NCBI GenBank assembly: GCA_017615275.1
Contig: JAGAAO010000035.1
Coordinates: 1-64,000 of the forward strand
Length of the DNA: 64,000 nucleotides
From: Butyrivibrio sp.
Lineage (GTDB): Bacteria; Bacillota; Clostridia; Lachnospirales; Lachnospiraceae
Direction of reading: 5' to 3'
Part shown: piece by piece, positions 1 through 64,000 of the stretch
How positions within the stretch are numbered: the stretch's first letter is position 1
Layout: every line of letters begins with the position of its first letter
Program-made: the position numbers and the translations under genes
Notes under the pieces: model-generated
Seen by the model: only the letters and a program-made list of their open reading frames with translations
Databases searched by the model: none
What the model was told of the DNA's origin: nothing

Positions 1-115
1 ATTATTACACGATTGTGTTATTATTTTAATGTCGCGTGATAGAGTAAACACTTTTGTAATCCACCGGTGGTGCGCATTTCAGCGAATAACTCGGAATATC
101 AAGGAGTAGGAATAT
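1..115. other. Intergenic start of window
   Basis: No gene is supported here. The stretch holds a small ACAC-gatt-GTGT hairpin near 7-18 followed by an AT-rich run, and a perfect 10-bp palindrome CCACCGGTGG at 61-70. Neither can be assigned a role. The preceding gene lies outside the window. Confidence 0.4.
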
Positions 116-166
116 ATGATTAAGATACTATTCGTATGCCACGGCAGCACAGGTATCACTGTATAA
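116..166 (+). pseudogene. N-terminal remnant of a low-molecular-weight protein tyrosine phosphatase
   Basis: A 16-codon frame starts at ATG 116 behind a good ribosome binding site (AAGGAG, 101-106) and reads MIKILFVCHGSTGITV before TAA. The first ten residues are the classic start of LMW-PTPs, leading into the CxxGxxCRS phosphate-binding loop, but the loop is cut after CHG and everything downstream is missing (the family is about 150 residues). It cannot be an active phosphatase. I infer a deletion that left the start region in place. It ends 20 bp before the next start codon. Confidence 0.6.
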
Positions 167-186
167 TTGAGCATGAGGTGATAAAC

Positions 187-969
187 ATGAAAACAGTTCT
201 TATTACAGGCGCAAGTTCCGGAATAGGTAAGGAGTTTGCCGGAAGATATGCGGAAAAAGGATACAGGCTCATTCTTACGGCAAGAAGAACTGAGATTCTG
301 GATTATATGAAAGAGAAATATGGCGCCGAGTGCAGAGTGATCGCTGCGGATCTCTCCGACGAAGCTCAGTGCAAGAAGCTCCTTCTTGACGTTGCGGATG
401 AGCAGATAGATATTTTCATAAACAATGCAGGTTTTGGAACTGCAGGTAATTTTCTTGAGACAGATCTTGAAAAAGAGATCGCGATGGTAAAGGTAAATGA
501 TATCGCCATGCACATATTGTTCAAGGGCATACTTAAGAAGATGCAGGAAAGAGGAGAGGGAACAATCGTCAATGTGGCTTCGTCTGCGGGACTTCTTCCC
601 GGTGGACCGTATATGGCTACATACTATGCCTCCAAAGCTTATGTTGTTTCAATGACAAGGGCTGTAGCGAGAGAGTTAAAAGAGCTTGGGAGCAAAGTCT
701 ACGTTTGCGCTCTTTGCCCCGGACCTGTGGATACGGAGTTTAACCAAAACGCCGATGTTGTCTTTGCTTTAAAGGGTATCACTGTAGAAAAATGCGTTTC
801 CGCATGTCTTTTTGGCATGAATAGGAAAAAGACAATAATTGTACCTACACTTAGGATGAAAGTGGCAATGGCACTCAGTCATCTCGCTCCGATACCTGTT
901 CTTGTTTCTATGACAGGCGGGCAGCAGAAGAAGAAAATAAAAGACAGGAATGGTACGGGGAAAGCATGA
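187..969 (+). CDS. Short-chain dehydrogenase/reductase (SDR)
   Basis: A 260-residue NAD(P)-dependent oxidoreductase of the classical SDR family. Visible motifs are the cofactor glycine motif TGASSGIG at about residues 6-13, NNAG at about 79-82, the catalytic Ser in NVASSAG and the YxxxK pair in YYASK near 150-155. The start at 187 is chosen because GAGGTG (175-180) sits 6 bp upstream; an earlier in-frame ATG at 136 would run through the upstream remnant. The length is normal. The stop overlaps the next start by 4 bp (ATGA), so it is probably co-transcribed with the nitrilase-family gene. Substrate unknown. Confidence 0.85.
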   Translation: MKTVLITGASSGIGKEFAGRYAEKGYRLILTARRTEILDYMKEKYGAECRVIAADLSDEAQCKKLLLDVADEQIDIFINNAGFGTAGNFLETDLEKEIAMVKVNDIAMHILFKGILKKMQERGEGTIVNVASSAGLLPGGPYMATYYASKAYVVSMTRAVARELKELGSKVYVCALCPGPVDTEFNQNADVVFALKGITVEKCVSACLFGMNRKKTIIVPTLRMKVAMALSHLAPIPVLVSMTGGQQKKKIKDRNGTGKA

Positions 970-1871
970 ATATAAAAATAGGTTTTTTGCAAATACATCC
1001 GGGGGCTGACATCGAGGAAAACCTTGCGTTTGGGAAGAAGGCGTGTGTTGAGGCAAAAGAAAAAGGTGCTGATATAGCTCTTTTCCCTGAGATGTGGAAT
1101 GATGGTTACAGCCTGCCTCAGGATGAGGCAGAGCTTAAAAAGCTGTCTATCTCAAAGAATAGCAAATTTATAGAAGAATTCCGTTCGCTTGCGGCAGAGC
1201 TGCAGATGGCGATAGGAATTACATTTCTTGAGGCAAATGATCCAAAGCCTCTTAATTCCGTGATTTTTTTTGATAAATATGGAAAAGAAATCCTGCATTA
1301 TTCAAAGGTTCACACCTGCGCGTTTGACCTTGAAAAGGTACTTTCGGGCGGCGATGACTACTATACAGCCGAACTGGATTTCGGAAGGGGAACCGTAACG
1401 ATTGGTTCCATGATCTGCTTTGACAGGGAGTTTCCAGAGAGTGCGAGAATACTGATGCTAAAGGGTGCGGAGCTTATCTTGGCGCCAAACGCCTGCGCTA
1501 TGGAAATTAACAGATTGTCCGCAATCAGGACAAGAGCCTACGAGAATATGGTTGCTGTTGCAACTTGCAACTATCCGGAAGGGCATCCTGACTGCAACGG
1601 ACACTCGACACTTTTTGACGGAGTTCCGTGGAATGACAACGGAGTCAGAGATATGTGTGTATTTGAGGCACCCGGCGATTGTGGCGTATACGTCGCCGAA
1701 CTTGATCTTGACAGCTTACGTTCGCACAGAGCGAATGATATAATGGGCGATAAGTATAGAAGACCTGATAGATACGGGATTCTCACAAGTGTTGGAATGG
1801 AAAATACAGGTTCGGAGACTGAAGATGAAGAAAATTTTGTTTATCGGCAACAGCCACACATATATGAATGA
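966..1871 (+). CDS. Carbon-nitrogen hydrolase (nitrilase superfamily)
   Basis: A 301-residue cytosolic amidase-like enzyme. The Glu-Lys-Cys triad is visible: Glu in LFPEMWND (about 41), Lys in HYSKVHTC (about 113) and Cys in MICFDREFPE (about 150), so it should hydrolyse or transfer an amide or nitrile C-N bond. The substrate cannot be read from sequence; omega-amidase or N-carbamoyl-amine hydrolase types are possible. The start overlaps the SDR stop by 4 bp, and the C-terminus overlaps the next gene by 47 bp, which is long for this window. The last 15 residues may therefore be non-essential extension. Confidence 0.85.
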   Translation: MNIKIGFLQIHPGADIEENLAFGKKACVEAKEKGADIALFPEMWNDGYSLPQDEAELKKLSISKNSKFIEEFRSLAAELQMAIGITFLEANDPKPLNSVIFFDKYGKEILHYSKVHTCAFDLEKVLSGGDDYYTAELDFGRGTVTIGSMICFDREFPESARILMLKGAELILAPNACAMEINRLSAIRTRAYENMVAVATCNYPEGHPDCNGHSTLFDGVPWNDNGVRDMCVFEAPGDCGVYVAELDLDSLRSHRANDIMGDKYRRPDRYGILTSVGMENTGSETEDEENFVYRQQPHIYE

Positions 1872-2520
1872 CATGCCCGAGCTGGCAAGGCGCATGATCG
1901 AGGACGTGACTGGTGAAGGGTGTGAAGTTTTTATGCTTGCATATTCCGCGAGACCGCTTAAGTGGCACTTGGAGGAGGAATACTTTGCGGTGAGATTTAA
2001 TATCCTGCATGGTGGGTATGACTACTGCGTTATCCAAGAACAGGCGCATCCGATGCCACTGGAGCAGGATACAATCACATGCGTGAACAGGATAATCAAA
2101 CTATGCAGACAAGTGGGTACGGTTCCAATTATATTTGAAACATGGGCAGAGAAGGCGAAGCCGGAAAATCAGGCAAAGATGAATCAAAGGTACAGGGCAA
2201 TTGCGGAGAAGCAAGGAGTGACATTGGCGCCAATCGGAGAAGTATGGGAGCGCGCTTTGAATTTGCTTTCTGATATGCCTAAGGCTGACCTTTATTATCG
2301 CGACGGCGCTCATGCGTCTGCTGTCGGAGATTATCTTGTTGCGACAGTTCTTACTAAAGTGATTACAGGGAAACTTCCAAAAGAAGATTTTTTGACCGCG
2401 TTTGATTTTAGTCTTCCCGATGATGAATGGTTGCATGTAAAAGAAAATGTGGATGAGGAGACTATTTGCCTGCCGAAAGAGGTGGTGCAGGTGATAAAGG
2501 ACTGCGTAAATGTTGAGTGA
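1825..2520 (+). CDS. SGNH/GDSL-type hydrolase-like protein
   Basis: A 231-residue protein. It opens MKKILFIGNSHTYMND, a block I motif (GNS in place of GDS) carrying the presumed nucleophilic Ser, and closes with DGAHAS near residue 159, the DxxH of block V. These features fit an SGNH-fold esterase or a DUF4886-like relative acting on a small ester or glycan acetyl group. The start at 1825 is preferred because the fold begins there and GGAGA precedes it; the frame is also open upstream to 1789. It lies within the same-strand gene chain and overlaps the nitrilase gene by 47 bp. Confidence 0.75.
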   Translation: MKKILFIGNSHTYMNDMPELARRMIEDVTGEGCEVFMLAYSARPLKWHLEEEYFAVRFNILHGGYDYCVIQEQAHPMPLEQDTITCVNRIIKLCRQVGTVPIIFETWAEKAKPENQAKMNQRYRAIAEKQGVTLAPIGEVWERALNLLSDMPKADLYYRDGAHASAVGDYLVATVLTKVITGKLPKEDFLTAFDFSLPDDEWLHVKENVDEETICLPKEVVQVIKDCVNVE

Positions 2521-2540
2521 AATTTGACCGGAGGAGATAT

Positions 2541-2591
2541 ATGTTAGACAACATAAGAGTGAGGAACGGAGTTGAGTACTACAATAATTGA
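2541..2591 (+). other. Tiny frame with a strong ribosome binding site, probable gene remnant
   Basis: GGAGGAGAT (2530-2538) precedes ATG 2541, which opens a 16-codon frame reading MLDNIRVRNGVEYYNN and then TGA. It overlaps the TTG start of the HD gene in another frame. No family is recognisable. The strong site with almost no reading frame resembles the other start-only remnants here (116, 3574, 23704, 51688). Alternatively it is a leader peptide coupling translation to the HD gene. Confidence 0.35.
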
Positions 2592-3156
2592 AAATGCCAA
2601 AAGTTACATAGAGGAAATTTTCAGAAACAACGCGGATGGACATGACGCTGAGCATTCGAAGCGTGTTTATTCAAATGCAATGAAATTGGCGGATCGTTAT
2701 CCTGAGTGTGACAGTGAGGTTGTCGCGCTTGCGTCTTTGCTCCATGATGTTGATGATCATAAGCTATTTGATACAAAGGATAATGCGAATGCTAGAGCTT
2801 TTCTGACAAGTAATAATATTGAGGAAAAAGAAATAGAGTGGATCTGCGCGATTATTAAAGGAGTTTCTTTTAGCAAGAACAGGGGCAAAAAGCCTGAGAG
2901 CCTTGAAGGACAGATAGTGCAGGATGCGGACAGGCTCGATGCGATTGGCGCTGTTGGCATAGCAAGGACTTTTGCGTATGGCGGAAAAGTCGGAAGATCG
3001 TTGGATGACTCGGTGCAGCATTTTTATGATAAGCTTCTGTTGCTAAAAGACGAGATGAACACCGAAGAAGCTAAGAAAATGGCGCTTCAGCGACATGAGT
3101 ACATCGAAGGTTTTATTGAGGAATTCAAGAAAGAGATAGCAGCACTGAATGACTGA
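2572..3156 (+). CDS. HD-domain phosphohydrolase
   Basis: A 194-residue protein of the HD superfamily (metal-dependent phosphohydrolases). The metal-binding pattern is visible as His in HDAEHSKRV, the HD pair in LLHDVDDHK and a later Asp in QDADRLDAIGA, matching the YedJ/YpgQ-like clade that often acts on nucleotides. The start is TTG at 2572 behind GAGGAACGGAG; no in-frame ATG precedes the domain. It is 21 bp upstream of the VOC gene. Physiological substrate unknown; damaged or modified nucleotides are a reasonable guess given the Nudix and nucleosidase neighbours. Confidence 0.8.
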   Translation: MSTTIIENAKSYIEEIFRNNADGHDAEHSKRVYSNAMKLADRYPECDSEVVALASLLHDVDDHKLFDTKDNANARAFLTSNNIEEKEIEWICAIIKGVSFSKNRGKKPESLEGQIVQDADRLDAIGAVGIARTFAYGGKVGRSLDDSVQHFYDKLLLLKDEMNTEEAKKMALQRHEYIEGFIEEFKKEIAALND

Positions 3157-3177
3157 TTTTATCTATGGAGGCAGCAT

Positions 3178-3561
3178 ATGAAGATAGAGCATGTTGCAAT
3201 GTATGTCAATGATTTGGAAGAGGCAAGGGATTTCTTTGTGAAATATCTTGGCGGAACATCCAATGACGGTTATCATAATGAAAAAACAGATTTTAGATCG
3301 TACTTCGTTTCTTTTGATGATGGTGCGAGACTGGAACTTATGAACAAGCTTGATATGTATGATATGGAGAAGCCGCTTAATCGAACGGGGCTTATTCATA
3401 TAGCTTTTTCTGTAGGAAGTAAGGAGAAAGTTGATGAGCTGACGGAGAATCTCAAAGCTGCCGGATACGATGTTGTCAGCGGCCCACGCACTACGGGTGA
3501 CGGCTACTACGAGAGCTGTATCGTGGGAATTGAAGGAAACCAGATTGAGATTACGGTGTGA
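3178..3561 (+). CDS. VOC-family (glyoxalase/dioxygenase fold) protein
   Basis: A 127-residue protein with the paired beta-alpha-beta-beta-beta repeats of the vicinal-oxygen-chelate family. The N-terminal half begins [10 protein letters not shown] with a metal-ligand His at residue 5 and a Glu in ARLELMN; the C-terminal half has LIHIAFSV and NQIEITV, supplying the second His and Glu. All four expected ligands are present, so it is probably a metal enzyme such as a lyase, isomerase or thiol transferase. GGAGGCAGCAT precedes the ATG. It is a single-domain unit that would work as a dimer. Substrate unknown. Confidence 0.8.
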
Positions 3562-3573
3562 CTGGAGGCATAT

Positions 3574-3762
3574 ATGTTTAGAAAAATGAGAAGATTCAAT
3601 CAGCAGATTACTGATGAAGAATGTATAGAGGTTCTAAGGAACACCAAGAGAGGCGTGCTTTCTCTTATGGGCGATGAGGGGTATCCTTACGGAGTGCCAC
3701 ATGACGGGAAAGAGAGTCAAAGAGGAGTGATTAAGAAAAATGAAGTTTTATGTGGATTTTGA
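3574..3762 (+). pseudogene. Internally deleted pyridoxamine 5'-phosphate oxidase-like flavoprotein
   Basis: The first 45 residues, with segments such as MRRFNQQITDEECIEVL and KRGVLSLMGDEGYPYG, are typical of FMN-binding PNPOx/NimA-like proteins, normally about 155 residues. After YPYGVP the frame jumps to HDGKESQRGVIKK, which resembles the usual C-terminal HITGKES... tail, so the middle (flavin-binding core) seems to have been deleted in frame or nearly so. The 62-residue product overlaps the next gene by 23 bp. It keeps a good start (GGAGGCATAT before ATG) but cannot fold as the enzyme. Confidence 0.65.
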
Positions 3763-4339
3763 TGACTGTCTTTGCGAGACGGCAAGGGCATTTACAGTGC
3801 TTGTAAAAAGACTTTTCGGAAAAGATGTTCCGTATGAGAAGGTGCATTTTTTTAACCTGCAACAGTCTTTTGAACTTACTGATGATGAGTATGAAAAGCT
3901 GATGCTTGAGGGACATCGCACTAAGGAACTTCTTGCATATGATGAAACTCCCGGGGCGTCTGAAGTTTTGAATGAGCTTATCGATAAGGGACATGAGGTC
4001 TTTGTTATAACGGGACGTCCGGCTAGTTCTTATGATGCGTCGCGCAGATGGCTGGATGAACATGGGCTTGAGCGCGCCACACTTTTTTGCCTGAACAAGT
4101 ACGGAAGGGACTCTTTTATCAAGAACAGCGATTTCAATCTGGAGCTCGATGATTACTACAAGATGAGTTTTGACTACGCGATTGAGGACTCGCCGATGGC
4201 ATTCAAATTTTTTGACCATTTGCCGGAGCTTAAAGTGCTGGTCGTTGACAGACCATGGAACCGGGAGTGCGAGTTGCCGGGAGAAAATTATACTAGATGC
4301 TCTGATTGGAAAACGATACGTGAAAAGATTGCAGACTAA
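3740..4339 (+). CDS. HAD-superfamily 5'-nucleotidase-like phosphatase
   Basis: A 199-residue HAD hydrolase. Motif I is FYVDFDDCLCET (nucleophile Asp and acid/base Asp), motif II is FVITGRPAS, and the acidic motif IV is in YAIEDSPMAFKFF. The small helical cap, LDDYYKM and overall length resemble the NT5C deoxynucleotidase type. It probably dephosphorylates nucleotides or another small phosphate. The start at 3740 is the only ATG that keeps motif I at the N-terminus; GAGG lies about 14 bp upstream, in the end of the PNPOx remnant. Confidence 0.75.
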   Translation: MKFYVDFDDCLCETARAFTVLVKRLFGKDVPYEKVHFFNLQQSFELTDDEYEKLMLEGHRTKELLAYDETPGASEVLNELIDKGHEVFVITGRPASSYDASRRWLDEHGLERATLFCLNKYGRDSFIKNSDFNLELDDYYKMSFDYAIEDSPMAFKFFDHLPELKVLVVDRPWNRECELPGENYTRCSDWKTIREKIAD

Positions 4340-4360
4340 AGCAATCAGCGAGGAAAACTG

Positions 4361-5194
4361 ATGGAGTATAAGACAATAAACGGGGTTGGCGGAGAAGTGC
4401 ATTACTGGATCTCTCGGCCAAAAGAGACATCAAAGGGAACTATAGTTTTTACTCACGGAGTTACTGCGGATCATACAATGTTTGAGAAGCAGGTAGATTT
4501 TTTTGAAAAGGAATATACTGTAATCACATGGGATGTGCCGCTTCATGGGCTTTCTGTAGATTACAGGGATTTTTCTTTTGAAAATACTGCAAAGGATCTT
4601 AACAGCATATTGGAGCAGGAGGCCGTGGAATCTGCGGCACTGGTAGGCATGTCGCTAGGCGGGTATCCGTCGCAGATGTTTGCTCATATGTATCCCAAAA
4701 AAGCGCAATGTTTCATAGCGCTTGATACAACACCTTTTGGAAAAAAATATTATTCTAAGTTTGATCTGTGGTGCCTTTCGAAGGTTAAGCCGATGGCACG
4801 GATGTTCACTGATAAAGCGCTTCGAAAGAGCATGGCGAGATCCATATCGCTGACGGATTATTCATATAATAAAATGCTCGAGATTTTGGCTCCTATGTCA
4901 AAAGCGCAGATCATTGAGCAGATGGACGTTGCGTACGGAAAGTTTGCGCAGGAAAACAGAGATGTTGACCTAATTTGTCCTGTACTTATTTTGCTTGGCG
5001 ATAAGGACAGAACAGGGAAAGTCCCACAGTATTGCAAGGCTTGGGCAAAGAATACCGGCTACCCGTTTCACATCATTGAGAATGCGTCACATTTTTCGAA
5101 CGGCGACAACGCGGAGCAGGTAAATAAAGAGATTAAGGAGTTTTTGGACTCGCTGGGACGGAGGCAGAATGAAACTGGTTTTTCCAAGGATTGA
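4361..5194 (+). CDS. Alpha/beta-hydrolase fold protein
   Basis: A 277-residue cytosolic alpha/beta hydrolase. The nucleophile elbow is GMSLGGY (about 105), the acid is in LLGDKDRTG and the catalytic His in NASHFSNGDN; the oxyanion region is FTHGVTADHTMF. All triad members are in order, so it should be active as an esterase, lactonase or similar. GAGGAAAACTG gives the ribosome site. The next gene starts 26 bp before its stop, implying translational coupling. Substrate not predictable. Confidence 0.8.
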   Translation: MEYKTINGVGGEVHYWISRPKETSKGTIVFTHGVTADHTMFEKQVDFFEKEYTVITWDVPLHGLSVDYRDFSFENTAKDLNSILEQEAVESAALVGMSLGGYPSQMFAHMYPKKAQCFIALDTTPFGKKYYSKFDLWCLSKVKPMARMFTDKALRKSMARSISLTDYSYNKMLEILAPMSKAQIIEQMDVAYGKFAQENRDVDLICPVLILLGDKDRTGKVPQYCKAWAKNTGYPFHIIENASHFSNGDNAEQVNKEIKEFLDSLGRRQNETGFSKD

Positions 5195-5702
5195 ATATAA
5201 AGAAAAAGCGATTGATTACATAAATGAATTCTATGAGTATGGTTCTGTGATAAACGGAGCCGGCGGTCTTGATCATTATTTAAAAGAATCAACATATGAA
5301 GATTGGCTTGAAAATGTGATTAGCTATATTGATATTGCCAATACTGCCGATTTTGACGTGCCGAGGATTACGTATTTTTGTGTGAGAGAAGAGGATGATA
5401 GGATAATTGGGATGATTAATTTGCGCCTCACCTTAAAGAATTTCAAGAAAAAAGACGCAGGTCATATCGGCTATTCGGTCAGACCGACCGAGAGACGCAA
5501 GCATTACGCTACGGATATTCTTTCCGAGGCGCTTAAGATCTACGACAGAATGGGAATTGAAGAAGTTTTTGTTTCCTGCGAAAGAGACAACGTTGCCTCC
5601 GCCGGTGTAATCATGAAATGTGGCGGTGTGCTGAAAGACGAGTTCTTCAGCGAAGTGTATGAGAAAGATTTGAAGATGTTTGTGATTAAGCAGGGTAAGT
5701 AA
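5169..5702 (+). CDS. GNAT-family N-acetyltransferase
   Basis: A 177-residue acetyl-CoA-dependent acetyltransferase. Motif A is the stretch GHIGYSVRPTERRKHYA, where RRKHYA occupies the pyrophosphate-binding RxxGxG position but with non-glycine residues. Motif B follows in VSCERDNVASAGVIMKCGG. The pattern matches clostridial GNATs acting on small molecules rather than ribosomal proteins. The start overlaps the hydrolase gene by 26 bp and has GGAGG (5160-5164) in place. It is one of four GNAT genes in the first 12.3 kb. Confidence 0.75.
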   Translation: MKLVFPRIEYKEKAIDYINEFYEYGSVINGAGGLDHYLKESTYEDWLENVISYIDIANTADFDVPRITYFCVREEDDRIIGMINLRLTLKNFKKKDAGHIGYSVRPTERRKHYATDILSEALKIYDRMGIEEVFVSCERDNVASAGVIMKCGGVLKDEFFSEVYEKDLKMFVIKQGK

Positions 5703-5727
5703 AAGTGGAAACAGAGGGAGGAGAGAA

Positions 5728-6096
5728 ATGGGATTCTGGATTTTTGTGCTGATATCGGAGTTGCTTTGTCCGGGAATTATGATTTTCTTTGGGAAAAAGT
5801 TTATGAAGAAAGCGCCCAAACACATAAACAATGCGTTTGGATATAGGACAAAACGCTCTATGCAAAATAAAGATACGTGGGCTTTTGCGCATAGTTATTT
5901 CGGAAAGATATGGTATATCTGTGGATTGGCTTTGCTTCCTATCACTATAATTCCCATGTTTTTTATGTTGGGCAAAGATTATGATCAAATTGGAAATTTT
6001 TGCACAAGTATTATTTTTGTTCAGATGATTCTGCTTATTGGGGCGATAGCTCCGACAGAGTATGCGCTTTCCAAGAGATTTAGCAAGCGGGGATAA
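5728..6096 (+). CDS. Small SdpI-type membrane protein
   Basis: A 122-residue integral membrane protein with three predicted segments (residues about 2-22, 58-80 and 92-112). The loop NNAFGYRTKRSMQNKDTW is the SdpI-domain signature (N-x-x-GYRT-x-x-S-x-x-N-x-x-x-W) also seen in the 30.6-kb SdpI gene. It lacks the N-terminal DUF1648 region, so it is the short form. SdpI proteins give immunity to or sense peptide toxins in Bacillus; a similar role here is only inferred. GGGAGGAG precedes the start. Confidence 0.7.
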   Translation: MGFWIFVLISELLCPGIMIFFGKKFMKKAPKHINNAFGYRTKRSMQNKDTWAFAHSYFGKIWYICGLALLPITIIPMFFMLGKDYDQIGNFCTSIIFVQMILLIGAIAPTEYALSKRFSKRG

Positions 6097-6173
6097 AAGA
6101 TGGCGAAGCAAAATCAAGGCGTCGTAAATAGTGTGCAAGTAAAACGTTCGATGAGCATGAGGAGAGATAATCT

Positions 6174-6923
6174 ATGTTAAATGACTTTTATGATATTGAT
6201 ACGGAACCTGTTGTGCAATTGGCTGCGTTTTATGGAAGTCCAAAAGAAATAGTAGAAAAGTGCATCATTGTTTTTTCAAAGGAAATACATGAGTATCTTT
6301 TAAAAAATTATGAGTGCAGAGAAATCGGACTGATCACCGCATGCAATGGGAACACGCCAATCTACGCCATGAACATTGGTGATGAAGAAGTAGCTTTTTA
6401 TTTGACGGGTATAGGATCTGCGGTTGCATCCGGAACATGTTATGAGGTCCATTGGCAGACCGGAGCAAAGAAGTTTGTGATGTTTGGTTCTTGCGGAAGC
6501 CTGGATAATGAGAAGACGGATGGAAAGTTTATCATTCCTACACAATCGTACAGAGGTGAAGGATGCTCATTTTACTATGCACCCGCTTCGGATTACATTG
6601 ATATAACAAATAGTGATAAACTGGCTGAGATATTCAGTGAACTGAATGTGCCACATGTTCAAGGACGCATCTGGACGACTGATTCTATGATTAGAGAAAC
6701 AAAAGGATTGGTGGCAAAAAGACGAGAAGAAGGCTGTGTTGCTGTGGAAATGGAAATAGCCGGAGTTCAGGCTTTGTGCTCTTTCTATGGACTGGAGTTG
6801 TTTTGCTTTTTGGAAGCGGGAGATGTCCTTTCAGACAGTGGATATGAAATAGAAGGGCTCAATGACGCCAACCATAGCATTGGCAAGCTCTTTGTTGCGA
6901 TGGAAGTGCTAAAGAGGATATAA
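6174..6923 (+). CDS. Nucleoside phosphorylase
   Basis: A 249-residue member of the PNP/UDP phosphorylase superfamily (NP-I). Visible features are the glycine-rich turn YLTGIGSAVASGTCYE, FGSCGSL for phosphate and ribose contacts, and CVAVEMEIAGVQA, the conserved E-M-E ribose-binding motif. The late GLNDANHS would carry the base-contact Asp. It should cleave nucleosides with phosphate in purine or pyrimidine salvage. AGGAGAGAT precedes the ATG. A C-terminal fragment of a close relative lies at 43318-43508. Confidence 0.8.
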   Translation: MLNDFYDIDTEPVVQLAAFYGSPKEIVEKCIIVFSKEIHEYLLKNYECREIGLITACNGNTPIYAMNIGDEEVAFYLTGIGSAVASGTCYEVHWQTGAKKFVMFGSCGSLDNEKTDGKFIIPTQSYRGEGCSFYYAPASDYIDITNSDKLAEIFSELNVPHVQGRIWTTDSMIRETKGLVAKRREEGCVAVEMEIAGVQALCSFYGLELFCFLEAGDVLSDSGYEIEGLNDANHSIGKLFVAMEVLKRI

Positions 6924-6953
6924 ACTTAATCAATGATATTAAACGGAGAAGTA

Positions 6954-7550
6954 ATGGCAGAAGAATTATTTGATATAGTTGACGAAAACGGCAATCCCAC
7001 AGGCGAGATAGTTTCTCGCTCCGAAGCTCATGCAAACGGGATCAGGCATAGAACTGCGCATATCTGGGTCGTTCGTGACAATGATGGAAAGCCTGAAGTT
7101 TTATTGCAAAAGAGGGCGATGAATAAGGATTCTTTTCCGGGACGTTACGATACTTCTTCCGCAGGCCATATCCAGGCGGGAGATGAGCCACTTGAATCCG
7201 CAATCAGAGAATTGTCGGAGGAACTTGGGATTGTGGCAATGGCAGAGCAGCTGCATTTTGCGGGAACTTTTCAGATTCAGTATGAAAAAGAATTCTATGG
7301 CAAGATGTTCAAAGACAGTGAGATTGCCTTTGTTTATGTTTATAAAGAGCATGTTGATATAAACAAGCTTTCAATTCAAAAAGAGGAACTTGATTCCGTG
7401 GAGTGGTTCGATTTAGAAGAAGTCTACAATGCATGCCTTCCGCCACGTGATGAGAAGTTCTGCGTCCCCATGGGAGGACTGGAGATACTGCGGAGTTATT
7501 GTAATGGCTATGATAAGAGGTATTGCAGCATAGGGGAGAGTGGATTATGA
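6954..7550 (+). CDS. Nudix hydrolase, IPP-isomerase-like
   Basis: A 198-residue Nudix protein. The box is complete: GHIQAGDEPLESAIRE followed by LSEELGI gives the Gx5Ex7REUxEExGU pattern. The N-terminal FDIVDENGNPTGEIVSR and the RTAHIWVV strand place it with YfcD-type, isopentenyl-diphosphate-isomerase-like Nudix proteins. It lacks the full IDI active-site set, so a housecleaning role on nucleotide diphosphates is more likely. The start at 6954 uses GGAGA (6944-6948); a further in-frame ATG at 6933 has no site. It overlaps the next start by ATGA. Confidence 0.8.
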   Translation: MAEELFDIVDENGNPTGEIVSRSEAHANGIRHRTAHIWVVRDNDGKPEVLLQKRAMNKDSFPGRYDTSSAGHIQAGDEPLESAIRELSEELGIVAMAEQLHFAGTFQIQYEKEFYGKMFKDSEIAFVYVYKEHVDINKLSIQKEELDSVEWFDLEEVYNACLPPRDEKFCVPMGGLEILRSYCNGYDKRYCSIGESGL

Positions 7551-7921
7551 GGTATATGAGGATACAGGGGCGTGAGGATTCATACGTTACTAAATATCCC
7601 AAGGGTGTATTTAGTTTGTGCTGGAACTTAATAAGAGATGATGTTCTTGAACCGGAAGAAAAAGAAATGTTTATTTCAATTGATAATTGGTTTAAAGAAA
7701 ACCTTCCTGAACCTGAACCGTGTAAGAACCATGAGAAGGTAATAACTTTTTTCAAGTGTGGAAGCACATCGGAAATGTATGAAAAACTTAAGCCGGCAAT
7801 TGCTTTATTGAACAAATATAATACGCCCTATGATGTTGTATATACAGATTTTATTGGAACAGTTGTTTATGAAGATAATTGGCAAGTGGCAGTTAGAGTG
7901 GAAGATGGAAAAATGATTTAA
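7547..7921 (+). CDS. Conserved hypothetical protein
   Basis: A 124-residue soluble protein I cannot assign. It is rich in aromatic residues and charge (MRYMRIQGRED, FSLCWNLIRDD, NWFKENLPEPEPCKNH, DNWQVAVRV), with no signal peptide or membrane segment, and reads like a compact alpha/beta fold. The start at 7547 gives the ATGA overlap with the Nudix stop and follows GGGGAGAGTGG. An earlier ATG at 7523 is in frame but lies inside the Nudix gene. Its coupling to that gene suggests a joint function. Confidence 0.6.
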   Translation: MRYMRIQGREDSYVTKYPKGVFSLCWNLIRDDVLEPEEKEMFISIDNWFKENLPEPEPCKNHEKVITFFKCGSTSEMYEKLKPAIALLNKYNTPYDVVYTDFIGTVVYEDNWQVAVRVEDGKMI

Positions 7922-7940
7922 GTTTTAACTGGAAAAATTA

Positions 7941-8168
7941 TTGTCAAAGCCGACGCCAACAAGTTTTACCATCCGAGAACTTGATGCCCTCATGAAGCAG
8001 TGTGGGTGTGAGAAATTTGAAGGTGGAAGAGGTTCCGGGATTGGGTATTTTCACTTGGAAACCAAGCGAATCCTTCAATTTGATGGACCGCATCCGGGAA
8101 ATGAATTATATAGGTATCATGTTAAAATGGTTATAGCTTTTTTGAAGGAAGTAGGTGAGATAGAATGA
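7941..8168 (+). CDS. hicA: HicA-family mRNA interferase (toxin), TTG start
   Basis: A 75-residue protein. The C-terminal GPHPGNELYRYHVKMVIAFL is the HicA fold signature of the PHPGNEL subfamily, and the N-terminal FTIRELDALMKQCG is the first helix. In canonical HicA the catalytic His follows GS (GSHH); here the motif reads GRGSGIGYFH, so the usual His is absent and another residue must act, or activity is reduced. The start is TTG at 7941 with only a weak upstream site. Low toxin translation next to a strong antitoxin site is sensible. The stop overlaps hicB by 4 bp. Confidence 0.75.
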   Translation: MSKPTPTSFTIRELDALMKQCGCEKFEGGRGSGIGYFHLETKRILQFDGPHPGNELYRYHVKMVIAFLKEVGEIE

Positions 8169-8512
8169 TTAGTTCGCTGATGGAATACAATGGATATCAT
8201 GCAAAAGTAGAGTTTGACCAAGAGGATCAGATTTTTATCGGCCATGTACTTGGAATAAATGACTCTTTGAATTTTCACGGAGAATCGGTAAAAGAGCTCA
8301 CACAGTCCATGCACGATTGTATAGATAATTATCTTGATTATTGTAAACAAGTCGGAAAAGAGCCGGAACGAGAGTTTAAAGGTTCTTTCAATGTGCGTAT
8401 TAAGCCGGAACAGCACAAAAAAATTGCTTTATATGCTGCAAATGAGGGAATTACAATTAATCAGTTTGTATCAAGGGCAATAGATGATGAACTTGATATT
8501 CTTGAAGGATAA
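8165..8512 (+). CDS. hicB: HicB-family antitoxin
   Basis: A 115-residue partner of HicA. The N-terminal part has the degenerate RNase-H-like HicB fold (YNGYHAKVEFDQEDQIFIGHVLGIND, then FHGESVKELTQSMHDCIDNYL). The C-terminal NVRIKPEQHKKIALYAANEGITINQFVSRAID is a ribbon-helix-helix DNA-binding domain, so it probably autorepresses the pair. AGGTGAG lies just before the ATG, a better site than that of hicA. The order toxin-antitoxin with a 4-bp overlap is the standard hicAB arrangement, and a terminator follows. Confidence 0.85.
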   Translation: MISSLMEYNGYHAKVEFDQEDQIFIGHVLGINDSLNFHGESVKELTQSMHDCIDNYLDYCKQVGKEPEREFKGSFNVRIKPEQHKKIALYAANEGITINQFVSRAIDDELDILEG

Positions 8513-8535
8513 ATTGGAATAATTTTAAGATTTAA

Positions 8536-8576
8536 AAAAAGTACCAAGCGAAACATGATCCGTGAGGTACTTTTTT
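8536..8576 (+). terminator. Rho-independent terminator after hicAB
   Basis: AAAAAGTACC at 8536-8545 pairs with GGTACTTTTT at 8566-8575 around a 20-nt loop, and the right arm runs directly into six T. It closes the long run of plus-strand genes from the start of the window. Confidence 0.75.
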
Positions 8577-8623
8577 GATATCACAGCTGTATAATTATTT
8601 TAATTGAAAAAAAGGCATATAAT

Positions 8624-8692
8624 ATGGGATTGGAAGCCATGTTCAAAGCATTATTCAAAAAAGACTATAAGATAAAAAGTACAAAAAAATAA
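8624..8692 (+). CDS. Possible 22-residue basic small protein
   Basis: ATG 8624 follows AAAGG (8612-8616) at a good distance and opens a 22-codon frame ending in TAA. The peptide starts MGLEAMFKALFKKDYK and ends KSTKK: an amphipathic, lysine-rich helix with hydrophobic Leu, Met and Phe on one face. TATAAT occurs at 8590-8595. It could be a genuine small protein (leader or membrane-active peptide) or a C-terminal remnant of a lost gene. There is no family evidence. Confidence 0.3.
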   Translation: MGLEAMFKALFKKDYKIKSTKK

Positions 8693-8731
8693 GACCGTTA
8701 TAGAAAAAGTTTTTTTAAGGTGATATATACA

Positions 8732-9193
8732 ATGATACGTAAAGCAGAAAGAAAAGATCTGTCCAGAATTGCAGAAATTCTGGTGTTTGTAAAAAGAATA
8801 AAGTACAGACCAATATTCCAAAATGATGATTATTCTTTCGGGGATTTGCAAGTAATAAGAGTCGCGGAGGAATATGATACCCCGGAGATCCTTGATAACA
8901 TGTGGGTATATGATGATGGGATTGTAAAAGGCTTGATCCATGTAATTGATAAAGAGGTCGCGGAGCTCTATGTCGATTATTTCTTTTGGGGACAGGGAAT
9001 CGGAGCGGCTCTACTGGAATTTGCCAAAGATAAGTTCAAGGTCAATTTTTTGTGGGCGCTTGAAAAGAATGCAGACGCTATAAGATTTTACGAAGCGCAT
9101 GGTTTCTATGATTGCGGCGAAAGGAAACTTGAAGAAGACACGCCGGAATATTTGATAAAAATGAAAGCCGATCATGCAGGAGAAAAAATATGA
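8732..9193 (+). CDS. GNAT-family N-acetyltransferase
   Basis: A 153-residue acetyltransferase. It begins MIRKAERKDLSRIAEIL, the usual GNAT first strand and helix. Motif A is YFFWGQGIGAALLEFAK (QGIGAAL fits Q/RxxGxG/A) and motif B ends NADAIRFYEAHGFYDCGE. The active-site region looks intact. The start at 8732 follows AAGGTG with 9-bp spacing; a GTG at 8720 is in frame but lies inside the ribosome site. It overlaps the CAT-like gene by ATGA, suggesting one transcript. Confidence 0.8.
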   Translation: MIRKAERKDLSRIAEILVFVKRIKYRPIFQNDDYSFGDLQVIRVAEEYDTPEILDNMWVYDDGIVKGLIHVIDKEVAELYVDYFFWGQGIGAALLEFAKDKFKVNFLWALEKNADAIRFYEAHGFYDCGERKLEEDTPEYLIKMKADHAGEKI

Positions 9194-9846
9194 ACTACAA
9201 AGTAATTGATATGGAGACATACTACCGAAAAGGCGTATTCCGTCATTTTTCGGAGGACTGTAAATGCTCAACCTCGATGACAGCCAGGATTGATGTTACT
9301 GATCTGGTTCTTTTTTCCAAAAAGGCAGGATCAAAGTTCTACATCAATTTCCTCTATATTCTTTCAAAGATTCTCAACTCGCGCGAAGATTACAGAATGG
9401 GGTATTTCTGGGAGACGAACGAGCTGATCTGCTACGATGTGATCAATCCTACGCAGTATATTTTTCACGAAGATACCGAGACTTGCACTCCGGTATATAC
9501 CGAATATGATGAGAACTACGAAAGTTTTTATGCAGGCGCTCTGAAGGATGTTGAGGATGCCAAGAAAACAAGAGAGTATATGCTGGATATGGCAAATCAT
9601 CCGAATTGGTTTGATGCATCTTACATATCATGGCTTTCGTACGATTCGCTCAATATTGAACTTCCGGACGGATATCTGTTTTTTGCCCCTATTATCAATT
9701 GGGGAAAATATCGCGAAGAAAACGGCAGACTTCTTATGCCCGTGAGCGTTCGCTTAAACCATGCGATTGCAGACGGCTATCTCGTTGCGAATGTATTCCG
9801 TCTTTTGGAAAAAGAGATAAAGGCTTTTGTTGAACACGAATCATAG
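9190..9846 (+). CDS. CatA-like (chloramphenicol acetyltransferase family) acyltransferase
   Basis: A 218-residue protein of normal CAT length. The catalytic HxxxDG motif is present as NHAIADG near residues 189-195; the first His of the classical HHxxxDG is Asn, but the catalytic His and structural Asp-Gly are kept. Other family traits are RKGVFRHF (N-terminal substrate strand) and PIINWGKY. It is probably a CatA-like O-acyltransferase; chloramphenicol resistance should not be assumed, since many clostridial homologues act on other alcohols. The start overlaps the GNAT stop by 4 bp. Confidence 0.75.
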   Translation: MNYKVIDMETYYRKGVFRHFSEDCKCSTSMTARIDVTDLVLFSKKAGSKFYINFLYILSKILNSREDYRMGYFWETNELICYDVINPTQYIFHEDTETCTPVYTEYDENYESFYAGALKDVEDAKKTREYMLDMANHPNWFDASYISWLSYDSLNIELPDGYLFFAPIINWGKYREENGRLLMPVSVRLNHAIADGYLVANVFRLLEKEIKAFVEHES

Positions 9847-9884
9847 TCGTGTAAGATAATATCAATGAGAGAAAGGGAGATGGC

Positions 9885-10322
9885 ATGTTTGAAATAAGAG
9901 ATTGTAAGGATTACGAAGTGGCAAAAATGCTGATCAGGGAATACTCTGAAATAAAAGGTGCGGAGAGCTGTTTCGTATCATTGGATAAAGAATTGGCTGA
10001 TCTTGGAATGTACTATAAGGATGGGGCACTTTTGATAGGGTATGAAAATGAAAACCCCATAGCCACAATCGCAATTAAGCGTGTTGATGAAGATACTTGC
10101 GAAGCAAAAAGGTTATATATTAAGCCGGAATATCGTGGGAAAGGCTATGCAAGAATTCTTATGAATGAGATGCTGGACAGAAGTAGGGGGCTCGGTTATA
10201 AAGAAGTGACGTTTACTACCAAGCCTGCAGTGATGAGTGTGGGATATGGGCTATATAAGCGCATGGGTTTTGAAGAAGTGAATTGTGCTGACGGCGTGGC
10301 TTCAATGAGAATGGTTTTGTGA
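9885..10322 (+). CDS. GNAT-family N-acetyltransferase
   Basis: A 145-residue acetyltransferase of short GNAT type. Motif A is complete: LYIKPEYRGKGYARILMNEML, with RGKGYA matching RxxGxG/A for acetyl-CoA. The end, GYGLYKRMGFEEVN, is motif B. It resembles the group that acetylates small amines or peptide N-termini. AAAGGGAGATGGC precedes the ATG. It is 39 bp upstream of the chromate transporter pair and may share its message. Confidence 0.8.
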   Translation: MFEIRDCKDYEVAKMLIREYSEIKGAESCFVSLDKELADLGMYYKDGALLIGYENENPIATIAIKRVDEDTCEAKRLYIKPEYRGKGYARILMNEMLDRSRGLGYKEVTFTTKPAVMSVGYGLYKRMGFEEVNCADGVASMRMVL

Positions 10323-10361
10323 GCGGAATGTTTTAGTATGTCGCACTAAGGAGGTGGAGCT

Positions 10362-10937
10362 TTGCCTTTGCTGTTTGAGCTGTTTTTTACTTTCGCTAAG
10401 GTGGGATTATTTACATTTGGCGGGGGATATGCAATGCTCTCGCTTATAGAGAATATATGTGTTGAAAAGAAAAAATGGATAACTCATGATGAGATGATGA
10501 ATATCACGGTGATTGCTGAATCAACACCGGGACCGATTGCCATAAACTGTGCAACCTATGTTGGGTATAAACAGGGGAAGATGATCGGAGCGGTGTTGGC
10601 TACACTTGGAATGGTTTTGCCTTCATTTATCATTATATATGTAATATCCCGGTTCCTTGATCGCTTTTTGGAGATAAATTGGGTCGCAAGTGCATTTCAG
10701 GGCATTAAGATGGCGGTAGGCATACTGATTATTGATGCGGCAGTTAAGATGCTACGCAAGATGAAGAAAAAGCCGATGCAGATTATAATCGTTGTCTGTT
10801 CTACAGTTGCGATGATCATAATAAGCGTTTTTTCTCTTCACATATCTTCTATGATACTTATGGCTGTTGCTGCCATAATAGGCATAACAGTATTTATGAT
10901 TAAAGAAAAAGCAGGGAAGGAGATGTCAAAAAGATGA
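10362..10937 (+). CDS. Chromate transporter ChrA, N-terminal half-type subunit
   Basis: A 191-residue membrane protein with about five hydrophobic segments and the CHR signature: FAKVGLFTFGGGYAML near the start and ESTPGPIAINCATYVGY near residues 55-70. Full ChrA proteins are about 400 residues with two such domains; this is a single-domain half, followed by the partner half with a 4-bp overlap, so the two would form an antiparallel heterodimer. The start is TTG at 10362 with a perfect AAGGAGGTG at 10348-10356. Chromate (or another oxyanion) efflux is inferred from family. Confidence 0.85.
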   Translation: MPLLFELFFTFAKVGLFTFGGGYAMLSLIENICVEKKKWITHDEMMNITVIAESTPGPIAINCATYVGYKQGKMIGAVLATLGMVLPSFIIIYVISRFLDRFLEINWVASAFQGIKMAVGILIIDAAVKMLRKMKKKPMQIIIVVCSTVAMIIISVFSLHISSMILMAVAAIIGITVFMIKEKAGKEMSKR

Positions 10938-11494
10938 TTTATCTCGATCTGCTGATTGGATTTCTGGAAGTGGGATTCTTTTCTTTTGGAGGAGCTTATG
11001 CAGCGATTCCGCTTATTCGTGATGTGGTGCAATCACGTGGATGGCTTGACGATGAGATGCTATCCTATATGATCGCGATAAGTGAGAGTACTCCGGGACC
11101 TATAATGGTAAATATGGCAACGTATGTTGGCAGCCTTAAAGGTGGAATTCTTGGTGCGGCTATAGCAACGTCCGCTGTGGTTTTGCCGGCTTTTTTAATA
11201 ATCATTCTTATAATGGTTGTGTTAAAAAAGCTTCTTCAAAATAAGTTTGTTAATGCGGCGCTTAGTGGTTTAAAGCCTTGCATTATAGGAATAATTCTTT
11301 CTACCGGTATCATGCTGGTAATTAAAAACTGTGAAATATCTTCATCCGAAACTATGAATGTTCCGGCAATATGTCTCACAGCTGTAATGGCTTTTATATA
11401 TTTTGGTTCAAGGAAACTTTTGAAAAATGGAATTTCACCCATAATGCTGATTTGCATATCCGCAGTGGTTGGGATAATAGCATATGGGATTTAG
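10934..11494 (+). CDS. Chromate transporter ChrA, second half-type subunit
   Basis: A 186-residue membrane protein homologous to the preceding gene: FLEVGFFSFGGAYAAIPLI at the N-terminus and ESTPGPIMVNMATYVG about 55 residues in, followed by four or five further hydrophobic segments. As a separate short-chain CHR protein it should pair with the upstream half. The ATGA overlap supports equal translation. The C-terminal part diverges between the halves, as expected for opposite membrane topology. Confidence 0.85.
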   Translation: MIYLDLLIGFLEVGFFSFGGAYAAIPLIRDVVQSRGWLDDEMLSYMIAISESTPGPIMVNMATYVGSLKGGILGAAIATSAVVLPAFLIIILIMVVLKKLLQNKFVNAALSGLKPCIIGIILSTGIMLVIKNCEISSSETMNVPAICLTAVMAFIYFGSRKLLKNGISPIMLICISAVVGIIAYGI

Positions 11495-11532
11495 CAGGAT
11501 GAGTAAAGTCCCTTGGAGTTTCGCTTAAGAAA

Positions 11533-11721
11533 ATGTATGGTTTTGAAATATTCCTGGCTAAGCTCATGGGCTTTCTTACGGAGGAGAATGGAGAGCTGGT
11601 TTTGACAAAGAAAGGCGCCTTTTATTTTCATTATTATGAGAATTATTACACATTGTCTTACATCGACAAGATGTGGGGACTCATGAGAAACGAAGCTTTC
11701 CCGAAGGGGATGACGCTGTGA
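11533..11721 (+). pseudogene. C-terminal fragment of a radical-SAM coproporphyrinogen-oxidase-like protein
   Basis: A 62-residue frame whose sequence (LTEENGELVLTKKGAFYFHY, then YTLSYIDKMWGLM) resembles the extreme C-terminus of HemW/HemZ-like coproporphyrinogen III oxidase family proteins, which are about 450 residues. The radical SAM core and cluster cysteines are absent and no strong ribosome binding site precedes it. I read it as the tail of a deleted gene. Moderate certainty, from memory of the family tail only. Confidence 0.5.
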
Positions 11722-11754
11722 TGATTGCAGGGGAAGCGGAGCGTGGATTTGTAG

Positions 11755-12288
11755 ATGAATGATTTGAAAATGAGTTCTTTTAGAAGAGTAAAAAAAGATG
11801 CGACGGATATTGAAGTCGTGGTTAATATATATAATTCAAACAGAGAGTTTTTGATTCATCATCTTGGTAAGGAGAAGGTGTCGGAGGGCTTTATTTCCTG
11901 TGAGATGCAAGAGATGGAAGAGCATGGATTTTGCTCGGATCTGATAATTGAAGATGGGCGAGGTATTGGAATTGTCGACTACATGCTTCAAGATGATGGA
12001 TATGTTTATCTTTCAATGCTGATGCTTGATTCGTCGGTTCAGAAGTTCGGAAAAGGAACGGCGGTATACAAGCTTTTTGAGGAAAAGATGATTTCAGCCG
12101 GAGCATTGAAAATCCGCATAGATGTCGTCGACGATTATGAGCCCAATGTGATTCCGTTCTGGGAAAAGCAAGGTTTTGTGGCAAAGCGAAGCGATGCGCT
12201 GACGTGGGGCGACAAGACTTCGAGCGTCGTGGTGATGGAGAAAGAAGTTGGGAGAAAAGAGTTTCCGCTAGATAAGCTTCGAGCTTAG
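11755..12288 (+). CDS. GNAT-family N-acetyltransferase
   Basis: A 177-residue acetyltransferase. LMLDSSVQKFGKGTAVYKLFE is motif A (KFGKGTA fitting the acetyl-CoA loop), and NVIPFWEKQGFVAK is motif B. The start could be 11755 or the in-frame ATG at 11770; neither has a strong site, so expression may depend on upstream translation. Its last codons and stop lie in a stretch (12278-12290) identical to the right half of the hairpin element at 30059-30087, so an inserted repeat seems to have supplied the C-terminus. Confidence 0.75.
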   Translation: MNDLKMSSFRRVKKDATDIEVVVNIYNSNREFLIHHLGKEKVSEGFISCEMQEMEEHGFCSDLIIEDGRGIGIVDYMLQDDGYVYLSMLMLDSSVQKFGKGTAVYKLFEEKMISAGALKIRIDVVDDYEPNVIPFWEKQGFVAKRSDALTWGDKTSSVVVMEKEVGRKEFPLDKLRA

Positions 12289-12312
12289 TGGGAAGATTAG
12301 TCGCAAGTGTAG

Positions 12313-12616
12313 TTGACTGCAGAAGAGAAAAGCACCGATATGAGTCAATGGATTTAGCGGGATAGATTGACCGCAGAAGAGAAAACACCGATATAAGTCA
12401 ATTGTTGGAGCAAGATTGTTTGACTGCAGGACAGATAATCTCAAAAGTGAGTCAAGTGGAGGAGGATTTTTATATGACTGCAGAAGCGAAAAGTGCCAAT
12501 GTGAGTCAAACACAGCTGCAAAAAATCTTGATTGCAAAAGAGCAAATTGCCGATGTGAGTCAACCACTGCTGCAAAATAGATTGACCGCAGAAGGAAAAA
12601 TGCAGACTGGAGTCAA
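12313..12616. repeat. Tandem dyad-repeat array 1 (six units, 54-bp period)
   Basis: Six units start at 12313, 12367, 12420, 12474, 12528 and 12582 (periods 54, 53, 54, 54, 54). Each is a 35-36-bp conserved element followed by a constant 18-bp variable spacer. Elements begin TTGACTGCAG or TTGACCGCAG and end AGTCAA, so the ends are inverted copies (TTGACT/AGTCAA) around a purine-rich core GAAGAGAAAAG then CGATATG. Units are 70-95 percent alike by eye. Frames stay open on both strands with 18-residue periodicity, but one 53-bp unit breaks them, so coding is doubtful. It fills the gap between a GNAT and a Nudix gene. Confidence 0.9.
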
Positions 12617-12669
12617 CCGCTGCCACATATTCAATTCAAAACAAGATAGTATATCCGAAGGAGAAAGAC

Positions 12670-13095
12670 ATGCAGATAAGATTTTATGACGAGAAGGAAG
12701 ATTCACTGCTTAAATTTGCGGTTATTATTGCGAAGGCGGATGGAAAGTATGTGTTCTGCATGCACAGAGAGCGCAGCACATATGAGATTCCGGGTGGGCA
12801 CAGAGAGAACGGTGAATCTATATTGGACGCGGCAAAGCGTGAGCTATATGAGGAGACGGGGGCGGTGAAGTATGACATCAAACCTGTTTGTATCTATTCT
12901 GTAACTGCGCCTGATGAGTTTGGCGGCGCAGAAACTTTCGGCGGGTTGTTCTTTGCTGAGATTGAAGAGTTGGAAGAAGAACTCTACAGCGAGATTGAGC
13001 GAATCGCTTTCTTTGACGCGGTGCCGTCTGAGTTGACTTATCCGCTGATCCAGCCAAAGCTGATCGAAGAGGCAGAAAGACGCGGATTTTGTTGA
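12670..13095 (+). CDS. Nudix hydrolase
   Basis: A 141-residue Nudix protein. The catalytic box is GGHRENGESILDAAKREL followed by YEETGA, a full match to Gx5Ex7REUxEExGU. Small size and the N-terminal KFAVIIAKADGKYVFCMH strand fit the 8-oxo-dGTP diphosphatase/ADP-ribose pyrophosphatase-like housecleaning group; the real substrate cannot be told. AAGGAGA lies at 12658-12664 before the ATG. It follows repeat array 1 by about 50 bp, and its stop is 18 bp before the next start. Confidence 0.85.
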   Translation: MQIRFYDEKEDSLLKFAVIIAKADGKYVFCMHRERSTYEIPGGHRENGESILDAAKRELYEETGAVKYDIKPVCIYSVTAPDEFGGAETFGGLFFAEIEELEEELYSEIERIAFFDAVPSELTYPLIQPKLIEEAERRGFC

Positions 13096-13112
13096 GTTTG
13101 GAGGCTTATCGG

Positions 13113-13736
13113 ATGGAGAGATATGAATTCGGAAATCCTGATTCTGCAAATATACTTGTGCAGCTGATTGGAGATCATGAACTTAGTGGCATGGAAAAAG
13201 AAGTTGCGCATATAAGGGAGATGGCGGGAGAGGATTTCTTCTTGCAGGCGTATAAAGTTGATGATTGGAATTTGGAGCTGTCGCCGTGGCAGGCGCCCGC
13301 GGTGTTTGGAGATGCAGGCTTTGGCGGTGGTGCGGGCGATACGCTGAAGGAAATTCTGCCGGAGCTTACTCATGACAATAAGACATACTTCATCGGAGGA
13401 TACTCGCTTGCAGGCTTATTTGCGCTGTGGGCGGCTTATCAAACGGATCTTTTTAAAGGAGTGGCAGCAGCTTCTCCGTCGATATGGTTTCCCGGATTTG
13501 TTGATTATATGAAGGCTGGCGAGATTAAGGCTGACAGAGTGTATCTGAGCCTCGGTAATCGCGAGGCGAAGACGAGGAATCCCGTAATGGCGATTGTCAC
13601 AGATTGCATTGAAATGTCTTTTGACCTGCTGCGGAAGCAGGGCGTTACGAGCACGCTCGAATGGAATGAAGGGAATCATTTCAAGGATGCGGACATTAGG
13701 ACTGCGAAGGCCTTTGCGTGGGTGCTGCGAAAATGA
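13113..13736 (+). CDS. Alpha/beta-hydrolase, esterase-like
   Basis: A 207-residue protein related to the putative esterase/enterochelin esterase branch. The nucleophile elbow is GGYSLAGLFALW (about 107), the acid is likely near LSLGNREAKTR, and the His is in WNEGNHFKDAD. The middle, AAASPSIWFPGF, is typical of the group. The start at 13113 has GGAGG (13100-13104) 8 bp upstream; a TTG at 13089 is less likely. It ends the first run of small-enzyme genes. Confidence 0.75.
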   Translation: MERYEFGNPDSANILVQLIGDHELSGMEKEVAHIREMAGEDFFLQAYKVDDWNLELSPWQAPAVFGDAGFGGGAGDTLKEILPELTHDNKTYFIGGYSLAGLFALWAAYQTDLFKGVAAASPSIWFPGFVDYMKAGEIKADRVYLSLGNREAKTRNPVMAIVTDCIEMSFDLLRKQGVTSTLEWNEGNHFKDADIRTAKAFAWVLRK

Positions 13737-13828
13737 ATCTCATGAAAAGTATTTCATTTTTTAACAAATCCAAAAGAAACACAAAAGAAAATAGATGTGC
13801 AAAATGTTGGAAAACAAAGAAAAAATCA

Positions 13829-13856
13829 TTGACTGATAGTGCATCCTCTATATATC
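13829..13856 (+). promoter_or_regulatory. Candidate promoter for the alcohol dehydrogenase
   Basis: TTGACT at 13829-13834 is followed 16 bp later by TATATC at 13851-13856. The 193-bp gap before the dehydrogenase otherwise holds no gene. The -10 is imperfect, so this is only a candidate. Confidence 0.35.
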
Positions 13857-13929
13857 ATGGTATAAGAAGTGAATACTGTGTGTTAAAATTGCACACTCAC
13901 ATCATGATACCAAAAGGAGGAGATATCTA

Positions 13930-15009
13930 ATGGAGCAACAGACAATGAAGGGTTTTGCAATGATCAAGATCGGCGAAGTTGGTTGGATCAATAAGGAAGT
14001 GCCTAAGTGCGGTCCTCTTGATGCTATTTGTAAACCCCTCGCTATTTCTATTTGTACTTCAGATGTACATACGGTATGGGAAGGTGCTGTTGGAGAGCGC
14101 CACAACATGATCCTCGGACATGAGGGATGCGGGGAAGTTGTTGAGGTTGGAGAACTGGTAAAAGACTTCAAGCCCGGCGACAGAGTACTTGTACCTGCTA
14201 TTACACCTGATTGGAACTCGTTGGAAGCACAGGCAGGATATTCGATGCACTCAGGCGGAATGCTTGCCGGATGGAAGTTCTCAAACTTCAAAGATGGTTT
14301 GGACGCAGAGTATTTCCATGTAAATGATGCAGACGGAAACCTTGCACTTCTTCCCGATGATATCAATATAGTTGATGCTTGTATGCTTTCTGATATGGTT
14401 CCCACCGGATTCCACGGTGTAGAACTTGCGGATGTTCAGTTCGGTGATACGGTATTGGTAGTAGGTATCGGACCTGTTGGTCTTATGAGTGTTGCGGGAT
14501 CTGCTCTCAGAGGCGCATCAAGAATCATTGCCGTAGGCACACGTCCTAAATGTGTGGAAGCAGCTAAGAAGTATGGCGCAACAGATTTTATCAATTACAA
14601 GAACGGTTCTATCGAAGATCAGGTAATGGATCTGACACACGGAAAGGGCGTAGACAGAGTTGTAATCGCAGGTGGTAATGTTGATACATTCGATTCAGCG
14701 GTTAAATCGGTTAAGCCCGGCGGACTTATCGGTAACGTAAACTACTTAGGAAGCGGTGACTACATCAGCATTCCCAGAACCGACTGGGGTGTTGGAATGG
14801 GACACAAGCAGATCCGCGGAGGACTTATGCCCGGTGGAAGACTTCGTATGGAGAAGCTCAGCACATTGGTTTCTTCCGGAAGACTTGATGTCAGCCTTCT
14901 TGCATCACATGTATTTGAAGGATGGGATGCTATTCCCGGAGCTCTGCAGCTGATGAAGGATAAACCGGCAGAGCTTATCAAACCTGTTGTAAAGCTTGTT
15001 AATGAATAA
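13930..15009 (+). CDS. NADP-dependent secondary alcohol dehydrogenase (TBADH type)
   Basis: A 359-residue zinc alcohol dehydrogenase closely resembling the Thermoanaerobacter brockii/Clostridium beijerinckii isopropanol dehydrogenases: MKGFAM, GWINKE, CTSDVHTVWEGA, GERHNMILGHEG, VPAITPDW and HSGGMLAGWKFSN are hallmarks. Catalytic zinc ligands are Cys (about 43), His in LGHE (about 65) and Asp in LSDMVPTGFH (about 155); the structural zinc loop is absent, as in that family. The Rossmann motif is VVGIGPVGLM, and GTRPK in the NADP loop fits NADP specificity. It would interconvert 2-ketones/aldehydes and alcohols, a redox sink in fermentation. AAAGGAGGAG precedes the start. Confidence 0.9.
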   Translation: MEQQTMKGFAMIKIGEVGWINKEVPKCGPLDAICKPLAISICTSDVHTVWEGAVGERHNMILGHEGCGEVVEVGELVKDFKPGDRVLVPAITPDWNSLEAQAGYSMHSGGMLAGWKFSNFKDGLDAEYFHVNDADGNLALLPDDINIVDACMLSDMVPTGFHGVELADVQFGDTVLVVGIGPVGLMSVAGSALRGASRIIAVGTRPKCVEAAKKYGATDFINYKNGSIEDQVMDLTHGKGVDRVVIAGGNVDTFDSAVKSVKPGGLIGNVNYLGSGDYISIPRTDWGVGMGHKQIRGGLMPGGRLRMEKLSTLVSSGRLDVSLLASHVFEGWDAIPGALQLMKDKPAELIKPVVKLVNE

Positions 15010-15020
15010 AGAATGATATT

Positions 15021-15057
15021 AACAGCCGCAGATTTTGTAAAAAAATTTGCGGCTGTT
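15021..15057 (+). terminator. Hairpin after the alcohol dehydrogenase gene
   Basis: AACAGCCGCA (15021-15030) pairs perfectly with TGCGGCTGTT (15048-15057) around a 17-nt AT-rich loop. Only three T end the stem and no further T-run follows, so termination would be weak; it may instead be a processing or stability structure. Confidence 0.5.
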
Positions 15058-15096
15058 TACTCGATAAAAATAATAAAAGGAAATCACATACATCAT

Positions 15097-16038
15097 ATGA
15101 AAGTATTGATAATATCAGGCTTTTTGGGCGCCGGAAAAACGACATTTATAAAAGAGCTTCTTAATAATACCGATCGCTTTGCAGCAGTGCTTGAAAATGA
15201 ATTCGGAGATACCAATCTGGACAGCCGCGAGATATCAGGGGCTGCAGGTGCCGATAATACGCAGGTTCTCGAGTTCATGGAAGGGTGCGTATGTTGTAGT
15301 AAAAAAGATTCTTTTCTCTATTCCATTCTCACTGTATCAACAAGTGTATCCCCTGATTATCTTATAGTGGAGCCCTCGGGCGTTGCCAAACTCAGCAATA
15401 TTCTCGCGGGACTTGAAAAGATAAGATATGAAAAAATAATTCCCGTAAGCCCGATAGTTATCATATCGGCGCAGTCTTTTTTCTCCAATTTAAATGAATA
15501 TCCGGATCTTATGAAAGACCAGATCTCAAATGCGGGTAATATTATCTTTTCCAAGACAGAGGGAATGGGCGCGGATGAGATTTCTGAGATAAAAAAGAAG
15601 ATCGGTGAGATCAATCCGGATGCGAAGATAACTGAATCTTACAGGGATAGCAAGAGTAAAGAATGGTGGATTGACATTATGTCCGACGAAGCACATACCG
15701 TTCCTTCACGGGATGGCTACGGCGAAGGCTCGGATGAGGATACTTCTTTTGATCAGATAAGTTTTGAATGTATGAAGTTTGATAAAATGGGGGATCTTGT
15801 AGGACTCTGCGATAAGCTGATCGCAGGTAATTACGGAAGTGTTGCCCGCGCAAAAGGCGTCGTTAAGGTGCATGATGAGGCTGTCCGCTTTGATGTTGCG
15901 GATAACAACTATGCGATCACGGGCGGCGAAGAGCCTTTCCAAACAGTCATAATAGGAACTGAGATCGACAGGGAAAAGCTCTTTTTCGAATTTGGAGAGT
16001 CTGCCCGACATGTCAAGATGACTCCGAGAAAAAGGTAA
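15097..16038 (+). CDS. CobW/YeiR-family metal-chaperone GTPase
   Basis: A 313-residue G3E GTPase. The P-loop is GFLGAGKTT (residues 8-16), the metal-binding CxCC motif is EGCVCCSKKD (about 61-70), Walker B is YLIVEPSG and the C-terminal CobW_C-like domain covers about residues 215-310. These proteins deliver Zn2+ or other metals to client enzymes. The start at 15097 places the P-loop where the family has it; an in-frame ATG at 15013 adds 28 unrelated residues through the hairpin. Following a zinc dehydrogenase is suggestive but not proof of a client link. It converges with the antiporter gene, leaving a 5-bp gap. Confidence 0.8.
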   Translation: MKVLIISGFLGAGKTTFIKELLNNTDRFAAVLENEFGDTNLDSREISGAAGADNTQVLEFMEGCVCCSKKDSFLYSILTVSTSVSPDYLIVEPSGVAKLSNILAGLEKIRYEKIIPVSPIVIISAQSFFSNLNEYPDLMKDQISNAGNIIFSKTEGMGADEISEIKKKIGEINPDAKITESYRDSKSKEWWIDIMSDEAHTVPSRDGYGEGSDEDTSFDQISFECMKFDKMGDLVGLCDKLIAGNYGSVARAKGVVKVHDEAVRFDVADNNYAITGGEEPFQTVIIGTEIDREKLFFEFGESARHVKMTPRKR

Positions 16039-16043
16039 TCCGA

Positions 16044-17024
16044 TTATCTTGCTATTGCGTACGCCATGTCTGCAAGGTACATTGCGAGCATAAGACCGCC
16101 TTCAACTCTTGAGATCTTTCTTGAACTGATCGAGAAAACAAGCGCTATTGAAGATACTGCGATGAGAATCATCATGTCCATATATGATGCCATGTTTACT
16201 TCAACGGGATGGATCATCGATGAGATGCCCAGGATAAAAAGAATGTTGAAGATGTTGGAACCTATGGTGTTTCCTATCGCGAGCGCTGATTCTTTTTTTC
16301 TTATAGCAACTACGGATGTCACGAGTTCGGGAAGTGACGTTCCGAATGCTACTACCGTGAGACCTATGAGGGTCTCTGTCATTCCTGCGGCGCGTGCAAT
16401 TTCTTTTGCACAATAGACAACTACCTGTCCTCCGCCGATTATGATTCCAAGACCAAACAGAAGGAAAAAGATTGATTTGCCGAGACTGATCTCTTCAATT
16501 TCTTCCTCGGGTTCATCCTTGTGTTTTTTTGCTGAATAGACAAGGAATGAGATATATGAGATCAGCAGTATGACGAGAAGAAGTCCGTCGAATCTGCTGA
16601 CTATACCTGCGCGATGAGCTGTGTTTGCGGTGAAAAGGTTTCCGCTTAAAAGAAGCGAACCGCAGCTGATCACGAGCAGCACGCCTGTTATCAGTATTGA
16701 GAAAGGGAAATCTCTTTTTATAACTGCAGAATCTATAGGAAGAGGCTTCATCATAGCGCATATTCCAAGGATTGCAAGGAGATTAAAAAGATTTGATCCC
16801 ACAACGTTACTTATGGATATTTCATTTGAACCCTGAAGAGCCGCCGATATGCTGACTGCAAGCTCAGGCATGCTCGTTCCGAGCGCTACGATCGTAAGAC
16901 CGATGATGAGTGACGGCACGTGAAATTTTGCCGCCAGCGAAGAGCTTCCGCCGACAAACATATCAGCTCCTTTTACAAGAGCAAAGAAGCCCAGTGCCAA
17001 AAACAATAAATAAACTAAAACCAT
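16044..17024 (-). CDS. Cation/Na+ antiporter of the CaCA family, Mn2+-riboswitch controlled
   Basis: A 326-residue membrane protein with two homologous halves of five segments. The alpha repeats are visible: GTSMPELAVS with SNVVGSNLFNLLAILG in the first half, and GTSLPELVTS with GNTIGSNIFNILFILG in the second, giving the paired acidic cation ligands. It is YrbG-like by sequence and would normally be called a Ca2+/Na+ exchanger. The yybP-ykoY riboswitch in its leader strongly suggests Mn2+ (or mixed Mn/Ca) export in this organism. GAGGATCATTGAA precedes the ATG on the minus strand. Confidence 0.85.
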   Translation of the reverse strand: MVLVYLLFLALGFFALVKGADMFVGGSSSLAAKFHVPSLIIGLTIVALGTSMPELAVSISAALQGSNEISISNVVGSNLFNLLAILGICAMMKPLPIDSAVIKRDFPFSILITGVLLVISCGSLLLSGNLFTANTAHRAGIVSRFDGLLLVILLISYISFLVYSAKKHKDEPEEEIEEISLGKSIFFLLFGLGIIIGGGQVVVYCAKEIARAAGMTETLIGLTVVAFGTSLPELVTSVVAIRKKESALAIGNTIGSNIFNILFILGISSMIHPVEVNMASYMDMMILIAVSSIALVFSISSRKISRVEGGLMLAMYLADMAYAIAR

Positions 17025-17064
17025 TTCAATGATCCTCCTAAAAAGCCTCGGTAAGTGCTATACA

Positions 17065-17113
17065 CAAAAAAATAAGACTATTGCTGCATATCAAAAATGC
17101 AGTAAAAGTCTTG
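17065..17113 (-). terminator. Riboswitch expression-platform terminator
   Basis: On the minus strand AAGACT...CTGCA pairs with TGCAG...AGTCTT (TGCAGCAA side), followed by ATTTTTTT. The left arm uses AAGAC, which is also part of the aptamer GCAAGAC closing element, so Mn2+ binding should prevent this terminator and turn the antiporter on. Confidence 0.85.
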
Positions 17114-17197
17114 CTACAAAGAACATATTCCGGGGATGTTATCCCGTACTGACGAAATATGTTACACAAATATGTGCCAGCTACTCCCTGTTACTTG
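17100..17197 (-). promoter_or_regulatory. yybP-ykoY (Mn2+) riboswitch
   Basis: Reading the minus strand from 17197, the leader shows every conserved part of this class: GGGAGTAGC (17180-17188), a short P2 hairpin GCACA/TGTGT, then the second arm with stem ACATATT/AATATGT enclosing CGTCA-GTACG and CCCCGG, and the closing GTAGCAAGAC (near 17108-17117). P1 can form between AGTAA and TTACT. The class senses Mn2+ and controls exporters. It sits between a consensus promoter and the terminator just upstream of the antiporter. Confidence 0.93.
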
Positions 17198-17203
17198 ATG
17201 AAC

Positions 17204-17232
17204 AGTATAACGATGAAAATGTATTATGTCAA
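17204..17232 (-). promoter_or_regulatory. Sigma-A promoter for riboswitch and antiporter
   Basis: On the minus strand TTGACA (17227-17232) and TATACT (17204-17209) are separated by exactly 17 bp, a near-perfect housekeeping promoter. Transcription would begin just before the aptamer. Confidence 0.85.
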
Positions 17233-17316
17233 CCCCAATGTTCGAAGCCGAAATGTCGCATTGCGCGTGGTATTATGATAAAGTAATTTACATGAGGCAG
17301 ATAATAAGGAGCATAC

Positions 17317-18030
17317 ATGGATATAAAAATTTTTTTGCTGGAAGATGATGATGCAATCGGGATGGGACTTAAGTACTCTCTTGAAAAAGAGGGGTATTCG
17401 GTCATGCACGTAACGACCTGTAAGGATGCGGAAAAAGAGTGGTCGGAAGACAAATACGATCTGGCAATCCTTGATATCAATCTTCCCGACGGAAACGGAT
17501 ATGATGTCTGCAAAATGATAAATAGTAGCGGAGATGCGCTTGTAATTTTCCTGACTGCTTCAGATGCGGAAGTTAATGTGGTTATGGGGCTTGAGCTCGG
17601 AGCAGACGATTACATCTGTAAACCTTTTAGGATAAATGAGCTCATGGCGAGAATCAAAACCGTCATGCGAAGAAGTGGCAAAGGAAAAGGCGCGTCACAG
17701 GCGGATTCAGGCAACATCGTTAAGATTGAGAATCTCAATATATATACAAATGAAGCGAAAGTTACCCTCACGGATGATTCGGGAAAAGAAAGTCAGGTGG
17801 AGCTTACAGCGCTTGAATACAGGCTTCTTCTTGCTTTTTGTAACAACAGAGGAATCGTGCTTTCAAGAAAGAGCCTACTTGAGGACATGTGGGATGTCAG
17901 CGGCGATTTTGTAAATGACAACACCCTCACAGTCTATATAAAAAGACTTCGCGACAAGATTGAAAAAGATCCCACGAACCCGCGGATAATAAAGACCGTT
18001 CGCGGACTTGGATACATGATGGACAAATAA
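17317..18030 (+). CDS. OmpR-family response regulator
   Basis: A 237-residue two-domain regulator. The receiver has the acidic pocket LLEDDDA, phosphoacceptor Asp in LAILDINLPDG (about 54), Thr in FLTASDAE and Lys in YICKPFRI. The C-terminal winged helix (about 135-235) includes ELTALEYRLLL and TLTVYIKRLRDKIE. AAGGAG precedes the ATG. It is followed after 10 bp by its kinase and then an ABC exporter, the arrangement of peptide-sensing Bce/Vra-type modules. It probably binds the 11-bp repeats at 19041-19084. Confidence 0.88.
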   Translation: MDIKIFLLEDDDAIGMGLKYSLEKEGYSVMHVTTCKDAEKEWSEDKYDLAILDINLPDGNGYDVCKMINSSGDALVIFLTASDAEVNVVMGLELGADDYICKPFRINELMARIKTVMRRSGKGKGASQADSGNIVKIENLNIYTNEAKVTLTDDSGKESQVELTALEYRLLLAFCNNRGIVLSRKSLLEDMWDVSGDFVNDNTLTVYIKRLRDKIEKDPTNPRIIKTVRGLGYMMDK

Positions 18031-18040
18031 GGACAGGTCT

Positions 18041-19039
18041 ATGCTAAAGAACAAAGACTTTCATAATTTAATAATTCTTGGCGTTGTGGGAACGCTGATT
18101 TTTTCTGCATGTGGGTTTATATTTGGCGGTGCAATATCCGCTGTTCTCATATTCGCACTCGGGGCGGGACTCACAGCTTTTTTTGCCCATATTACCAAGA
18201 AAAGATATGAAGCTATCGAGCGGCTCAATGACTATCTGGCGCAGGTTCTTGCGGGAGCAAAGCTTCCTGAGACTGACGAGCAGGAAGAGGGCGAAGTTTC
18301 CATTTTAAAGACAAATATATATAAGGTGACATCGGTTCTGAGCCATCAAAGAGACCTTCTCTCCGAAGAAAAGATAAGGCTTGCGAACGCGCTTGCAGAC
18401 ATAAGCCATCAGCTGAAAACACTGCTTACGTCTATGATGGTGATGAACGACCTTCTTAAGAATGAAGACGATGTGGCAAAGCGCGGGGAGTTTCTTAAAA
18501 CGCAGAGTAATCAGCTCGACAGGATGAATTGGCTTATCCTGACGCTTCTTAAGATTTCCAAGCTGGATGCGGGTACAGTCGAGTTAAAAAAAGAGGAAGT
18601 ATCATCCAAAGATCTCATCGCGTCTGCGCTTAAGCCTTTTGAGATACAGATGGAGTTAAAAGAGATAAAGACCGAAGTCATAGCAAACGACATGACGATC
18701 AGATGCGACAGGAATTGGACTCTTGAGGCACTTCAGAACATCATAAAGAACTGTTTCGAGCATATGGACGCGGGCGGGCAGCTTAAGATTGAGACGGATG
18801 ATACCAATCTTTTTTCAATGATACAGATATCGGACACCGGGTGCGGGATTGCAAAGGAAGATATTCCGCATATTTTCGAGCGCTTTTATAAGGGCAAAAA
18901 TGCGGGAAAAGACAGCGTCGGTATAGGACTTGCTCTTTCAAAAAGCATAATAGACGGACAGCACGGTGAGATAAGCGTTCGGAGCGAAGAGGGCGTGGGA
19001 ACTACGTTTACCGTCCGCTTTTACAAGACGATAGTTTAA
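18041..19039 (+). CDS. Intramembrane-sensing histidine kinase (BceS-like)
   Basis: A 332-residue sensor kinase. Two closely spaced membrane segments (about residues 8-27 and 30-48) leave almost no external loop, the mark of intramembrane-sensing kinases that rely on a partner ABC transporter for input. The HisKA motif is ADISHQLKT (His about 122); the ATPase has N-box IIKNCFEH, G1 DTGCGI, F-box FERFYKGK and G2 GIGLALS. It is encoded with the regulator upstream and the ABC exporter downstream. The likely signal is an antimicrobial peptide or cell-wall stress, by analogy. Confidence 0.85.
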   Translation: MLKNKDFHNLIILGVVGTLIFSACGFIFGGAISAVLIFALGAGLTAFFAHITKKRYEAIERLNDYLAQVLAGAKLPETDEQEEGEVSILKTNIYKVTSVLSHQRDLLSEEKIRLANALADISHQLKTLLTSMMVMNDLLKNEDDVAKRGEFLKTQSNQLDRMNWLILTLLKISKLDAGTVELKKEEVSSKDLIASALKPFEIQMELKEIKTEVIANDMTIRCDRNWTLEALQNIIKNCFEHMDAGGQLKIETDDTNLFSMIQISDTGCGIAKEDIPHIFERFYKGKNAGKDSVGIGLALSKSIIDGQHGEISVRSEEGVGTTFTVRFYKTIV

Positions 19040-19040
19040 T

Positions 19041-19089
19041 GTGACTAAATTGTAATGAAAAAGTCACGTGATTGTTATTTGCGTAAGAT
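19041..19089 (+). promoter_or_regulatory. Four 11-bp direct repeats before the ABC exporter (response-regulator box)
   Basis: GTGAC, GTAAT, GTCAC and GTTAT begin at 19041, 19052, 19063 and 19074, a strict 11-bp step; at the 22-bp level the halves share GTnAC-N3-ATTGTnAT. TAAGAT (19084-19089) follows as a possible -10, with TATTCT at 19094-19099 as an alternative. Eleven-bp direct repeats are how OmpR/PhoB-type regulators bind, so this is the probable target of the upstream regulator. The region also reads as an inverted pair GTGACT/AGTCAC. Confidence 0.55.
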
Positions 19090-19128
19090 ACCCTATTCTC
19101 ATAAAGGTTCTGTGAGAAAGGAGTTTAT

Positions 19129-19824
19129 ATGAAAATACTTGAAATAAGAAATCTGTGCAAAGTATATGGAAAGGGCGAAACGAGAGTTGACGCGCTTAAG
19201 AACATATCTTTTGACGTTGAACAGGGCGAGTTTATCGCAATAGTAGGACCTTCGGGTTCCGGCAAATCAACGCTTCTTCACATCCTGGGAGGTGTCGATT
19301 CACCCACAACGGGTGTTGTAAATATCTCAGGCACGGATATCAGCAAACTTGATGAAGGAAAACTCGCGATCTTCAGAAGAAGACATATTGGTCTTATCTA
19401 TCAGTTCTACAATCTTATTCCAATCCTTAATGTTGAAGAGAATATGACGCTTCCGCTTCTCTTGGACGGTAAGAAGGTGAACAAGACTCTTTTGGATGAT
19501 CTGGTAAAAAAACTGGGACTTACCGATAGGTTAAAATACCTTCCGAATCAGCTTTCGGGCGGACAGCAGCAGAGAGTTTCCATAGGAAGAGCGCTTATGA
19601 ACAATCCTGCGCTTCTTTTGGCGGATGAGCCCACGGGTAATCTGGATTCCAAGAACAGCAAAGAGATAGTTGAGCTTCTGAGGAAATTTAACAGAGAGAA
19701 CAATCCGACGGTTATCATTATTACTCATGATGAGCGCATCGCTCTTTCTGCGGACAGAGTTATAACAATTGAAGACGGAACTATCACCAAGGACTCGGGA
19801 AGAGTGGAGGTGAGCGCCGTATGA
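19129..19824 (+). CDS. ABC transporter ATP-binding protein (MacB/BceA type)
   Basis: A 231-residue nucleotide-binding subunit. Walker A is GPSGSGKST (about 40-48), the Q-loop is YQFYNL, the signature is LSGGQQQR (about 141) and Walker B is LLLADEPTGNLDS. It opens with the usual LNxVYGxGE-like start (RNLCKVYGKGETRVDAL). It belongs to the type VII (FtsX/MacB) family, which drives periplasmic or membrane mechanotransmission rather than simple transport. AAAGGAG precedes the start and ATGA couples it to the permease. Confidence 0.9.
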   Translation: MKILEIRNLCKVYGKGETRVDALKNISFDVEQGEFIAIVGPSGSGKSTLLHILGGVDSPTTGVVNISGTDISKLDEGKLAIFRRRHIGLIYQFYNLIPILNVEENMTLPLLLDGKKVNKTLLDDLVKKLGLTDRLKYLPNQLSGGQQQRVSIGRALMNNPALLLADEPTGNLDSKNSKEIVELLRKFNRENNPTVIIITHDERIALSADRVITIEDGTITKDSGRVEVSAV

Positions 19825-22400
19825 ATATCATTGCAAAACTTACTTTAAAGCACCTTTTGGAAAATAAGAAAAGAACCGGCGTTACGATCCTTGGGATTGC
19901 GATGTCCGTTGCGCTTATAAGTTCTATATTACTGGGAATCTATTCTATGCTCAGATTTGTTTCGGATATGTCTGTGCAGCTTTCAGGAAACACTCATGCA
20001 GCATATGGTTTTGTGACAAAAGAGCAGGTGCAGGCTTTGCAAGCTGATGACAGGCTTTCTCTTGTTGGAATAAAAGACATCAATCCGAAGATTTCGGGTG
20101 TGAGGCTGACAAACGGCAAAGAAGAGCGATTTGCTGTGGGCAATATCCTTCACGGTAACGAGGATCTTATGAAAGAGCTGGTTGTTACTAAGTACGAGGG
20201 AACTCTTCCCACTAATTCGTTGGAAGTAGCTGTAGAAGACAGCTATCTTACAGAGAATGGACTTAATCTTACTGTAGGTGACGAAATCTCATTTGAACAG
20301 GGAAATCGCTATTATAAAGATGATGTGGGCGATGTCATATTTTATGGCGGAAGTTACAGGTCAAATGAAAAGTTTGAGACGATCTCTGAGGAGAAATGTA
20401 AGATAACCGCTATCCTGCACGATAACAGACCAACATCCGATTACGACATATTAAGAGGGATGGATGCTGATTTTTACCCTGACAAAGAATTTATCGATAT
20501 AAGAGTGTGCCTGAAAAAATGTGACAGTTCCGCAATTAAGCAATTAAGAGAGATTACGGACGATTACGGAATCAAAGGTATATCGCTTAATCAGGAGTGC
20601 CTCTTCGGGGTCCTTGCGATTGATAATAATAGCTCGTTTTTTGCGTTATTTAATCTTGCTTTAATCGCTCTTTTGGTTGTTGTGGTGACATCGGTAATTC
20701 TTATGGTCAATTCGTTCGGTATGTCGCTTGCGGAGAAAACAAGGTATCTGGGCATGCTTGCAAGTGTAGGTGCAACAGGCGAGCAGAAGCGGTTTTCTGT
20801 TTTTCTCGAAGGATTTATTCTTGCGATCTTTGGGATTCCAATGGGATTGCTTATAGGATTCGCAGGGACCAAGGCTGCTCTTGCGGTTCTCGGCAAAGTT
20901 ATCATTGAGTCGGGGATGCTTGAGGGAGCAGAGGACATGAGAGGAAGCATTCCTGTTGCTTTCAATATATATATTCTCGCAGTTATCATTGCGATTTCGG
21001 CACTGACAATCTTTATCTCATCGATATTTCCTGCGGTTAAGGCATCTAAAACAATGCCGATAGATGCACTTAAGCAGATCGATGTAATAAAAGTTAAAGC
21101 AAAAAAACTTAAGGTGGGACCGTTTATCCGCATGTTTTGGGGATATGAAGGCGAGCTTGCTTATAAGAATATAAAACGAAGTGGAATAAAAGCATTTATT
21201 ATCACGACTTCTATCGCAGTTTCTGTTATAATGTTTTTAACGGTAACTTTTTTTTGTGATTCCGTTGAACGGGCAAACAAGTTTGAATTCGATCTGCCTT
21301 ATCAGATCGCTGTTTCGTGTTCCTATAAAGAGGGCGCAAGGCTAAGGCAGGAACTTTCAGAGACTGAAGGCGTGGACAGGGTCTTTTCAAGTGCGATGAT
21401 AACGTATAATTATACAGAAAAGACTGATGATCCGAATAGCACTGTTGCCAATAGGGAGATCGTAAACAAGGAGTTTTTGACTTCAGATTATTCCAAACTT
21501 GATATAGACACAATTTATCTTTTGGTTGTGGATGATGCGGATTTCAAGGCTCTTTTGTCCCGCAACGGACTGTCTGAAGAGGAATACTTCGGCGATGAGC
21601 TAAGGGGCGTGCTTTTAAACAATTATTTCCATGAGAAAGGCTCAAAGCCTGTATTTAATGAAGGAATTCTCGGCCACGGTCTTTTTTACGACGGTGGCAA
21701 GATGGGAAATCCTCCGGCAGTCGAAGTGAGTGACTTTGTAAAGTATGATAAAGAGGACTATATTTTCAAGATGGTGCCTAAGGGAACGGTTGCTGTTTTT
21801 GTTCCCGAGTCGGTTTTTTATGCAAGGGATTGCGAGGTTATTCCTGAGGATAAATTAACTTACGAATTAGGCGTTGTAACAGAAAATAGCAATAAAGTTT
21901 ATGATATAATATTTGCAAAGTTAGAAGAAGGCGAGTATCATAACTATACATGTATTGATCTGACGGATTCAATAAAAACGATCAAAGCAGTAGCTTTCAT
22001 CATTAAAATGCCAATGTATGGCTTTACTGTATTGCTGACTCTTATAGTTATAGCCAATATAGTCAACACAATATCTACGGGAGTAATTCTCAGAAGGAAA
22101 GAGTTTGCCATGTACAGATCTGTAGGTATGGATCATGGCGGATTCAGAAAAATGATCTTTTTGGAAACTTTTTTCTATGGTTTTAAAGCTCTGATAATAG
22201 GATTGCCGATATCTGTTATTTTGAGTTATCTTATGCACTGTGCATTTGATAAAAAGTTATATTCTTTTGACCTTGATCTTGTGACTTACGTGCTGGCTGT
22301 TGTTGCAGTTTTTGTAGTTATCAGTGTGAGCATGTTCCTGGGGCTAAACAAGATAAAAGACGACAGCATCATTGAGGCTTTAAAGGAAGATGTTGTGTGA
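19821..22400 (+). CDS. FtsX-like ABC permease
   Basis: An 859-residue permease. It has an N-terminal segment (about 18-38), a large extracellular domain, three core FtsX segments around residues 270-410 (FNLALIALLVVVVTSVILMVN onward), a second segment near 455-480, another extracellular domain, and a final three-segment FtsX block at about 720-850 (PMYGFTVLLTLIVIANIVNT). It is longer than typical BceB (about 650), with two extracellular domains rather than one, more like YknZ/YvrN duplicates. With the intramembrane kinase it probably senses or removes membrane-active peptides. Confidence 0.85.
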   Translation: MNIIAKLTLKHLLENKKRTGVTILGIAMSVALISSILLGIYSMLRFVSDMSVQLSGNTHAAYGFVTKEQVQALQADDRLSLVGIKDINPKISGVRLTNGKEERFAVGNILHGNEDLMKELVVTKYEGTLPTNSLEVAVEDSYLTENGLNLTVGDEISFEQGNRYYKDDVGDVIFYGGSYRSNEKFETISEEKCKITAILHDNRPTSDYDILRGMDADFYPDKEFIDIRVCLKKCDSSAIKQLREITDDYGIKGISLNQECLFGVLAIDNNSSFFALFNLALIALLVVVVTSVILMVNSFGMSLAEKTRYLGMLASVGATGEQKRFSVFLEGFILAIFGIPMGLLIGFAGTKAALAVLGKVIIESGMLEGAEDMRGSIPVAFNIYILAVIIAISALTIFISSIFPAVKASKTMPIDALKQIDVIKVKAKKLKVGPFIRMFWGYEGELAYKNIKRSGIKAFIITTSIAVSVIMFLTVTFFCDSVERANKFEFDLPYQIAVSCSYKEGARLRQELSETEGVDRVFSSAMITYNYTEKTDDPNSTVANREIVNKEFLTSDYSKLDIDTIYLLVVDDADFKALLSRNGLSEEEYFGDELRGVLLNNYFHEKGSKPVFNEGILGHGLFYDGGKMGNPPAVEVSDFVKYDKEDYIFKMVPKGTVAVFVPESVFYARDCEVIPEDKLTYELGVVTENSNKVYDIIFAKLEEGEYHNYTCIDLTDSIKTIKAVAFIIKMPMYGFTVLLTLIVIANIVNTISTGVILRRKEFAMYRSVGMDHGGFRKMIFLETFFYGFKALIIGLPISVILSYLMHCAFDKKLYSFDLDLVTYVLAVVAVFVVISVSMFLGLNKIKDDSIIEALKEDVV

Positions 22401-22459
22401 TGTGTGAGGAGAAAAGAAGTCGGTAAGATTAAAAATAAGGTTTTTATAAGGGAAATGGA

Positions 22460-23665
22460 ATGAACAAGATCGCTATTTTTACAATGGGAACACGCGGGGA
22501 TGTTCAGCCGTATATTTACTTAGCAAGAAGTTTGACAGAGAGCGGAATAGATACCATTATTGGAACGCATCCTTGTTGGAAGAATCTTATCGAGGAAGCG
22601 GGAGTGGGATTTAAGCCCATCGGTCCCGACATTAACATTGAAAGAGAAACAGCTGAGATAAGGGGTAACAGTTTGAACCCCTTATTAAGCATGTTAAAAT
22701 CTATGGATTTTATCACTGAGATTATTCAGGAATCCACTCATGATATATTAAATGCTTGTAAAGGCAGAGATCTTGTTGTTGTAAGTCACAGTCTTATGGG
22801 AGCCGTAGAGGCTGAAGTTCTTGGAATCCCGACAGTAAACGTAACACTTCAGAAGGATACTATCGGAGAGAAACTCAGGCAGCAGACTTTCCTTGAGAAG
22901 GGCGTGGACAGTGTAATATCCCAGAGAGTCGCTAAGCCTTACAATAAGATCAGAAAGATCTACGGACTCAGACCCATCAAATCTTCAGACGAACTTGTAT
23001 CTGATAACCTTAATCTTATTCCTATAAGCAGGAGTGTTATAGAGAGAAATCCGTATTGGGAAGCTAAGAATGTTGTGACGGGATTCTGGTACTATGACGA
23101 TCCGGATTTTATCCCGAATGAAAGACTTGAGCATTTCATGGAAGTTGAAAAGCCGGTTTTATTATATCTGGGAACATTGGAAAACGAAGACGATGCCGAT
23201 CTTGTAAGACTTGATACATATCTTGATGCTTTTGAGGAGACCAATACAAAAGTTATCATCATGGGAGCACAGGGCAAGTTTGCATCTACTTACGACCTTC
23301 CCGAATGGGCAATGACATGCGATTACCTGCCTCCGAGCTGGTTGTTTGCAAAGGCAAGATACATTATTCATAATTGCGGCTTTGCAACATCCGTTGCTTC
23401 GCTTGTTTATGGCGCTCCTTCCGTTCCTATCCCTAATGTGCTCGATCAGATAGGCTATGCAACAAAGTTGTACGACCTTGGCGTTGCGACCAAAGCAGTG
23501 CAGGGCAGCAAGGTTAGTTATAAATCTCTTCTGGGTGCTCTTGATGAGATGAATTCATCATATTATTTCAAGAAAGAGAGCGCAGAGGAGCTTGCCAAAA
23601 AAGTTAGATCCGAGAACGGTCTTGGCGAAGCGGTCCGCCTTATCAAGGATGTCCTCCGAGGCTAA
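22460..23665 (+). CDS. UDP-glycosyltransferase-like GT1 enzyme
   Basis: A 401-residue GT-B glycosyltransferase. The N-terminal domain opens IFTMGTRGDVQPYIYLARSL, the GT1/GT28 signature seen in sterol and macrolide glucosyltransferases. The C-terminal donor domain has CDYLPPSWLFAKARYIIHNCG, where the HNCG replaces the usual HHGG, then PSVPIPNVLDQIGYA, matching the donor-binding P-x-x-x-DQ. It probably moves a sugar from a nucleotide donor to a lipid or small aglycone. It stands alone, 60 bp after the permease gene. Confidence 0.82.
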   Translation: MNKIAIFTMGTRGDVQPYIYLARSLTESGIDTIIGTHPCWKNLIEEAGVGFKPIGPDINIERETAEIRGNSLNPLLSMLKSMDFITEIIQESTHDILNACKGRDLVVVSHSLMGAVEAEVLGIPTVNVTLQKDTIGEKLRQQTFLEKGVDSVISQRVAKPYNKIRKIYGLRPIKSSDELVSDNLNLIPISRSVIERNPYWEAKNVVTGFWYYDDPDFIPNERLEHFMEVEKPVLLYLGTLENEDDADLVRLDTYLDAFEETNTKVIIMGAQGKFASTYDLPEWAMTCDYLPPSWLFAKARYIIHNCGFATSVASLVYGAPSVPIPNVLDQIGYATKLYDLGVATKAVQGSKVSYKSLLGALDEMNSSYYFKKESAEELAKKVRSENGLGEAVRLIKDVLRG

Positions 23666-23703
23666 GATAGGGGATATGTTTTGACAGGATGAGGAGATGA
23701 CTT

Positions 23704-24037
23704 ATGAAAACGCTGTATGTATCAGACCTTGACGGAACGCTTTTGAGAAGCGATGAGAGTATAAGTGATTACACATTTCTATACAAATGAGCAGTGGCTT
23801 GAGATATTGCCTAAGGCAGCGTCGAAAGCAAACGCTATAAAGCAGCTCAAGGCACATCTTAACTGCGATCGTGTGATTTCTTTTGGTGATGGGAAAAACG
23901 ACATTGATATGTTCGAGATTGCAGATGAAAGCTACGCTGTAGAGAATGCGAATGCTGATCTTAAGAAAATCGCTACAGCTGTCATTCCTTCAAATGATGA
24001 GGACGGAGTGGCAAGATGGCTTAGTGAGAATAGATAG
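23704..24037 (+). pseudogene. Internally deleted Cof-type HAD phosphatase
   Basis: ATG 23704 (behind GAGGAGATGA) reads MKTLYVSDLDGTLLRSDE, motif I of Cof-type HAD phosphatases, but hits a stop at the 29th codon. In another frame, from about 23765, the tail HFYTNEQWLEILPKAASK and then ISFGDGKNDIDMFEIADESYAVENA is the C-terminal half with motif III/IV (GDGKND). About 150 residues of core and cap are missing between them. I infer an internal deletion with frame loss; no active phosphatase can be made. Confidence 0.75.
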
Positions 24038-24077
24038 GTGAAATATTCGAGTGAGTAAACAGGTGTAATAATATTCG

Positions 24078-24347
24078 TCAAGCCGCAGTGCTGCAGGAAT
24101 GTAGTGCTATTGCTTGACATTTTTTTAGAGAGGGCGTATAGTCCTCTTGTTTTGTTGGATAAGAAAACTTTCTTTTAAATTTGATTCTATCAATGTCGTT
24201 CGCGCTGATGAGCTGCGGGCGATTCTTTATCATGAGCCAATCGGCTCTGTGGCAGATATCATTCATATATGCCATGCAAATTCCTAGAGGATAGAAGAGA
24301 TAGGACGCGTCGTACGTGAGACTATACGGATTAGTAGATTGATTCAC
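24078..24347 (-). pseudogene. Possible remnant of an unidentified minus-strand gene
   Basis: A minus-strand frame of 89 codons contains a protein-like stretch (YPLGICMAYMNDICHRADW then LMIKNRPQLISANDIDR) rich in His, Cys and Trp, unlike the random shadow frames here. I do not recognise a family. Its 5' end runs into the repeat array at 24343 and there is no ribosome site, so if real it is a truncated C-terminal piece. It may equally be chance coding. Confidence 0.25.
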
Positions 24348-24603
24348 GTAAATTTGAGGGGGAATTAAGAGGTTTTACGTGAGTAAGAATAAAAGTATAA
24401 GGTAATTCACGTAAAATGGCAGTTGATTGAGGTGAATTTACGTGATATCAAGAGAAAAATAAGATTAGTTCACGTAAATTCAGGCGTGGAGCGAGTTTTT
24501 TTACGTGAGTAGAAATAAAAGTATAAGGTAATTCACGTAAAGCGACTGTTGATTGATGCAAATTTACGTGAAAGCAGGAGAAAAATTAAAACATATCACG
24601 TAG
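24311..24603. repeat. Tandem dyad-repeat array 2 (63-bp period)
   Basis: TTCACGTAAA occurs at 24343, 24406, 24469 and 24532, with a decayed copy at 24595; TTTACGTGA occurs at 24374, 24437, 24500 and 24563, with a decayed copy at 24311. Every step is exactly 63 bp. Each unit is TTTACGTGA, a 23-bp purine-rich core (AGAATAAAAG or GAGAAAAAT), then TTCACGTAAA, followed by a 21-bp spacer. Alternate units are most alike, revealing a 126-bp higher-order duplication (about 24374-24499 against 24500-24625). The array ends about 50 bp before the PD-(D/E)XK-like gene. Confidence 0.92.
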
Positions 24604-24657
24604 AACAGGAAGAATTAGTATAAACGGAAATGTTTTAGTATAAAGGAGAGCTATGGA

Positions 24658-25458
24658 ATGCGAAATTATAAAAGTGATTTAGAGGCTCAATTAAAAGAGA
24701 TTGATGAGCTGATCTCAAAAATAGATATAAATGCTACAAAGCAAAAAGATTTGAGTAATTGCGGAATCGCAATAAGCAAAAGTAATGGACAGGACCAGTA
24801 CTATTGGGTGGATAGACTTACCGGTAGGAGGAAATACGCGAAAAAGAGCGATAAGGAAAAACTTAAGAGGATTGCGCAACGCGATTATGAAATGCTGGTG
24901 AAAAAGAAGTTTGTTTGCATACGCGATGCTATAAGTGAGTTTATCAAAAACTATGATATAGAAGAAGCTGAGAAGGTTTATTTAGGTATTGCGGATGCCA
25001 GGAAGAAGCTGGTCACGCCTATTATTGAACCAAAGGCGATGTCTGTGGGTCGCTGGAAGAGTGTCGTTTATGAACCGATGGGATTTGATGAGGGTATAGG
25101 GGGCTTTTATTCTAATGCCGGTATAAGAGTGAGATCTAAATCAGAACTGATCATCGCCAATATGCTGGAGCGAGAAGGAATCCCTTATCGTTACGAATAT
25201 CCGATTGTACTTAAGAGTGTAGGAACTGTAAGACCTGATTTTACATGCCTTAATGTGAGGACAGGTCAGGAATTTATATGGGAACACTTCGGAATGATGG
25301 ATAATATTGCATATGCTAATAAGAATGTTTCAAAGATAAATGCTTATGAACACAATGGATATTATTCGGGAAAAAATATGATTATGACATTTGAAACATC
25401 TCAGCATGCCATCAGCTCATACAAAGTAAAAGCGATGATTGAGCAGTATCTGGTCTAG
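24658..25458 (+). CDS. PD-(D/E)XK-like nuclease-fold protein, function unknown
   Basis: A 266-residue protein. The N-terminus (1-25) is a short acidic helix; residues 45-80 are a basic patch (YYWVDRLTGRRKYAKK). The C-terminal half looks like a restriction-endonuclease-like core: Glu in RSKSELIIANMLEREG (about 163), Asp in TVRPDFTCLN (about 193), then FIWEHFGMMD (205-214), giving an E-PD-ExH-type site. The final Lys of a classical ExK is replaced by His or Gly. It could be a DNA-cleaving or DNA-binding protein. AAAGGAGAG precedes the start; array 2 lies immediately upstream. Confidence 0.6.
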   Translation: MRNYKSDLEAQLKEIDELISKIDINATKQKDLSNCGIAISKSNGQDQYYWVDRLTGRRKYAKKSDKEKLKRIAQRDYEMLVKKKFVCIRDAISEFIKNYDIEEAEKVYLGIADARKKLVTPIIEPKAMSVGRWKSVVYEPMGFDEGIGGFYSNAGIRVRSKSELIIANMLEREGIPYRYEYPIVLKSVGTVRPDFTCLNVRTGQEFIWEHFGMMDNIAYANKNVSKINAYEHNGYYSGKNMIMTFETSQHAISSYKVKAMIEQYLV

Positions 25459-25480
25459 TTATGAGCGTAGGCTTTGAGTT

Positions 25481-26794
25481 TTACATAGCTTCCGCGGCAG
25501 AAGCCTGCTTTGCGGGAATGTTTAATTTAAAGAGCTCCTCTGTTGCAAGGCGCACTTTGGCTACATTTATGCTCTTATCCTTTGGAAAGCAGTAGTACTG
25601 TGCTTTGAGAGTTCCGATGCTTATCATGTCACCAAGTTCATACCAGAAATAATCTGCATAAAGAGAGTATGAGTGCTTGGAAGACTGAGAGTAAGCAAGG
25701 TCTGATCCGTCTCCTGTAAGACTAAAGCCATTTGTGCTGTGGATAAGTCGACCTGAGCCAATCGAATACGCAGATTTAGTGTCTTTTACGGCGACTATGT
25801 CGACAGGAATATCGAGGTAGTACTTGCCTTCCGCAATCTCTTTTCTGATGACATCCCGCTCCCATCTATACCAGTCCGAAACATATGAGAAATCATAGTT
25901 CCCGCTTGGGAATGTGGCTTCTTTTTTGCTGCAAATAAGTTCGCCTTCTTCAGACAGCTCCCAGGTGGTCTTGCAGGAGGAGCAGCTGATGGAGCAACCT
26001 TTTGAGTGCATCATTTTTTCTTTTCCGCAGACAGGGCACTTGTAAAGAACGCGCTCAAGACCTTCCGCTCTGAAGTCTTCCGTTACTTTTATGTGAGCGT
26101 TTCTTTGCCAACGCCAGTGGTCGAAAGAAAATTCATCAGAGAGGATATCGTTTATCTCGGTGATACTCTTTTTCTCAATATCTTCCTTGGAAAGAAGATA
26201 CTTAACAACTGCGCTTACAGCGACATCTCTTTTTTTTAGTCCGTTGTAGAGCGGATCTCTTTGGAAAGCACCTGTTGTGGTCACCATGACTACGGGAACT
26301 TTGAACATCTTTATACATTTTCCGACGCTTGCAGGAAGCTTTGTCGCTGTGCCGTCGAAGCTGTAGCTGGCTTCAGGGTACATCAGAACGGAAGTGCCAA
26401 GCTTGTGAAGGCAGTACATGATGTCTTTTACAAGAGGCATATCTGTGATGAATTTTCGTGCAGGGATGCATCCCATCTTACGCATCAGCCATTCTTTTCC
26501 TATAAATCCGTCAAGAGTCGTAACGATGTTGATAGGTCGTTTTGGGAAAATAGTTGCTGCAATCTCAAGGTCAGTAAAAGACGAATGGTTCATCAAAATG
26601 AGACAGGGCTCGTTCTCTCCGAGTTTCTCCATGCCTTCTTCTGAATATGTAAAGTGGCAGTCCGCCAGATCTTTTTTGGAGACAAATTTCATAATAGCCT
26701 TCCAAAATGGAGTCTGCTTTATCGGTTTTTTATTTTCATAAGGGCTTAAAGCCTCAAATTCTCTGTATGTCTTTGGTGTAAGTTTGATCTTCAT
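25481..26794 (-). CDS. PlsC-like acyltransferase with zinc-ribbon insertion
   Basis: A 437-residue protein. The acyltransferase core holds NHSSFTDLE (HX4D, about 79) and MYPEASYSFDG (block III, where EG of EGTRS is EA), so it may acylate lysophosphatidate or another glycerolipid. Near residues 255-290 there is a four-Cys zinc ribbon (CPVCGKEK ... CSISCSSC), followed by a beta-rich domain of unknown role (residues 300-430), unusual for PlsC proteins. No membrane segment is obvious, so it is probably peripheral. The start at 26794 follows AAAGGAGTATTT on the minus strand; a start 33 bp earlier is unsupported. Confidence 0.75.
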   Translation of the reverse strand: MKIKLTPKTYREFEALSPYENKKPIKQTPFWKAIMKFVSKKDLADCHFTYSEEGMEKLGENEPCLILMNHSSFTDLEIAATIFPKRPINIVTTLDGFIGKEWLMRKMGCIPARKFITDMPLVKDIMYCLHKLGTSVLMYPEASYSFDGTATKLPASVGKCIKMFKVPVVMVTTTGAFQRDPLYNGLKKRDVAVSAVVKYLLSKEDIEKKSITEINDILSDEFSFDHWRWQRNAHIKVTEDFRAEGLERVLYKCPVCGKEKMMHSKGCSISCSSCKTTWELSEEGELICSKKEATFPSGNYDFSYVSDWYRWERDVIRKEIAEGKYYLDIPVDIVAVKDTKSAYSIGSGRLIHSTNGFSLTGDGSDLAYSQSSKHSYSLYADYFWYELGDMISIGTLKAQYYCFPKDKSINVAKVRLATEELFKLNIPAKQASAAEAM

Positions 26795-26923
26795 AAATAC
26801 TCCTTTATTTTGAATGTATTTTAGCATAGTTGACTATATCATTGCGATAGAAGTCGTATTATAATATGGAGTTGTTGATTTGAAATTTTCGTATATCACA
26901 TCGGAGGAATTACGTGATTTATC

Positions 26924-28258
26924 ATGAAAAATAGAAATATATTCAAGAAGCTGTCTACGTTTCAGCTTATAATACTGGGATTCTTCGGAACAATCCTGCT
27001 TGGAGCGCTTCTTTTGATGCTTCCGATCTCGTCAAGAGCAGGCGAGTGGACGGATTTTGGATCATCGCTCTTTACGGCTACATCGGCGGTATGTGTTACC
27101 GGACTTATTGTTCACGATACGGCAACGCATTGGTCGTATTTCGGACAGGCGATAATTCTTTTGCTCATACAGATCGGAGGACTCGGAGTAATCACCGTCG
27201 CAGCTTTTTTTGCGGCAATATCAGGCAGAAAGATATCTCTCATGTACCGAAGCGTGCTTCAGGACAGCATTTCGGCGCCGCAGATCGGTGGAGTTATAAG
27301 GATGACGGGCTTTATATTTAAAGCGGCTTTTGTTTTGGAATTTGTGGGTGCGCTCATGCTTATGCCGACTTTTTGTTCCAAGTTCGGGGCAGAAGGCATC
27401 TGGATGTCTTTTTTCCACTCGATATCAGCGTTTTGTAATGCGGGATTTGACATAATGGGCGGCAAATCAGGTGAGTTTACTTCGCTGACAGCATTTTCGG
27501 GTGACCCGGCTGTGGTGCTTCCCATCTGCTTTCTTATAATTTCGGGCGGTATCGGCTTCCTTACATGGGAAGATATTATGAAAAAGAAATTCAAGATCAG
27601 GGAGTATCGCATGCAGAGTAAGGTTATCCTTGCGACATCCGCGATTATCATAATAATTCCGATGTTCATTATGTTTGTCATGGATTTTGGAGATTATCCG
27701 TTAAAAGAAAGGCTGTGCTTATCATTTTTTCAATCGGTAACACCCAGAACTGCAGGCTTTAACACTGCGGATTTAACAGCGATGACAAGTACGGGCAAAC
27801 TTCTGATAATGGTGCTCATGCTTATAGGCGGATCTCCGGGATCGACAGCCGGCGGAATGAAGACAACAACCGTAACGGTGCTTATGGCTGAGACTTTTTC
27901 CGTTTTTCGCAGGAAAAAGAGCGCGAAGCTCTTCGGAAGGCGACTTGAAGATGGCGTAGGAAAGAGTGCTGCCGCAATTCTTGTTATGTACCTGTTTCTT
28001 GCGGTTACAGCAGCTTTGATCATAAGCGGAATCGAGAATGTGGCGGTAGATACATGTTTGTTTGAAACGGCTTCGGCTATCGGAACGGCAGGTCTTTCGC
28101 TCGGACTTACGAGCACGCTTGGAAATGTTTCGAGGCTCATTCTTATAGGACTTATGTTCTTTGGAAGAGTGGGAGGACTTACGGTTATGTACGCAGCTAT
28201 CAGCAGTAACGGCATGGAAGTGTCCAAGTATCCTGTTGAAAAAATAGCTGTCGGCTGA
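26924..28258 (+). CDS. ktrB: Trk/Ktr potassium uptake membrane subunit
   Basis: A 444-residue K+ channel-like transporter with four M1-P-M2 repeats; selectivity-loop sequences are visible as TATSAVCVTGL, SAFCNAGFD, TPRTAGFN and SAIGTAGLS. The conserved Gly in each loop is kept. Length and lack of extra N-terminal helices fit KtrB rather than TrkH. It imports K+, probably Na+-coupled, gated by the next gene's product. GGAGGAA lies 16 bp before the ATG, rather far, so translation may be modest. Confidence 0.9.
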   Translation: MKNRNIFKKLSTFQLIILGFFGTILLGALLLMLPISSRAGEWTDFGSSLFTATSAVCVTGLIVHDTATHWSYFGQAIILLLIQIGGLGVITVAAFFAAISGRKISLMYRSVLQDSISAPQIGGVIRMTGFIFKAAFVLEFVGALMLMPTFCSKFGAEGIWMSFFHSISAFCNAGFDIMGGKSGEFTSLTAFSGDPAVVLPICFLIISGGIGFLTWEDIMKKKFKIREYRMQSKVILATSAIIIIIPMFIMFVMDFGDYPLKERLCLSFFQSVTPRTAGFNTADLTAMTSTGKLLIMVLMLIGGSPGSTAGGMKTTTVTVLMAETFSVFRRKKSAKLFGRRLEDGVGKSAAAILVMYLFLAVTAALIISGIENVAVDTCLFETASAIGTAGLSLGLTSTLGNVSRLILIGLMFFGRVGGLTVMYAAISSNGMEVSKYPVEKIAVG

Positions 28259-28287
28259 TTTGTATATTATCTACGAGAGGAAAAGAA

Positions 28288-28935
28288 ATGAAATCAATTT
28301 TACTTATAGGACTTAATACTTTCGGAATTCAGCTTGCAAAGAATTTCCGCGAGCTTGGCCATCATGTAATGGCGGTTGATAGGGATGAAGCGAGGGTAAA
28401 CGCGATCCTTCCTTATGTTACGGATGCTCAGATAGGAGACAGTACAAATGAGCATTTCCTTAAATCACTCGGTGTAAACAACTATGATGTGTGCGTGGTT
28501 TCAATAGGAAATGACTTCCAGAATTCCCTTGAGACAACATCGCTTCTTAAAGAACTGGGAGGAAAGCTGGTCGTATCCGTTGCTGAAAGAGAAGTGCAGG
28601 GCAAGTTCCTTTTGAGGAACGGTGCTGATGAAGTTATCAATCCCGAGAAGCAGATAACAGAGTGGGCAGCCATCAGATATGGCTCCAAGCACATTCTTGA
28701 CTATATTAAACTCGATGCCGATCACGCTATTTTCGAAGTGGAGATTCCAAGTGACTGGTCAGGACTTACAGTCGGTCAGATCGATATCAGAAAAAAATAC
28801 GGAATTAATATTCTTGCTGTTAAGACGAACGGAAATATGAATATGTCCATCACTCCCGAAACAGTTTTGAGCAGTGAAAAAACACTTCTCGTTCTCGGAG
28901 AACACAAGTCTGTTCGCAAATGTTTCAAGATATAA
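28288..28935 (+). CDS. ktrA: Ktr potassium uptake regulatory subunit (RCK)
   Basis: A 215-residue cytosolic RCK protein. The Rossmann start is KSILLIGLNTFGIQLAK, where the usual GxGxxG is GLNTFG; the adenine-ribose acidic residue is in VMAVDRDEARV. The C-terminal RCK_C (about 135-215) may bind c-di-AMP as in KtrA. It binds ATP/ADP to gate KtrB. AGAGGAAAAG precedes the ATG; the 29-bp gap to ktrB fits one operon. Confidence 0.88.
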   Translation: MKSILLIGLNTFGIQLAKNFRELGHHVMAVDRDEARVNAILPYVTDAQIGDSTNEHFLKSLGVNNYDVCVVSIGNDFQNSLETTSLLKELGGKLVVSVAEREVQGKFLLRNGADEVINPEKQITEWAAIRYGSKHILDYIKLDADHAIFEVEIPSDWSGLTVGQIDIRKKYGINILAVKTNGNMNMSITPETVLSSEKTLLVLGEHKSVRKCFKI

Positions 28936-28979
28936 TATGAGCCTTGGAAGCCACTGTTTACGCCATGTGCAACTGCCGG

Positions 28980-29008
28980 TTGACAAATTTCTAACTAAAC
29001 TTTATAGA
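28980..29008 (+). promoter_or_regulatory. Promoter of the XRE membrane regulator
   Basis: TTGACA (28980-28985) and TATAGA (29003-29008) are 17 bp apart, 62 bp before the start codon at 29071. Confidence 0.65.
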
Positions 29009-29070
29009 TTGCAACCACGCTTTTTCGTAATCTGTATCCATAACAAATAACCGATACGGAGGAAATGAAA

Positions 29071-30057
29071 ATGATTTTAGCAGATAAAATTATCAATGAG
29101 AGAAAAAAACTTGGTCTTTCACAGGAGGAACTTGCAGATAAGCTTGGAGTATCAAGACAGTCTGTTTCCAAATGGGAAAGCGCGCAGTCAACACCCGATC
29201 TTAACAGAATACTGATGATGTCAAAGATATTCGGCGTCAGCACAGATTACTTATTAAAGGATGAGATCGAGCAGGCAGGTGACGGTGAGGTTGCAGAATA
29301 TGAAAGCAATCCAAATGAACCTAAAAGAATCGTAACAATGGAGACTGCATCAGCTTATCTTGAAACAGTTGAGAAAACTACCCCCAGAGTGGCATTCGGA
29401 GTTTCACTGTGCATAGCTTCTCCTATATTTATGATGGTGTTTTCAACTCTTGGTCTGTACGGAATGTGTTCTGATGCGATCTCAAGCGTAGGCGGAATTA
29501 TAGTTCTTTTATTAATGGTTGCGACAGCTGTATTTATCTTTATCATTTCTGACAAAGATTTAAAGGCTTACGAATATATTGAAAAAGAAGACATAGATAC
29601 CGCATACGGTGTCGACGGTCTCATGAGAGAAAAAAGAGAGCGCAATGAAAAGAAGAAGAGCACTTACGTGGCAATCGGTGTCATCATGTGCATTCTTAGC
29701 TGTGTTCCGCTTCTTTCTACAGGCTTGATGGGAGACAGTGCGGGGAATCTCACTTCTTTGATGGTGGGAGTGCTTCTCCTTACGGTTTCGGTCGGAGTTA
29801 ACATGATTATAAGAGGATCCGCAGTTGTTGATGCATGTAACAAAGTGCTTCAGGAGGAGCAGTTTACTCCCAAGGACAAGAAACTTAACAAGCTTATCGG
29901 AAAAGTTGCAGCGATATACTGGCCCGTTGTTGTGGCAATCTTCCTTGGCATCAGCCTTTTAACAAATAAGTGGGAGATCACCTGGGTTATCTGGCCTGTT
30001 GCCGGTGTTCTCTTCGGAGCAATCGCCGCTATCGTCAAGATGGTTAATGATAAGTAA
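29071..30057 (+). CDS. XRE-family regulator with C-terminal membrane domain
   Basis: A 328-residue protein. Residues 1-65 form an HTH_3 domain (LADKIINERKKLGLSQEEL, then SRQSVSKWESAQSTPDL). A linker leads to about five hydrophobic segments from residue 100 onward, in pairs near 100-150, 195-245 and 280-325. This Firmicute layout (HTH plus multi-TM) is seen in membrane-tethered regulators whose signal is unknown. The start at 29071 has GGAGG (29058-29062) 8 bp upstream; ATG 29065 is too close to it. Confidence 0.8.
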   Translation: MILADKIINERKKLGLSQEELADKLGVSRQSVSKWESAQSTPDLNRILMMSKIFGVSTDYLLKDEIEQAGDGEVAEYESNPNEPKRIVTMETASAYLETVEKTTPRVAFGVSLCIASPIFMMVFSTLGLYGMCSDAISSVGGIIVLLLMVATAVFIFIISDKDLKAYEYIEKEDIDTAYGVDGLMREKRERNEKKKSTYVAIGVIMCILSCVPLLSTGLMGDSAGNLTSLMVGVLLLTVSVGVNMIIRGSAVVDACNKVLQEEQFTPKDKKLNKLIGKVAAIYWPVVVAIFLGISLLTNKWEITWVIWPVAGVLFGAIAAIVKMVNDK

Positions 30058-30058
30058 T

Positions 30059-30218
30059 CACTTAGCGAGGTTCTTTCGAGCTTAGTGTAAAGCCCTACTA
30101 TTGATAAACACCAATAGTGGGGCATTTTTTGTGTAGAGCAGTTAGCGAGGTTTTTTCGAGCTTACTGCGAACCATACAGATTCACTTGGCGAGGTTTTGA
30201 CGAGCCTAGTGAATCTGT
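30059..30218. repeat. Three copies of a covarying hairpin element
   Basis: Copy 1 (30059-30087) has arms CACTTAGC/GCTTAGTG, copy 2 (30138-30168) GCAGTTAGC/GCTTACTGC, and copy 3 (30176-30218) ACAGATTCACTTGGC/GCCTAGTGAATCTGT. All share a 13-nt loop of the form GAGGTT-N4-CGA and a T-T mismatch at the same arm position, while paired bases around it change together. None ends in a T-run, so they are not ordinary terminators. A fourth copy is at 40043-40079. Confidence 0.85.
30092..30130 (+). terminator. Rho-independent terminator after the XRE gene
   Basis: CCCTACTATTG (30093-30103) pairs with CAATAGTGGGG (30112-30122), then GCATTTTTT. It lies between hairpin copies 1 and 2. Confidence 0.85.
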
Positions 30219-30233
30219 AGTGTACAAAATCTA

Positions 30234-30262
30234 TTGACAAAATTCGGAAAGAGGAATACTAT
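30234..30262 (+). promoter_or_regulatory. Promoter of the sdpRI-like operon
   Basis: TTGACA (30234-30239) and TACTAT (30257-30262) are 17 bp apart. The operator pair follows directly, so repressor bound there would block initiation. Confidence 0.75.
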
Positions 30263-30294
30263 TTAGAAAAATATCTAATTAGAAAATTTTCTAA
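30263..30294. promoter_or_regulatory. Twin operator palindromes for the ArsR-type repressor
   Basis: Two 16-bp dyads abut exactly: 30263-30278 (TTAGA-N6-TCTAA, imperfect centre) and 30279-30294 (TTAGAAAATTTTCTAA, perfect). They sit between the -10 and the ribosome binding site of the ArsR gene, the normal place for autorepression by this family. Confidence 0.75.
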
Positions 30295-30312
30295 ATACCA
30301 TAAGGAGGAAAT

Positions 30313-30600
30313 ATGGCATTTGCAGATACGTTTAAAGCGCTTTCGGATCCTGTTCGCCGAGAAATCCTCGTAATGCTGAAAGAAGGGAGATTATCTGCGG
30401 GAGAGATCGCGAGTAAGTTCGATATGACAGGCGCAACAGTCTCGTATCACCTTAATATCCTTAAGAAGGCTGAGCTTGTATATGAACAGAAAGAAAAGAA
30501 TTTTGTCTTTTACAACCTTAATACATCTGTTGTGGAAGAGATTATGTTGTGGCTTTCAAGTTTGAGCGAAGGAGGAAAAAATGGAGAAGAAAAGGAATAG
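30313..30600 (+). CDS. ArsR/SmtB-type repressor, SdpR-like
   Basis: A 95-residue winged-helix regulator: FKALSDPVRREILVMLKEG, then SAGEIASKFDMTGATVSYHL (recognition helix) and EKNFVFYNLN (wing). It has no metal-binding Cys cluster, which, with the SdpI gene overlapping it by 20 bp, points to the SdpR type that is inactivated by sequestration at the membrane through SdpI rather than by metals. AAGGAGG precedes the ATG. It probably binds the twin palindromes at 30263-30294 and represses its own operon. Confidence 0.85.
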   Translation: MAFADTFKALSDPVRREILVMLKEGRLSAGEIASKFDMTGATVSYHLNILKKAELVYEQKEKNFVFYNLNTSVVEEIMLWLSSLSEGGKNGEEKE

Positions 30601-31264
30601 ATTACTTATAATAGCAAGTTCACTGGTTGTTTTACTGCCTATGATTCCGGGTATTATTCTTTGGAACAGATTGCCGGATAGAATGGCGACAGGATTTGAT
30701 TTTTCCGGGGCAGTAAATAATTATGGATCAAAAGGGTTCGCCGCTGTCGGATTATACATTATGTTATTGGCGATACATCTTTTTGTGGTGTTTTTTAGTA
30801 GTTTACAAGAGAAGGATTTTGAAAAATCCAAAGCTGCAGGAATGATTATGTTGATATGTCCGATGGTTTCTGTTTTGCTGGCTATATGTATTTATGGATA
30901 TGCACTTGGGAAAAAAATCGAGATCATGCCGCTTGTGATGCTGTTTCTGGGATTTATGTATCTGATAATCGGGAATTATCTTCCGAAGATTAGAAGGAAT
31001 TATCTTGTGGGAATCAAAGTGAAGTGGACTCTTGAGAGTGACAGGAACTGGGACAGTACAGCAAGATTTTCGGGATATTTAATGTTTATTGCAGGATTGT
31101 TGATGGTTATTGCCGGTATGATAAGTTTTTTTGATGTAATTCCTTATGCAATGTCGTTTGTACTTGTATTTGTGATCAGCTTTGTGCCTGTGTTTGCTAT
31201 GGTCTGGTATTCATACAAATATTATTGCAAGCACAAAGACGAAGCGGATTATTTCAACAGATAA
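30581..31264 (+). CDS. SdpI-like immunity/signal membrane protein
   Basis: A 227-residue protein with six predicted membrane segments. The N-terminal DUF1648 part holds LPDRMATGFDFSGAVNNYGS, and the SdpI domain has NYLPKIRRNYLVGIKVKWTL with DRNWDSTARFSG. In Bacillus subtilis SdpI gives immunity to the SdpC cannibalism toxin and sequesters SdpR. No sdpABC-type toxin genes are visible here, so a cognate toxin may come from other bacteria or from elsewhere in the genome. Overlap with the repressor gene implies coupled translation. Confidence 0.85.
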   Translation: MEKKRNRLLIIASSLVVLLPMIPGIILWNRLPDRMATGFDFSGAVNNYGSKGFAAVGLYIMLLAIHLFVVFFSSLQEKDFEKSKAAGMIMLICPMVSVLLAICIYGYALGKKIEIMPLVMLFLGFMYLIIGNYLPKIRRNYLVGIKVKWTLESDRNWDSTARFSGYLMFIAGLLMVIAGMISFFDVIPYAMSFVLVFVISFVPVFAMVWYSYKYYCKHKDEADYFNR

Positions 31265-31383
31265 AAAATTTTTGAAAAAAATTAAACACATCTGCAACGT
31301 ATTACCTTTCTCTGTTGTATCTATTATGTAAGCAGCTTATGAATTACAGATTATTTTAAATTTATACGACAAGGAGAATTGGT

Positions 31384-31911
31384 ATGAAAGTTTGTAACAG
31401 ATGTGGAGTAATGATGGAAGATAATATGGCGGTTTGTCCGAGTTGCCAGACACCCGTGGACGGAACCGAGAGAATGGTTGCACCTGCAGCTAATCAGTAT
31501 GCTCAGGCACCTCAGCTTGGAATGAAATGGGCAAATTTCCTGGGATATTTTGCATTGTGGGCAGGAGCTGTGGCTAATGTTTTAGCTGGAATTCCCAGTT
31601 TGAATGCAGCTGCCATCAGCCCGTTATATATGATCCTTGGTATCTGCGCTTTGGTTTGTGCAGTGTTCAATTGTATTACAGCGGTCAAGATTATCAATAG
31701 GAAGCGTGATGCAGGCAAGTTCGTTATGATCGTATATGGTATCAATGTTTTTGTCGCTATAATTTCTGTACTTATAGCTACAACTGTAACTATCGGAGGT
31801 GAAGCAGCGGCAAATCCGGGATCGACATTCTTTTCTTTGGTGTTCAGCATTGTAATGCTCATTGTTAATAAGATATACTTCAAGAACAGAGAAAATGTTT
31901 TCGTGAATTAA
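31384..31911 (+). CDS. Zinc-ribbon membrane protein, paralogue 1
   Basis: A 175-residue protein. The N-terminus is a compact zinc ribbon, CNRCGVMMEDNMAVCPSC, with a C-x2-C...C-x2-C layout, then a Pro/Gln linker and four membrane segments (about 48-68, 78-100, 112-136, 145-165), ending KNRENVFVN. Function unknown; the zinc_ribbon_2 head with DUF-type membrane tail is common in Clostridia. AAGGAG precedes the ATG. It is first of three tandem paralogues, each with its own leader. Confidence 0.7.
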   Translation: MKVCNRCGVMMEDNMAVCPSCQTPVDGTERMVAPAANQYAQAPQLGMKWANFLGYFALWAGAVANVLAGIPSLNAAAISPLYMILGICALVCAVFNCITAVKIINRKRDAGKFVMIVYGINVFVAIISVLIATTVTIGGEAAANPGSTFFSLVFSIVMLIVNKIYFKNRENVFVN

Positions 31912-31949
31912 TATAGGAATGCCGGTAAATCCGGCGTGACAGACCATAA

Positions 31950-31990
31950 GGGGCTTTCGATTTGTAATAGAATCGGAAGCCTCATATTTA
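31950..31990 (+). terminator. Hairpin after zinc-ribbon paralogue 1
   Basis: GGGGCTTTCGATT (31950-31962) pairs with AATCGGAAGCCTC (31971-31983) with one mismatch; the following ATATTTATT is a poor T-run. A smaller GCCGG/CCGGC stem at 31921-31935 precedes it. Confidence 0.5.
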
Positions 31991-32163
31991 TTGTGTGTGT
32001 AGAGGCTACTTGAAAAGATATATTTGTATATGATAAAATGTTAATACGATATTCACAATAAAATGTACAAAAATGCGGGATTAAATGATTTTTGTGTGCT
32101 GTATACGATATAATGCTATGCAAGAATTAACATAGTTTTGTTTTGGGATTTGGGAGTTTTGGT

Positions 32164-32685
32164 ATGAGAGTATGTAACAATTGCGGAACAATGATGGAAG
32201 ATAATATGGTGGTTTGTCCAAACTGCCTTAAAACCATAGATGGAACAGAGCAGATGATAGCACCGACGTACTATCCGTATGTTCCGATGCCACAGCAGAC
32301 ACCACAGCTGGGGCTCAAATGGGCGAATTTTCTGGGATATTTTTCACTTTGGCTTGGTGCTTTGATTGAGGTTATTTCAGGAGTAAAATGTTTGGAAATT
32401 GCCGGAACCGAAACTATGTATCTGGGCTTAGGGCTTGTTTGCATTGTGGCGGCAATCTTCAGCGTCATCGCTGCGATCAAGATCATCAAAAGGATGAAGG
32501 ATGCGAAGCTGTTCGTGTGCGCGTTATATGCACTTGATATTGTAAGTACCGTTATTGCTATGTTGATGTCATCAAGCTACGGAGAATTTGCGTGGAACAG
32601 AATTATCAGTATCATGGTCAGTGTGTCGATGATATTTATAAACAACTATTATTTTGATAACAGAAAAGATATTTTCATTAATTGA
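32164..32685 (+). CDS. Zinc-ribbon membrane protein, paralogue 2
   Basis: A 173-residue paralogue of the preceding protein: CNNCGTMMEDNMVVCPNC, linker with the stretch YPYVPMPQQTPQLGLKWANF, then four membrane segments and the closing DNRKDIFIN. The start at 32164 follows GGGAG; the frame is open to 32143, but that adds only GFGSFG-type residues. TATAAT occurs at 32109-32114 in its leader, so it may have its own promoter. Ribbon and LGxKWANFLGYFxLW are the parts most alike with paralogue 1, the core segments less so. Confidence 0.7.
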   Translation: MRVCNNCGTMMEDNMVVCPNCLKTIDGTEQMIAPTYYPYVPMPQQTPQLGLKWANFLGYFSLWLGALIEVISGVKCLEIAGTETMYLGLGLVCIVAAIFSVIAAIKIIKRMKDAKLFVCALYALDIVSTVIAMLMSSSYGEFAWNRIISIMVSVSMIFINNYYFDNRKDIFIN

Positions 32686-32774
32686 AGTAAATAAAATTTG
32701 GTGCAACTTTTGGACTCGCAGCGTTGTGTGTTATATATAAGAGATTGATTTTTGTAGAACGAGGAGAAAACAGT

Positions 32775-33705
32775 ATGAAAGTATGTAACAGATGCGTAGC
32801 GATGATGGAAAATAAAACGGAAGTTTGCCCTAACTGCAGAAAGCGTGTGGATGGAACGGAGAGAAAGATAGTAGCTGTATGTCATCATGAAGTCGATTAC
32901 AAGACAAAGATAAGTATGAAGTGGACATACATTTCTTCGAGATTCGAAAGCAGCTATGCAGCATGCTGATAAAGAAAAATATGTAAGGAATTTGAAATGA
33001 GATATGTTAATGCGGGACAGGAGCCGACAACTTTAGAAGCAAAACGTAATGATGTTATTGATTCTAAAGTTGCGGAAGCTAAAACACCTGAATCAGAGGA
33101 ATTAGAATCGATTGATATAGAAGGACTTCCGCTTCGTTATAAGCTGGCATGCAAAGAATGCGTATTTAATTTATGGTGGATTAAGGTTTGGACATATGGA
33201 ATCTTAATATATTGCGGAATTATTGCATTAGCATATGGATGTTGGTACGCTCAAACTATGTTTCAGGCAGGTATGAATAATAATATGGACTTTGATCTGC
33301 GAAGCGTGGAGGCAGTTTTTTGGTTGTGCTTGACAGAAGGCTTGCTAAGTCTTTTTTCAGCATATGTAATTATGAAGAGGCGAAAATATGCACCTCTTAT
33401 TGCAAGCATATTCCAAATTTTGTGGGAGTTTTTTGTTAGCTGCTCAAAGAGTTTTTTTGATGGCTGTCCACGGAGTTTTATCGTTGCTAGCTGCATATTT
33501 AATTGCAAATAGAAATGAGAAATCTTATGAATACGTGAGGGCAGTATTTTTTTCAGTAATTATTTTTTTGATATTTATGTTGTATTCAGACACATCGGAG
33601 TTACCAATGTTTTTTTATGAGGTACGTATGATAATCTCCGGCATAATTACCTTGATAAGTAGCGTATATTTTCTGGATAGGAAGAACATTTTTAATGTGT
33701 CATAG
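32775..33705 (+). pseudogene. Broken zinc-ribbon membrane protein, paralogue 3
   Basis: The zinc ribbon CNRCVAMMENKTEVCPNC starts at ATG 32775 (AACGAGGAG upstream). Its frame stops at 32969, reopens in the same frame from 32997 (with segments WWIKVWTYGILIYCGIIALA), then loses frame near 33420-33440, where T-rich runs occur. The plus-1 frame continues through LAAYLIANRN to the family ending FLDRKNIFNVS at 33705. One in-frame stop and one frameshift are therefore needed to explain it. The first loop Cys-x2-Gly is also changed (CNRCVA). Programmed frameshifting is possible but less likely. Confidence 0.6.
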
Positions 33706-33755
33706 AAAATGTTATCATATTGACGTGTATAATTGTTCGACAAGGAGACTGTAAC

Positions 33756-34412
33756 ATGTCAATGGATAATAAAAAAACTAAGAGAATCGGTATGTCACTT
33801 TGCGGAGTGATAATCTGCGCTGTAAGCGTTGGGATATTTAAGATTGCGGCGCTTGGCGTTGATCCGTTTCAGTCTTTTATGGCGGGGCTTGATAAGGCGG
33901 TTCCGATAGATTTTGGAACGTTATATGTGATAGCCAACGTCGTACTTTTATTGTTCGCACTTACTTTTGACAGGCATTATATAGGCATTGCGACTTTTAT
34001 AAATCTCTTTTTGCTTGGATATATCACGCAGTTCACGTACGCACAGCTGCAGAAAGTTATTGTCGATCCAAGCATGCCTGTTAGAATTCTTTGCCTCGTT
34101 ATAGGCGTGGTCATCATCTGTTTTGGGTCGGCATTTTATATGACCGCGGATCTGGGCGTTTCAACATATGATGCGATAGCGCTCATAATAAGCGGAACCT
34201 GGAAAAAAGGAAAGTTTCAGTATGTGAGGATAATCACGGACATATGCTGCGTGATTATAGGAACTGTTCTTTTTCTTGCAGCAGGTGGCAGTGTTCCGGA
34301 AATACCCACGATCGTGGGAGTTGGTACCATAATAACGGCTTTCTTTATGGGACCTCTTATCGAGTTCTTTAACGTTCATTTTGCAAGACCGTTTCTTAAC
34401 AAGAACGGTTGA
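33756..34412 (+). CDS. YczE/YitT-type membrane protein
   Basis: A 218-residue protein with about six membrane segments. IGMSLCGVIICAVSVGIFK, then AALGVDPFQSFMAGL and, in the second half, MTADLGVSTYDAIALIIS show the duplicated GxxP/DxFxxF-like pattern of YczE/YyaS membrane proteins. Role unknown; YczE is linked to surfactin export in Bacillus, which does not transfer here. The start at 33756 follows AAGGAGA; the frame is open further upstream without a site. Confidence 0.75.
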   Translation: MSMDNKKTKRIGMSLCGVIICAVSVGIFKIAALGVDPFQSFMAGLDKAVPIDFGTLYVIANVVLLLFALTFDRHYIGIATFINLFLLGYITQFTYAQLQKVIVDPSMPVRILCLVIGVVIICFGSAFYMTADLGVSTYDAIALIISGTWKKGKFQYVRIITDICCVIIGTVLFLAAGGSVPEIPTIVGVGTIITAFFMGPLIEFFNVHFARPFLNKNG

Positions 34413-34462
34413 TGCTCAAAGTTTTTTAGACATATTCACCAAGTAAAAAGGGAGTTATGAAA

Positions 34463-36199
34463 ATGAAAAAGAGTGAGAAGCAGAATCGTATTTTACTCTA
34501 TGTTATTTTTGGAGCATTATTTTTGTTCGGCGCATGGTATTTTGCCTCCGAGTGGAAAAATATCGTCAATGAGTTCACCGGCGGTCACGAGAATCTGACA
34601 GATGTTCTTATAAAAGGTGATATAGATGATGCTGATTTTGAATATTACGATACGGATATAGACGCTTCCCTGGGGCGCTTTGCAAGCATGACTGAAGGCA
34701 ATGACGAGAAGGAAGCCTATTTTATTGTCTGGCTGAGCGATGATTCTCTTGCGGCTGCGGAGGTGGACGGCGAAAAGGACAAAAAAGAATTTGACAGAAT
34801 AGCGGATGAAACGTGGGCGTATGTAAACGGAGAAACCGATTATTTTACCAAAGATACTTTTAAAGGAACGGTAAAAGTCAGACATATGGAGGGCGAACTA
34901 CTTACTATGTATACCCAGACTATCGAGGAAATGGGTATAACTGAGGACGATTTTGTTATCAGAGACGTGCTCCTTGATTATGACGAAGGCGGAATGATAA
35001 AGCATGATGCCATAGTTTTCGGAATTATGGGACTTATAGGCTTGGCGGGGCTTGTGATGATGTTTTTGGCTTCGCTAAAAGATAATACGAAAGAGTCGGG
35101 AGCGGTTATTGAAGCGGAGAAAATTGAACTTGTCTCATATAAGGAGGCGAAGAAAAGAATAACCGATCCCGAGATAAAAAGGAATTACAACAAGCTTAGA
35201 AGGATGGCGGCGCTGTTTCTTGTTCCGTTTGTTCTTCTCTTGGTTATTCCGGCAGGTTTGTATGCTTATACTTCATATGCAAACGCAAACGGTGCTGCGG
35301 ATGTAAGGAAAGCTCAATATGATATTTCCGGTCATGAAGCAATGGTTAATGCAAAAGAGAATAAGACGGCAACTATCTCAACGGATAGCGTTCCGCGCAT
35401 GCTGTATTCTACTGAAGGAGAAGCATATTACCTTGTGAAGCATAATGATGAGTATTATGTTGCGATCATTGATTCGAAGAGCTTTTCTAAGATAAAAAGT
35501 GAAATTGAGGGAAAAGGAAGTTATACTCTCTATGGATTTCTTCAGGAACCCGATCCGGAGGTTAAAGGGGACCTGATAGGCGATATAAATTCAGTCCTTG
35601 GTACGTCTTATGACTTAAGTGATTATGATTCCAATTTTGGAAAATATGTCCTTAATGTAGACGAGGAATATGCGGGAGTAGGTATTCCGCTTAAAAAGAT
35701 AAGAGAATTTATGGGTGTATCCGCAATCTTTATCATATGTTTTGCGATATTCGGATTCAGTGGTCTTGCAAGATGCAGACATATGATCAATTGCCTGAGA
35801 CATTTCAGCGATTCGGAATATGCCATGCTTGAAAAAGAACTGTCGAGCGGCAACTGTGAAAGATTCCCACAGAATCTGATACTGACAGAGAATTTTATTG
35901 TGATGTTCTATTCGTTATCGGCATATAAAGATTCTTCTGCCAAGGAGAATTCGGTATTTTTTGCCAAGTACAGCGAAATAAAATGGATATATCCTGCCAA
36001 CTATGCTATGGCTGGAAAAGTTACCAATTGCGGTGTCAAAGTATACGGCAGCCAAGTCGGAACATGCAATCTTATCGGCCTTCCGAGCAATGAAAACGGC
36101 GTTGCAACAATAGACCGCGTGCTTTCGATACTTAAGGCAAAATGTTCCAATGCTGTATTTGGATATACCGAAGAAAATAAGCAGAAGTTCGGAGAGTGA
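34463..36199 (+). CDS. Large membrane protein of unknown function
   Basis: A 578-residue protein I do not recognise. Segment 1 (about 11-27) is followed by an acidic extracytoplasmic domain (30-190, rich in Asp and Glu), segment 2 at about 190-212, segment 3 at about 250-272, a second extracytoplasmic domain (275-415), and segment 4 at about 418-440, leaving a C-terminal cytoplasmic domain with KWIYPANYAMAGKVTNCGVK. There are no Cys pairs or enzyme motifs. The start at 34463 lies 8 bp after GGGAG; ATG 34457 is too close. It converges with coaBC, stop next to stop. Confidence 0.6.
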   Translation: MKKSEKQNRILLYVIFGALFLFGAWYFASEWKNIVNEFTGGHENLTDVLIKGDIDDADFEYYDTDIDASLGRFASMTEGNDEKEAYFIVWLSDDSLAAAEVDGEKDKKEFDRIADETWAYVNGETDYFTKDTFKGTVKVRHMEGELLTMYTQTIEEMGITEDDFVIRDVLLDYDEGGMIKHDAIVFGIMGLIGLAGLVMMFLASLKDNTKESGAVIEAEKIELVSYKEAKKRITDPEIKRNYNKLRRMAALFLVPFVLLLVIPAGLYAYTSYANANGAADVRKAQYDISGHEAMVNAKENKTATISTDSVPRMLYSTEGEAYYLVKHNDEYYVAIIDSKSFSKIKSEIEGKGSYTLYGFLQEPDPEVKGDLIGDINSVLGTSYDLSDYDSNFGKYVLNVDEEYAGVGIPLKKIREFMGVSAIFIICFAIFGFSGLARCRHMINCLRHFSDSEYAMLEKELSSGNCERFPQNLILTENFIVMFYSLSAYKDSSAKENSVFFAKYSEIKWIYPANYAMAGKVTNCGVKVYGSQVGTCNLIGLPSNENGVATIDRVLSILKAKCSNAVFGYTEENKQKFGE

Positions 36200-37399
36200 T
36201 CATTTTCTGAGCGCAAGAAGTTCCGACAGCAGTACGTCTGCAGCTTCTGCCTTGCTCATAATTCCGAGTTCTTTTTCAAAAGAATCTGTTATAAGCGTCA
36301 ATACGTTGGTATCGACTTCAAAACCTGCGCCTTCGACTTTAAGGTTGTTGGCGCAGATCATATCAAGATTTTTCTTCTTGAGCTTCTTTCTGGAATTCTC
36401 CAGAAGATCCTTTGTTTCCATAGAAAAACCGCACAGAATCTGGCCTTTTTTCTTGTTGTTTCCAAGAGTTGCCAGAATGTCATCCGTAGGCTTTAAAGGA
36501 ATGGATAGATCGCCGCTCTGTGCGCTCTTTTTTATCTTGTCATCTGCATAGTTTGCGGGAGTGTAGTCCGCAACGGCAGCAGCTTTGATGATGATGTCCT
36601 GATTGCCTGCTCTTTCTGTGACGGCATCGTACATGTCTTTTGCGGATGTGATGCTGACAAAGTCAAGGTGAGAGGGCACTTCAAGGTTGGTCTTTCCTGA
36701 AACGAGAGTTACATTGGCGCCTCTGTAGGCAGCAGCCCTTGCAATGGCGTAGCCCATTTTTCCCGAAGAGTGATTGGTGATATAGCGGACGGGATCTATG
36801 GATTCGCAAGTGGGACCTGCGGTTACGAGAACATTGATGCCTTCCATGTCCTTGGGACAAGCTATGTGATACAAGATTTCTTCGAGGATTTTGGCGGGTT
36901 CTTCCATTCTTCCTTTTCCGACGGTGCCGCAGGCAAGGAAGCCCTCGCCCGGAGTTATTACGATGTAGCCGTAGCTTTCTAATGTCTCTATGTTTTTCTG
37001 TGTGATGGGATTTTCAAACATTTTGGTGTTCATTGCGGGAGCGATGATCTTAGTGCAAGTGCATGCAAGAGCGGTGGTCGTAAGCATGTCATCTGCGATC
37101 CCGTTTGCGAGCTTTGCGATGCAGTTGGCTGTTGCGGGTGCGATAACAAGGACGTCACTCTTATCTGCAAGTGAGATGTGCTCGACTTTCATAGGGTGAT
37201 TCCTCTCAAATGTGCCTGTAATGCACCTTGTATGCGTAAGTGCTTCAAAAGTAAGCGGGGTTATGAACTCCGTAGCATTTTCAGTCATGATCACGTCTAC
37301 ATTTGCGTGCGCTTTCACAAGCTTTGAAGCAAGGTCTGCTGCCTTGTATGCGGCAATTCCGCCTGTTACACCAAGAATTACATTTTTTCCCTTTAACAT
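36200..37399 (-). CDS. coaBC: Bifunctional phosphopantothenoylcysteine decarboxylase/synthetase
   Basis: A 399-residue fusion that makes 4'-phosphopantetheine for coenzyme A. The N-terminal CoaC flavoprotein has NVILGVTGGIAAYKAADL, the PASANC-like motif PATANCIAKLANGIADD and the substrate-clamp Cys in FLACGTVGKGRM. CoaB starts near residue 185 with VLVTAGPTCESIDPVRYITN, then SSGKMGYAIA (CTP site), and ends in the KKKNLDMICAN-N stretch. The start at 37399 uses GGAGAT; ATG 37414 has none. It diverges from the S-component/coaX pair: three pantothenate-linked genes in one locus. Confidence 0.93.
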   Translation of the reverse strand: MLKGKNVILGVTGGIAAYKAADLASKLVKAHANVDVIMTENATEFITPLTFEALTHTRCITGTFERNHPMKVEHISLADKSDVLVIAPATANCIAKLANGIADDMLTTTALACTCTKIIAPAMNTKMFENPITQKNIETLESYGYIVITPGEGFLACGTVGKGRMEEPAKILEEILYHIACPKDMEGINVLVTAGPTCESIDPVRYITNHSSGKMGYAIARAAAYRGANVTLVSGKTNLEVPSHLDFVSITSAKDMYDAVTERAGNQDIIIKAAAVADYTPANYADDKIKKSAQSGDLSIPLKPTDDILATLGNNKKKGQILCGFSMETKDLLENSRKKLKKKNLDMICANNLKVEGAGFEVDTNVLTLITDSFEKELGIMSKAEAADVLLSELLALRK

Positions 37400-37492
37400 G
37401 TTATCTCCGATCACAATGTGTACAGTTTTTTCTCAAAATTCGTTTTGAGTATACATCTATTTTGCGAAGTATGTAAAGGAAATGAAATTCAC

Positions 37493-37520
37493 TTGAAAAA
37501 ATATCTTTCTGTGTTATATT
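37493..37520 (+). promoter_or_regulatory. Promoter of the ECF S-component/coaX operon
   Basis: TTGAAA (37493-37498) and TATATT (37515-37520) with 16-bp spacing lie 62 bp before the start at 37582. Confidence 0.5.
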
Positions 37521-37581
37521 TATTGTGCACGGTATTTGGATGGTCCAAAATCGTAGCATTGTTTTTAAGGAGAATTTTATA

Positions 37582-38229
37582 ATGGATAGTACATCATCAC
37601 TTAGCCGTAAGACTGAGCAGTTAGGCGGACTGAGCAAAAAAACGCAGTACATGGTAGAGACTGCACTTCTTGTTGCCGTTACCATCATAATGGGTAACAC
37701 TTTTTTAGGCACGATTCCCACACCTTTACTTAAGATTTCAATAGTGACCGTTCCGGTTGCGCTTGCATCTATGCTTATCGGACCTCTTGCAGGAATCATT
37801 TGCGGACTTGCATTTGGTATCAACAGCTTTATCGGTGCGCTCAACGGATCCAGTGGACTTCTTTCAACACTCTTTAACATTAACCCTTTCGGAGTTTTTG
37901 TTACTGCAATTGTTGCCAGAGTCCTTGATGCGGCGGTTACTTCTTTTGTATACAAGTTGATACACAAGGGAAAGCTTAAAACGGCTTCCTACTATATAAC
38001 AGGTGCCCTTATGCCGCTTCTTAACACGGTATTTTTCATGGGTTCACTTTGCTTGTTCTATTTCAATACTGATTATGTAAAAGGCCTTGCTGCAAATTAC
38101 AATGCAACAACACCTCTTGCGTTCGTTATCGGAATGGTAGGCTTTCAGGCTACAATTGAGGCTGTTGTCGGATGCCTTTTGGGAGGTACACTTGCGATGG
38201 TACTTTCCAAAGCGCTTCGTAGAGCATAA
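37582..38229 (+). CDS. ECF transporter S-component, probably for pantothenate
   Basis: A 215-residue membrane protein with about six segments. The layout (LVAVTIIMGNTFLGTIP, PVALASMLIGPLAGIICGL with a GxxxG, and the loop NINPFGVFVTAIVARV) is that of energy-coupling-factor substrate-binding subunits. The specificity guess rests on neighbours: coaX 17 bp downstream and coaBC divergent, as in PanT loci. No EcfA or EcfT gene is near, so it would share a general module encoded elsewhere. AAGGAGA precedes the ATG. Confidence 0.8.
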   Translation: MDSTSSLSRKTEQLGGLSKKTQYMVETALLVAVTIIMGNTFLGTIPTPLLKISIVTVPVALASMLIGPLAGIICGLAFGINSFIGALNGSSGLLSTLFNINPFGVFVTAIVARVLDAAVTSFVYKLIHKGKLKTASYYITGALMPLLNTVFFMGSLCLFYFNTDYVKGLAANYNATTPLAFVIGMVGFQATIEAVVGCLLGGTLAMVLSKALRRA

Positions 38230-38246
38230 TAGAGAAGGCGAGTTTT

Positions 38247-39020
38247 ATGAGCAGAGTTCTGGCTGTGGATATCGGCAACTCGAATATTGTTGTAGGAGCG
38301 TTTGACGGATCCGGTTACAGAGACATCGGGAGACTGAGGTCAGACAGAGGTTTTGGAGAAAAAGAAATCAGAGAAGGTTTTGAAAAGCTGTTGAGCAAGG
38401 CGGGATTGGATGGCGAATCTTTTGACGGCTCAGTCTTATCCAGCGTCGTTTCAGAGATGACGGATAAGGTAGCGGGAGCGCTGAAGAAGATAACCGGCAA
38501 AGATACTATGATTCCAAACACCACAATGAACACAGGAATAGATGTATCAAATTATGATACGTCCTGCCTTGGTTTTGACAGAGTAGCGGATCTTTCGGCC
38601 GCGGTCTCCGAATATGGATGTCCTGTAATGGTATGTGATCTTGGAACGTGTACAACAATAACAGTTGCGGATGAGCGGGCTGCGCTCGTGGGCGGAGTGA
38701 TATGCCCAGGAGTTCAGCTTTCCCTCGATGCTGAGGCACAGAGAACTTCGAAACTTCCACAGTTGTCGGCACGTGAGACGGATAAGTTTCTTGGAACCGA
38801 TACCGAATCAAATATGATCGCGGGTGCTGTGGCGGGCACAGGGATCATGCTTACGGGGCTCATAGACAGAGTTGCCAAAGAATATGGTTTTGATGACCTC
38901 AAGGTTGTCCTGACCGGAGGATTGTCGGAAGTAGTAGCAAAGTGGATCGACGCGGATGTTATAAGAGATCCGGATCTGCTTATGAAAGGGCTTTGGACAA
39001 TATATAACAAGAATAAATAA
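38247..39020 (+). CDS. coaX: Type III pantothenate kinase
   Basis: A 257-residue kinase of the ASKHA fold. The phosphate-1 loop is LAVDIGNSNIVVGAFDG, the catalytic Asp is in TSCLGFDRVADL, and phosphate-2 is MVCDLGTCTTITVAD; GGVICPGVQLSLDA is the pantothenate region. It phosphorylates pantothenate, the first CoA step, without feedback inhibition by CoA and with a K+/NH4+ requirement. It is downstream of the S-component and followed by a terminator. Confidence 0.92.
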   Translation: MSRVLAVDIGNSNIVVGAFDGSGYRDIGRLRSDRGFGEKEIREGFEKLLSKAGLDGESFDGSVLSSVVSEMTDKVAGALKKITGKDTMIPNTTMNTGIDVSNYDTSCLGFDRVADLSAAVSEYGCPVMVCDLGTCTTITVADERAALVGGVICPGVQLSLDAEAQRTSKLPQLSARETDKFLGTDTESNMIAGAVAGTGIMLTGLIDRVAKEYGFDDLKVVLTGGLSEVVAKWIDADVIRDPDLLMKGLWTIYNKNK

Positions 39021-39031
39021 AGATGTAGATT

Positions 39032-39079
39032 AAATGGTTTTGAGAGCTATTAGAAGCATTAGTTCTTGAAACCATTTTT
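39032..39079 (+). terminator. Terminator after coaX
   Basis: AAATGGTTT (39032-39040) pairs with AAACCATTT (39069-39077), with inner AGAgCT/AGTTCT pairing, and ends in five T. Confidence 0.75.
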
Positions 39080-39094
39080 CGTGTAGAGATAGTA

Positions 39095-39148
39095 TTGACA
39101 AATCCTAGAATTCGGATTACTGTATTATTGTACTAGTTGTATAGTACA
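39095..39148 (+). promoter_or_regulatory. Promoter with downstream operator dyad before traX-like gene
   Basis: TTGACA (39095-39100) has TACTGT 17 bp on. Just downstream TGTACTA (39129-39135) and TAGTACA (39142-39148) form a perfect 7-bp inverted repeat with a 6-bp gap. Position and shape suggest a dimeric repressor site, perhaps GntR/YtrA-type; the regulator is not in the window. Confidence 0.5.
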
Positions 39149-39209
39149 GTAGGAGCTCAACCTTGATTGAGTCCGTATATTTACTTTTATGAACACAAAG
39201 GAGGAGAGA

Positions 39210-39986
39210 GTGGAAAGAGGATTAGATGCATATAGACTTAAGTTAATAGCATTGTTACTCATGATAGTAGATCATGTTCATACATATATTTTATGGTGTT
39301 ACACACACACACCGCAGTGGATTTCTGTAGTTACAAGAATTGTTTCGCCGTTGTTTCTGTACTTGATGATAGACGGCTTCTATCATACGAGGAGTCGAAA
39401 GAAATTTTTGCTAAGGCTCTTTGCGGCGGCATTTATAATGCTTATCGGAAAGGTGATCATAAATTATTCTTTCCATAATGTTGATTATATAACCGGGGAA
39501 TACAGCTTTTCTTCGTTGACGCAAGGCAATAATATTTTCCTTACACTTGCATGGATGTTTGCTTTGGTTTGGTGTATGGAAAATATAAAGTATAAAAAGA
39601 ACACTATTCTGAATGTTTTCCTTGCAATCATCATAGCGTTTTTAAGTCTTGCTTCAGAAGGTGGATTTTACTTGTTGCCGATCACCGTGATCGTATGGTG
39701 GTTCCATGGAAGGAAAAAATGGCAGTGTCTCGGAATATGTGCTTGGTGCATCATTTTGTTTATAAAGTCGCTTTCCAATAACTTAATGGGAAATACAGGA
39801 AATATATCACTATATTCTTATATGTGTTTTTCAAACGAGTGGGGTATGTTTCTGGTTGTTCCGTTCATACTTATGTATAACGGAGAAAGAGGCAAGAACA
39901 CCAAATTCACCAAGTACCTGTTCTACGTTGCCTACCCTGTCCATTTATGGATACTTATGATCATTAGTTATTTACTTGAAAAATAA
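39210..39986 (+). CDS. TraX-family membrane protein
   Basis: A 258-residue protein with about eight membrane segments. The start MERGLDAYRLKLIALLLMIVDHV, the RIVSPLFLYLMIDGFYHTRSR stretch and the final FYVAYPVHLWILMIISYLL are characteristic of TraX-like acetylase-fold proteins, first seen in F-pilin acetylation and common in Firmicutes, where the substrate is unknown. The start is taken as GTG 39210 because AAAGGAGG (39197-39204) sits 5 bp before it; the in-frame ATG 39189 has no site. Confidence 0.75.
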   Translation: MERGLDAYRLKLIALLLMIVDHVHTYILWCYTHTPQWISVVTRIVSPLFLYLMIDGFYHTRSRKKFLLRLFAAAFIMLIGKVIINYSFHNVDYITGEYSFSSLTQGNNIFLTLAWMFALVWCMENIKYKKNTILNVFLAIIIAFLSLASEGGFYLLPITVIVWWFHGRKKWQCLGICAWCIILFIKSLSNNLMGNTGNISLYSYMCFSNEWGMFLVVPFILMYNGERGKNTKFTKYLFYVAYPVHLWILMIISYLLEK

Positions 39987-40003
39987 TATTGGATAATAAA
40001 AGG

Positions 40004-40036
40004 GAAACGCTGTTTCGAATACAGTGTTTCTTTTTG
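40004..40036 (+). terminator. Terminator after the TraX-like gene
   Basis: GAAACGCTGT (40004-40013) pairs with ACAGTGTTTC (40022-40031), then five T. Hairpin copy 4 begins seven bases later. Confidence 0.8.
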
Positions 40037-40042
40037 TGTAGA

Positions 40043-40079
40043 GCAGTTAGCGAGGTTCTGACGAGCCTAGTGAATCTGT
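40043..40079. repeat. Hairpin element copy 4 (apparent recombinant)
   Basis: The left arm GCAGTTAGC and preceding GTGTAGA match copy 2 at 30131-30146, while the right side GACGAGCCTAGTGAATCTGT matches copy 3. The arms no longer pair well. The simplest reading is an exchange within the shared loop GAGGTT. Confidence 0.8.
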
Positions 40080-40486
40080 AATTTTTTATCCCCCTACGGG
40101 GCTTGTGCGGCGCCTTTCACTTCCCGACGTTAAAGAGTTTAAATTAACACGGTTTTCTGCACATGACCGCCAGCATCCGTAGACGTCCTATATAATACAA
40201 AAGTGCACCGAAATTAATACAAATCCATTGGACATCATGGGATGTCATTGGACGTGCATGTGCAGTGTGACAGTATGAAGTAGGGCTTCAGAGGATGAGT
40301 ACGTAGACTAAAAATCTGAGGAATAAGCGGTTCAAACGTATTCAAAATTCTAAATAAAGCTATGACTAGGGGGATTTGCATCTTACCCCTCAAAAAATAC
40401 AACTTACATGCAAATCTGTTTTTCATTTGCTAATAATCCCTTATTATCCGGTTAGAAGATAACGAAGGAAAGGATAGGGAACGCAA
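40080..40486 (+). promoter_or_regulatory. Structured 400-bp leader before the ABC/LytTR operon
   Basis: There is no gene here. TATAAT at 40191-40196 gives a possible start near 40203. Downstream are a GACATC/GATGTC dyad (40231-40246), a 20-bp direct repeat beginning CATTGGAC (40226 and 40246), and two competing stems: AGGGG (40368-40372) with CCCCT (40386-40390), and GATTTGCAT (40373-40381) with ATGCAAATC (40408-40416) followed by TGTTTTTC. The second resembles an attenuator; forming the first would block it. This suggests a cis-acting RNA of unknown class. Confidence 0.45.
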
Positions 40487-41398
40487 ATGAATTCAATCGA
40501 AATCAAAAATCTTACAAAAAGATACGGTAAATTCTATGCCGTAGATAATCTCGGATTTGAAATAAAACAGGGCGACTTTGTTGGATTTCTCGGTGTTAAC
40601 GGAGCGGGAAAATCTACCACAGTAAACATGTTATCAACGATACTTACACCGGATTCAGGTGATGCATATCTTTGCGGCTATAAGCTTGGAAAAGAAGATA
40701 TGGAAATCAGAAAGACAATCGGTGTGGTATATCAGTCAAATGTTCTTGATGACCTTTTCACAGTGAAAGAAAACATTGCTACAAGATCAAAAATGCTTGG
40801 CCTTGATAACGAAACCATAAGAAACCGTTTGTCAGATCTTTCAGACATATTGAAACTCTCGGACATAATGGACAAACGTTACAGAGTTCTGTCGGGCGGA
40901 CAGAAAAGACGATGCGAAATTGCATTTGCGCTAATGCATTCTCCGCGAATACTTTTTCTGGATGAACCTACCACTGGACTGGATCCGGCAACTAGAGTAG
41001 ATGTCTGGGATGCGGTTGAGATGCTAAGAGCCAACACAGATATGACAGTATTTCTCACAACACACTACATGGAAGAGGCTCAGGCAGCAGATAATATCAT
41101 AATCATCAATAAGGGAAAAAAGCTTGCGGAAGGTACACCTTTTGAGTTAAAAGAAAAATTTGCAAAGGACAGCCTGAAGCTTTATTTTACGGAAAACAAG
41201 CTGAATAAGGTTCTTGATGTTGTAGGAAAAGAAAGCCTAATCACTACTTCTTACGGTGGATGCATTGAATCAAAGAATCCATTTGCAGCTGCGGAAATCG
41301 CAAGCATGCTGAAAGGAATTATCGATGGGTTTGAGATAATCCAGGGGAAAATGGATGATGTATTTTTAAATGTAACTAACGGCTTAGGAACAGCGTGA
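40487..41398 (+). CDS. ABC-2 exporter ATP-binding protein
   Basis: A 303-residue nucleotide-binding subunit of DrrA/CcmA type. Walker A is GVNGAGKST (about 37), signature LSGGQKRR, Walker B RILFLDEPTTGLD, and the switch His is in LTTHYMEE. The 80-residue C-terminal extension is typical of drug-resistance ABC-2 exporters. AAGGAAAGG and GGGAACGC precede the start. It forms an operon with the permease and LytTR regulator. Confidence 0.9.
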   Translation: MNSIEIKNLTKRYGKFYAVDNLGFEIKQGDFVGFLGVNGAGKSTTVNMLSTILTPDSGDAYLCGYKLGKEDMEIRKTIGVVYQSNVLDDLFTVKENIATRSKMLGLDNETIRNRLSDLSDILKLSDIMDKRYRVLSGGQKRRCEIAFALMHSPRILFLDEPTTGLDPATRVDVWDAVEMLRANTDMTVFLTTHYMEEAQAADNIIIINKGKKLAEGTPFELKEKFAKDSLKLYFTENKLNKVLDVVGKESLITTSYGGCIESKNPFAAAEIASMLKGIIDGFEIIQGKMDDVFLNVTNGLGTA

Positions 41399-41449
41399 CC
41401 TACTGGGATAAGTAGGATTTAAGCATAGGATACTAAGGAGGATAGAAAA

Positions 41450-42361
41450 ATGAGAAGCTTTCTTGCGATAAATAAAAGAAATTTAGGTCTGTACTTTAGA
41501 GATTACTCGGCAGTTTTTTTCTCGCTGCTTTCAATGATAATAGTCATAGCGCTTATGGTGTTTTTTATTGGAGATTTAAATAACAGGGAACTTTTGGATG
41601 CCATAAAACTTGTTCCGGGAAGAGGTGGAGCTGATGATGAAAGCACTGTAAAAAGTTTTAGTTTTCTGTGGACATGCGCCGGAATAATGACGATCAATGC
41701 AGCTACCGTTACATACGCATTTTTCGCTACCATGATTAAAGACAGGACCGGAAACCGCTTGAATTCATTGCTGGTAATGCCTGTAAAAAGACCGGTATTT
41801 GTTCTGGGCTATGTTTCCGGAGCATGGCTTGCAGGCGTGATAATGAGCATAATCACATTTGTTTTCACAGAGATAATCGGGCTTACAAAAGGTATCGAAA
41901 TTCTTTCTTTCGAAACACAGATCAGGTTGATCCTACTCACAATGCTCAACACATTTGTTTATTCTGCTATCATGTTTTTGCTTGCTTCAATAATAAAAAG
42001 CCAGAGTGCGTGGAGCGGAATAGGAATCATCCTTGGCACACTTGCAGGCTTCCTTGGCGGGATTTACTTCCCTGTCGGATCAATGAGCGAAACAATGCAA
42101 AAGATTGTAAAGTGCTTCCCGTTTATTTATGGATCTTCGCTCTTTAGAAAAGTAATGCTCGGTTCTGTGGAAAATACACTGTTTGACGGAATGCCCGAAA
42201 GTATTCGCTCGGAAGTTGACCGCACCATGGGAATGGATCTTTTCTTTGGAAACAGCCAATTGTCTGACATTGGAAAAGTAGGTATACTTATTGCTATAGG
42301 TGGGTTTTTTATACTACTATCAACAATCTGTTTGTCACTTAGCAAAAAGAAAGATAGATAA
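41450..42361 (+). CDS. ABC-2 exporter permease
   Basis: A 303-residue ABC2_membrane protein with six segments: residues 20-42, 70-95, 110-135, 145-170, 178-200 and 270-292 approximately. The conserved IILGTLAGFLGGIYFPVGSM is the hallmark of the family. The ribosome site is AAGGAGGATAG. The stop overlaps the LytTR start by one base (TAATG). The exported compound is unknown; such cassettes often confer peptide or drug resistance. Confidence 0.87.
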   Translation: MRSFLAINKRNLGLYFRDYSAVFFSLLSMIIVIALMVFFIGDLNNRELLDAIKLVPGRGGADDESTVKSFSFLWTCAGIMTINAATVTYAFFATMIKDRTGNRLNSLLVMPVKRPVFVLGYVSGAWLAGVIMSIITFVFTEIIGLTKGIEILSFETQIRLILLTMLNTFVYSAIMFLLASIIKSQSAWSGIGIILGTLAGFLGGIYFPVGSMSETMQKIVKCFPFIYGSSLFRKVMLGSVENTLFDGMPESIRSEVDRTMGMDLFFGNSQLSDIGKVGILIAIGGFFILLSTICLSLSKKKDR

Positions 42362-42810
42362 TGAAAATCACTATTGAAACGCCGGCACTCGGTGAAGAAG
42401 ACGAAATCATAATAAAGATGGCAGAATTAAGCGACGAAGTTCTGAAAACTATTCGCAGACTTAAGGATGGTGTTAGTAAGGAAACTATGCCGGTTTACGC
42501 AGACGAAAGCATCAGAATGATCCAGACAAAAGACATTTTGTATTTCGATGCCACAGACAACCACGTTTTCGCATACACAAAAGACAACTGTTTCGAGACA
42601 AGGAAGAAGCTCTTTGAGATAGAGGAGCTTTTTTCGGAGTCTTCTTTTTTGCGAATATCCAAGAATGCCATTGTCAATATAAAAGCGATCGATCACTTAA
42701 GCCCGGAATTTAACGGTAGATTTATTGCAAGTCTGAAAAACGGAGAGAATATCATAATTTCAAGAGGCTATGTACCTGAACTTAAGAAAAAGCTTGGTAT
42801 AGGAAAGTGA
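42361..42810 (+). CDS. LytTR-domain transcriptional regulator
   Basis: A 149-residue regulator. A short N-terminal region (1-45) precedes a LytTR DNA-binding domain with IRMIQTKDILYFDATDNHVFAY, ELFSESSFLRISKNAIVNI and GRFIASLKNGENIIISRGYV. It lacks a receiver domain, as do the standalone LytTR proteins that sit with DUF3021 and ABC-2 genes. It probably controls this operon; LytTR sites are imperfect direct repeats, and the 20-bp repeat at 40226 is a place to test. Confidence 0.87.
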   Translation: MKITIETPALGEEDEIIIKMAELSDEVLKTIRRLKDGVSKETMPVYADESIRMIQTKDILYFDATDNHVFAYTKDNCFETRKKLFEIEELFSESSFLRISKNAIVNIKAIDHLSPEFNGRFIASLKNGENIIISRGYVPELKKKLGIGK

Positions 42811-42832
42811 GACGGAGGCAGTTGATTTAACT

Positions 42833-43270
42833 ATGAAAACATTTCTTGGCGAATTTTTTAAATGGTTTCTTATAATAAATACCGGAATTATGGTTATTGT
42901 CTGGTTAAATGTATTAAGTGAGGAATCTATCTGGATAGAGATCTTCCCGCAGATTTTCTGTGCGAGCTTTTTGACCTCTGTTGTTACAACTGTATTTTTT
43001 TCAATCAATCCCAAAAAACCTATAGGTATGCCGATGAGAGTTATTCTTTTCTTTGGGCACTATCTGGCGCTTTGCGTCATCATAATGACTCTCGGAGTGC
43101 TTTTTGACTGGTTCACTCTTTCTGTAAAAGGTGGAATTAGTGTAGGACTTAGCGTAGCGGGAGTTTATTTCTTGGCTTCTGTCACTTCATATATTCTTTC
43201 AAAAGAGGAAGCAAATGAGATGACAAACGCACTGAAAAGATTTAATAGTATGAGCAATAACGAAAAATAG
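42833..43270 (+). CDS. DUF3021 membrane protein
   Basis: A 145-residue membrane protein with four segments (about 10-30, 42-60, 70-92, 100-125). Position after a LytTR gene and overall form are those of DUF3021 proteins, thought to act as membrane partners or inhibitors of the LytTR regulator. GGAGG is 15 bp before the ATG, so translation may be weak or coupled. Confidence 0.75.
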   Translation: MKTFLGEFFKWFLIINTGIMVIVWLNVLSEESIWIEIFPQIFCASFLTSVVTTVFFSINPKKPIGMPMRVILFFGHYLALCVIIMTLGVLFDWFTLSVKGGISVGLSVAGVYFLASVTSYILSKEEANEMTNALKRFNSMSNNEK

Positions 43271-43317
43271 GAAAAAGATAATGGAGATAGGAGAATGCCA
43301 TGGGAGGAGAACAAAAA

Positions 43318-43508
43318 TGAGAGTTGCTGTAGAAATGGAAGTTGCCGGAGTGCAGGCAGTGTGCGATTTTTACGGATATGAGTTATACGATTTTCTGGCA
43401 GCCGGAGATGTACTGGTTGAAGGTGATTACACAATAGATGCACTTTCTGATGCAAACCATAATCTGGATAAGTTATTGGTTGCATTAAAGATAATAGAGA
43501 GAATTTGA
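43318..43508 (+). pseudogene. C-terminal fragment of a nucleoside phosphorylase
   Basis: The 63 codons from 43318 (frame open from 43281) read VAVEMEVAGVQAVCDFYGYE, then FLAAGDVL and LSDANHNLDKLLVA. This is a close match to the last quarter of the nucleoside phosphorylase at 6174-6923 (VAVEMEIAGVQALCSFYGLE, FLEAGDVL, LNDANHSIGKLFVA). The first 180 residues, with the phosphate site, are absent. It is a degraded paralogue, not a duplication of the 6-kb gene, as the residues differ throughout. Confidence 0.75.
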
Positions 43509-43564
43509 TGTTGTTTCACAGGATGAGATTAAACATATCGAACTTGCGCGGTTGTACAAATTTT

Positions 43565-43616
43565 AATCTGATTTTAATCTTCCAAAAATCTTATATTAAT
43601 CTAGAGTGTGTATCAT
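43565..43616 (+). promoter_or_regulatory. Four 11-bp AATCT repeats and -10 of the DUF4342/two-component operon
   Basis: AATCT occurs at 43565, 43576, 43587 and 43598, exactly 11 bp apart; the full units read TTTTAATCTGA, TTTTAATCTTC, CAAAAATCTTA and TATTAATCTAG. TATCAT (43611-43616) follows as -10 and no -35 is visible, so the box replaces it, as in PhoB-class activation. The response regulator encoded 0.6 kb downstream is the obvious ligand. Confidence 0.7.
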
Positions 43617-43654
43617 TTCAGATATCAAATGAAACAACAAATGAATATCTGAAA
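43616..43654 (+). promoter_or_regulatory. 5'-UTR hairpin reaching the ribosome site
   Basis: TTTCAGATAT (43616-43625) pairs perfectly with ATATCTGAAA (43645-43654), and the ribosome site AAGGA begins inside its right arm (43653). A folded leader would reduce translation of the DUF4342 gene. It might instead be a DNA operator. Confidence 0.45.
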
Positions 43655-43668
43655 GGATGGTAATAATT

Positions 43669-44226
43669 ATGGAAAACATAGAAAAGATTGAATTGCTCAG
43701 AGAGAAGACCGGAGTATCTTATGATGAAGCCAAGAAGGCTCTCGAGGAGAACAATTATGACATGCTGGATGCGGTTCTTGCACTTGAGCGTCAGGGCAAG
43801 GCAGAGCAGCCTAAGGACGGCGTTTACACAGCAGGAGCAAGTCAGGATATGGAGAATGTAAAGAAGTTCGAGATCGCTCAGAAGCAGTACGAAGATGATT
43901 GCAACAAGAATAATTTCAAGGAAGGCTGCAGGAGACTGGCTGATTTCTTTAGAATGATCTTCAAAAAGAGCCTTGATATCGACTTCTGCATTAACAAGGA
44001 TGCCAAGAAGGTAGCAAGTGTTCCTCTTCTTGTGCTGATACTTCTTATACTTGGATTCTTCTGGGTTACGGTTCCACTTATCGTTATCGGCCTCTTCTTT
44101 GGAATTAGCTATAATTTCACCGGTGTAGACAAAGTCGTTTTAGACGTTAACGACGTTTGCGATAAGGCATCTCAGACCGCTGAGAACATCAAAAAAGAAT
44201 TTAAAAAGGATGATGAGAAAAAATAA
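43669..44226 (+). CDS. UBA-like/DUF4342 membrane-associated protein
   Basis: A 185-residue protein. Residues 1-42 (EKIELLREKTGVSYDEAKKALEENNYDMLDAVL) form a UBA/TS-N-like helical domain of DUF4342 type. A polar linker, then two membrane segments at about 118-150 (VPLLVLILLILGFFWVTVPL), precede a charged tail. It is the first gene of an operon with a two-component system (TAATG overlap), so it may be the system's main target and possibly a stress or envelope sensor. Function unknown. Confidence 0.72.
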   Translation: MENIEKIELLREKTGVSYDEAKKALEENNYDMLDAVLALERQGKAEQPKDGVYTAGASQDMENVKKFEIAQKQYEDDCNKNNFKEGCRRLADFFRMIFKKSLDIDFCINKDAKKVASVPLLVLILLILGFFWVTVPLIVIGLFFGISYNFTGVDKVVLDVNDVCDKASQTAENIKKEFKKDDEKK

Positions 44227-44912
44227 TGAGTAAAATACTGATCGTAGAAGATGAAGCACAACTGGCACGTTTTGTTGAACTCGAGCTTATCCACGAAGGA
44301 AACTCCGTGGATAAGGCCGAGGACGGAAGAAGCGGACTTGATATGGCTCTTTCCAATGACTATGATCTGATCCTGTTAGACGTTATGTTGCCGGGCATCA
44401 ATGGCTTTGAAGTACTTAGAAGAATCAGGGCAAAAAAAGATACGCCTGTAATCCTCGTCACTGCAAGAGACGCAGTAATGGACAAAGTATCAGGTCTTGA
44501 TGCCGGAGCAGATGACTATATAACTAAGCCCTTTGCCATTGAAGAGCTTCTGGCGCGTATCAGGGTAGCCCTCAAAAGAAAAAGCGGCTCCGCTGCTGCA
44601 GCTACAAGACAGATTACAATAAACGATGTCATGATTGACTTGGACAGACACGAAGTCAGCGCCAAGGGTAATCCTGTTGAGCTTACCAATTACGAGTTTG
44701 AACTACTCAGAATCCTTATGGAAAACTGTAACATAGTCCTGGACAGAGAACGACTTATAGGCGAGATATGGGGCTATGACTACGATGGAGAGACCAACGT
44801 TGTAGATGTTTATGTCAGACATCTGAGAACCAAGATAGATGACAAATACGGCATCAAGCTTATCCGGACAGTAAGGGGTGTCGGATACGTTATCAAAGAA
44901 GGCCAAGCATGA
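44226..44912 (+). CDS. OmpR-family response regulator
   Basis: A 228-residue regulator. The receiver has IVEDEAQ, phosphoacceptor Asp in LILLDVMLPG (about 51), Thr in LVTARDAV and Lys in YITKPFA. The winged helix holds PVELTNYEFELL and VDVYVRHLRTKID. It resembles ArlR/MprA-type regulators. The start overlaps the DUF4342 stop by one base and its own stop overlaps the kinase by four. It probably activates its operon through the 11-bp repeats at 43565-43602. Confidence 0.9.
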   Translation: MSKILIVEDEAQLARFVELELIHEGNSVDKAEDGRSGLDMALSNDYDLILLDVMLPGINGFEVLRRIRAKKDTPVILVTARDAVMDKVSGLDAGADDYITKPFAIEELLARIRVALKRKSGSAAAATRQITINDVMIDLDRHEVSAKGNPVELTNYEFELLRILMENCNIVLDRERLIGEIWGYDYDGETNVVDVYVRHLRTKIDDKYGIKLIRTVRGVGYVIKEGQA

Positions 44913-46144
44913 ATAATGTAAGCAACCGTACATCATCAATTGCAAGAGGCATAAATACAGCTTTCTGGTTTAATAAACTGAAAGCTTTTTTTACCGTGGA
45001 TCTTTTGATTCTCACGGTTTCTTTTGGTGTGTTCGGATACAACAGCTGCAAGTCAATTCCTGAAGAGGAGACTGTCACAAAATTTACCTTAAGCGGCGAA
45101 GGTTACAAAAACATGGTTCTTAACCTCTTTACCGATGCAGGCTCTTATAGTTTCCCAATGCAGCAGTACATCCAATTTATCGGCATTATACTTGCTGCAA
45201 TTATCGCATATCAGCTTCTTAATCTTCTTGGCTCTTTTTCCCATACATCCAGGATCAGAAGGCAGCTCAAACCCTTGAACGAGCTGGCTTTAAAGGCTGA
45301 GGCTATCAGTGAAGTTCCTCTTGATACAACCAAGTTTGAAGAACTTGAAGAAGCTATTTTGAAAGTTCCCGCCGACAGCAACGGAGCGAGGATATTCACC
45401 GGAGATCAGGACCTTGCCAGCATAGAAGCCGCTCTTAACAACCTACTGTACAGAATGCAGGAAGCAAGAAAGCAGCAGACAAGATTTGTGGACGATGCTT
45501 CCCATGAGCTTCGCACTCCGATAGCCGTGATTCAGGGCTATGCCAACATGCTTGACCGCTGGGGAAAAGATGATCCCGCTGTCCTGGAGGAATCCATTAC
45601 CGCCATCAAGAATGAGTCCGAGAACATGAAAGAACTCATCGACCAGCTTCTTTTCCTGGCAAGAGGAGACAACGGCAGACAGAAACTTACTATGGAAAAG
45701 ATTGACCTCTCTGAAGTCATGAGAGAAGTCTGGGAAGAGTCAAGCATGATAGATTCTGATCACAAATATCTTTTTGATGGTGCTGATGACGCATTTATAA
45801 ACGCAGATCAGGCAATGATCAAGCAGTCTGTCAGGATCTTTGTTCAGAATTCCGCCAAGTACTCCCCTAAAGGCAACAATATAAAGCTTTCCGTAAAAAA
45901 GACAGCGGATAGCGTTTCCTACGTTGTTCAGGATGAAGGCATAGGTATCGCAGGCGAAGAACTCAGCCACATCTTTGAGCGTTTCTACCGCTCAGACAAG
46001 GCAAGAAACTCTTCTTCAGGAGGCTCAGGCCTTGGCCTTTCTATTGCCAAATGGATCATAGACGCACATAAGGGCACGGTGGAAGTTCTTTCCCGTCAGG
46101 AAATCGGAACAAGAATTACAGTGTCATTTGGAATGGAGCAGTAG
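44909..46144 (+). CDS. Sensor histidine kinase
   Basis: A 411-residue membrane kinase with segments near 25-45 and 90-112 enclosing a 45-residue external loop. HisKA is DDASHELRTPIAVIQGYANML (His about 199), then N-box VQNSAKYSPKG, G1 DEGIGI, F-box FERFYRSD and G2 GGSGLGLS. A HAMP-like linker (residues 115-170) is present though divergent. It is ArlS-like in shape. The signal is unknown. Confidence 0.88.
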   Translation: MNNVSNRTSSIARGINTAFWFNKLKAFFTVDLLILTVSFGVFGYNSCKSIPEEETVTKFTLSGEGYKNMVLNLFTDAGSYSFPMQQYIQFIGIILAAIIAYQLLNLLGSFSHTSRIRRQLKPLNELALKAEAISEVPLDTTKFEELEEAILKVPADSNGARIFTGDQDLASIEAALNNLLYRMQEARKQQTRFVDDASHELRTPIAVIQGYANMLDRWGKDDPAVLEESITAIKNESENMKELIDQLLFLARGDNGRQKLTMEKIDLSEVMREVWEESSMIDSDHKYLFDGADDAFINADQAMIKQSVRIFVQNSAKYSPKGNNIKLSVKKTADSVSYVVQDEGIGIAGEELSHIFERFYRSDKARNSSSGGSGLGLSIAKWIIDAHKGTVEVLSRQEIGTRITVSFGMEQ

Positions 46145-46145
46145 C

Positions 46146-46606
46146 ATGAGAATAATAAATCTGATTGAAAACACAGAGGGTAGGTCAGAGTGCGTAAACG
46201 AGCATGGTCTGTCTTTTTACATCGAGACTGAAAAACACAAAGCGTTATTGGATCTTGGGCAGACGGATAGTTCTATTCATAATGCCGGGATTCTGGGAGT
46301 TGATCTGAAGGCTGTAGATACGGTTATACTGAGTCACGGTCATTATGATCACTCAGGAGGAATACTGCCTTTTGCAGAGATTAATAACAAGGCTGCCATT
46401 TATATGCAAAAATCTGCAGGCGGAGAATACTACGCAGATGATGGAAGGGCGGCAGTAGGTGACAGGTATAGATACGCAAGTACCCTACAAGGTTTTATAC
46501 CTGTCATTGCACCGGAGTACCAGCATATGAAGAAATGAAGAAGAATATGGGCGACCGGCTTGAATATGTACATTCGGGAGAAGAGATAATATGGCAGAGA
46601 TACTAA
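46146..46606 (+). pseudogene. Internally deleted metallo-beta-lactamase-fold hydrolase
   Basis: From ATG 46146 the first 85 residues are an MBL-fold start: RIINLIENTEG, LLDLGQTDSSI and the metal motif LSHGHYDHSGGI. Near 46526 the frame ends (TGA 46536), but the next frame continues YEEMKKNMGDRLEYVHSGEEI to TAA at 46604, the usual C-terminus of this group. About 120 residues with the remaining ligands are missing. Internal deletion plus frame loss is inferred, so it is inactive. The tail overlaps the following gene. Confidence 0.65.
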
Positions 46607-47196
46607 GATTGAAAAAGGGCTGCAAGATTTCATTGGATACAGTTTTACATGAAGGATATGAAGTCAGCGAAAACTACATTACTGCAAATGTTAGCATAGA
46701 TAAGATAAAAGATGTGCTGATCCATTTTATAGAAATACATGATGAGCCATTGTTCTTTATACTTGAACTTCCGGCAAATGCAGATGATGAGCTCGAAGTA
46801 AAACCCGGCGTGGTTGATTCGTTTCATAAAGATGTTTATTACATTGATGGTTGTTCAGGAGATGAGGCTGAAGTTATCCTTGAAGAAATAGGCAATATTC
46901 TTTATAATGACGGACTCGTCTCATTTGGCTTCGGTGGTCATAAGAGTGCAGATGAGATAATGTTCGGGAATTACAATATTCTCCGGATATACAGCAAGGA
47001 TATAAGCAGCTTTGATGGTTTTCTGGAAGAGCATAAGATAGAAAGAGTTGATAATCTTGTTACAGCTTGGGATGTGATCTCCAAGGACAATCCCGGAGTC
47101 TGCGTTCGGTATGATGAAGACGGAAAGTCGGTGTATGATATACCTGAAGACTTTAAGGACTGGGGTATATATCTTGCGGAGCAGAGAGAGGAATAA
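46591..47196 (+). CDS. Conserved hypothetical protein
   Basis: A 201-residue acidic, soluble protein without a recognised family. It shows a mixed alpha/beta pattern (SENYITANVSIDKIKDVLIHF, then PLFFILELPA) and a central GLVSFGFGGHKSADEIMFG that could be a loop or nucleotide contact. There is no signal peptide. It is joined to a small cysteine-containing protein by a TAATG overlap; GAGAAGAG precedes the start. Expression in one unit with the following IMPase gene is likely. Confidence 0.55.
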   Translation: MAEILRLKKGCKISLDTVLHEGYEVSENYITANVSIDKIKDVLIHFIEIHDEPLFFILELPANADDELEVKPGVVDSFHKDVYYIDGCSGDEAEVILEEIGNILYNDGLVSFGFGGHKSADEIMFGNYNILRIYSKDISSFDGFLEEHKIERVDNLVTAWDVISKDNPGVCVRYDEDGKSVYDIPEDFKDWGIYLAEQREE

Positions 47197-47438
47197 TGAA
47201 CATGATAGATTCAATACTTATAAAAGATACAACAAGGGAGCAAAGAGAGCAGATAGTGGCAGAATCCATAGGGAATATTAGCGGTTCATGCGATGGATGC
47301 ATGTCCGGTCTTGCAGAAATGTACCGGGATTATATTGATGGCAAAAAAGAAATCCGTGAGATAAACATGGAATTCAGAGCTCACTATGAATCCGGTGTTG
47401 ATGGACCTGAGAAGACAGACTGTGGGTATAAGCGATGA
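47196..47438 (+). CDS. Small conserved cysteine-containing protein
   Basis: An 80-residue acidic protein: ILIKDTTREQREQIVAESIG, then SCDGCMSGLAEMYRDYIDGK and a tail DGPEKTDCGYKR. The C-x2-C plus a late Cys might bind metal. Relatives in Lachnospiraceae are, from memory, sometimes labelled PurH-like, but it shares nothing with the real PurH transformylase. The one-base overlap with the upstream gene suggests a joint role. An ATG at 47202 is an alternative start. Confidence 0.55.
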   Translation: MNMIDSILIKDTTREQREQIVAESIGNISGSCDGCMSGLAEMYRDYIDGKKEIREINMEFRAHYESGVDGPEKTDCGYKR

Positions 47439-47461
47439 CGAATTTTTTAAAGGAGCATGTG

Positions 47462-48241
47462 GTGATTATTGAAGAGATAAAAGCTATAGCAAAAGAAGCC
47501 GGCGAGATCATGACAACTGCAGAACGACCTAAGATCATGGAAAAGTCAGGACATGCCAATTTCTGTACTGAGACAGATGAGAAGATTCAGAGCTTCTTGA
47601 TAAAAAAGCTGAAAGCCATACTTCCTGAAGCAGAGTTTCTGGGTGAAGAAGACGGACAGGACGTTTTCACAGCCAAGATGAAAGAAGGATACTGCTTTGT
47701 GCTGGATCCTATTGACGGGACTTCCAATTTCATCTATGCGTACAGACCATCAGTGGTTTCGATAGCTCTTTTAAAAGATGGAAAGCCATTTATTGGAGTA
47801 GTATACAATCCCTATGACGATATGATGTTCAGCGCAGAAGCTGGCAAAGGTGCGTATATGAATGGCGAGAAGATAATGTCTGCAGACACGCCTCTTTCAG
47901 AGTCTTTGGCAGTATTTGGAACAGCGCCGTATTATACTGAGCTTCAGGAAAAGACCTTTGACATAGCGAAGAATCTACTTCCTATGTGTGTGGATCTTAG
48001 ACGATCCGGAACAGCGGCATGGGATATGTGCTGCGTGGCTCTTGGCAGATGTAATCTTTACTTTGAACTAAAGATACAGCTGTGGGATTACGCTGCCGCA
48101 GCGCTGATTGCGAAGGAGGCCGGTTGTACAGTCACAGATATTTCAGGCAATCCGTTATCCTACACCGGATTTACTTCGGTGGTTTGCCGTGCAAGAGGTG
48201 TCAAGGAAATGCCGGAGTGTATGATAATGGAAAGAAAGTAA
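47462..48241 (+). CDS. Inositol monophosphatase family phosphatase
   Basis: A 259-residue Mg2+-dependent, Li+-sensitive type phosphatase. Metal ligands are in FLGEEDG (Glu), the motif VLDPIDGTSNF and late QLWDYAAAALIAKEAGC. It could dephosphorylate inositol-1-P, PAP or a sugar phosphate. The start is taken as GTG 47462, because AAAGGAG (47449-47455) is ideally placed for it; ATG 47435, which overlaps the previous stop by ATGA, would add nine residues and has no own site. Confidence 0.85.
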   Translation: MIIEEIKAIAKEAGEIMTTAERPKIMEKSGHANFCTETDEKIQSFLIKKLKAILPEAEFLGEEDGQDVFTAKMKEGYCFVLDPIDGTSNFIYAYRPSVVSIALLKDGKPFIGVVYNPYDDMMFSAEAGKGAYMNGEKIMSADTPLSESLAVFGTAPYYTELQEKTFDIAKNLLPMCVDLRRSGTAAWDMCCVALGRCNLYFELKIQLWDYAAAALIAKEAGCTVTDISGNPLSYTGFTSVVCRARGVKEMPECMIMERK

Positions 48242-48362
48242 ATTTAGATGTGAGCAAAAAGTTGTTAATAAACATCAATTTTCCGGTGCCATTTTATGTT
48301 ATTATGATTTCTGATGGAAATTTGGCTGATAAATTTTTGCGAGTTTTTTGATGGAGGAAAAA

Positions 48363-51300
48363 ATGGCACAGAGAAATGATATTCACAAGGTACTTATCAT
48401 AGGTTCAGGTCCTATCGTTATCGGACAGGCCTGTGAATTTGACTATTCGGGAACTCAGGCTTGTAAGGCACTTAGAAGCCTTGGATATGAAATTGTTCTT
48501 GTTAATTCCAATCCGGCTACAATTATGACTGATCCGGAGATGGCTGACAGGACTTATATTGAACCTTTAAATGTGGAACGTGTAGCGGCTGTAATTGAAA
48601 AAGAAAGACCGGATGCCCTTTTGCCCAATTTGGGAGGACAGTCTGGTCTTAATTTGTGTTCAGAATTGTATAAAGCCGGTGTTCTTGATAAGTATGGTGT
48701 TAAGGTCATTGGTGTTCAGGTTGATGCTATCGAGAGAGGCGAGGATAGAACTGAGTTTAAGAAAACTATGGATATGCTGGGTATTGAGATGGCGAGATCC
48801 AAGGCCTGCTACAGCATAGAGGAAGCACTGGCGGAAGCGGATGAACTTGGGTATCCTGTCGTTCTCAGACCTGCTTATACAATGGGCGGCGCCGGTGGCG
48901 GTCTGGTTTACAATAAAGAAGAACTGCAAACCGTCTGTGCAAGAGGTCTTGCTGCATCCATTATCCATCAGGTTCTGGTTGAGGAATCAATCCTTGGCTG
49001 GGAGGAGTTGGAGCTTGAGGTAGTAAGAGATAAGGATAACAACATGATCACCGTATGCTTTATCGAGAATGTTGATCCTGTAGGTGTTCACACAGGTGAT
49101 TCTTTCTGTACAGCACCTATGCTCACAATAGATGAAAATCTGCAGAAAGAGCTTCAGCGTCAGGCATATAAGATTGTCGAGCATATCGGCGTCATTGGTG
49201 GAACTAATGTACAGTTCGCGCACGATCCTAAGACAGGAAGAATTGTTGTTATCGAGATTAATCCCCGTACATCAAGATCCTCGGCTCTTGCAAGTAAGGC
49301 AACAGGATTCCCGATTGCTCTGGTATCGGCTAAGCTTGCAACGGGACTTACCTTAGCTGAGCTTCCGGATTCAAAGTTTGGAACTCTTGATAAATATGTT
49401 CCTAACGGGGATTATGTTGTAGTTAAGTTTGCCCGTTGGGCATTTGAGAAATTCCATGGAGTAGAGGATAAGCTTGGCACACAGATGAGAGCTGTGGGCG
49501 AAGTTATGTCTATCGGTAAGAACTTCAAGGAGGCTTTCCAGAAGGCTATAAGATCTCTTGAGAAGGGAAGATACGGTCTTGGAAATGTGAAGAAATATGA
49601 GGAGATGGATAAGGAAGAACTTTTGCATCTTTTGAAGGATGCTTCCTCCGAGAGATATTTTCTTATATATGAAGCCTTCAAGAAGGGGATTACAGTTGAT
49701 GAGATATTCGACATAACCAAAGTTAAGCATTATTTCCTCAATGAGATAAAAGAGCTTGTAGACGAAGAGACAGCTATTGTCAAGGAGTTTAAGGGCAGCG
49801 TTCCTACTAAAGAAATCCTTATCAAGGCTAAAGAAGACGGCTTTGCAGATAAGTATTTATCGGGACTTCTTGGTGTCTCTGAGGATGATATCAGAAATAA
49901 GAGAGATGAGTATGGTCTTATAGAAAAGTGGGATGGCGTTCACGTATATGGAACGGACGGCGCTGCTTACTATTATTCAACATACAAGGCAGATGTAAAG
50001 CTTGAGAATCCAAAGGGAGACTCTGCAGCCGGTGCAAAGAAGATTATGATCCTTGGCGGCGGTCCCAACAGAATCGGACAGGGTATAGAGTTTGACTACT
50101 GCTGCGTTCATGCGGCCCTTGCGCTTAAAAAACTCGGCTTTGAGACTATCATTGTTAACTGCAATCCGGAGACGGTTTCTACTGATTATGACACCTCAGA
50201 TACTTTGTATTTTGAGCCTTTGACTTTGGAGGATGTTCTTCAGATATACAGAAAAGAAAAGCCTGTAGGCGTAATTGCGCAGTTTGGCGGACAGACGCCT
50301 CTTAATCTTGCTGCAAAACTTAAGGAAGAGGGCGTGAATATTCTTGGAACAACTCCCGAGGTTATTGATCTTGCAGAGGACAGAGATCAGTTCCGTATGA
50401 TGATGGAGAAGCTGGATATTCCCATGGCTGAGTCAGGAATGGCTTCTGATGTTGAAGGAGCAAAAGAGATAGCTGCAAGAATTGGTTATCCTGTAATGGT
50501 TCGTCCTTCCTTCGTTCTTGGTGGAAGAGGAATGGAAATCGTAAGGGATGAGGAGAGCATGGAAGGCTACATGAAGGCCGCTGTAGGTGTGACTCCCGAC
50601 AGGCCGATCCTGATAGACAGATTTTTACATAATGCACTTGAGTGCGAAGCAGATGCCATCAGCGATGGTGAGAGGGCATTTGTTCCTGCTGTTATGGAGC
50701 ATATCGAATTGGCAGGTATTCATTCAGGAGATTCGGCATGCATTGTGCCTTCAAAGCATATATCCGAGAAGCACTTAAAGACTATTGAGGAATATACACG
50801 TAAGATTGCTGTAGAAATGAATGTCGTAGGACTTATGAATATGCAGTATGCGATTGAGGATGATACTGTGTATGTGCTTGAAGCAAATCCGCGTGCATCA
50901 AGAACGGTGCCTCTGGTATCAAAGGTATGCGGAATAAAGATGGTGCCTATTGCTACAGATATCATTACTGCATCTCTTACAGGAAGAAAGTCACCTGTGC
51001 AGGAACTTATTGATAACAAGAAGACTACTGAACCGGAGTATTATGGCGTAAAAGAGGCTGTATTCCCCTTCAATATGTTCCCTGAGGTTGATCCGGTTCT
51101 CGGACCTGAAATGCGTTCTACAGGTGAGGTACTTGGACTGGCCAAAACTCCCGGTGAAGCATTCTTCAAGGCAGAGGAAGCTGCTAATGCAGCACTTCCG
51201 TTAGAAGGAGCCGTTCTCATTTCGCTTAATGATGAGGATAAGCCGTACGCAGCTGAGATAGCAGGGGCATTCATTAAGGAGAACTTTAAGATCTACGCAA

Positions 51301-51608
51301 CAGGTAAGACCTATGATATCATTACCGCTGCAGGCCTTGAGTCAACAAGAATTCTCAAGAACTATGAGGGCGGAAGGCCAAACGTCGAAGATCTCATAAA
51401 GAACGGCGATGTACAGCTTGTTATAAATACTCCTATCGGAAAAGGTGCAAAGTACGATGATGCTTACCTTCGCCGAGCAGCGATCAAGGCTCGCATTCCA
51501 TACATAACCACTGTTGCTGCAGCTAAGGCAGCAGCTCAAGGAATCAGTGAAGTGAAAATGGGAGGATGCGGAAACATTAAATCACTGCAAGAGTATTCCT
51601 GCGATTAA
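48363..51608 (+). CDS. carB: Carbamoyl-phosphate synthase large subunit
   Basis: A 1081-residue enzyme making carbamoyl phosphate from bicarbonate, ammonia and two ATP for arginine and pyrimidines. Both ATP-grasp halves are seen: HKVLIIGSGPIVIGQACEFD at the start and KIMILGGGPNRIGQGIEFDY at about 560, with VIEINPRTSRSSALASKATG and VLEANPRASRTVPLVSKVCG. The C-terminal MGS-like allosteric domain covers about 940-1081. The start at 48363 uses GGAGG (48353-48357); 48351 and a TTG at 48348 are in frame but inside or before that site. No carA lies next to it, which is unusual. Confidence 0.95.
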   Translation: MAQRNDIHKVLIIGSGPIVIGQACEFDYSGTQACKALRSLGYEIVLVNSNPATIMTDPEMADRTYIEPLNVERVAAVIEKERPDALLPNLGGQSGLNLCSELYKAGVLDKYGVKVIGVQVDAIERGEDRTEFKKTMDMLGIEMARSKACYSIEEALAEADELGYPVVLRPAYTMGGAGGGLVYNKEELQTVCARGLAASIIHQVLVEESILGWEELELEVVRDKDNNMITVCFIENVDPVGVHTGDSFCTAPMLTIDENLQKELQRQAYKIVEHIGVIGGTNVQFAHDPKTGRIVVIEINPRTSRSSALASKATGFPIALVSAKLATGLTLAELPDSKFGTLDKYVPNGDYVVVKFARWAFEKFHGVEDKLGTQMRAVGEVMSIGKNFKEAFQKAIRSLEKGRYGLGNVKKYEEMDKEELLHLLKDASSERYFLIYEAFKKGITVDEIFDITKVKHYFLNEIKELVDEETAIVKEFKGSVPTKEILIKAKEDGFADKYLSGLLGVSEDDIRNKRDEYGLIEKWDGVHVYGTDGAAYYYSTYKADVKLENPKGDSAAGAKKIMILGGGPNRIGQGIEFDYCCVHAALALKKLGFETIIVNCNPETVSTDYDTSDTLYFEPLTLEDVLQIYRKEKPVGVIAQFGGQTPLNLAAKLKEEGVNILGTTPEVIDLAEDRDQFRMMMEKLDIPMAESGMASDVEGAKEIAARIGYPVMVRPSFVLGGRGMEIVRDEESMEGYMKAAVGVTPDRPILIDRFLHNALECEADAISDGERAFVPAVMEHIELAGIHSGDSACIVPSKHISEKHLKTIEEYTRKIAVEMNVVGLMNMQYAIEDDTVYVLEANPRASRTVPLVSKVCGIKMVPIATDIITASLTGRKSPVQELIDNKKTTEPEYYGVKEAVFPFNMFPEVDPVLGPEMRSTGEVLGLAKTPGEAFFKAEEAANAALPLEGAVLISLNDEDKPYAAEIAGAFIKENFKIYATGKTYDIITAAGLESTRILKNYEGGRPNVEDLIKNGDVQLVINTPIGKGAKYDDAYLRRAAIKARIPYITTVAAAKAAAQGISEVKMGGCGNIKSLQEYSCD

Positions 51609-51687
51609 CGGTATATATAAAATGATTATAGTTTCCCTAAACTCAAATAGGATTTTTATTCTTTTATTTAGGGAGGAGAGTTTAGAG

Positions 51688-51860
51688 ATGAAGAAAAAAA
51701 TCGTAAGTATTGCGCTTTCGGCAGTGCTGGCATTGATGATGAGCTTGCAGCGCTCGGATATAAGCTCACAGAAGATCAAACTTATAAGGTGACCTGTAAC
51801 GGAAATAACGGACGTCCCCACAGTCCTTCAGTAAGTATCTATCAGGTGGTTGCAAGATGA
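51688..51860 (+). pseudogene. Internally deleted secreted-protein gene
   Basis: GGGAGGAG (51671-51678) and ATG 51688 start a clear signal peptide (MKKKIVSIALSAVLALMMSL), but the frame then ends within 34 codons. In another frame from 51738, DELAALGYKLTEDQTYKVTC followed by NGRPHSPSVSIYQVVAR to TGA 51860 looks like the ordered C-terminus of an extracellular protein. The body is missing, so this is another start-plus-tail remnant; the protein family cannot be named. Confidence 0.6.
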
Positions 51861-51927
51861 TGTAAGGATGCTATAATCAGATAGTCAATTATGAAAAAAG
51901 TTATTTTGTCAGAGGGGGAAAGTTAAT

Positions 51928-52713
51928 ATGAAATCACCTGCAGAAATCGCATCTAAGTATGAAGTTGTGGGAAAGGGGAAGACAGAAGGTAAGCTCTTGC
52001 AGACATTTGTGCTTGCCATACTTGCCGGCGCATTCATTGCTCTGGGAGGTCTCGGAAGCCAGATAGCATCAAGCTGCGCACCCGATCCGTCAACAGGAAG
52101 GGTTATCAGTTCAGTTGTGTTCCCTATTGGCCTGTTTATGGTGCTTGTAGGTGGAGCAGAGCTTTTTACCGGTAACTGCCTTATCACAATTCCTGTTTTA
52201 TCCAAGAAGGCTACAGTAAAAGGAATGCTCAGAAACTGGATAATAGTCTACTTCGGCAATATGGTCGGAGGTTTTCTGATTGCGGCGCTTGCTGCTTTCA
52301 GTCACATATATTCTTTTAACGACGGAAATCTCGCCGCGCAGGTAGTCAACACGGCTGTCACCAAGTCTTCAATTTCATTCGGAGATGCTTTTTTGAGAGG
52401 TATTCTTTGCAATGTTCTTGTTTGCATGGCTGTTTGGTGCTCTTTTGCAGCAGATGAGCTTGCCGGCAAGGTGTTTGCTCTTTGGCTTCCTGTAATGCTG
52501 TTTATAATTTGCGGTTTTGAGCACTGTGTTGCCAATATGTACTTTATTCCCGCGGGATTTTTGGCATCCTATGTCCATGGCATTTCAGGAGAGGGATTGT
52601 CTTTGATCGGATTTTTTGTTACAAACCTAATCCCTGTTACACTGGGCAATATCGTAGGCGGAGGCATCTGCGTCGGAGCTGCCTACCACCTGATCTATCT
52701 GAAGAAAGACTGA
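51928..52713 (+). CDS. Formate/nitrite transporter (FNT) channel
   Basis: A 261-residue membrane protein with six segments. FNT signatures are MVLVGGAELFTGNCLI and DAFLRGILCNVLVCMAVWCS; the central His is in CGFEHCVANMYFIPAG. The product would pass formate, nitrite or hydrosulphide as a pentamer. Formate export fits a fermenting anaerobe. AGAGGGGGAAAG precedes the ATG. It is monocistronic, with a terminator about 130 bp downstream. Confidence 0.88.
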   Translation: MKSPAEIASKYEVVGKGKTEGKLLQTFVLAILAGAFIALGGLGSQIASSCAPDPSTGRVISSVVFPIGLFMVLVGGAELFTGNCLITIPVLSKKATVKGMLRNWIIVYFGNMVGGFLIAALAAFSHIYSFNDGNLAAQVVNTAVTKSSISFGDAFLRGILCNVLVCMAVWCSFAADELAGKVFALWLPVMLFIICGFEHCVANMYFIPAGFLASYVHGISGEGLSLIGFFVTNLIPVTLGNIVGGGICVGAAYHLIYLKKD

Positions 52714-52839
52714 GCTTGAGGATGATATGCGACTGTTGCGTCTTGAAAAGCGGTTGTTATATTCGGATAAACTGTTCTGTATTTGAGGATCAGATGTTGT
52801 ATTGGGATAGAGTATTGTCCTATAGAAGAAAATATGCGG

Positions 52840-52868
52840 AGGCATGGCTGAAAGGCTGTGCCTTTTTT
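52840..52868 (+). terminator. Terminator after the FNT gene
   Basis: AGGCATGGC (52840-52848) pairs with GCTGTGCCT (52855-52863) with wobble pairs, then six T. The 127 bp before it hold only AT-rich sequence with no gene. Confidence 0.75.
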
Positions 52869-52920
52869 ATTTAATAGATATTTTTCTGAAATTCTATCAA
52901 ATAAAAAGCGCTCCGCTATG

Positions 52921-52975
52921 GATGCGCAGCTCGCGGAATGGTAGATAATTGCTTCGCAATACCGCGCCTAGCGCG
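52921..52975. repeat. Dispersed dyad repeat, copy A
   Basis: GATGCGCAGCTCGC, then GATAATTGCTTCGCAATACC and CGCGCC, matches the copy at 59562-59613 over about 55 bp with scattered changes. CGCGG/CCGCG arms can pair. It lies between the FNT terminator and array 3. No transposase is near. Confidence 0.7.
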
Positions 52976-53019
52976 AGAATGTCGCAAGCGGCATTCTTTG
53001 TTCTTGCTCTGCGTTTGCT

Positions 53020-53295
53020 CCTGTTGGAAATACATCTTGTGGTTTTTTCAACAGGCTGGAATTTGGGAGATCTCCTGTTTGAATTGTGCTTTTTTGGAAT
53101 CTCAACAGTGAGAAAACGAGACATTTCCCTGTTGTGTTTTGTGATTTTCGGAATCTCAACAGGGAGAAAGCGAGATATTTCCCTGTTGCGTTTTGAGATT
53201 TCGGAATCCCAACAGGAAGAAAGCGAGATATTTCCCTGTTGTATTTTGCGATTTCCGGAATTCCAACAGGCAAAAGCGAGATATTTTCCCTGTTG
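53020..53295. repeat. Tandem dyad-repeat array 3 (54-bp period)
   Basis: CAACAG(G) lies at 53049, 53103, 53157, 53210 and 53264, and CCTGTTG (or CCTGTTT) at 53020, 53074, 53128, 53182, 53235 and 53289: steps of 54 bp with a single 53. Units are CAACAGGG, core AGAAAGCGAGATATTT, CCCTGTTG (32 bp), then a 21-22-bp spacer with shared GATTT and GGAAT. Open frames on both strands have 18-residue periodicity, but the 53-bp unit shifts them. The array fills most of the gap before the SPFH gene. Confidence 0.92.
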
Positions 53296-53359
53296 GAATC
53301 TGGATATCTGCAATATCAATAGGATAGAGATATAAATTTCGAAGCATTTACGAAAGATG

Positions 53360-53396
53360 TTGACAAAAAGAATCTAAGTGATATCATAATGATATC
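53360..53396 (+). promoter_or_regulatory. Promoter and 17-bp operator before the SPFH/RHH pair
   Basis: TTGACA (53360-53365) has TATCAT (53382-53387) 16 bp on. GATATCAT-A-ATGATATC (53380-53396) is a perfect palindrome covering the -10, which fits repression by a dimer or tetramer such as the ribbon-helix-helix protein at 54489. Confidence 0.6.
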
Positions 53397-53457
53397 AAAT
53401 AAATACAACGTATTTTCAATGCGTTGCGCAACATTACAATCAGTGGAGGGTTTTGTG

Positions 53458-54489
53458 ATGAATGAACAGATCAATGAAAAAATCTTAACCGGAAAGAAGA
53501 ACGGAGGAGCAATGCTTGTGCTTCTGTGCGTTCTGTATATTGTTTCCATAGTGGGAATCATGATGATCGGAGCCGGAGATTACGGCGCTATCGGAGGTAT
53601 AGGGATTCTGCTGTGCATACTTTATATTCTGTTTGGATGGATTGGATTTCTCGGTCTTAAAACTTTGAAACCCGGTGAAGCTCTTGTACTTACATTGTTT
53701 GGTAAATACGTAGGAACTTTGAAGGGCGACGGATTCTTCTTTGTAAATCCTTTTTGCATCGCGTTCAATCCTGCTGCAGATACAAAGCTTGAGCAGAGCG
53801 GTGATACATCGGATACCAAGACTGCAAATGTGATCAGTACACAGATATCTTTAAATACACAGCTTCGCATGCCTAACAAGAAGATTTCTCTTAAGGTTAT
53901 GACACTCAGCAACTCACGTCAGAAGGTAAACGATGTACTTGGTAATCCTATCGAGATCGCGGTTGCTGTTATGTGGAAGGTTACAGATACGGCAAAGGCT
54001 GTATTTGCAGTAGATAACTACAAAGAATATCTTTCACTTCAGTGCGACAGTGCTGTACGAAACGTAGTAAAGCTCTATCCTTACGATGTATGTGAGAATG
54101 TAGATACAACAGGTGACGGAAAGGCTGATGACGGAAGCCTCAGAGGCTCGACGGAAATTGTTGCCAACCGTATTAAGGAAGAAATACAGGAAAAAGTTAC
54201 GGATGCCGGAATTGAGATTGTTGATGCAAGGATCACATATCTTGCGTATGCACCTGAAATTGCACAGGCAATGCTTCAGAGACAGCAGGCAGCTGCAGTT
54301 GTAGATGCAAGAAAATATATCGTTGACGGAGCGGTTGGAATGGTTGAGATGGCTCTTAACCGTCTGAATGAAAAAGAGATTGTCGATCTCGATGAGGAGC
54401 GTAAGGCAGCTATGGTATCAAATCTCCTCGTTGTTCTGTGCGGCAATCACGACGCACAGCCTGTAGTTAACTCAGGAAGTTTGTACTAA
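53458..54489 (+). CDS. SPFH/band-7 domain membrane protein
   Basis: A 343-residue protein. Two N-terminal membrane segments (about 17-37 and 42-62) precede a band-7 domain (70-270, LKPGEALVLTLFGKYVGTLK, then AVMWKVTDTAKAVFAV) and a helical, Gln/Ala-rich region (APEIAQAMLQRQQAAAVVDA). Such flotillin/YqiK-like proteins form membrane microdomain scaffolds. The start at 53458 uses GGAGGG (53445-53450). The last base of its stop overlaps the RHH start (TAATG). Confidence 0.83.
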   Translation: MNEQINEKILTGKKNGGAMLVLLCVLYIVSIVGIMMIGAGDYGAIGGIGILLCILYILFGWIGFLGLKTLKPGEALVLTLFGKYVGTLKGDGFFFVNPFCIAFNPAADTKLEQSGDTSDTKTANVISTQISLNTQLRMPNKKISLKVMTLSNSRQKVNDVLGNPIEIAVAVMWKVTDTAKAVFAVDNYKEYLSLQCDSAVRNVVKLYPYDVCENVDTTGDGKADDGSLRGSTEIVANRIKEEIQEKVTDAGIEIVDARITYLAYAPEIAQAMLQRQQAAAVVDARKYIVDGAVGMVEMALNRLNEKEIVDLDEERKAAMVSNLLVVLCGNHDAQPVVNSGSLY

Positions 54490-54686
54490 TGGCTGAGAAA
54501 AAGCAAGTACCGCTTAGGCTGAATGAAAAGTTATACAATGCCATTGCTGCCTGGGCAGAAGATGACTTTCGTTCGGTGAACGGACAGATAGAATATCTTT
54601 TGACAGAATGTGTCAAGCAGCGTAAAAAAGACGGGAAATATGTATCACAGAATTTGGATGAACCTCCGGAATTCGATATAAAGTAA
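54489..54686 (+). CDS. Arc-like ribbon-helix-helix protein
   Basis: A 65-residue protein: KQVPLRLNEKLYNAIAAWAE has the beta strand and first helix of RHH domains, FRSVNGQIEYLLTECVKQR the second helix (SVNGQIE resembles the Arc SxNxEI motif). The tail is acidic. It should bind DNA as a dimer of dimers. Translationally joined to the SPFH gene, it may repress the promoter palindrome at 53380-53396. Confidence 0.8.
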   Translation: MAEKKQVPLRLNEKLYNAIAAWAEDDFRSVNGQIEYLLTECVKQRKKDGKYVSQNLDEPPEFDIK

Positions 54687-54705
54687 AAAGCTTCAAACAC
54701 AAAGA

Positions 54706-54744
54706 AACCTGCCGCACGGACATAAGTGTGTGGCAGGTTTTTTG
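54706..54744. terminator. Terminator between convergent genes
   Basis: AAACCTGCCGCAC (54706-54718) pairs with GTGTGGCAGGTTT (54727-54739), followed on the plus strand by TTTTT. It may work for both the RHH gene and, less well, the minus-strand NudC gene. Confidence 0.85.
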
Positions 54745-54754
54745 TGTTTAATAG

Positions 54755-55633
54755 CTATATTATTTTGCCTTCTTTGAACATTTTCATCATCTCATTGGTC
54801 AAGCTGTACTCAAGAGGCTGGAGCTCGACATCTTCGGGAGAGAGCCAGCTCGCGAATCTAAGTTCGCCTTGATCCATGGTTATTTCACGCTTTCCTGTGA
54901 CGTCGCAGAAGAAACCTACAAGAATATCGCTTGCGATGCCCCAGGGCTGTGATTTGTAGTAGCGTATATTTGTGACGGTAAGACCAACTTCTTCCATAAC
55001 TTCGCGGCTTACGGTCTCTTCAAGAGTTTCACCGATCTCGGTAAATCCGGCAACAAGGGCGTTGTGACCGTAACCAGTCTTGTATTTTGTAAGAAGTAGC
55101 TTACCTGCTTCTTTGTCGATCACGCCTATTATCACTGCGGGATTGATCCTTGGATAGATTATGTTTCCGCATTTGGGACATATCATGGCGCGTTCTTTGG
55201 TAGAATGCTTATTTTCGGCGCCGCATCTTCCGCAAAACTTTGTTACCATGTACCATTCCGCCAGCTGATATGCTGTAAAGGCGGCATATACGTAAGTTTT
55301 GGGATAAAAGTATGAATTTCTGTATGTTCTGAAAATATTGAATTCATACGAGGAAACCGCAGAAGCATTTAAGCTCAATAAACTCTTATCTTCAGCATCT
55401 GTAAGCAGCAAGAAGAACTCCTCACCATCTATTGTAAAAAGATAAGTGAGCTTTTCTTTTTCAAGTCCTGAAAAATCCTTATAGCGCGGAAAAGAAATCT
55501 CTTTGGTATCTTCGTTTAGATTACCTAAGAGATTTTTTTCTTTGGAAAAAACTAATATTATGGATCCGTCTGTCGGATTCTTGGACGGATCGTAGTGATT
55601 ATCAAGCTTTGATGGTGAAATATCCTGTATCAT
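54755..55633 (-). CDS. nudC: NAD(+) diphosphatase-like Nudix enzyme (also RNA deNADding)
   Basis: A 292-residue protein of NudC type. After an N-terminal domain comes a zinc ribbon FCGRCGAENK ... MICPKCGN, then the Nudix domain with LVAGFTEIGETLEETVSREV and MEEVGL, and the NudC-specific SQPWGIASDIL (family SQPWPFPxS) that defines NADH/NAD-capped RNA specificity. It cleaves NAD(H) to NMN and AMP. The start at 55633 follows GAAAGG; a GTG at 55654 lacks a site. It is 28 bp downstream of the AraC gene. Confidence 0.88.
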   Translation of the reverse strand: MIQDISPSKLDNHYDPSKNPTDGSIILVFSKEKNLLGNLNEDTKEISFPRYKDFSGLEKEKLTYLFTIDGEEFFLLLTDAEDKSLLSLNASAVSSYEFNIFRTYRNSYFYPKTYVYAAFTAYQLAEWYMVTKFCGRCGAENKHSTKERAMICPKCGNIIYPRINPAVIIGVIDKEAGKLLLTKYKTGYGHNALVAGFTEIGETLEETVSREVMEEVGLTVTNIRYYKSQPWGIASDILVGFFCDVTGKREITMDQGELRFASWLSPEDVELQPLEYSLTNEMMKMFKEGKII

Positions 55634-55660
55634 TTTATACCTTTCGGATGTCACATTGAT

Positions 55661-56554
55661 TTAAGGAACTAGGTCGTGTGAGTAGAGACCTTGGTATTCC
55701 TTGGGAGACATGCCGTATTCTTTTTTGAATGCTTTAAAGAAACTTGAATAGTCTCTGAAACCAAACTTTTCATAGGTTCCCGTAATACTTGCTCCGCCTG
55801 TGATGGCGTTTCGGCATTCATCAAGGCGCTTTTTGATTATGTACTGATGAAGCGATATTCCGAGAGTATCCTTGAATAAGTGGGCGACATAGTACTTGCT
55901 TATAAAGAATTTGCCCGCTATGTCGTCGAGTGTAAGCGACTCCTCGATATTTCCTTCTATATAAGATATAATATTCTGGAAAAGAGTCATCTCGTCGTGA
56001 GAACTCTTCATATTTTCTTCGTCGTAGACTATTCTGTTGATGGTGAGGATGAGGTCGCACAGGCACAGGTGTCTGAAAGCGGCGCTTCCGTATCTCTCAC
56101 TTGAAATCTCTTCGAGAAGGCGAAGGAATTTCGACTCAACCATGTGGAACTGAGCGGGTGTAAGGTGGTAGATAAACTTATGGAAAGCCTCTGCCTTCTG
56201 TATCAGGTACATGTAGTCAACCGATTCCTGCATAAGCCTGTTACAGCAGTCTTTACTTATCCAGAAAAGGAAACGCCTGTAGTTTATCTCCGGATTGTTC
56301 ATCAGAGCGTGATGAAGTATTCCGGGAGGAACCAGCATCAGGTCGCCCGGAGACATCTTGTACCTTGTAACGGAATCTTCGGAATTGAATATTTCCATTG
56401 TTACATCGCCCTCAATGAAAAGGTAACATTCATAATAATCGTGGGCGTGCGGTTTCAAGGTCGTAAAATCCTTGTCGGAGTAGTAGTAGACCTCGAAATC
56501 CGAAGATACCATGTATTGTCTTGTGTTAAATGATGATCTTAATTTATTTTTCAT
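55661..56554 (-). CDS. AraC-family regulator with cupin sensor
   Basis: A 297-residue regulator. The N-terminal cupin has LKPHAHDYYECYLFIEGDV (ligand-binding barrel), and the C-terminal AraC domain (about 190-290) holds SLTLDDIAGKFFISKYYVAH and YEKFGFRDYSSFFKAFKKEY. It diverges from uxuA with a 155-bp spacer, so a sugar-acid-responsive activator of the glucuronate/mannonate genes is likely. No strong ribosome site precedes its ATG, so its level is probably low. Confidence 0.85.
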   Translation of the reverse strand: MKNKLRSSFNTRQYMVSSDFEVYYYSDKDFTTLKPHAHDYYECYLFIEGDVTMEIFNSEDSVTRYKMSPGDLMLVPPGILHHALMNNPEINYRRFLFWISKDCCNRLMQESVDYMYLIQKAEAFHKFIYHLTPAQFHMVESKFLRLLEEISSERYGSAAFRHLCLCDLILTINRIVYDEENMKSSHDEMTLFQNIISYIEGNIEESLTLDDIAGKFFISKYYVAHLFKDTLGISLHQYIIKKRLDECRNAITGGASITGTYEKFGFRDYSSFFKAFKKEYGMSPKEYQGLYSHDLVP

Positions 56555-56648
56555 AACTACATAATAACTACCTGGGGCAATTTTTGCAAGGTATGAAACA
56601 AAATATTCAATTCTAATTTCAATGTTAAATCTCTATTGTATAAGTATG

Positions 56649-56671
56649 CCGAATATTATAATTCTATTCGG
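56649..56671 (+). promoter_or_regulatory. uxuA promoter -10 inside a 23-bp dyad
   Basis: CCGAATA (56649-56655) and TATTCGG (56665-56671) are perfect inverted arms, and a consensus TATAAT (56657-56662) lies between them. A protein bound here would cover the -10, so a repressor is more likely than the AraC activator. The -35 (TTGTAT, 56636) is poor. Confidence 0.6.
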
Positions 56672-56709
56672 TTGTTGTGTTTTTTTAGACGAAGGGAGAG
56701 TTATCAATA

Positions 56710-57786
56710 ATGGAAATGACACTTCGCTGGTACGGCAGCAAATATGACACTGTAAAATTGTGGCAGATCAGACAGGTTCCCGGGGTAAAGGGAGTTATCA
56801 CAACTCTTTACAACAAGCAGGCAGGGGAACTCTGGGAGCAGGATGAGATCAAGGCTTTAAAGAATGAGGTTGCAGCTGAGGATATGACAATTGCAGGTAT
56901 CGAGTCTGTTAACGTTTCAGACGCGATCAAGGCAGCAACACCTGATAGAGATAAGCATATAGACAACTACATCAAGACTCTTGAGAATCTTGGAAAAGAA
57001 GATATCCACATGGTATGCTACAACTTCATGCCTGTTTTTGACTGGACAAGAAGTGAGCTTGCAAGAAAGAGACCCGACGGATCTACAGTTCTCGCATATA
57101 CACAGGAAGCTATCGATGCTATCAATCCTGAGAAGATGTTCGAGACACTTGCAGGTGATACAAACGGATCAGTTATGCCCGGTTGGGAGCCTGAGCGTAT
57201 GGAGCATGTTAAGGAACTCTTTGAGCTCTACAAGGGAATCGATGAGGAGAAGCTTTTCGAGAACATCGTTTACTTCTTGAAGGCAATCATGCCTGTATGT
57301 AACAAATACGATATCAAGATGGCTATCCATCCCGATGATCCTGCATGGTCTGTATTCGGACTTCCCAGAATCATCAACAATGAAAAGAATATTTTGAAAC
57401 TTATGAAGGCAGTTGACGACGTACACAACGGTGTTACATTCTGCTCAGGTTCTTACGGCACAAGCCTTGAGAATGATCTTCCTCATATGATCAGAGCACT
57501 TGAGGGCAGAATTCACTTTGCACACGTTCGTAACCTTAAATTCATTTCTCCTACAAACTTCGAAGAGTCAGCACATCTTTCATCTGACGGAACATTCGAT
57601 ATGTACGAGATAGTTAAGGCTCTTTATGAGACAGGATTTGACGGACCTATCCGTCCCGACCACGGAAGAATGATCTGGGGAGAAGTAGCAATGCCCGGAT
57701 ACGGTCTTTATGACAGAGCTCTCGGAGCAACATACATCAACGGTCTCTGGGAGGCTATTGAGAAGTCACATCAGCGTGGTATCTAA
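56710..57786 (+). CDS. uxuA: Mannonate dehydratase
   Basis: A 358-residue enzyme that converts D-mannonate to 2-keto-3-deoxygluconate in hexuronate breakdown. Hallmarks are MEMTLRWYGSKYDTVKLWQI, MVCYNFMPVFDWTRSEL, MAIHPDDPAWSVFGLPRI (metal His/Asp), TFCSGSYG and IRPDHGRMIWGE, typical of the Mn2+ TIM-barrel UxuA. GGGAGAG is the ribosome site. uxuB follows after 71 bp; a stem GAAACG/CGTTTC lies between. In a rumen-type bacterium this serves pectin or xylan glucuronate use. Confidence 0.95.
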   Translation: MEMTLRWYGSKYDTVKLWQIRQVPGVKGVITTLYNKQAGELWEQDEIKALKNEVAAEDMTIAGIESVNVSDAIKAATPDRDKHIDNYIKTLENLGKEDIHMVCYNFMPVFDWTRSELARKRPDGSTVLAYTQEAIDAINPEKMFETLAGDTNGSVMPGWEPERMEHVKELFELYKGIDEEKLFENIVYFLKAIMPVCNKYDIKMAIHPDDPAWSVFGLPRIINNEKNILKLMKAVDDVHNGVTFCSGSYGTSLENDLPHMIRALEGRIHFAHVRNLKFISPTNFEESAHLSSDGTFDMYEIVKALYETGFDGPIRPDHGRMIWGEVAMPGYGLYDRALGATYINGLWEAIEKSHQRGI

Positions 57787-57857
57787 GGATTTCGCGCGGG
57801 AAACGATTTAATCAGCGTTTCACTAATAGTAGCTGATAAAGCGGAAAGGGTATATAA

Positions 57858-59477
57858 ATGAAATTAAATGCTAACAGTGTAGCAACAGACAGCTCCTGGA
57901 AGGAAAAAGGATATTATATTCCTACATTCAACAGTGAGGACATGATAAAGAAGACAGTTGAAGCACCTGAATGGGTACACTTCGGAGCAGGAAACATTTT
58001 CAGAGCTTTTCAGGCAAATCTCGCACAGAGAATGCTTGATGGCGGTATGAACGACAAGGGACTTACAGTAGTAGAGGGATTTGACTATGAGATCATCGAG
58101 AAGATGTACAGACCTCATGACAATCTTTCACTTCTTGTTACTCTTAAGGCTGACGGTTCTGTAGAGAAGTCAGTTATTGCCAGCATCGCTGAGTCATGCA
58201 TTCTTGATTCAAACGATGACAAGGAATTCAGCAGATTAAAAGAGATTTTCAGATGCGATTCTCTTCAGCTTGCTACTTTCACTATCACAGAGAAGGGATA
58301 TTCACTTGTAAATCCCGCAGGCGAGCTCCTTGCAGCAGTTAAGGACGACTTTGTAAACGGACCTTCCAAGCCTCAGAGCTATATCGGTAAGGTTGCATCT
58401 CTTCTTTATGAGAGATTCCTTGCAGGAGAGAAGAAGATCGCTATGGTGAGCACAGATAACTGCTCACACAACGGAGACAAGCTTTTTGATGCTGTTCACG
58501 CATTCGCAAAAGAGTGGGTGGCAAATGGCAAGGCAGAAGCAGGATTCGTTGCATATATCGAGGATGACAGCAAAGTCAGCTTCCCTTGGTCAATGATCGA
58601 TAAGATCACACCAAGACCTGATGATTCAGTTAATGAGATTCTTAAGAACGACGGCGTAGAAGAGCTTGAGCCTGTAGTTACATCCAAGAAGACTTGGGTT
58701 GCTCCTTTAGTAAACGCTGAGGAGAGCGAGTACCTTGTAATCGAGGACAAGTTCCCCAACGGAAGACCTGCTCTTGAGAAGGTTGGTGTTATCTTCACAG
58801 ATAAGGAGACAGTTGATAAGGTTGAGCGCATGAAGGTTTGCACATGCCTTAATCCTCTTCACACAGCACTTGCTGTATACGGATGCCTCCTTGGTTATGA
58901 CAAGATTTCAGAAGAGATGAAGGATGAGGAGCTTGTTAAGCTCGTTAAGACTATCGGATATGTAGAGGGACTTCCCGTTGTTACAGATCCCGGAGTTATC
59001 AAGCCTCAGGAATTCATTGATACAGTAGTAAATGTAAGAATACCTAACAAGTTTATGCCTGATACACCTCAGAGAATTGCAACAGATACATCACAGAAGC
59101 TTGCAATCAGATTTGGTGAGACAATAAAGGCTTACATGGCTTCAGATGAGCTCAATGTAGCTGATCTTAAGTGCATCCCTCTTGTACATGCAGGATGGCT
59201 TCGTTATCTCATGGGAGTAGATGACAACGGCAATAACTTTGAGCCCAGCCCCGATCCGCTTCTTGAGAAAGCTAAGGCTTATGTACAGGATATTAAGCTT
59301 GGTGGAGAGTATGACAAAGAGACTCTTAAGAATAAGGTTCTTCCTCTTCTTAAGGATGCAACGATCTTTGGAACAGATCTTGAAGCTGCAGGACTTTCAG
59401 ATATCATTATCGGATATTTCGAAGAGCTTATCGCAGGTACAGGTGCTGTAAGAGAGACTCTCAAAAAGCATGTTTGA
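57858..59477 (+). CDS. uxuB: Fructuronate reductase (mannitol dehydrogenase family)
   Basis: A 539-residue polyol dehydrogenase-type enzyme that reduces D-fructuronate to D-mannonate with NADH. The Rossmann start VHFGAGNIFRAFQANLAQRM fits FGxGxFHRAHQ, and the catalytic region is MKVCTCLNPLHTALAVYGCL (K-x4-N-x2-H), with IAMVSTDNCSHNGD also typical. AAAGGG precedes the ATG. With uxuA it forms an operon; uxaC, kdgK and kdgA are not in the window. Confidence 0.93.
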   Translation: MKLNANSVATDSSWKEKGYYIPTFNSEDMIKKTVEAPEWVHFGAGNIFRAFQANLAQRMLDGGMNDKGLTVVEGFDYEIIEKMYRPHDNLSLLVTLKADGSVEKSVIASIAESCILDSNDDKEFSRLKEIFRCDSLQLATFTITEKGYSLVNPAGELLAAVKDDFVNGPSKPQSYIGKVASLLYERFLAGEKKIAMVSTDNCSHNGDKLFDAVHAFAKEWVANGKAEAGFVAYIEDDSKVSFPWSMIDKITPRPDDSVNEILKNDGVEELEPVVTSKKTWVAPLVNAEESEYLVIEDKFPNGRPALEKVGVIFTDKETVDKVERMKVCTCLNPLHTALAVYGCLLGYDKISEEMKDEELVKLVKTIGYVEGLPVVTDPGVIKPQEFIDTVVNVRIPNKFMPDTPQRIATDTSQKLAIRFGETIKAYMASDELNVADLKCIPLVHAGWLRYLMGVDDNGNNFEPSPDPLLEKAKAYVQDIKLGGEYDKETLKNKVLPLLKDATIFGTDLEAAGLSDIIIGYFEELIAGTGAVRETLKKHV

Positions 59478-59515
59478 TAAATTATAATCGTTTATTGTTT
59501 AAAATACCCCATAGG

Positions 59516-59554
59516 AAAAGGCTGTCACGTGCATTTTGCATGTGGCAGCCTTTT
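59516..59554 (+). terminator. Terminator after uxuB
   Basis: AAAAGGCTGTCACGTGCA (59516-59533) pairs with TGCATGTGGCAGCCTTTT (59537-59554) almost perfectly; the right arm ends in four T. Confidence 0.85.
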
Positions 59555-59561
59555 AACATGT

Positions 59562-59613
59562 GATGCGCAACTCGCAAAGCGTCAGATAATTACTTTACAA
59601 TACCGCTTGCGCA
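59562..59613. repeat. Dispersed dyad repeat, copy B
   Basis: GATGCGCAACTCGC, then GATAATTACTTTACAATACC and CTTGCGC, matches copy A at 52921-52975. Here ATGCGCAA and TTGCGCAT form perfect 8-bp terminal inverted repeats. It lies in the gap between the uxuB terminator and the purA stop. Confidence 0.7.
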
Positions 59614-59626
59614 TTTATTCAATATA

Positions 59627-60925
59627 TCAGTTTTTCTTAAGAGCGCTCTTTCTGTAGATGATATCTGTTCTTGAAGGGCCGTTACTTACCATTGTGATGG
59701 GATAACCGATCTGTTCTTCGATGAACTCGATATACTTTCTGCAGTTCTCGGGAAGCTCTTCGTAGTTCTTGATTCCTCTGATCTCGCATTTCCATCCGGG
59801 AAGAGTCTTGTATACGGGCTTAGCCTTGTCAAGGAGGTAAGTTACAGGGAATTCTGTTGTAACTTCTCCGTCGATGTCATAGCCGACACATACAGGGATT
59901 TCATCAAGATAGCCGAGTACATCAAGTACAGTGAAAGCTACATCTGTTGTTCCCTGGAGTCTGCAGCCGTACTTACTTGCTACGCAGTCATACCAGCCTA
60001 CACGTCTGGGTCTTCCTGTTGTAGCACCGTATTCGCCGCCGTCTCCTCCGCGTCTTCTGAGTTCGTCAGCTTCATCGCCAAAGAGCTCTGATACGAAAGC
60101 ACCTGCTCCTACGGCTGAAGAGTAAGCTTTGGAAACTGTTACGATCTCTTTTATCTCATAAGGAGGAATACCTGCTCCGATTGCACCGTAAGCTGCAAGA
60201 GGAGAAGATGAAGTAACCATGGGGTAAATTCCGTGGTCGGGATCTTTCATGGTTCCGAGCTGTCCCTCCAAGAGGATTGTCTTTCCTTCTTTTATTGCAT
60301 TGTCGAGGTAGAGAGATACGTTTCCGATATAAGGTTTAACCTGTTCTCTCCAGTCAACAATCTGATTGAAAAGTGCTTCCTTGTCGATAGGCTCTGCATG
60401 ATAGAGATTAACAAGGATAACATCCTTGATCTGTGCGATTCTGTCGATCTTCTCTTTGATAACTTCGTCATCCTGGAAGAATTCGTTGATCTGCCAACCG
60501 ATCTTTGAATACTTATCTGAATAGAAAGGTGCGATTCCTGACTTTGTGGATCCGAATGACTTTCCGGCAAGTCTTGCCTCTTCGAGAGAGTCGAACTGCA
60601 CGTGATAAGGCATCATAACCTGTACTCTGTCTGAGATCATGATCTGAGGAGCTGGAACGCCCTTTGATGTGATCTCTTTGAGCTCATTCATGAATTTAGT
60701 GATATCGAAAGCGACACCGTTTCCGATGATGTTCATTATGTGCTGATGAAAAACACCTGAAGGCATTGTGTGAAGCGCGAACTTACCGTAGTCATTGACG
60801 ATTGTATGTCCCGCATTGGCACCGCCCTGGAAACGTATAACGACATCGGCTTTATCTGCCAGAGTGTCGGTGATCTTTCCTTTTCCTTCGTCGCCCCAGT
60901 TTGCACCTACGACTGCTTTAACCAT
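59627..60925 (-). CDS. purA: Adenylosuccinate synthetase
   Basis: A 432-residue enzyme joining IMP and aspartate with GTP in AMP synthesis. It opens VKAVVGANWGDEGKGKITD (GDEGKGK P-loop), then QGGANAGHTIVNDYGKFALH (catalytic His), GTMKDPDHGIYPMVTSSSP and TTGRPRRVGWYD (aspartate loop), all canonical. The start at 60925 has TAAGGAGGAACAG; the frame is open 30 bp further without a site. It stands alone on the minus strand, not in a purine cluster. Confidence 0.95.
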   Translation of the reverse strand: MVKAVVGANWGDEGKGKITDTLADKADVVIRFQGGANAGHTIVNDYGKFALHTMPSGVFHQHIMNIIGNGVAFDITKFMNELKEITSKGVPAPQIMISDRVQVMMPYHVQFDSLEEARLAGKSFGSTKSGIAPFYSDKYSKIGWQINEFFQDDEVIKEKIDRIAQIKDVILVNLYHAEPIDKEALFNQIVDWREQVKPYIGNVSLYLDNAIKEGKTILLEGQLGTMKDPDHGIYPMVTSSSPLAAYGAIGAGIPPYEIKEIVTVSKAYSSAVGAGAFVSELFGDEADELRRRGGDGGEYGATTGRPRRVGWYDCVASKYGCRLQGTTDVAFTVLDVLGYLDEIPVCVGYDIDGEVTTEFPVTYLLDKAKPVYKTLPGWKCEIRGIKNYEELPENCRKYIEFIEEQIGYPITMVSNGPSRTDIIYRKSALKKN

Positions 60926-61094
60926 TATCTGTTCCTCCTTACATAGAAAACACATTTATGTACATTTTTGAATTTTTCATAATTCATCTAATTGTATAAT
61001 ATAGGAATTGATGATATAAGTAAAATCAATATTTTTTATATTTGCCATAAGTATTACTTATTTTTCGAAATTTTATATAAAATTATACAGTTTT

Positions 61095-61123
61095 TTGACA
61101 CATTAATAACTAAAAAGCATAAA
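61095..61123 (+). promoter_or_regulatory. Promoter of the chemoreceptor gene
   Basis: TTGACA (61095-61100) and CATAAA (61118-61123) are 17 bp apart, about 50 bp before the start at 61172. The 246-bp purA/chemoreceptor spacer is otherwise AT-rich with no gene. Confidence 0.55.
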
Positions 61124-61171
61124 ATTAAACATATATCACTGTTGTGGTGTCGTCTATTATTGGAGGTCTGT

Positions 61172-62887
61172 ATGGAGAAAAAAAGAGACGCTGCCGGAAG
61201 TTTTGAACAGGACGAATTCAAAAATCTTTCAGTAGCCGGTAAGCTCAAAAAAGTTTTTGCAAAACTGAGAGCAAATCTTATTGTGATTTTCATTGTTATA
61301 ATTCTGATAGATATTGTCTCAATTTTTAATCTTAACAGTATCTATAAAATATACTATGAGCAGAATACGCAGCAGGGAGAGCTTAGGATAACCATCCAGG
61401 CGCTTGCCAAGTATTATCTGTGGGCATTAAATGCTGAGACGGACGACGACAGGGCGTCGCAGATGGAAGGCGCCGATGAGAAAATTGCGGAATTAAATGA
61501 AACTCTCGTTTTGCTTGGTAAAGTTTATAAGGGAGATCTGGCTAAGATTTCTCAGCATATTGCCGACATTGCCGCTGCGGGGGATACTCTGAACAGCATG
61601 TTTTCTTCGGGATCGAGCCATGAGGAGCTGTACGCTTACTATGTAAGCACTGTCAATGAAGCAATAAAGACGGTTGTAGTTGATTTAAAAGAGGTTGGAA
61701 TCGAGGCTAAGGATCAGGCGCAGAAAGCATACACCGCAGCTCTTACCATAGTTATAATGATCACGGTACTTACGGTGCTCGTTGTTATCTATGCTTTCCT
61801 GTATTCGGGAAAAGCAGGACAGACACTCGCAAGAAATATTCTGGAGCCTATCGAAGCTCTTTCCAAAGCGGCGGACGACATGGCGAAAGGTAAGATTGAG
61901 ATCAGAGTTCCGTCTTATTCGGAGGATGAGCTCGGTAAGCTTGCCAAAGACATTACGTATTCAACAGATGTTATAGAATCCATCGTAAAAGATATAAGTG
62001 AAACGCTCGACCGCATGTCTACAGGAGATTTTTCCTGTGGATCAAAGAATGAAAAGATATATATCGGAGATTATGTTCAGATCAGAGATGCGTTTAAGAA
62101 AATCTCGAAGAATCTGAGTTCGACGCTCCTTGAAGTTAAGAATTCCTCCGCGCGTGTATCAAGCGGAGCTATGAATATGTCGCAGGATGCAACGAGTCTT
62201 GCGGAAGGCTCGACCGATCAGGCAGCTGCGGTTCAGGAGCTTACGGCTTCTGTCAACTCTGTTAATGAGCAGACCAAACAGCTTGCCGACGTCGCTCAGA
62301 AGAGCCGTGACATGGCGGGAGAAGTTAAAGATAAGGCGGAGATCGGTGCAAGGAAGATGCATCTTGTTACCGACGCTATGACAAGAATTACGGAAGCTTC
62401 CGCAGAGATTGAGCAGGTTACGAACTCAATCGAAGAAATCGCAAATCAGACATCGCTTCTTGCTCTTAACGCATCCATAGAGGCTGCAAGAGCGGGAGAG
62501 ACGGGAAAAGGATTTGCGGTTGTTGCGGATCAGATAGGAAAGCTTGCGGATCAGTCCAGCGAAGCTGCCAAGAATACGCATCAGCTCATTGCCGATACGA
62601 GGGAAGAAATCGAGAACGGAAATGCCGTTGTTGCAGAGACAACAGAAGCGCTTGACGAGATGCAGCACAGCGTTGAAGAGATCACCGAGATGATTGAGAA
62701 TACAGGAAGTCTTGCCAAGATGCAGGCTCAGAGTATGGATGAGATCGACAGAGGAATCGAGATGATTTCGGGAGTAGTACAGAATAACTCGGAGACAGCC
62801 GAGAAATCCAGCGAAATATCAAGAGAACTCTCGGAGCAGTCGGAGAGTCTGAACGACCTGATCGGAAGATTTACGATCAGCAGATAA
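61172..62887 (+). CDS. Methyl-accepting chemotaxis protein
   Basis: A 571-residue receptor. An unusually polar 35-residue N-terminal tail is followed by segment 1 (about 36-55), a four-helix ligand domain (about 56-190), segment 2 (about 190-213), HAMP (about 215-275) and the signalling domain, whose hairpin tip reads SIEEIANQTSLLALNASIEA. It would signal through CheA/CheW to the flagella, implying a motile cell. TGGAGG (61161-61166) supports the start; the open frame back to 60992 is AT-rich non-coding sequence. Ligand unknown. Confidence 0.92.
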   Translation: MEKKRDAAGSFEQDEFKNLSVAGKLKKVFAKLRANLIVIFIVIILIDIVSIFNLNSIYKIYYEQNTQQGELRITIQALAKYYLWALNAETDDDRASQMEGADEKIAELNETLVLLGKVYKGDLAKISQHIADIAAAGDTLNSMFSSGSSHEELYAYYVSTVNEAIKTVVVDLKEVGIEAKDQAQKAYTAALTIVIMITVLTVLVVIYAFLYSGKAGQTLARNILEPIEALSKAADDMAKGKIEIRVPSYSEDELGKLAKDITYSTDVIESIVKDISETLDRMSTGDFSCGSKNEKIYIGDYVQIRDAFKKISKNLSSTLLEVKNSSARVSSGAMNMSQDATSLAEGSTDQAAAVQELTASVNSVNEQTKQLADVAQKSRDMAGEVKDKAEIGARKMHLVTDAMTRITEASAEIEQVTNSIEEIANQTSLLALNASIEAARAGETGKGFAVVADQIGKLADQSSEAAKNTHQLIADTREEIENGNAVVAETTEALDEMQHSVEEITEMIENTGSLAKMQAQSMDEIDRGIEMISGVVQNNSETAEKSSEISRELSEQSESLNDLIGRFTISR

Positions 62888-62913
62888 AATATAACAAGTG
62901 CCAAATCCTGAAG

Positions 62914-62951
62914 GTCCTTTGCGTAGACACAGTCTGCGTGAGGGACTTTTT
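62914..62951 (+). terminator. Terminator after the chemoreceptor gene
   Basis: GTCCTTTGCGTAGAC (62914-62928) pairs with GTCTGCGTGAGGGAC (62932-62946) using several wobble pairs, then five T. Confidence 0.75.
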
Positions 62952-62955
62952 CATA

Positions 62956-62985
62956 TTAACAGGGAAAATTCTGTTATACTATAAT
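62956..62985 (+). promoter_or_regulatory. Promoter of the GH3 gene
   Basis: TTAACA (62956-62961) and consensus TATAAT (62980-62985) are 18 bp apart, just 26 bp before the GH3 start codon, so the leader is very short. Confidence 0.6.
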
Positions 62986-63010
62986 AAAAACATACTTGGG
63001 GTGCTGCTTT

Positions 63011-64000
63011 ATGAGAAGATCAATATCATGTTTAGCTATAGTACTTATCTTTTTCAGTCAGATTTTTATCACAGGTTTTGCACAAAATAATACAGGAGAT
63101 GTCGACGGTATCGTTTCTCGCATGTCGATGGACGAAAAGATATCTCAGATGATAATTCCGGCTGTCCGCACATGGAACGGACAGAATATGACGGATCTTA
63201 ATGCCGTGCCTGAACTTAAGGAAATACTCAGAAGACATCAGTATGGCGGCATTATTCTTTTTGGCACCAATATTACGGGAACGGAGCAGGTTACAAGACT
63301 GGTAAACAATCTCCAGGATAACAACATGCAGATAGATAACGTTTCAAGTCATATTCCTTATCTTACAGCAGTAGATGAGGAGGGTGGCAAAGTCATACGC
63401 TTAAATACCGGAACACGAATGACGGGAAACATGGCGATCGGGGCAACGGCGAATGCTGCACAGAATGCGCAAGATACAGGACTTATTATAGGAAAAGAAC
63501 TGTCGGCAGTAGGATTCAATGCGGATTTTGCGCCGAATATTGATGTGAACAATAACCCGGCAAATCCGGTAATCGGCACCAGATCTTTTTCCGACGATCC
63601 GGGACTTGTTGCAAAACTTGGAGTATCGTATGCGAAGGGACTTTCAAACAGCAATGTCATCGCAACTTACAAACATTACCCCGGACATGGCGATACCGGG
63701 ATAGACAGCCATATAGGAACACCTTCGGTTGCAAAGACATATGATGAACTTATGAAAACAGAGCTTGTGCCATTTAAGAATGCGATAAACAGTGGCGCTG
63801 ATATGATAATGACGGCTCATATAACATATCCGAAGATAGATGAAGAAGTGGTATTGGGCGACGGCAAAACAAAAGGTTTTTTCCCTGCAACGATGTCAAA
63901 GAAGATGGTGACGGGAATACTCAGGGGAGATCTTGGATTTAACGGAGTTGTTGTGACGGATTCTCTTGAAATGGAAGCTATCCGCAAGGCAAAGCTTGTT
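63011..64000 (+). CDS. Secreted glycoside hydrolase family 3 enzyme (3' end outside window)
   Basis: The first 330 codons of an exported hydrolase that continues past the window. A signal peptide covers residues 1-24 (hydrophobic SCLAIVLIFFSQIFITGFA). GH3 motifs are VDEEGGKVIRL, the stretch IATYKHYPGHGDTGIDSH (NagZ-type His/Asp acid-base pair in the mobile loop) and the nucleophile in VVVTDSLEMEAI. The motifs fit beta-N-acetylhexosaminidase-type GH3 acting on peptidoglycan or chitin fragments. GGGGTG precedes ATG 63011. The frame is open to the last base. Confidence 0.88.
   Translation, partial: MRRSISCLAIVLIFFSQIFITGFAQNNTGDVDGIVSRMSMDEKISQMIIPAVRTWNGQNMTDLNAVPELKEILRRHQYGGIILFGTNITGTEQVTRLVNNLQDNNMQIDNVSSHIPYLTAVDEEGGKVIRLNTGTRMTGNMAIGATANAAQNAQDTGLIIGKELSAVGFNADFAPNIDVNNNPANPVIGTRSFSDDPGLVAKLGVSYAKGLSNSNVIATYKHYPGHGDTGIDSHIGTPSVAKTYDELMKTELVPFKNAINSGADMIMTAHITYPKIDEEVVLGDGKTKGFFPATMSKKMVTGILRGDLGFNGVVVTDSLEMEAIRKAKLV

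What the first reader, a model, noticed from the sequence alone, without database searches (positions are those of the whole stretch)
12313..53295. The three arrays look like one element class with exchangeable arms
All three lie on the same strand orientation, have periods of 54, 63 and 54 bp, consist of about two-thirds dyad element and one-third spacer, and carry a similar core: GAGAAAAGC..GATAT (array 1), GAGAAAAAT..GAT (array 2), AGAAAGCGAGATAT (array 3). The arms differ completely between arrays but are uniform and self-complementary within one. That implies compensatory arm evolution plus homogenisation within an array: an undescribed family of structured repeats.
Basis: inference. Interest (0 to 1): 0.88.

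Follow-up and report, generated by a model that had tools for sequence, protein, structure and literature searches.

The report
Nuclease genes with phased DNA-site arrays
The three repeat arrays look like rows of DNA docking sites for a family of small predicted DNA-cutting proteins found in some gut and rumen bacteria: most such genes carry their own array next to them, further arrays are scattered in the genome, and the docking sequence changes together with one short part of the protein.

Summary
Each unit is two inverted 6-9 bp half-sites at a fixed distance, and units repeat at multiples of the DNA helical turn: 335 spacings up to 110 bp (orthologues included) fall at 51-55, 62-65, 71-76, 83-86, 94-96 and 104-108, with one outlier at 42.

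Array 2 lies just upstream of a 266-residue predicted PD-(D/E)XK (Vsr/EDxHD-like) nuclease, window 24658-25458. Matches to the family occur in 70 of 79 genomes of the genus and in Treponema and Fibrobacter. An array lies upstream of 89 of 101 genes and downstream of 8 of 102. Different proteins have different half-sites; residues 31-65, a three-stranded sheet in the model, track the half-site best. Arrays 1 and 3 are orphan arrays whose cognate genes lie on other contigs of the genome.

Sequence-specific duplex-DNA binding by the linked protein is well supported but unproven; autoregulation is plausible; cleavage of arrays and cleavage-driven homogenisation are untested. Ten searches of an open-licence library found no description.

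The parts
12313..12616 (+). Array 1: six dyads TTGACT-N23/24-AGTCAA, period 54; orphan array 53 bp before a NUDIX gene (12670). Cognate nuclease gene inferred on contig C68 of the same genome.
   Evidence: (L237)
24114..24142 (+). Promoter-like site TTGACA-17-TATAGT (11 of 12), about 170 bp before array 2
   Evidence: consensus match only
24311..24604 (+). Array 2: five dyads TTTACGTGA-N24-TCACGTAAA at exactly 63 bp; cognate array of the gene at 24658
24658..25458 (+). 266-aa protein: helix, three-stranded sheet (residues 35-60), long helix, C-terminal PD-(D/E)XK / Vsr-EDxHD-like nuclease domain (conserved R159 S160 K161 E163, D194, E209 H210 G212)
53049..53295 (+). Array 3: five dyads (first degenerate) CAACAGGG-N16-CCCTGTTG, period 54; orphan array; cognate gene inferred on contig C82 of the same genome

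Best explanation
The arrays are rows of duplex-DNA binding sites for a family of small nucleases. Most of these nuclease genes have their own array between a promoter and the start codon, and many genomes of the genus hold several gene-array pairs with different half-sites. A three-stranded sheet near residues 31-65 reads the half-site (inferred from covariation and natural swaps). Two protomers sit on the two inverted half-sites of a unit, and successive units lie on the same face of the helix, so a cooperative filament or coil can form (inferred from spacing). Occupying the array probably represses the gene itself (inferred: strong promoter-like sites lie before the arrays and are rare inside them). 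Orphan arrays such as 1 and 3 are bound in trans by the protein encoded elsewhere (inferred). The catalytic residues are nearly invariant, so the nuclease activity is probably used. The likeliest substrate is DNA at or near the dyads, with breaks repaired between units, which would explain array growth, homogenisation and concerted arm switches (hypothesis, untested).
For: Array upstream of 89 of 101 genes with at least 600 bp upstream, downstream of 8 of 102, cut-off at the 99th percentile of 520 shuffles of the upstream regions. In this genome all five complete copies have upstream arrays with five different arms. Prediction written down before looking: six orphan families of G045 contig C2 should match its six genes. 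Four did, with matching periods: TTGACTAA 84, CAGATAA 75, CTGTACGGTG 52, CGACAGCGG about 63 (the last with degenerate half-sites, below the cut-off). Half-site similarity follows residues 31-65 beyond overall identity (partial rho 0.36-0.41; other windows at most 0.31); partial Mantel 0.25 for 31-65, 0.11 for 1-30, 0.18 for 66-266, each p about 0.002. Natural swaps L249/L258 and L276/L278: residues 151-266 are 88-100% identical by 30-residue window, residues 1-60 16-41%, arms differ. Helical phasing R=0.87 at 10.6-10.7 bp over 26 group medians, 0 of 5000 jittered sets as high. TTTACGTGA half-sites at the same distance in Butyrivibrio, Treponema and Fibrobacter, with unit spacings 63-64, 73-75, 84, 94, 104, 188-190, 199, 209 (in one search the pattern itself fixes the length to 41-44, 18-30 bp were allowed and only 24-25 occurred). 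Promoter-like sites 0.60 per kb before arrays against 0.14 shuffled, 0.08 inside against 0.26, 0.28 after against 0.28. E163, E209, H210 in 100 of 100, D194 in 99 of 100.
Against: No binding, cleavage or expression data. 12 of 101 genes show no upstream array by this scan (three of them, L297, L325 and L337, have one downstream instead); a member in another genus of the family (L367) and the one near-full-length match in a phage record (L385) show none either. In the G045 test two of six families failed: the nearest gene to TTTACGTGA (L281) has a related but different half-site, TCTACGTGT/TCTACGGGT, at the same 64 bp, and CAACAGGG found no gene; the sixth gene (L272, GGCAGG) had no orphan array among those noted. 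Arm similarity also follows residues 66-266, so part of the signal is common descent. An active nuclease with intact targets beside its own gene would be self-damaging unless restrained.
Confidence: 0.7

Rival explanations
1. Selfish, homing-like element: nuclease plus array is a mobile unit, orphan arrays are its non-autonomous traces, and arm turnover is an arms race or escape from self-targeting.
Against: Six members with TTGACT arms (L237, L247, L248, L252, L257, L265, six genomes) all sit downstream of a ribosomal protein S9 gene (Pfam Ribosomal_S9 for the L237 copy), and array 1 has counterparts at the same NUDIX gene in three other species: long vertical stay. No empty site shown; terminal repeats and target duplications were not systematically sought. 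Own target sites are intact, unlike classical homing.
Confidence: 0.35
2. Pure autoregulated transcription regulator: a nuclease fold kept for DNA binding; arrays are operators, orphan arrays are a regulon.
For: Array between promoter-like site and gene; array 1 ends 53 bp before a NUDIX start codon.
Against: Catalytic residues (nearly) invariant in 100 proteins; orphan arrays also lie at sites without an evident downstream gene in the same direction (C42, C4; read by eye).
Confidence: 0.25
3. Defence system: the nuclease attacks foreign DNA and the arrays hold or tune it.
For: Nuclease domain matches the C-terminus of PADLOC candidate PDC-S68 (E 3.6e-27) and of proteins annotated as AAA ATPase, RecD-like or RecQ on plasmids.
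Against: The matches are to one domain only. A viral-contig scan confirmed no relative. Gene neighbourhoods were not scanned for defence genes.
Confidence: 0.2
4. Structured RNA repeats: arms pair in RNA.
For: Arms are complementary, and arrays may be transcribed as leaders of the nuclease mRNA.
Against: Helical phasing is a duplex-DNA property; arms conserved in sequence, loops free in sequence but fixed in length; no Rfam match in the window.
Confidence: 0.05

Closest known systems
EDxHD / Vsr-fold homing endonucleases (I-Bth0305I)
   Same: Nearest catalytic domain in the structure list; conserved E, D, H; a review passage says I-Bth0305I dimerises on a target of nearly 60 bp (PMC3943268, passages seen).
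   Different: Free-standing gene with many intact tandem target-like sites beside it; short fixed half-sites; several paralogues per genome, each usually with its own array.
REPtron: TnpA-REP (RAYT) with REP/BIME palindromes
   Same: A nuclease-like gene tied to palindromic intergenic repeats, inverted pairs in tandem, further copies dispersed (PMC8266576, passages seen).
   Different: PD-(D/E)XK-type protein, not HuH/Y1; no constant GTAG box seen; helically phased duplex half-sites rather than single-strand hairpins; many arm types per genome.
PDC-S68 (PADLOC candidate) nuclease domain
   Same: C-terminal nuclease domain alike.
   Different: PDC-S68 models are 1202-1273 positions long; no array known to me.
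Controller-protein boxes of restriction-modification systems (recalled)
   Same: Symmetric operator half-sites just upstream of a nuclease gene.
   Different: Here long phased arrays and orphan copies elsewhere. Presence of a partner methyltransferase was not tested.

Membership tests
EDxHD / Vsr-like homing endonucleases | Catalytic residues E, D, H (and last D) | tested here: met
   E163 100/100, D194 99/100, H210 100/100; a candidate last D (D215) 85/100. Assignment of residues to the motif is inferred.
EDxHD / Vsr-like homing endonucleases | Vsr-like catalytic fold | tested here: inconclusive
EDxHD / Vsr-like homing endonucleases | Gene resides in and disrupts its own target (intron, intein or insertion) | tested here: not met
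   Intact target-like arrays lie next to the gene in 89 of 101 loci; that these are the cleavage targets is itself inferred.
REPtron (RAYT/REP) | HuH/Y1 transposase | tested here: not met
   Linked protein has no Pfam match at E 0.001 and a PD-(D/E)XK-type fold. The genome was not searched for a separate Y1 gene.
REPtron (RAYT/REP) | Conserved tetranucleotide (GTAG) before each palindrome | tested here: not met
   No constant tetranucleotide in the units of the window or of the loci printed; judged by eye.
REPtron (RAYT/REP) | Inverted pairs with variable linker, often tandem, intergenic | tested here: met
CRISPR array | Unique spacers between identical repeats, cas genes | tested here: not met
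   Loops often repeat within an array; no cas gene among the ten window proteins scanned with Pfam.
Known RNA family | Rfam covariance model match | tested here: not met
   No match at gathering scores in the window; lower scores were not examined.
Phage-defence candidate PDC-S68 | Full-length large protein with C-terminal nuclease | tested here: not met
   At most residues 127-264 of 266 match, to the last part of the models.

The most novel reading that the evidence does not exclude
A bacterial analogue of satellite or homing drive: each nuclease recognises and cuts its own phased array, and break repair between units and between loci homogenises arrays and spreads new half-sites, so protein specificity (residues 31-65) and arrays turn over together, producing many mutually orthogonal nuclease-array pairs in one genome and exchange across phyla in the gut and rumen.
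Probability: 0.27. Interest if true: 0.95.

Novelty: categorically new. Interest (0 to 1): 0.88.

Why it matters
It ties an unexplained class of bacterial intergenic repeats to a protein family and makes their evolution testable. It offers a natural series of compact nucleases whose DNA specificity appears to sit in about 35 residues and whose targets can be read off beside most genes, which could reveal a recognition code. It also gives a bacterial setting for concerted evolution of binding-site arrays and their protein, otherwise known from eukaryotic satellites and PRDM9-type systems (recalled).

Tried and rejected
Shared purine core as the defining feature: rejected as a general rule. RNA family: Rfam gathering search of the window empty. 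First pattern scan of genome contigs was too specific and found nothing. Pattern CAACAGGG..CCCTGTTG in viral contigs gave 45 stretches with one dyad each, which look like chance and were not followed. Protein in viral contigs: 45 stretches matched a peptide pattern, none confirmed by tblastn. Conserved leader RNA between promoter and array: shared sequence blocks lie within arm groups, and some are simply the upstream gene, so no ncRNA claim. R58 next to Y60 going only with CG-containing arms (6 of 10 CG groups, 0 of 14 others, Fisher p 0.0016) is post hoc. DNA searches around L263 and around the window gene did not give a clean empty site. PDB by sequence: one match, E 0.022, to a carbon-nitrogen hydrolase, not believed. 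In the VIA listing the N-terminal half matched mainly coiled-coil chains; no AP2-like chain was listed, which is not evidence against one. Foldseek searches of PDB and BFVD never ran. No covariance model was built. Correction made on re-check: my notebook says five of six G045 families matched; one search shows that it is four, with TTTACGTGA only nearly matched; the confidence of the best explanation was lowered slightly for this.

Selection to bear in mind: the 104 gene loci are five from this genome, the loci given, and 40 that I picked from the listings; many are orthologues, and L289 and L298 hold the same gene. Three of the 104 (upstream) and two (downstream) were left out of the counts for short flanks. 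Arms were called for 89 loci; the tests of arm against protein use the 86 of these that are in the protein alignment.
Full report
WHAT IS THERE. The three arrays are as described, with small corrections. Units are spaced 53-54, exactly 63, and 53-54 bp. The window is part of a 91.6 kb contig of a 3.18 Mb, 99-contig genome.

THE UNIT IS THE ARMS, NOT THE CORE. Searching only for arms with a free loop gave CAACAGGG..CCCTGTTG in 8 of 79 genus genomes (two, G042 and G029, are single units of other lengths and may be chance) and TTTACGTGA..TCACGTAAA in 3 of 79, with 12 exact units of the latter in this genome on contigs C1, C4, C15, C25 and C73, 63 bp apart where successive units are listed; the reversed control pattern gave none. 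Loops and spacers differ between loci while arm sequence and total length stay (42-43 bp with 18-30 allowed between the arms; mostly 32-33 with 8-24 allowed). In array 1's arm family the GA-rich core is absent from arrays beside genes that I could compare (L247, L257).

MANY FAMILIES, ONE RULE. A de novo scan for tandem dyads listed 13 clusters in 712,556 bases of this genome (one looks like a coding repeat; array 1 itself is missed) and 21 in 460,000 of G045; shuffled copies gave 1 and 0. Arm families recur in several species with their own period: about 54 for CAACAGGG, 63-64 for TTTACGTGA, 75 for CAGATAA, 52 for CTGTACGGTG, 63 for CGACAGCGG, and 54, 74 or 84 within TTGACT types. In gene-linked arrays the 335 spacings of at most 110 bp fall at 51-55, 62-65, 71-76, 83-86, 94-96 and 104-108 (the last partly doubled 53-54), plus one at 42; none lie at 43-50, 56-61, 66-70, 77-82, 87-93 or 97-103. 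Over the medians of 26 groups the Rayleigh length is 0.87 near 10.6-10.7 bp, and none of 5000 jittered sets reached it (highest 0.67). That is the DNA helical repeat.

OTHER PHYLA. A scan of 84,980 species genomes for TTTACGTGA-N23..26-TCACGTAAA gave 52 stretches: by my count 24 Fibrobacter, 10 Treponema or other spirochaetes, 3 Butyrivibrio and 15 others with one dyad each, the last about what chance would give by my own rough estimate. In the 14 loci that I read, Treponema units lie 73-75, 84, 94 or 104 bp apart, and Fibrobacter shows pairs 188-190, 199 or 209 bp apart, near 18, 19 and 20 turns.

THE LINKED PROTEIN. An open reading frame starts 53 bp after array 2 (24658-25458, 266 aa). The gene after the C82 array and the gene between two Treponema TTTACGTGA arrays are relatives. 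Pfam and NCBIfam have no such family at believable scores; PADLOC's PDC-S68 matches the C-terminal part (E 3.6e-27). This genome has seven matches: five complete genes, one partial and one remnant. Each complete one has its own upstream array: TTTACGTGA (C1), GACACGC (C80), CAACAG (C82), TTGACT (C68), TGCCTAA (C72). So array 2 is cognate to the window gene, and arrays 1 and 3 are orphan arrays of the C68 and C82 genes. The genus search matched 70 of 79 genomes at E 1e-6, up to 10 matches in one; two of the 70 have only weak best matches (about 1e-10 and 1e-11) that may be the nuclease domain alone. Ten genomes reached by handle, G045 and nine Fibrobacter or spirochaete ones, all had it. In a 398-genome sample of the phylum 6 had a match: two of the own genus, three in other genera of the family and one to the nuclease domain only. 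Of those three, L365 and L366 have upstream arrays (L366 also downstream) and L367 has none.

TESTING THE LINK. With a cut-off at the 99th percentile of shuffles, 89 of 101 genes have an array upstream and 8 of 102 downstream. Random 850-bp stretches would rarely hit one, as arrays were listed about once per 22-55 kb. Before looking at the genes of G045 I wrote down its six orphan families. Four then matched a gene with arm and period: TTGACTAA, CAGATAA, CTGTACGGTG and, with degenerate half-sites, CGACAGCGG. For TTTACGTGA the nearest gene, L281, has a related but different half-site (TCTACGTGT/TCTACGGGT) at 64 bp; an array like L281's, TCTACGTGT-type with ACCGTAA at 64 bp, lies in L022 on the contig of the orphan families. 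CAACAGGG found no gene, and the sixth gene (L272) showed GGCAGG.

ARM SWITCHING SEEN AT ONE SITE. Array 1 lies before a NUDIX gene. In G016, G032 and G034 the interval before the same NUDIX gene holds 5, 10 and 5 scan-detected units with (T)ATGACC..GGTCAT(A), same period and related loops, flanked by units that read TGACT..AGTCA (some degenerate). Synteny holds on the NUDIX side; in G016 and G034 the upstream neighbour looks different from the acetyltransferase of the window (by eye). G045 keeps the acetyltransferase and only a 3' piece of the NUDIX gene, and has apparently lost the array with the rest. So arms change on both sides at once in many units while the array stays in place. I did not identify the ATGACC cognate gene.

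HOW IT PROBABLY WORKS. Shown by sequence: linkage, phasing, arm-protein covariation, conserved active site. Inferred: dimers on inverted half-sites, cooperative occupation on one face, repression of the own gene. Strong promoter-like sites occur at 0.60 per kb before arrays (shuffled 0.14), in 19 of 85 loci, at 0.08 inside (shuffled 0.26) and 0.28 after (shuffled 0.28); in the window one lies at 24114-24142. Hypothesis: cleavage in or near the dyads drives turnover. Against a purely mobile element: the six TTGACT genes compared lie after a ribosomal protein S9 gene in six genomes. For mobility: L263 shares only array plus gene with several relatives.

COMPARISON AND NOVELTY. See the membership table. 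It resembles REPtrons in layout and EDxHD enzymes in fold, and fails a defining feature of each. Ten paper searches (three of them aimed at comparators) in an open-licence library found no description; subscription papers and bioRxiv were not covered. Passages were seen in PMC8266576 and PMC3943268; all other papers were seen as listings only.

Noticed in passing
window 23703-24037: A HAD-type hydrolase gene upstream of array 2 looks broken (frame ends early, later part still readable); judged by eye only.
   Followed up: no
window 25481-26827 (-): The acyltransferase gene next to the window nuclease also has relatives adjoining other family members in G024, G035 and G047, perhaps a preferred neighbourhood.
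   Followed up: partly
L236 730-835, L246 647-766, L250 676-796, L251 795-913, L268 628-797: A conserved block upstream of several genes, mostly with CTG-type arms, that could form hairpins; either a dispersed repeat or the left edge of the unit.
   Followed up: partly
L022 and L045 (G045): An interspersed imperfect palindrome of about 170 bp, apparently MITE-like, lies next to arrays; seen by eye.
   Followed up: no
L042, L043, L045 (G016, G045): Arrays of different arm families sit side by side at one intergenic site (TTTACGTGA with CTGTACGGTG).
   Followed up: partly
L240 (C98 remnant) and contig C4: For the CAGATAA family only a gene remnant with half-sites was found in this genome while two orphan arrays persist: arrays may outlive their gene.
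   Followed up: partly
L018 8510-8654: Tandem repeat that looks like a histidine/aspartate-rich coding stretch, picked up by the dyad scan but unrelated.
   Followed up: no
L275, L278, L279, L284, L294, L295 (Fibrobacter): The spacing pattern of about 64-95-84 is kept, wholly or in part, while the arms differ, as if layout were conserved and specificity exchanged.
   Followed up: partly
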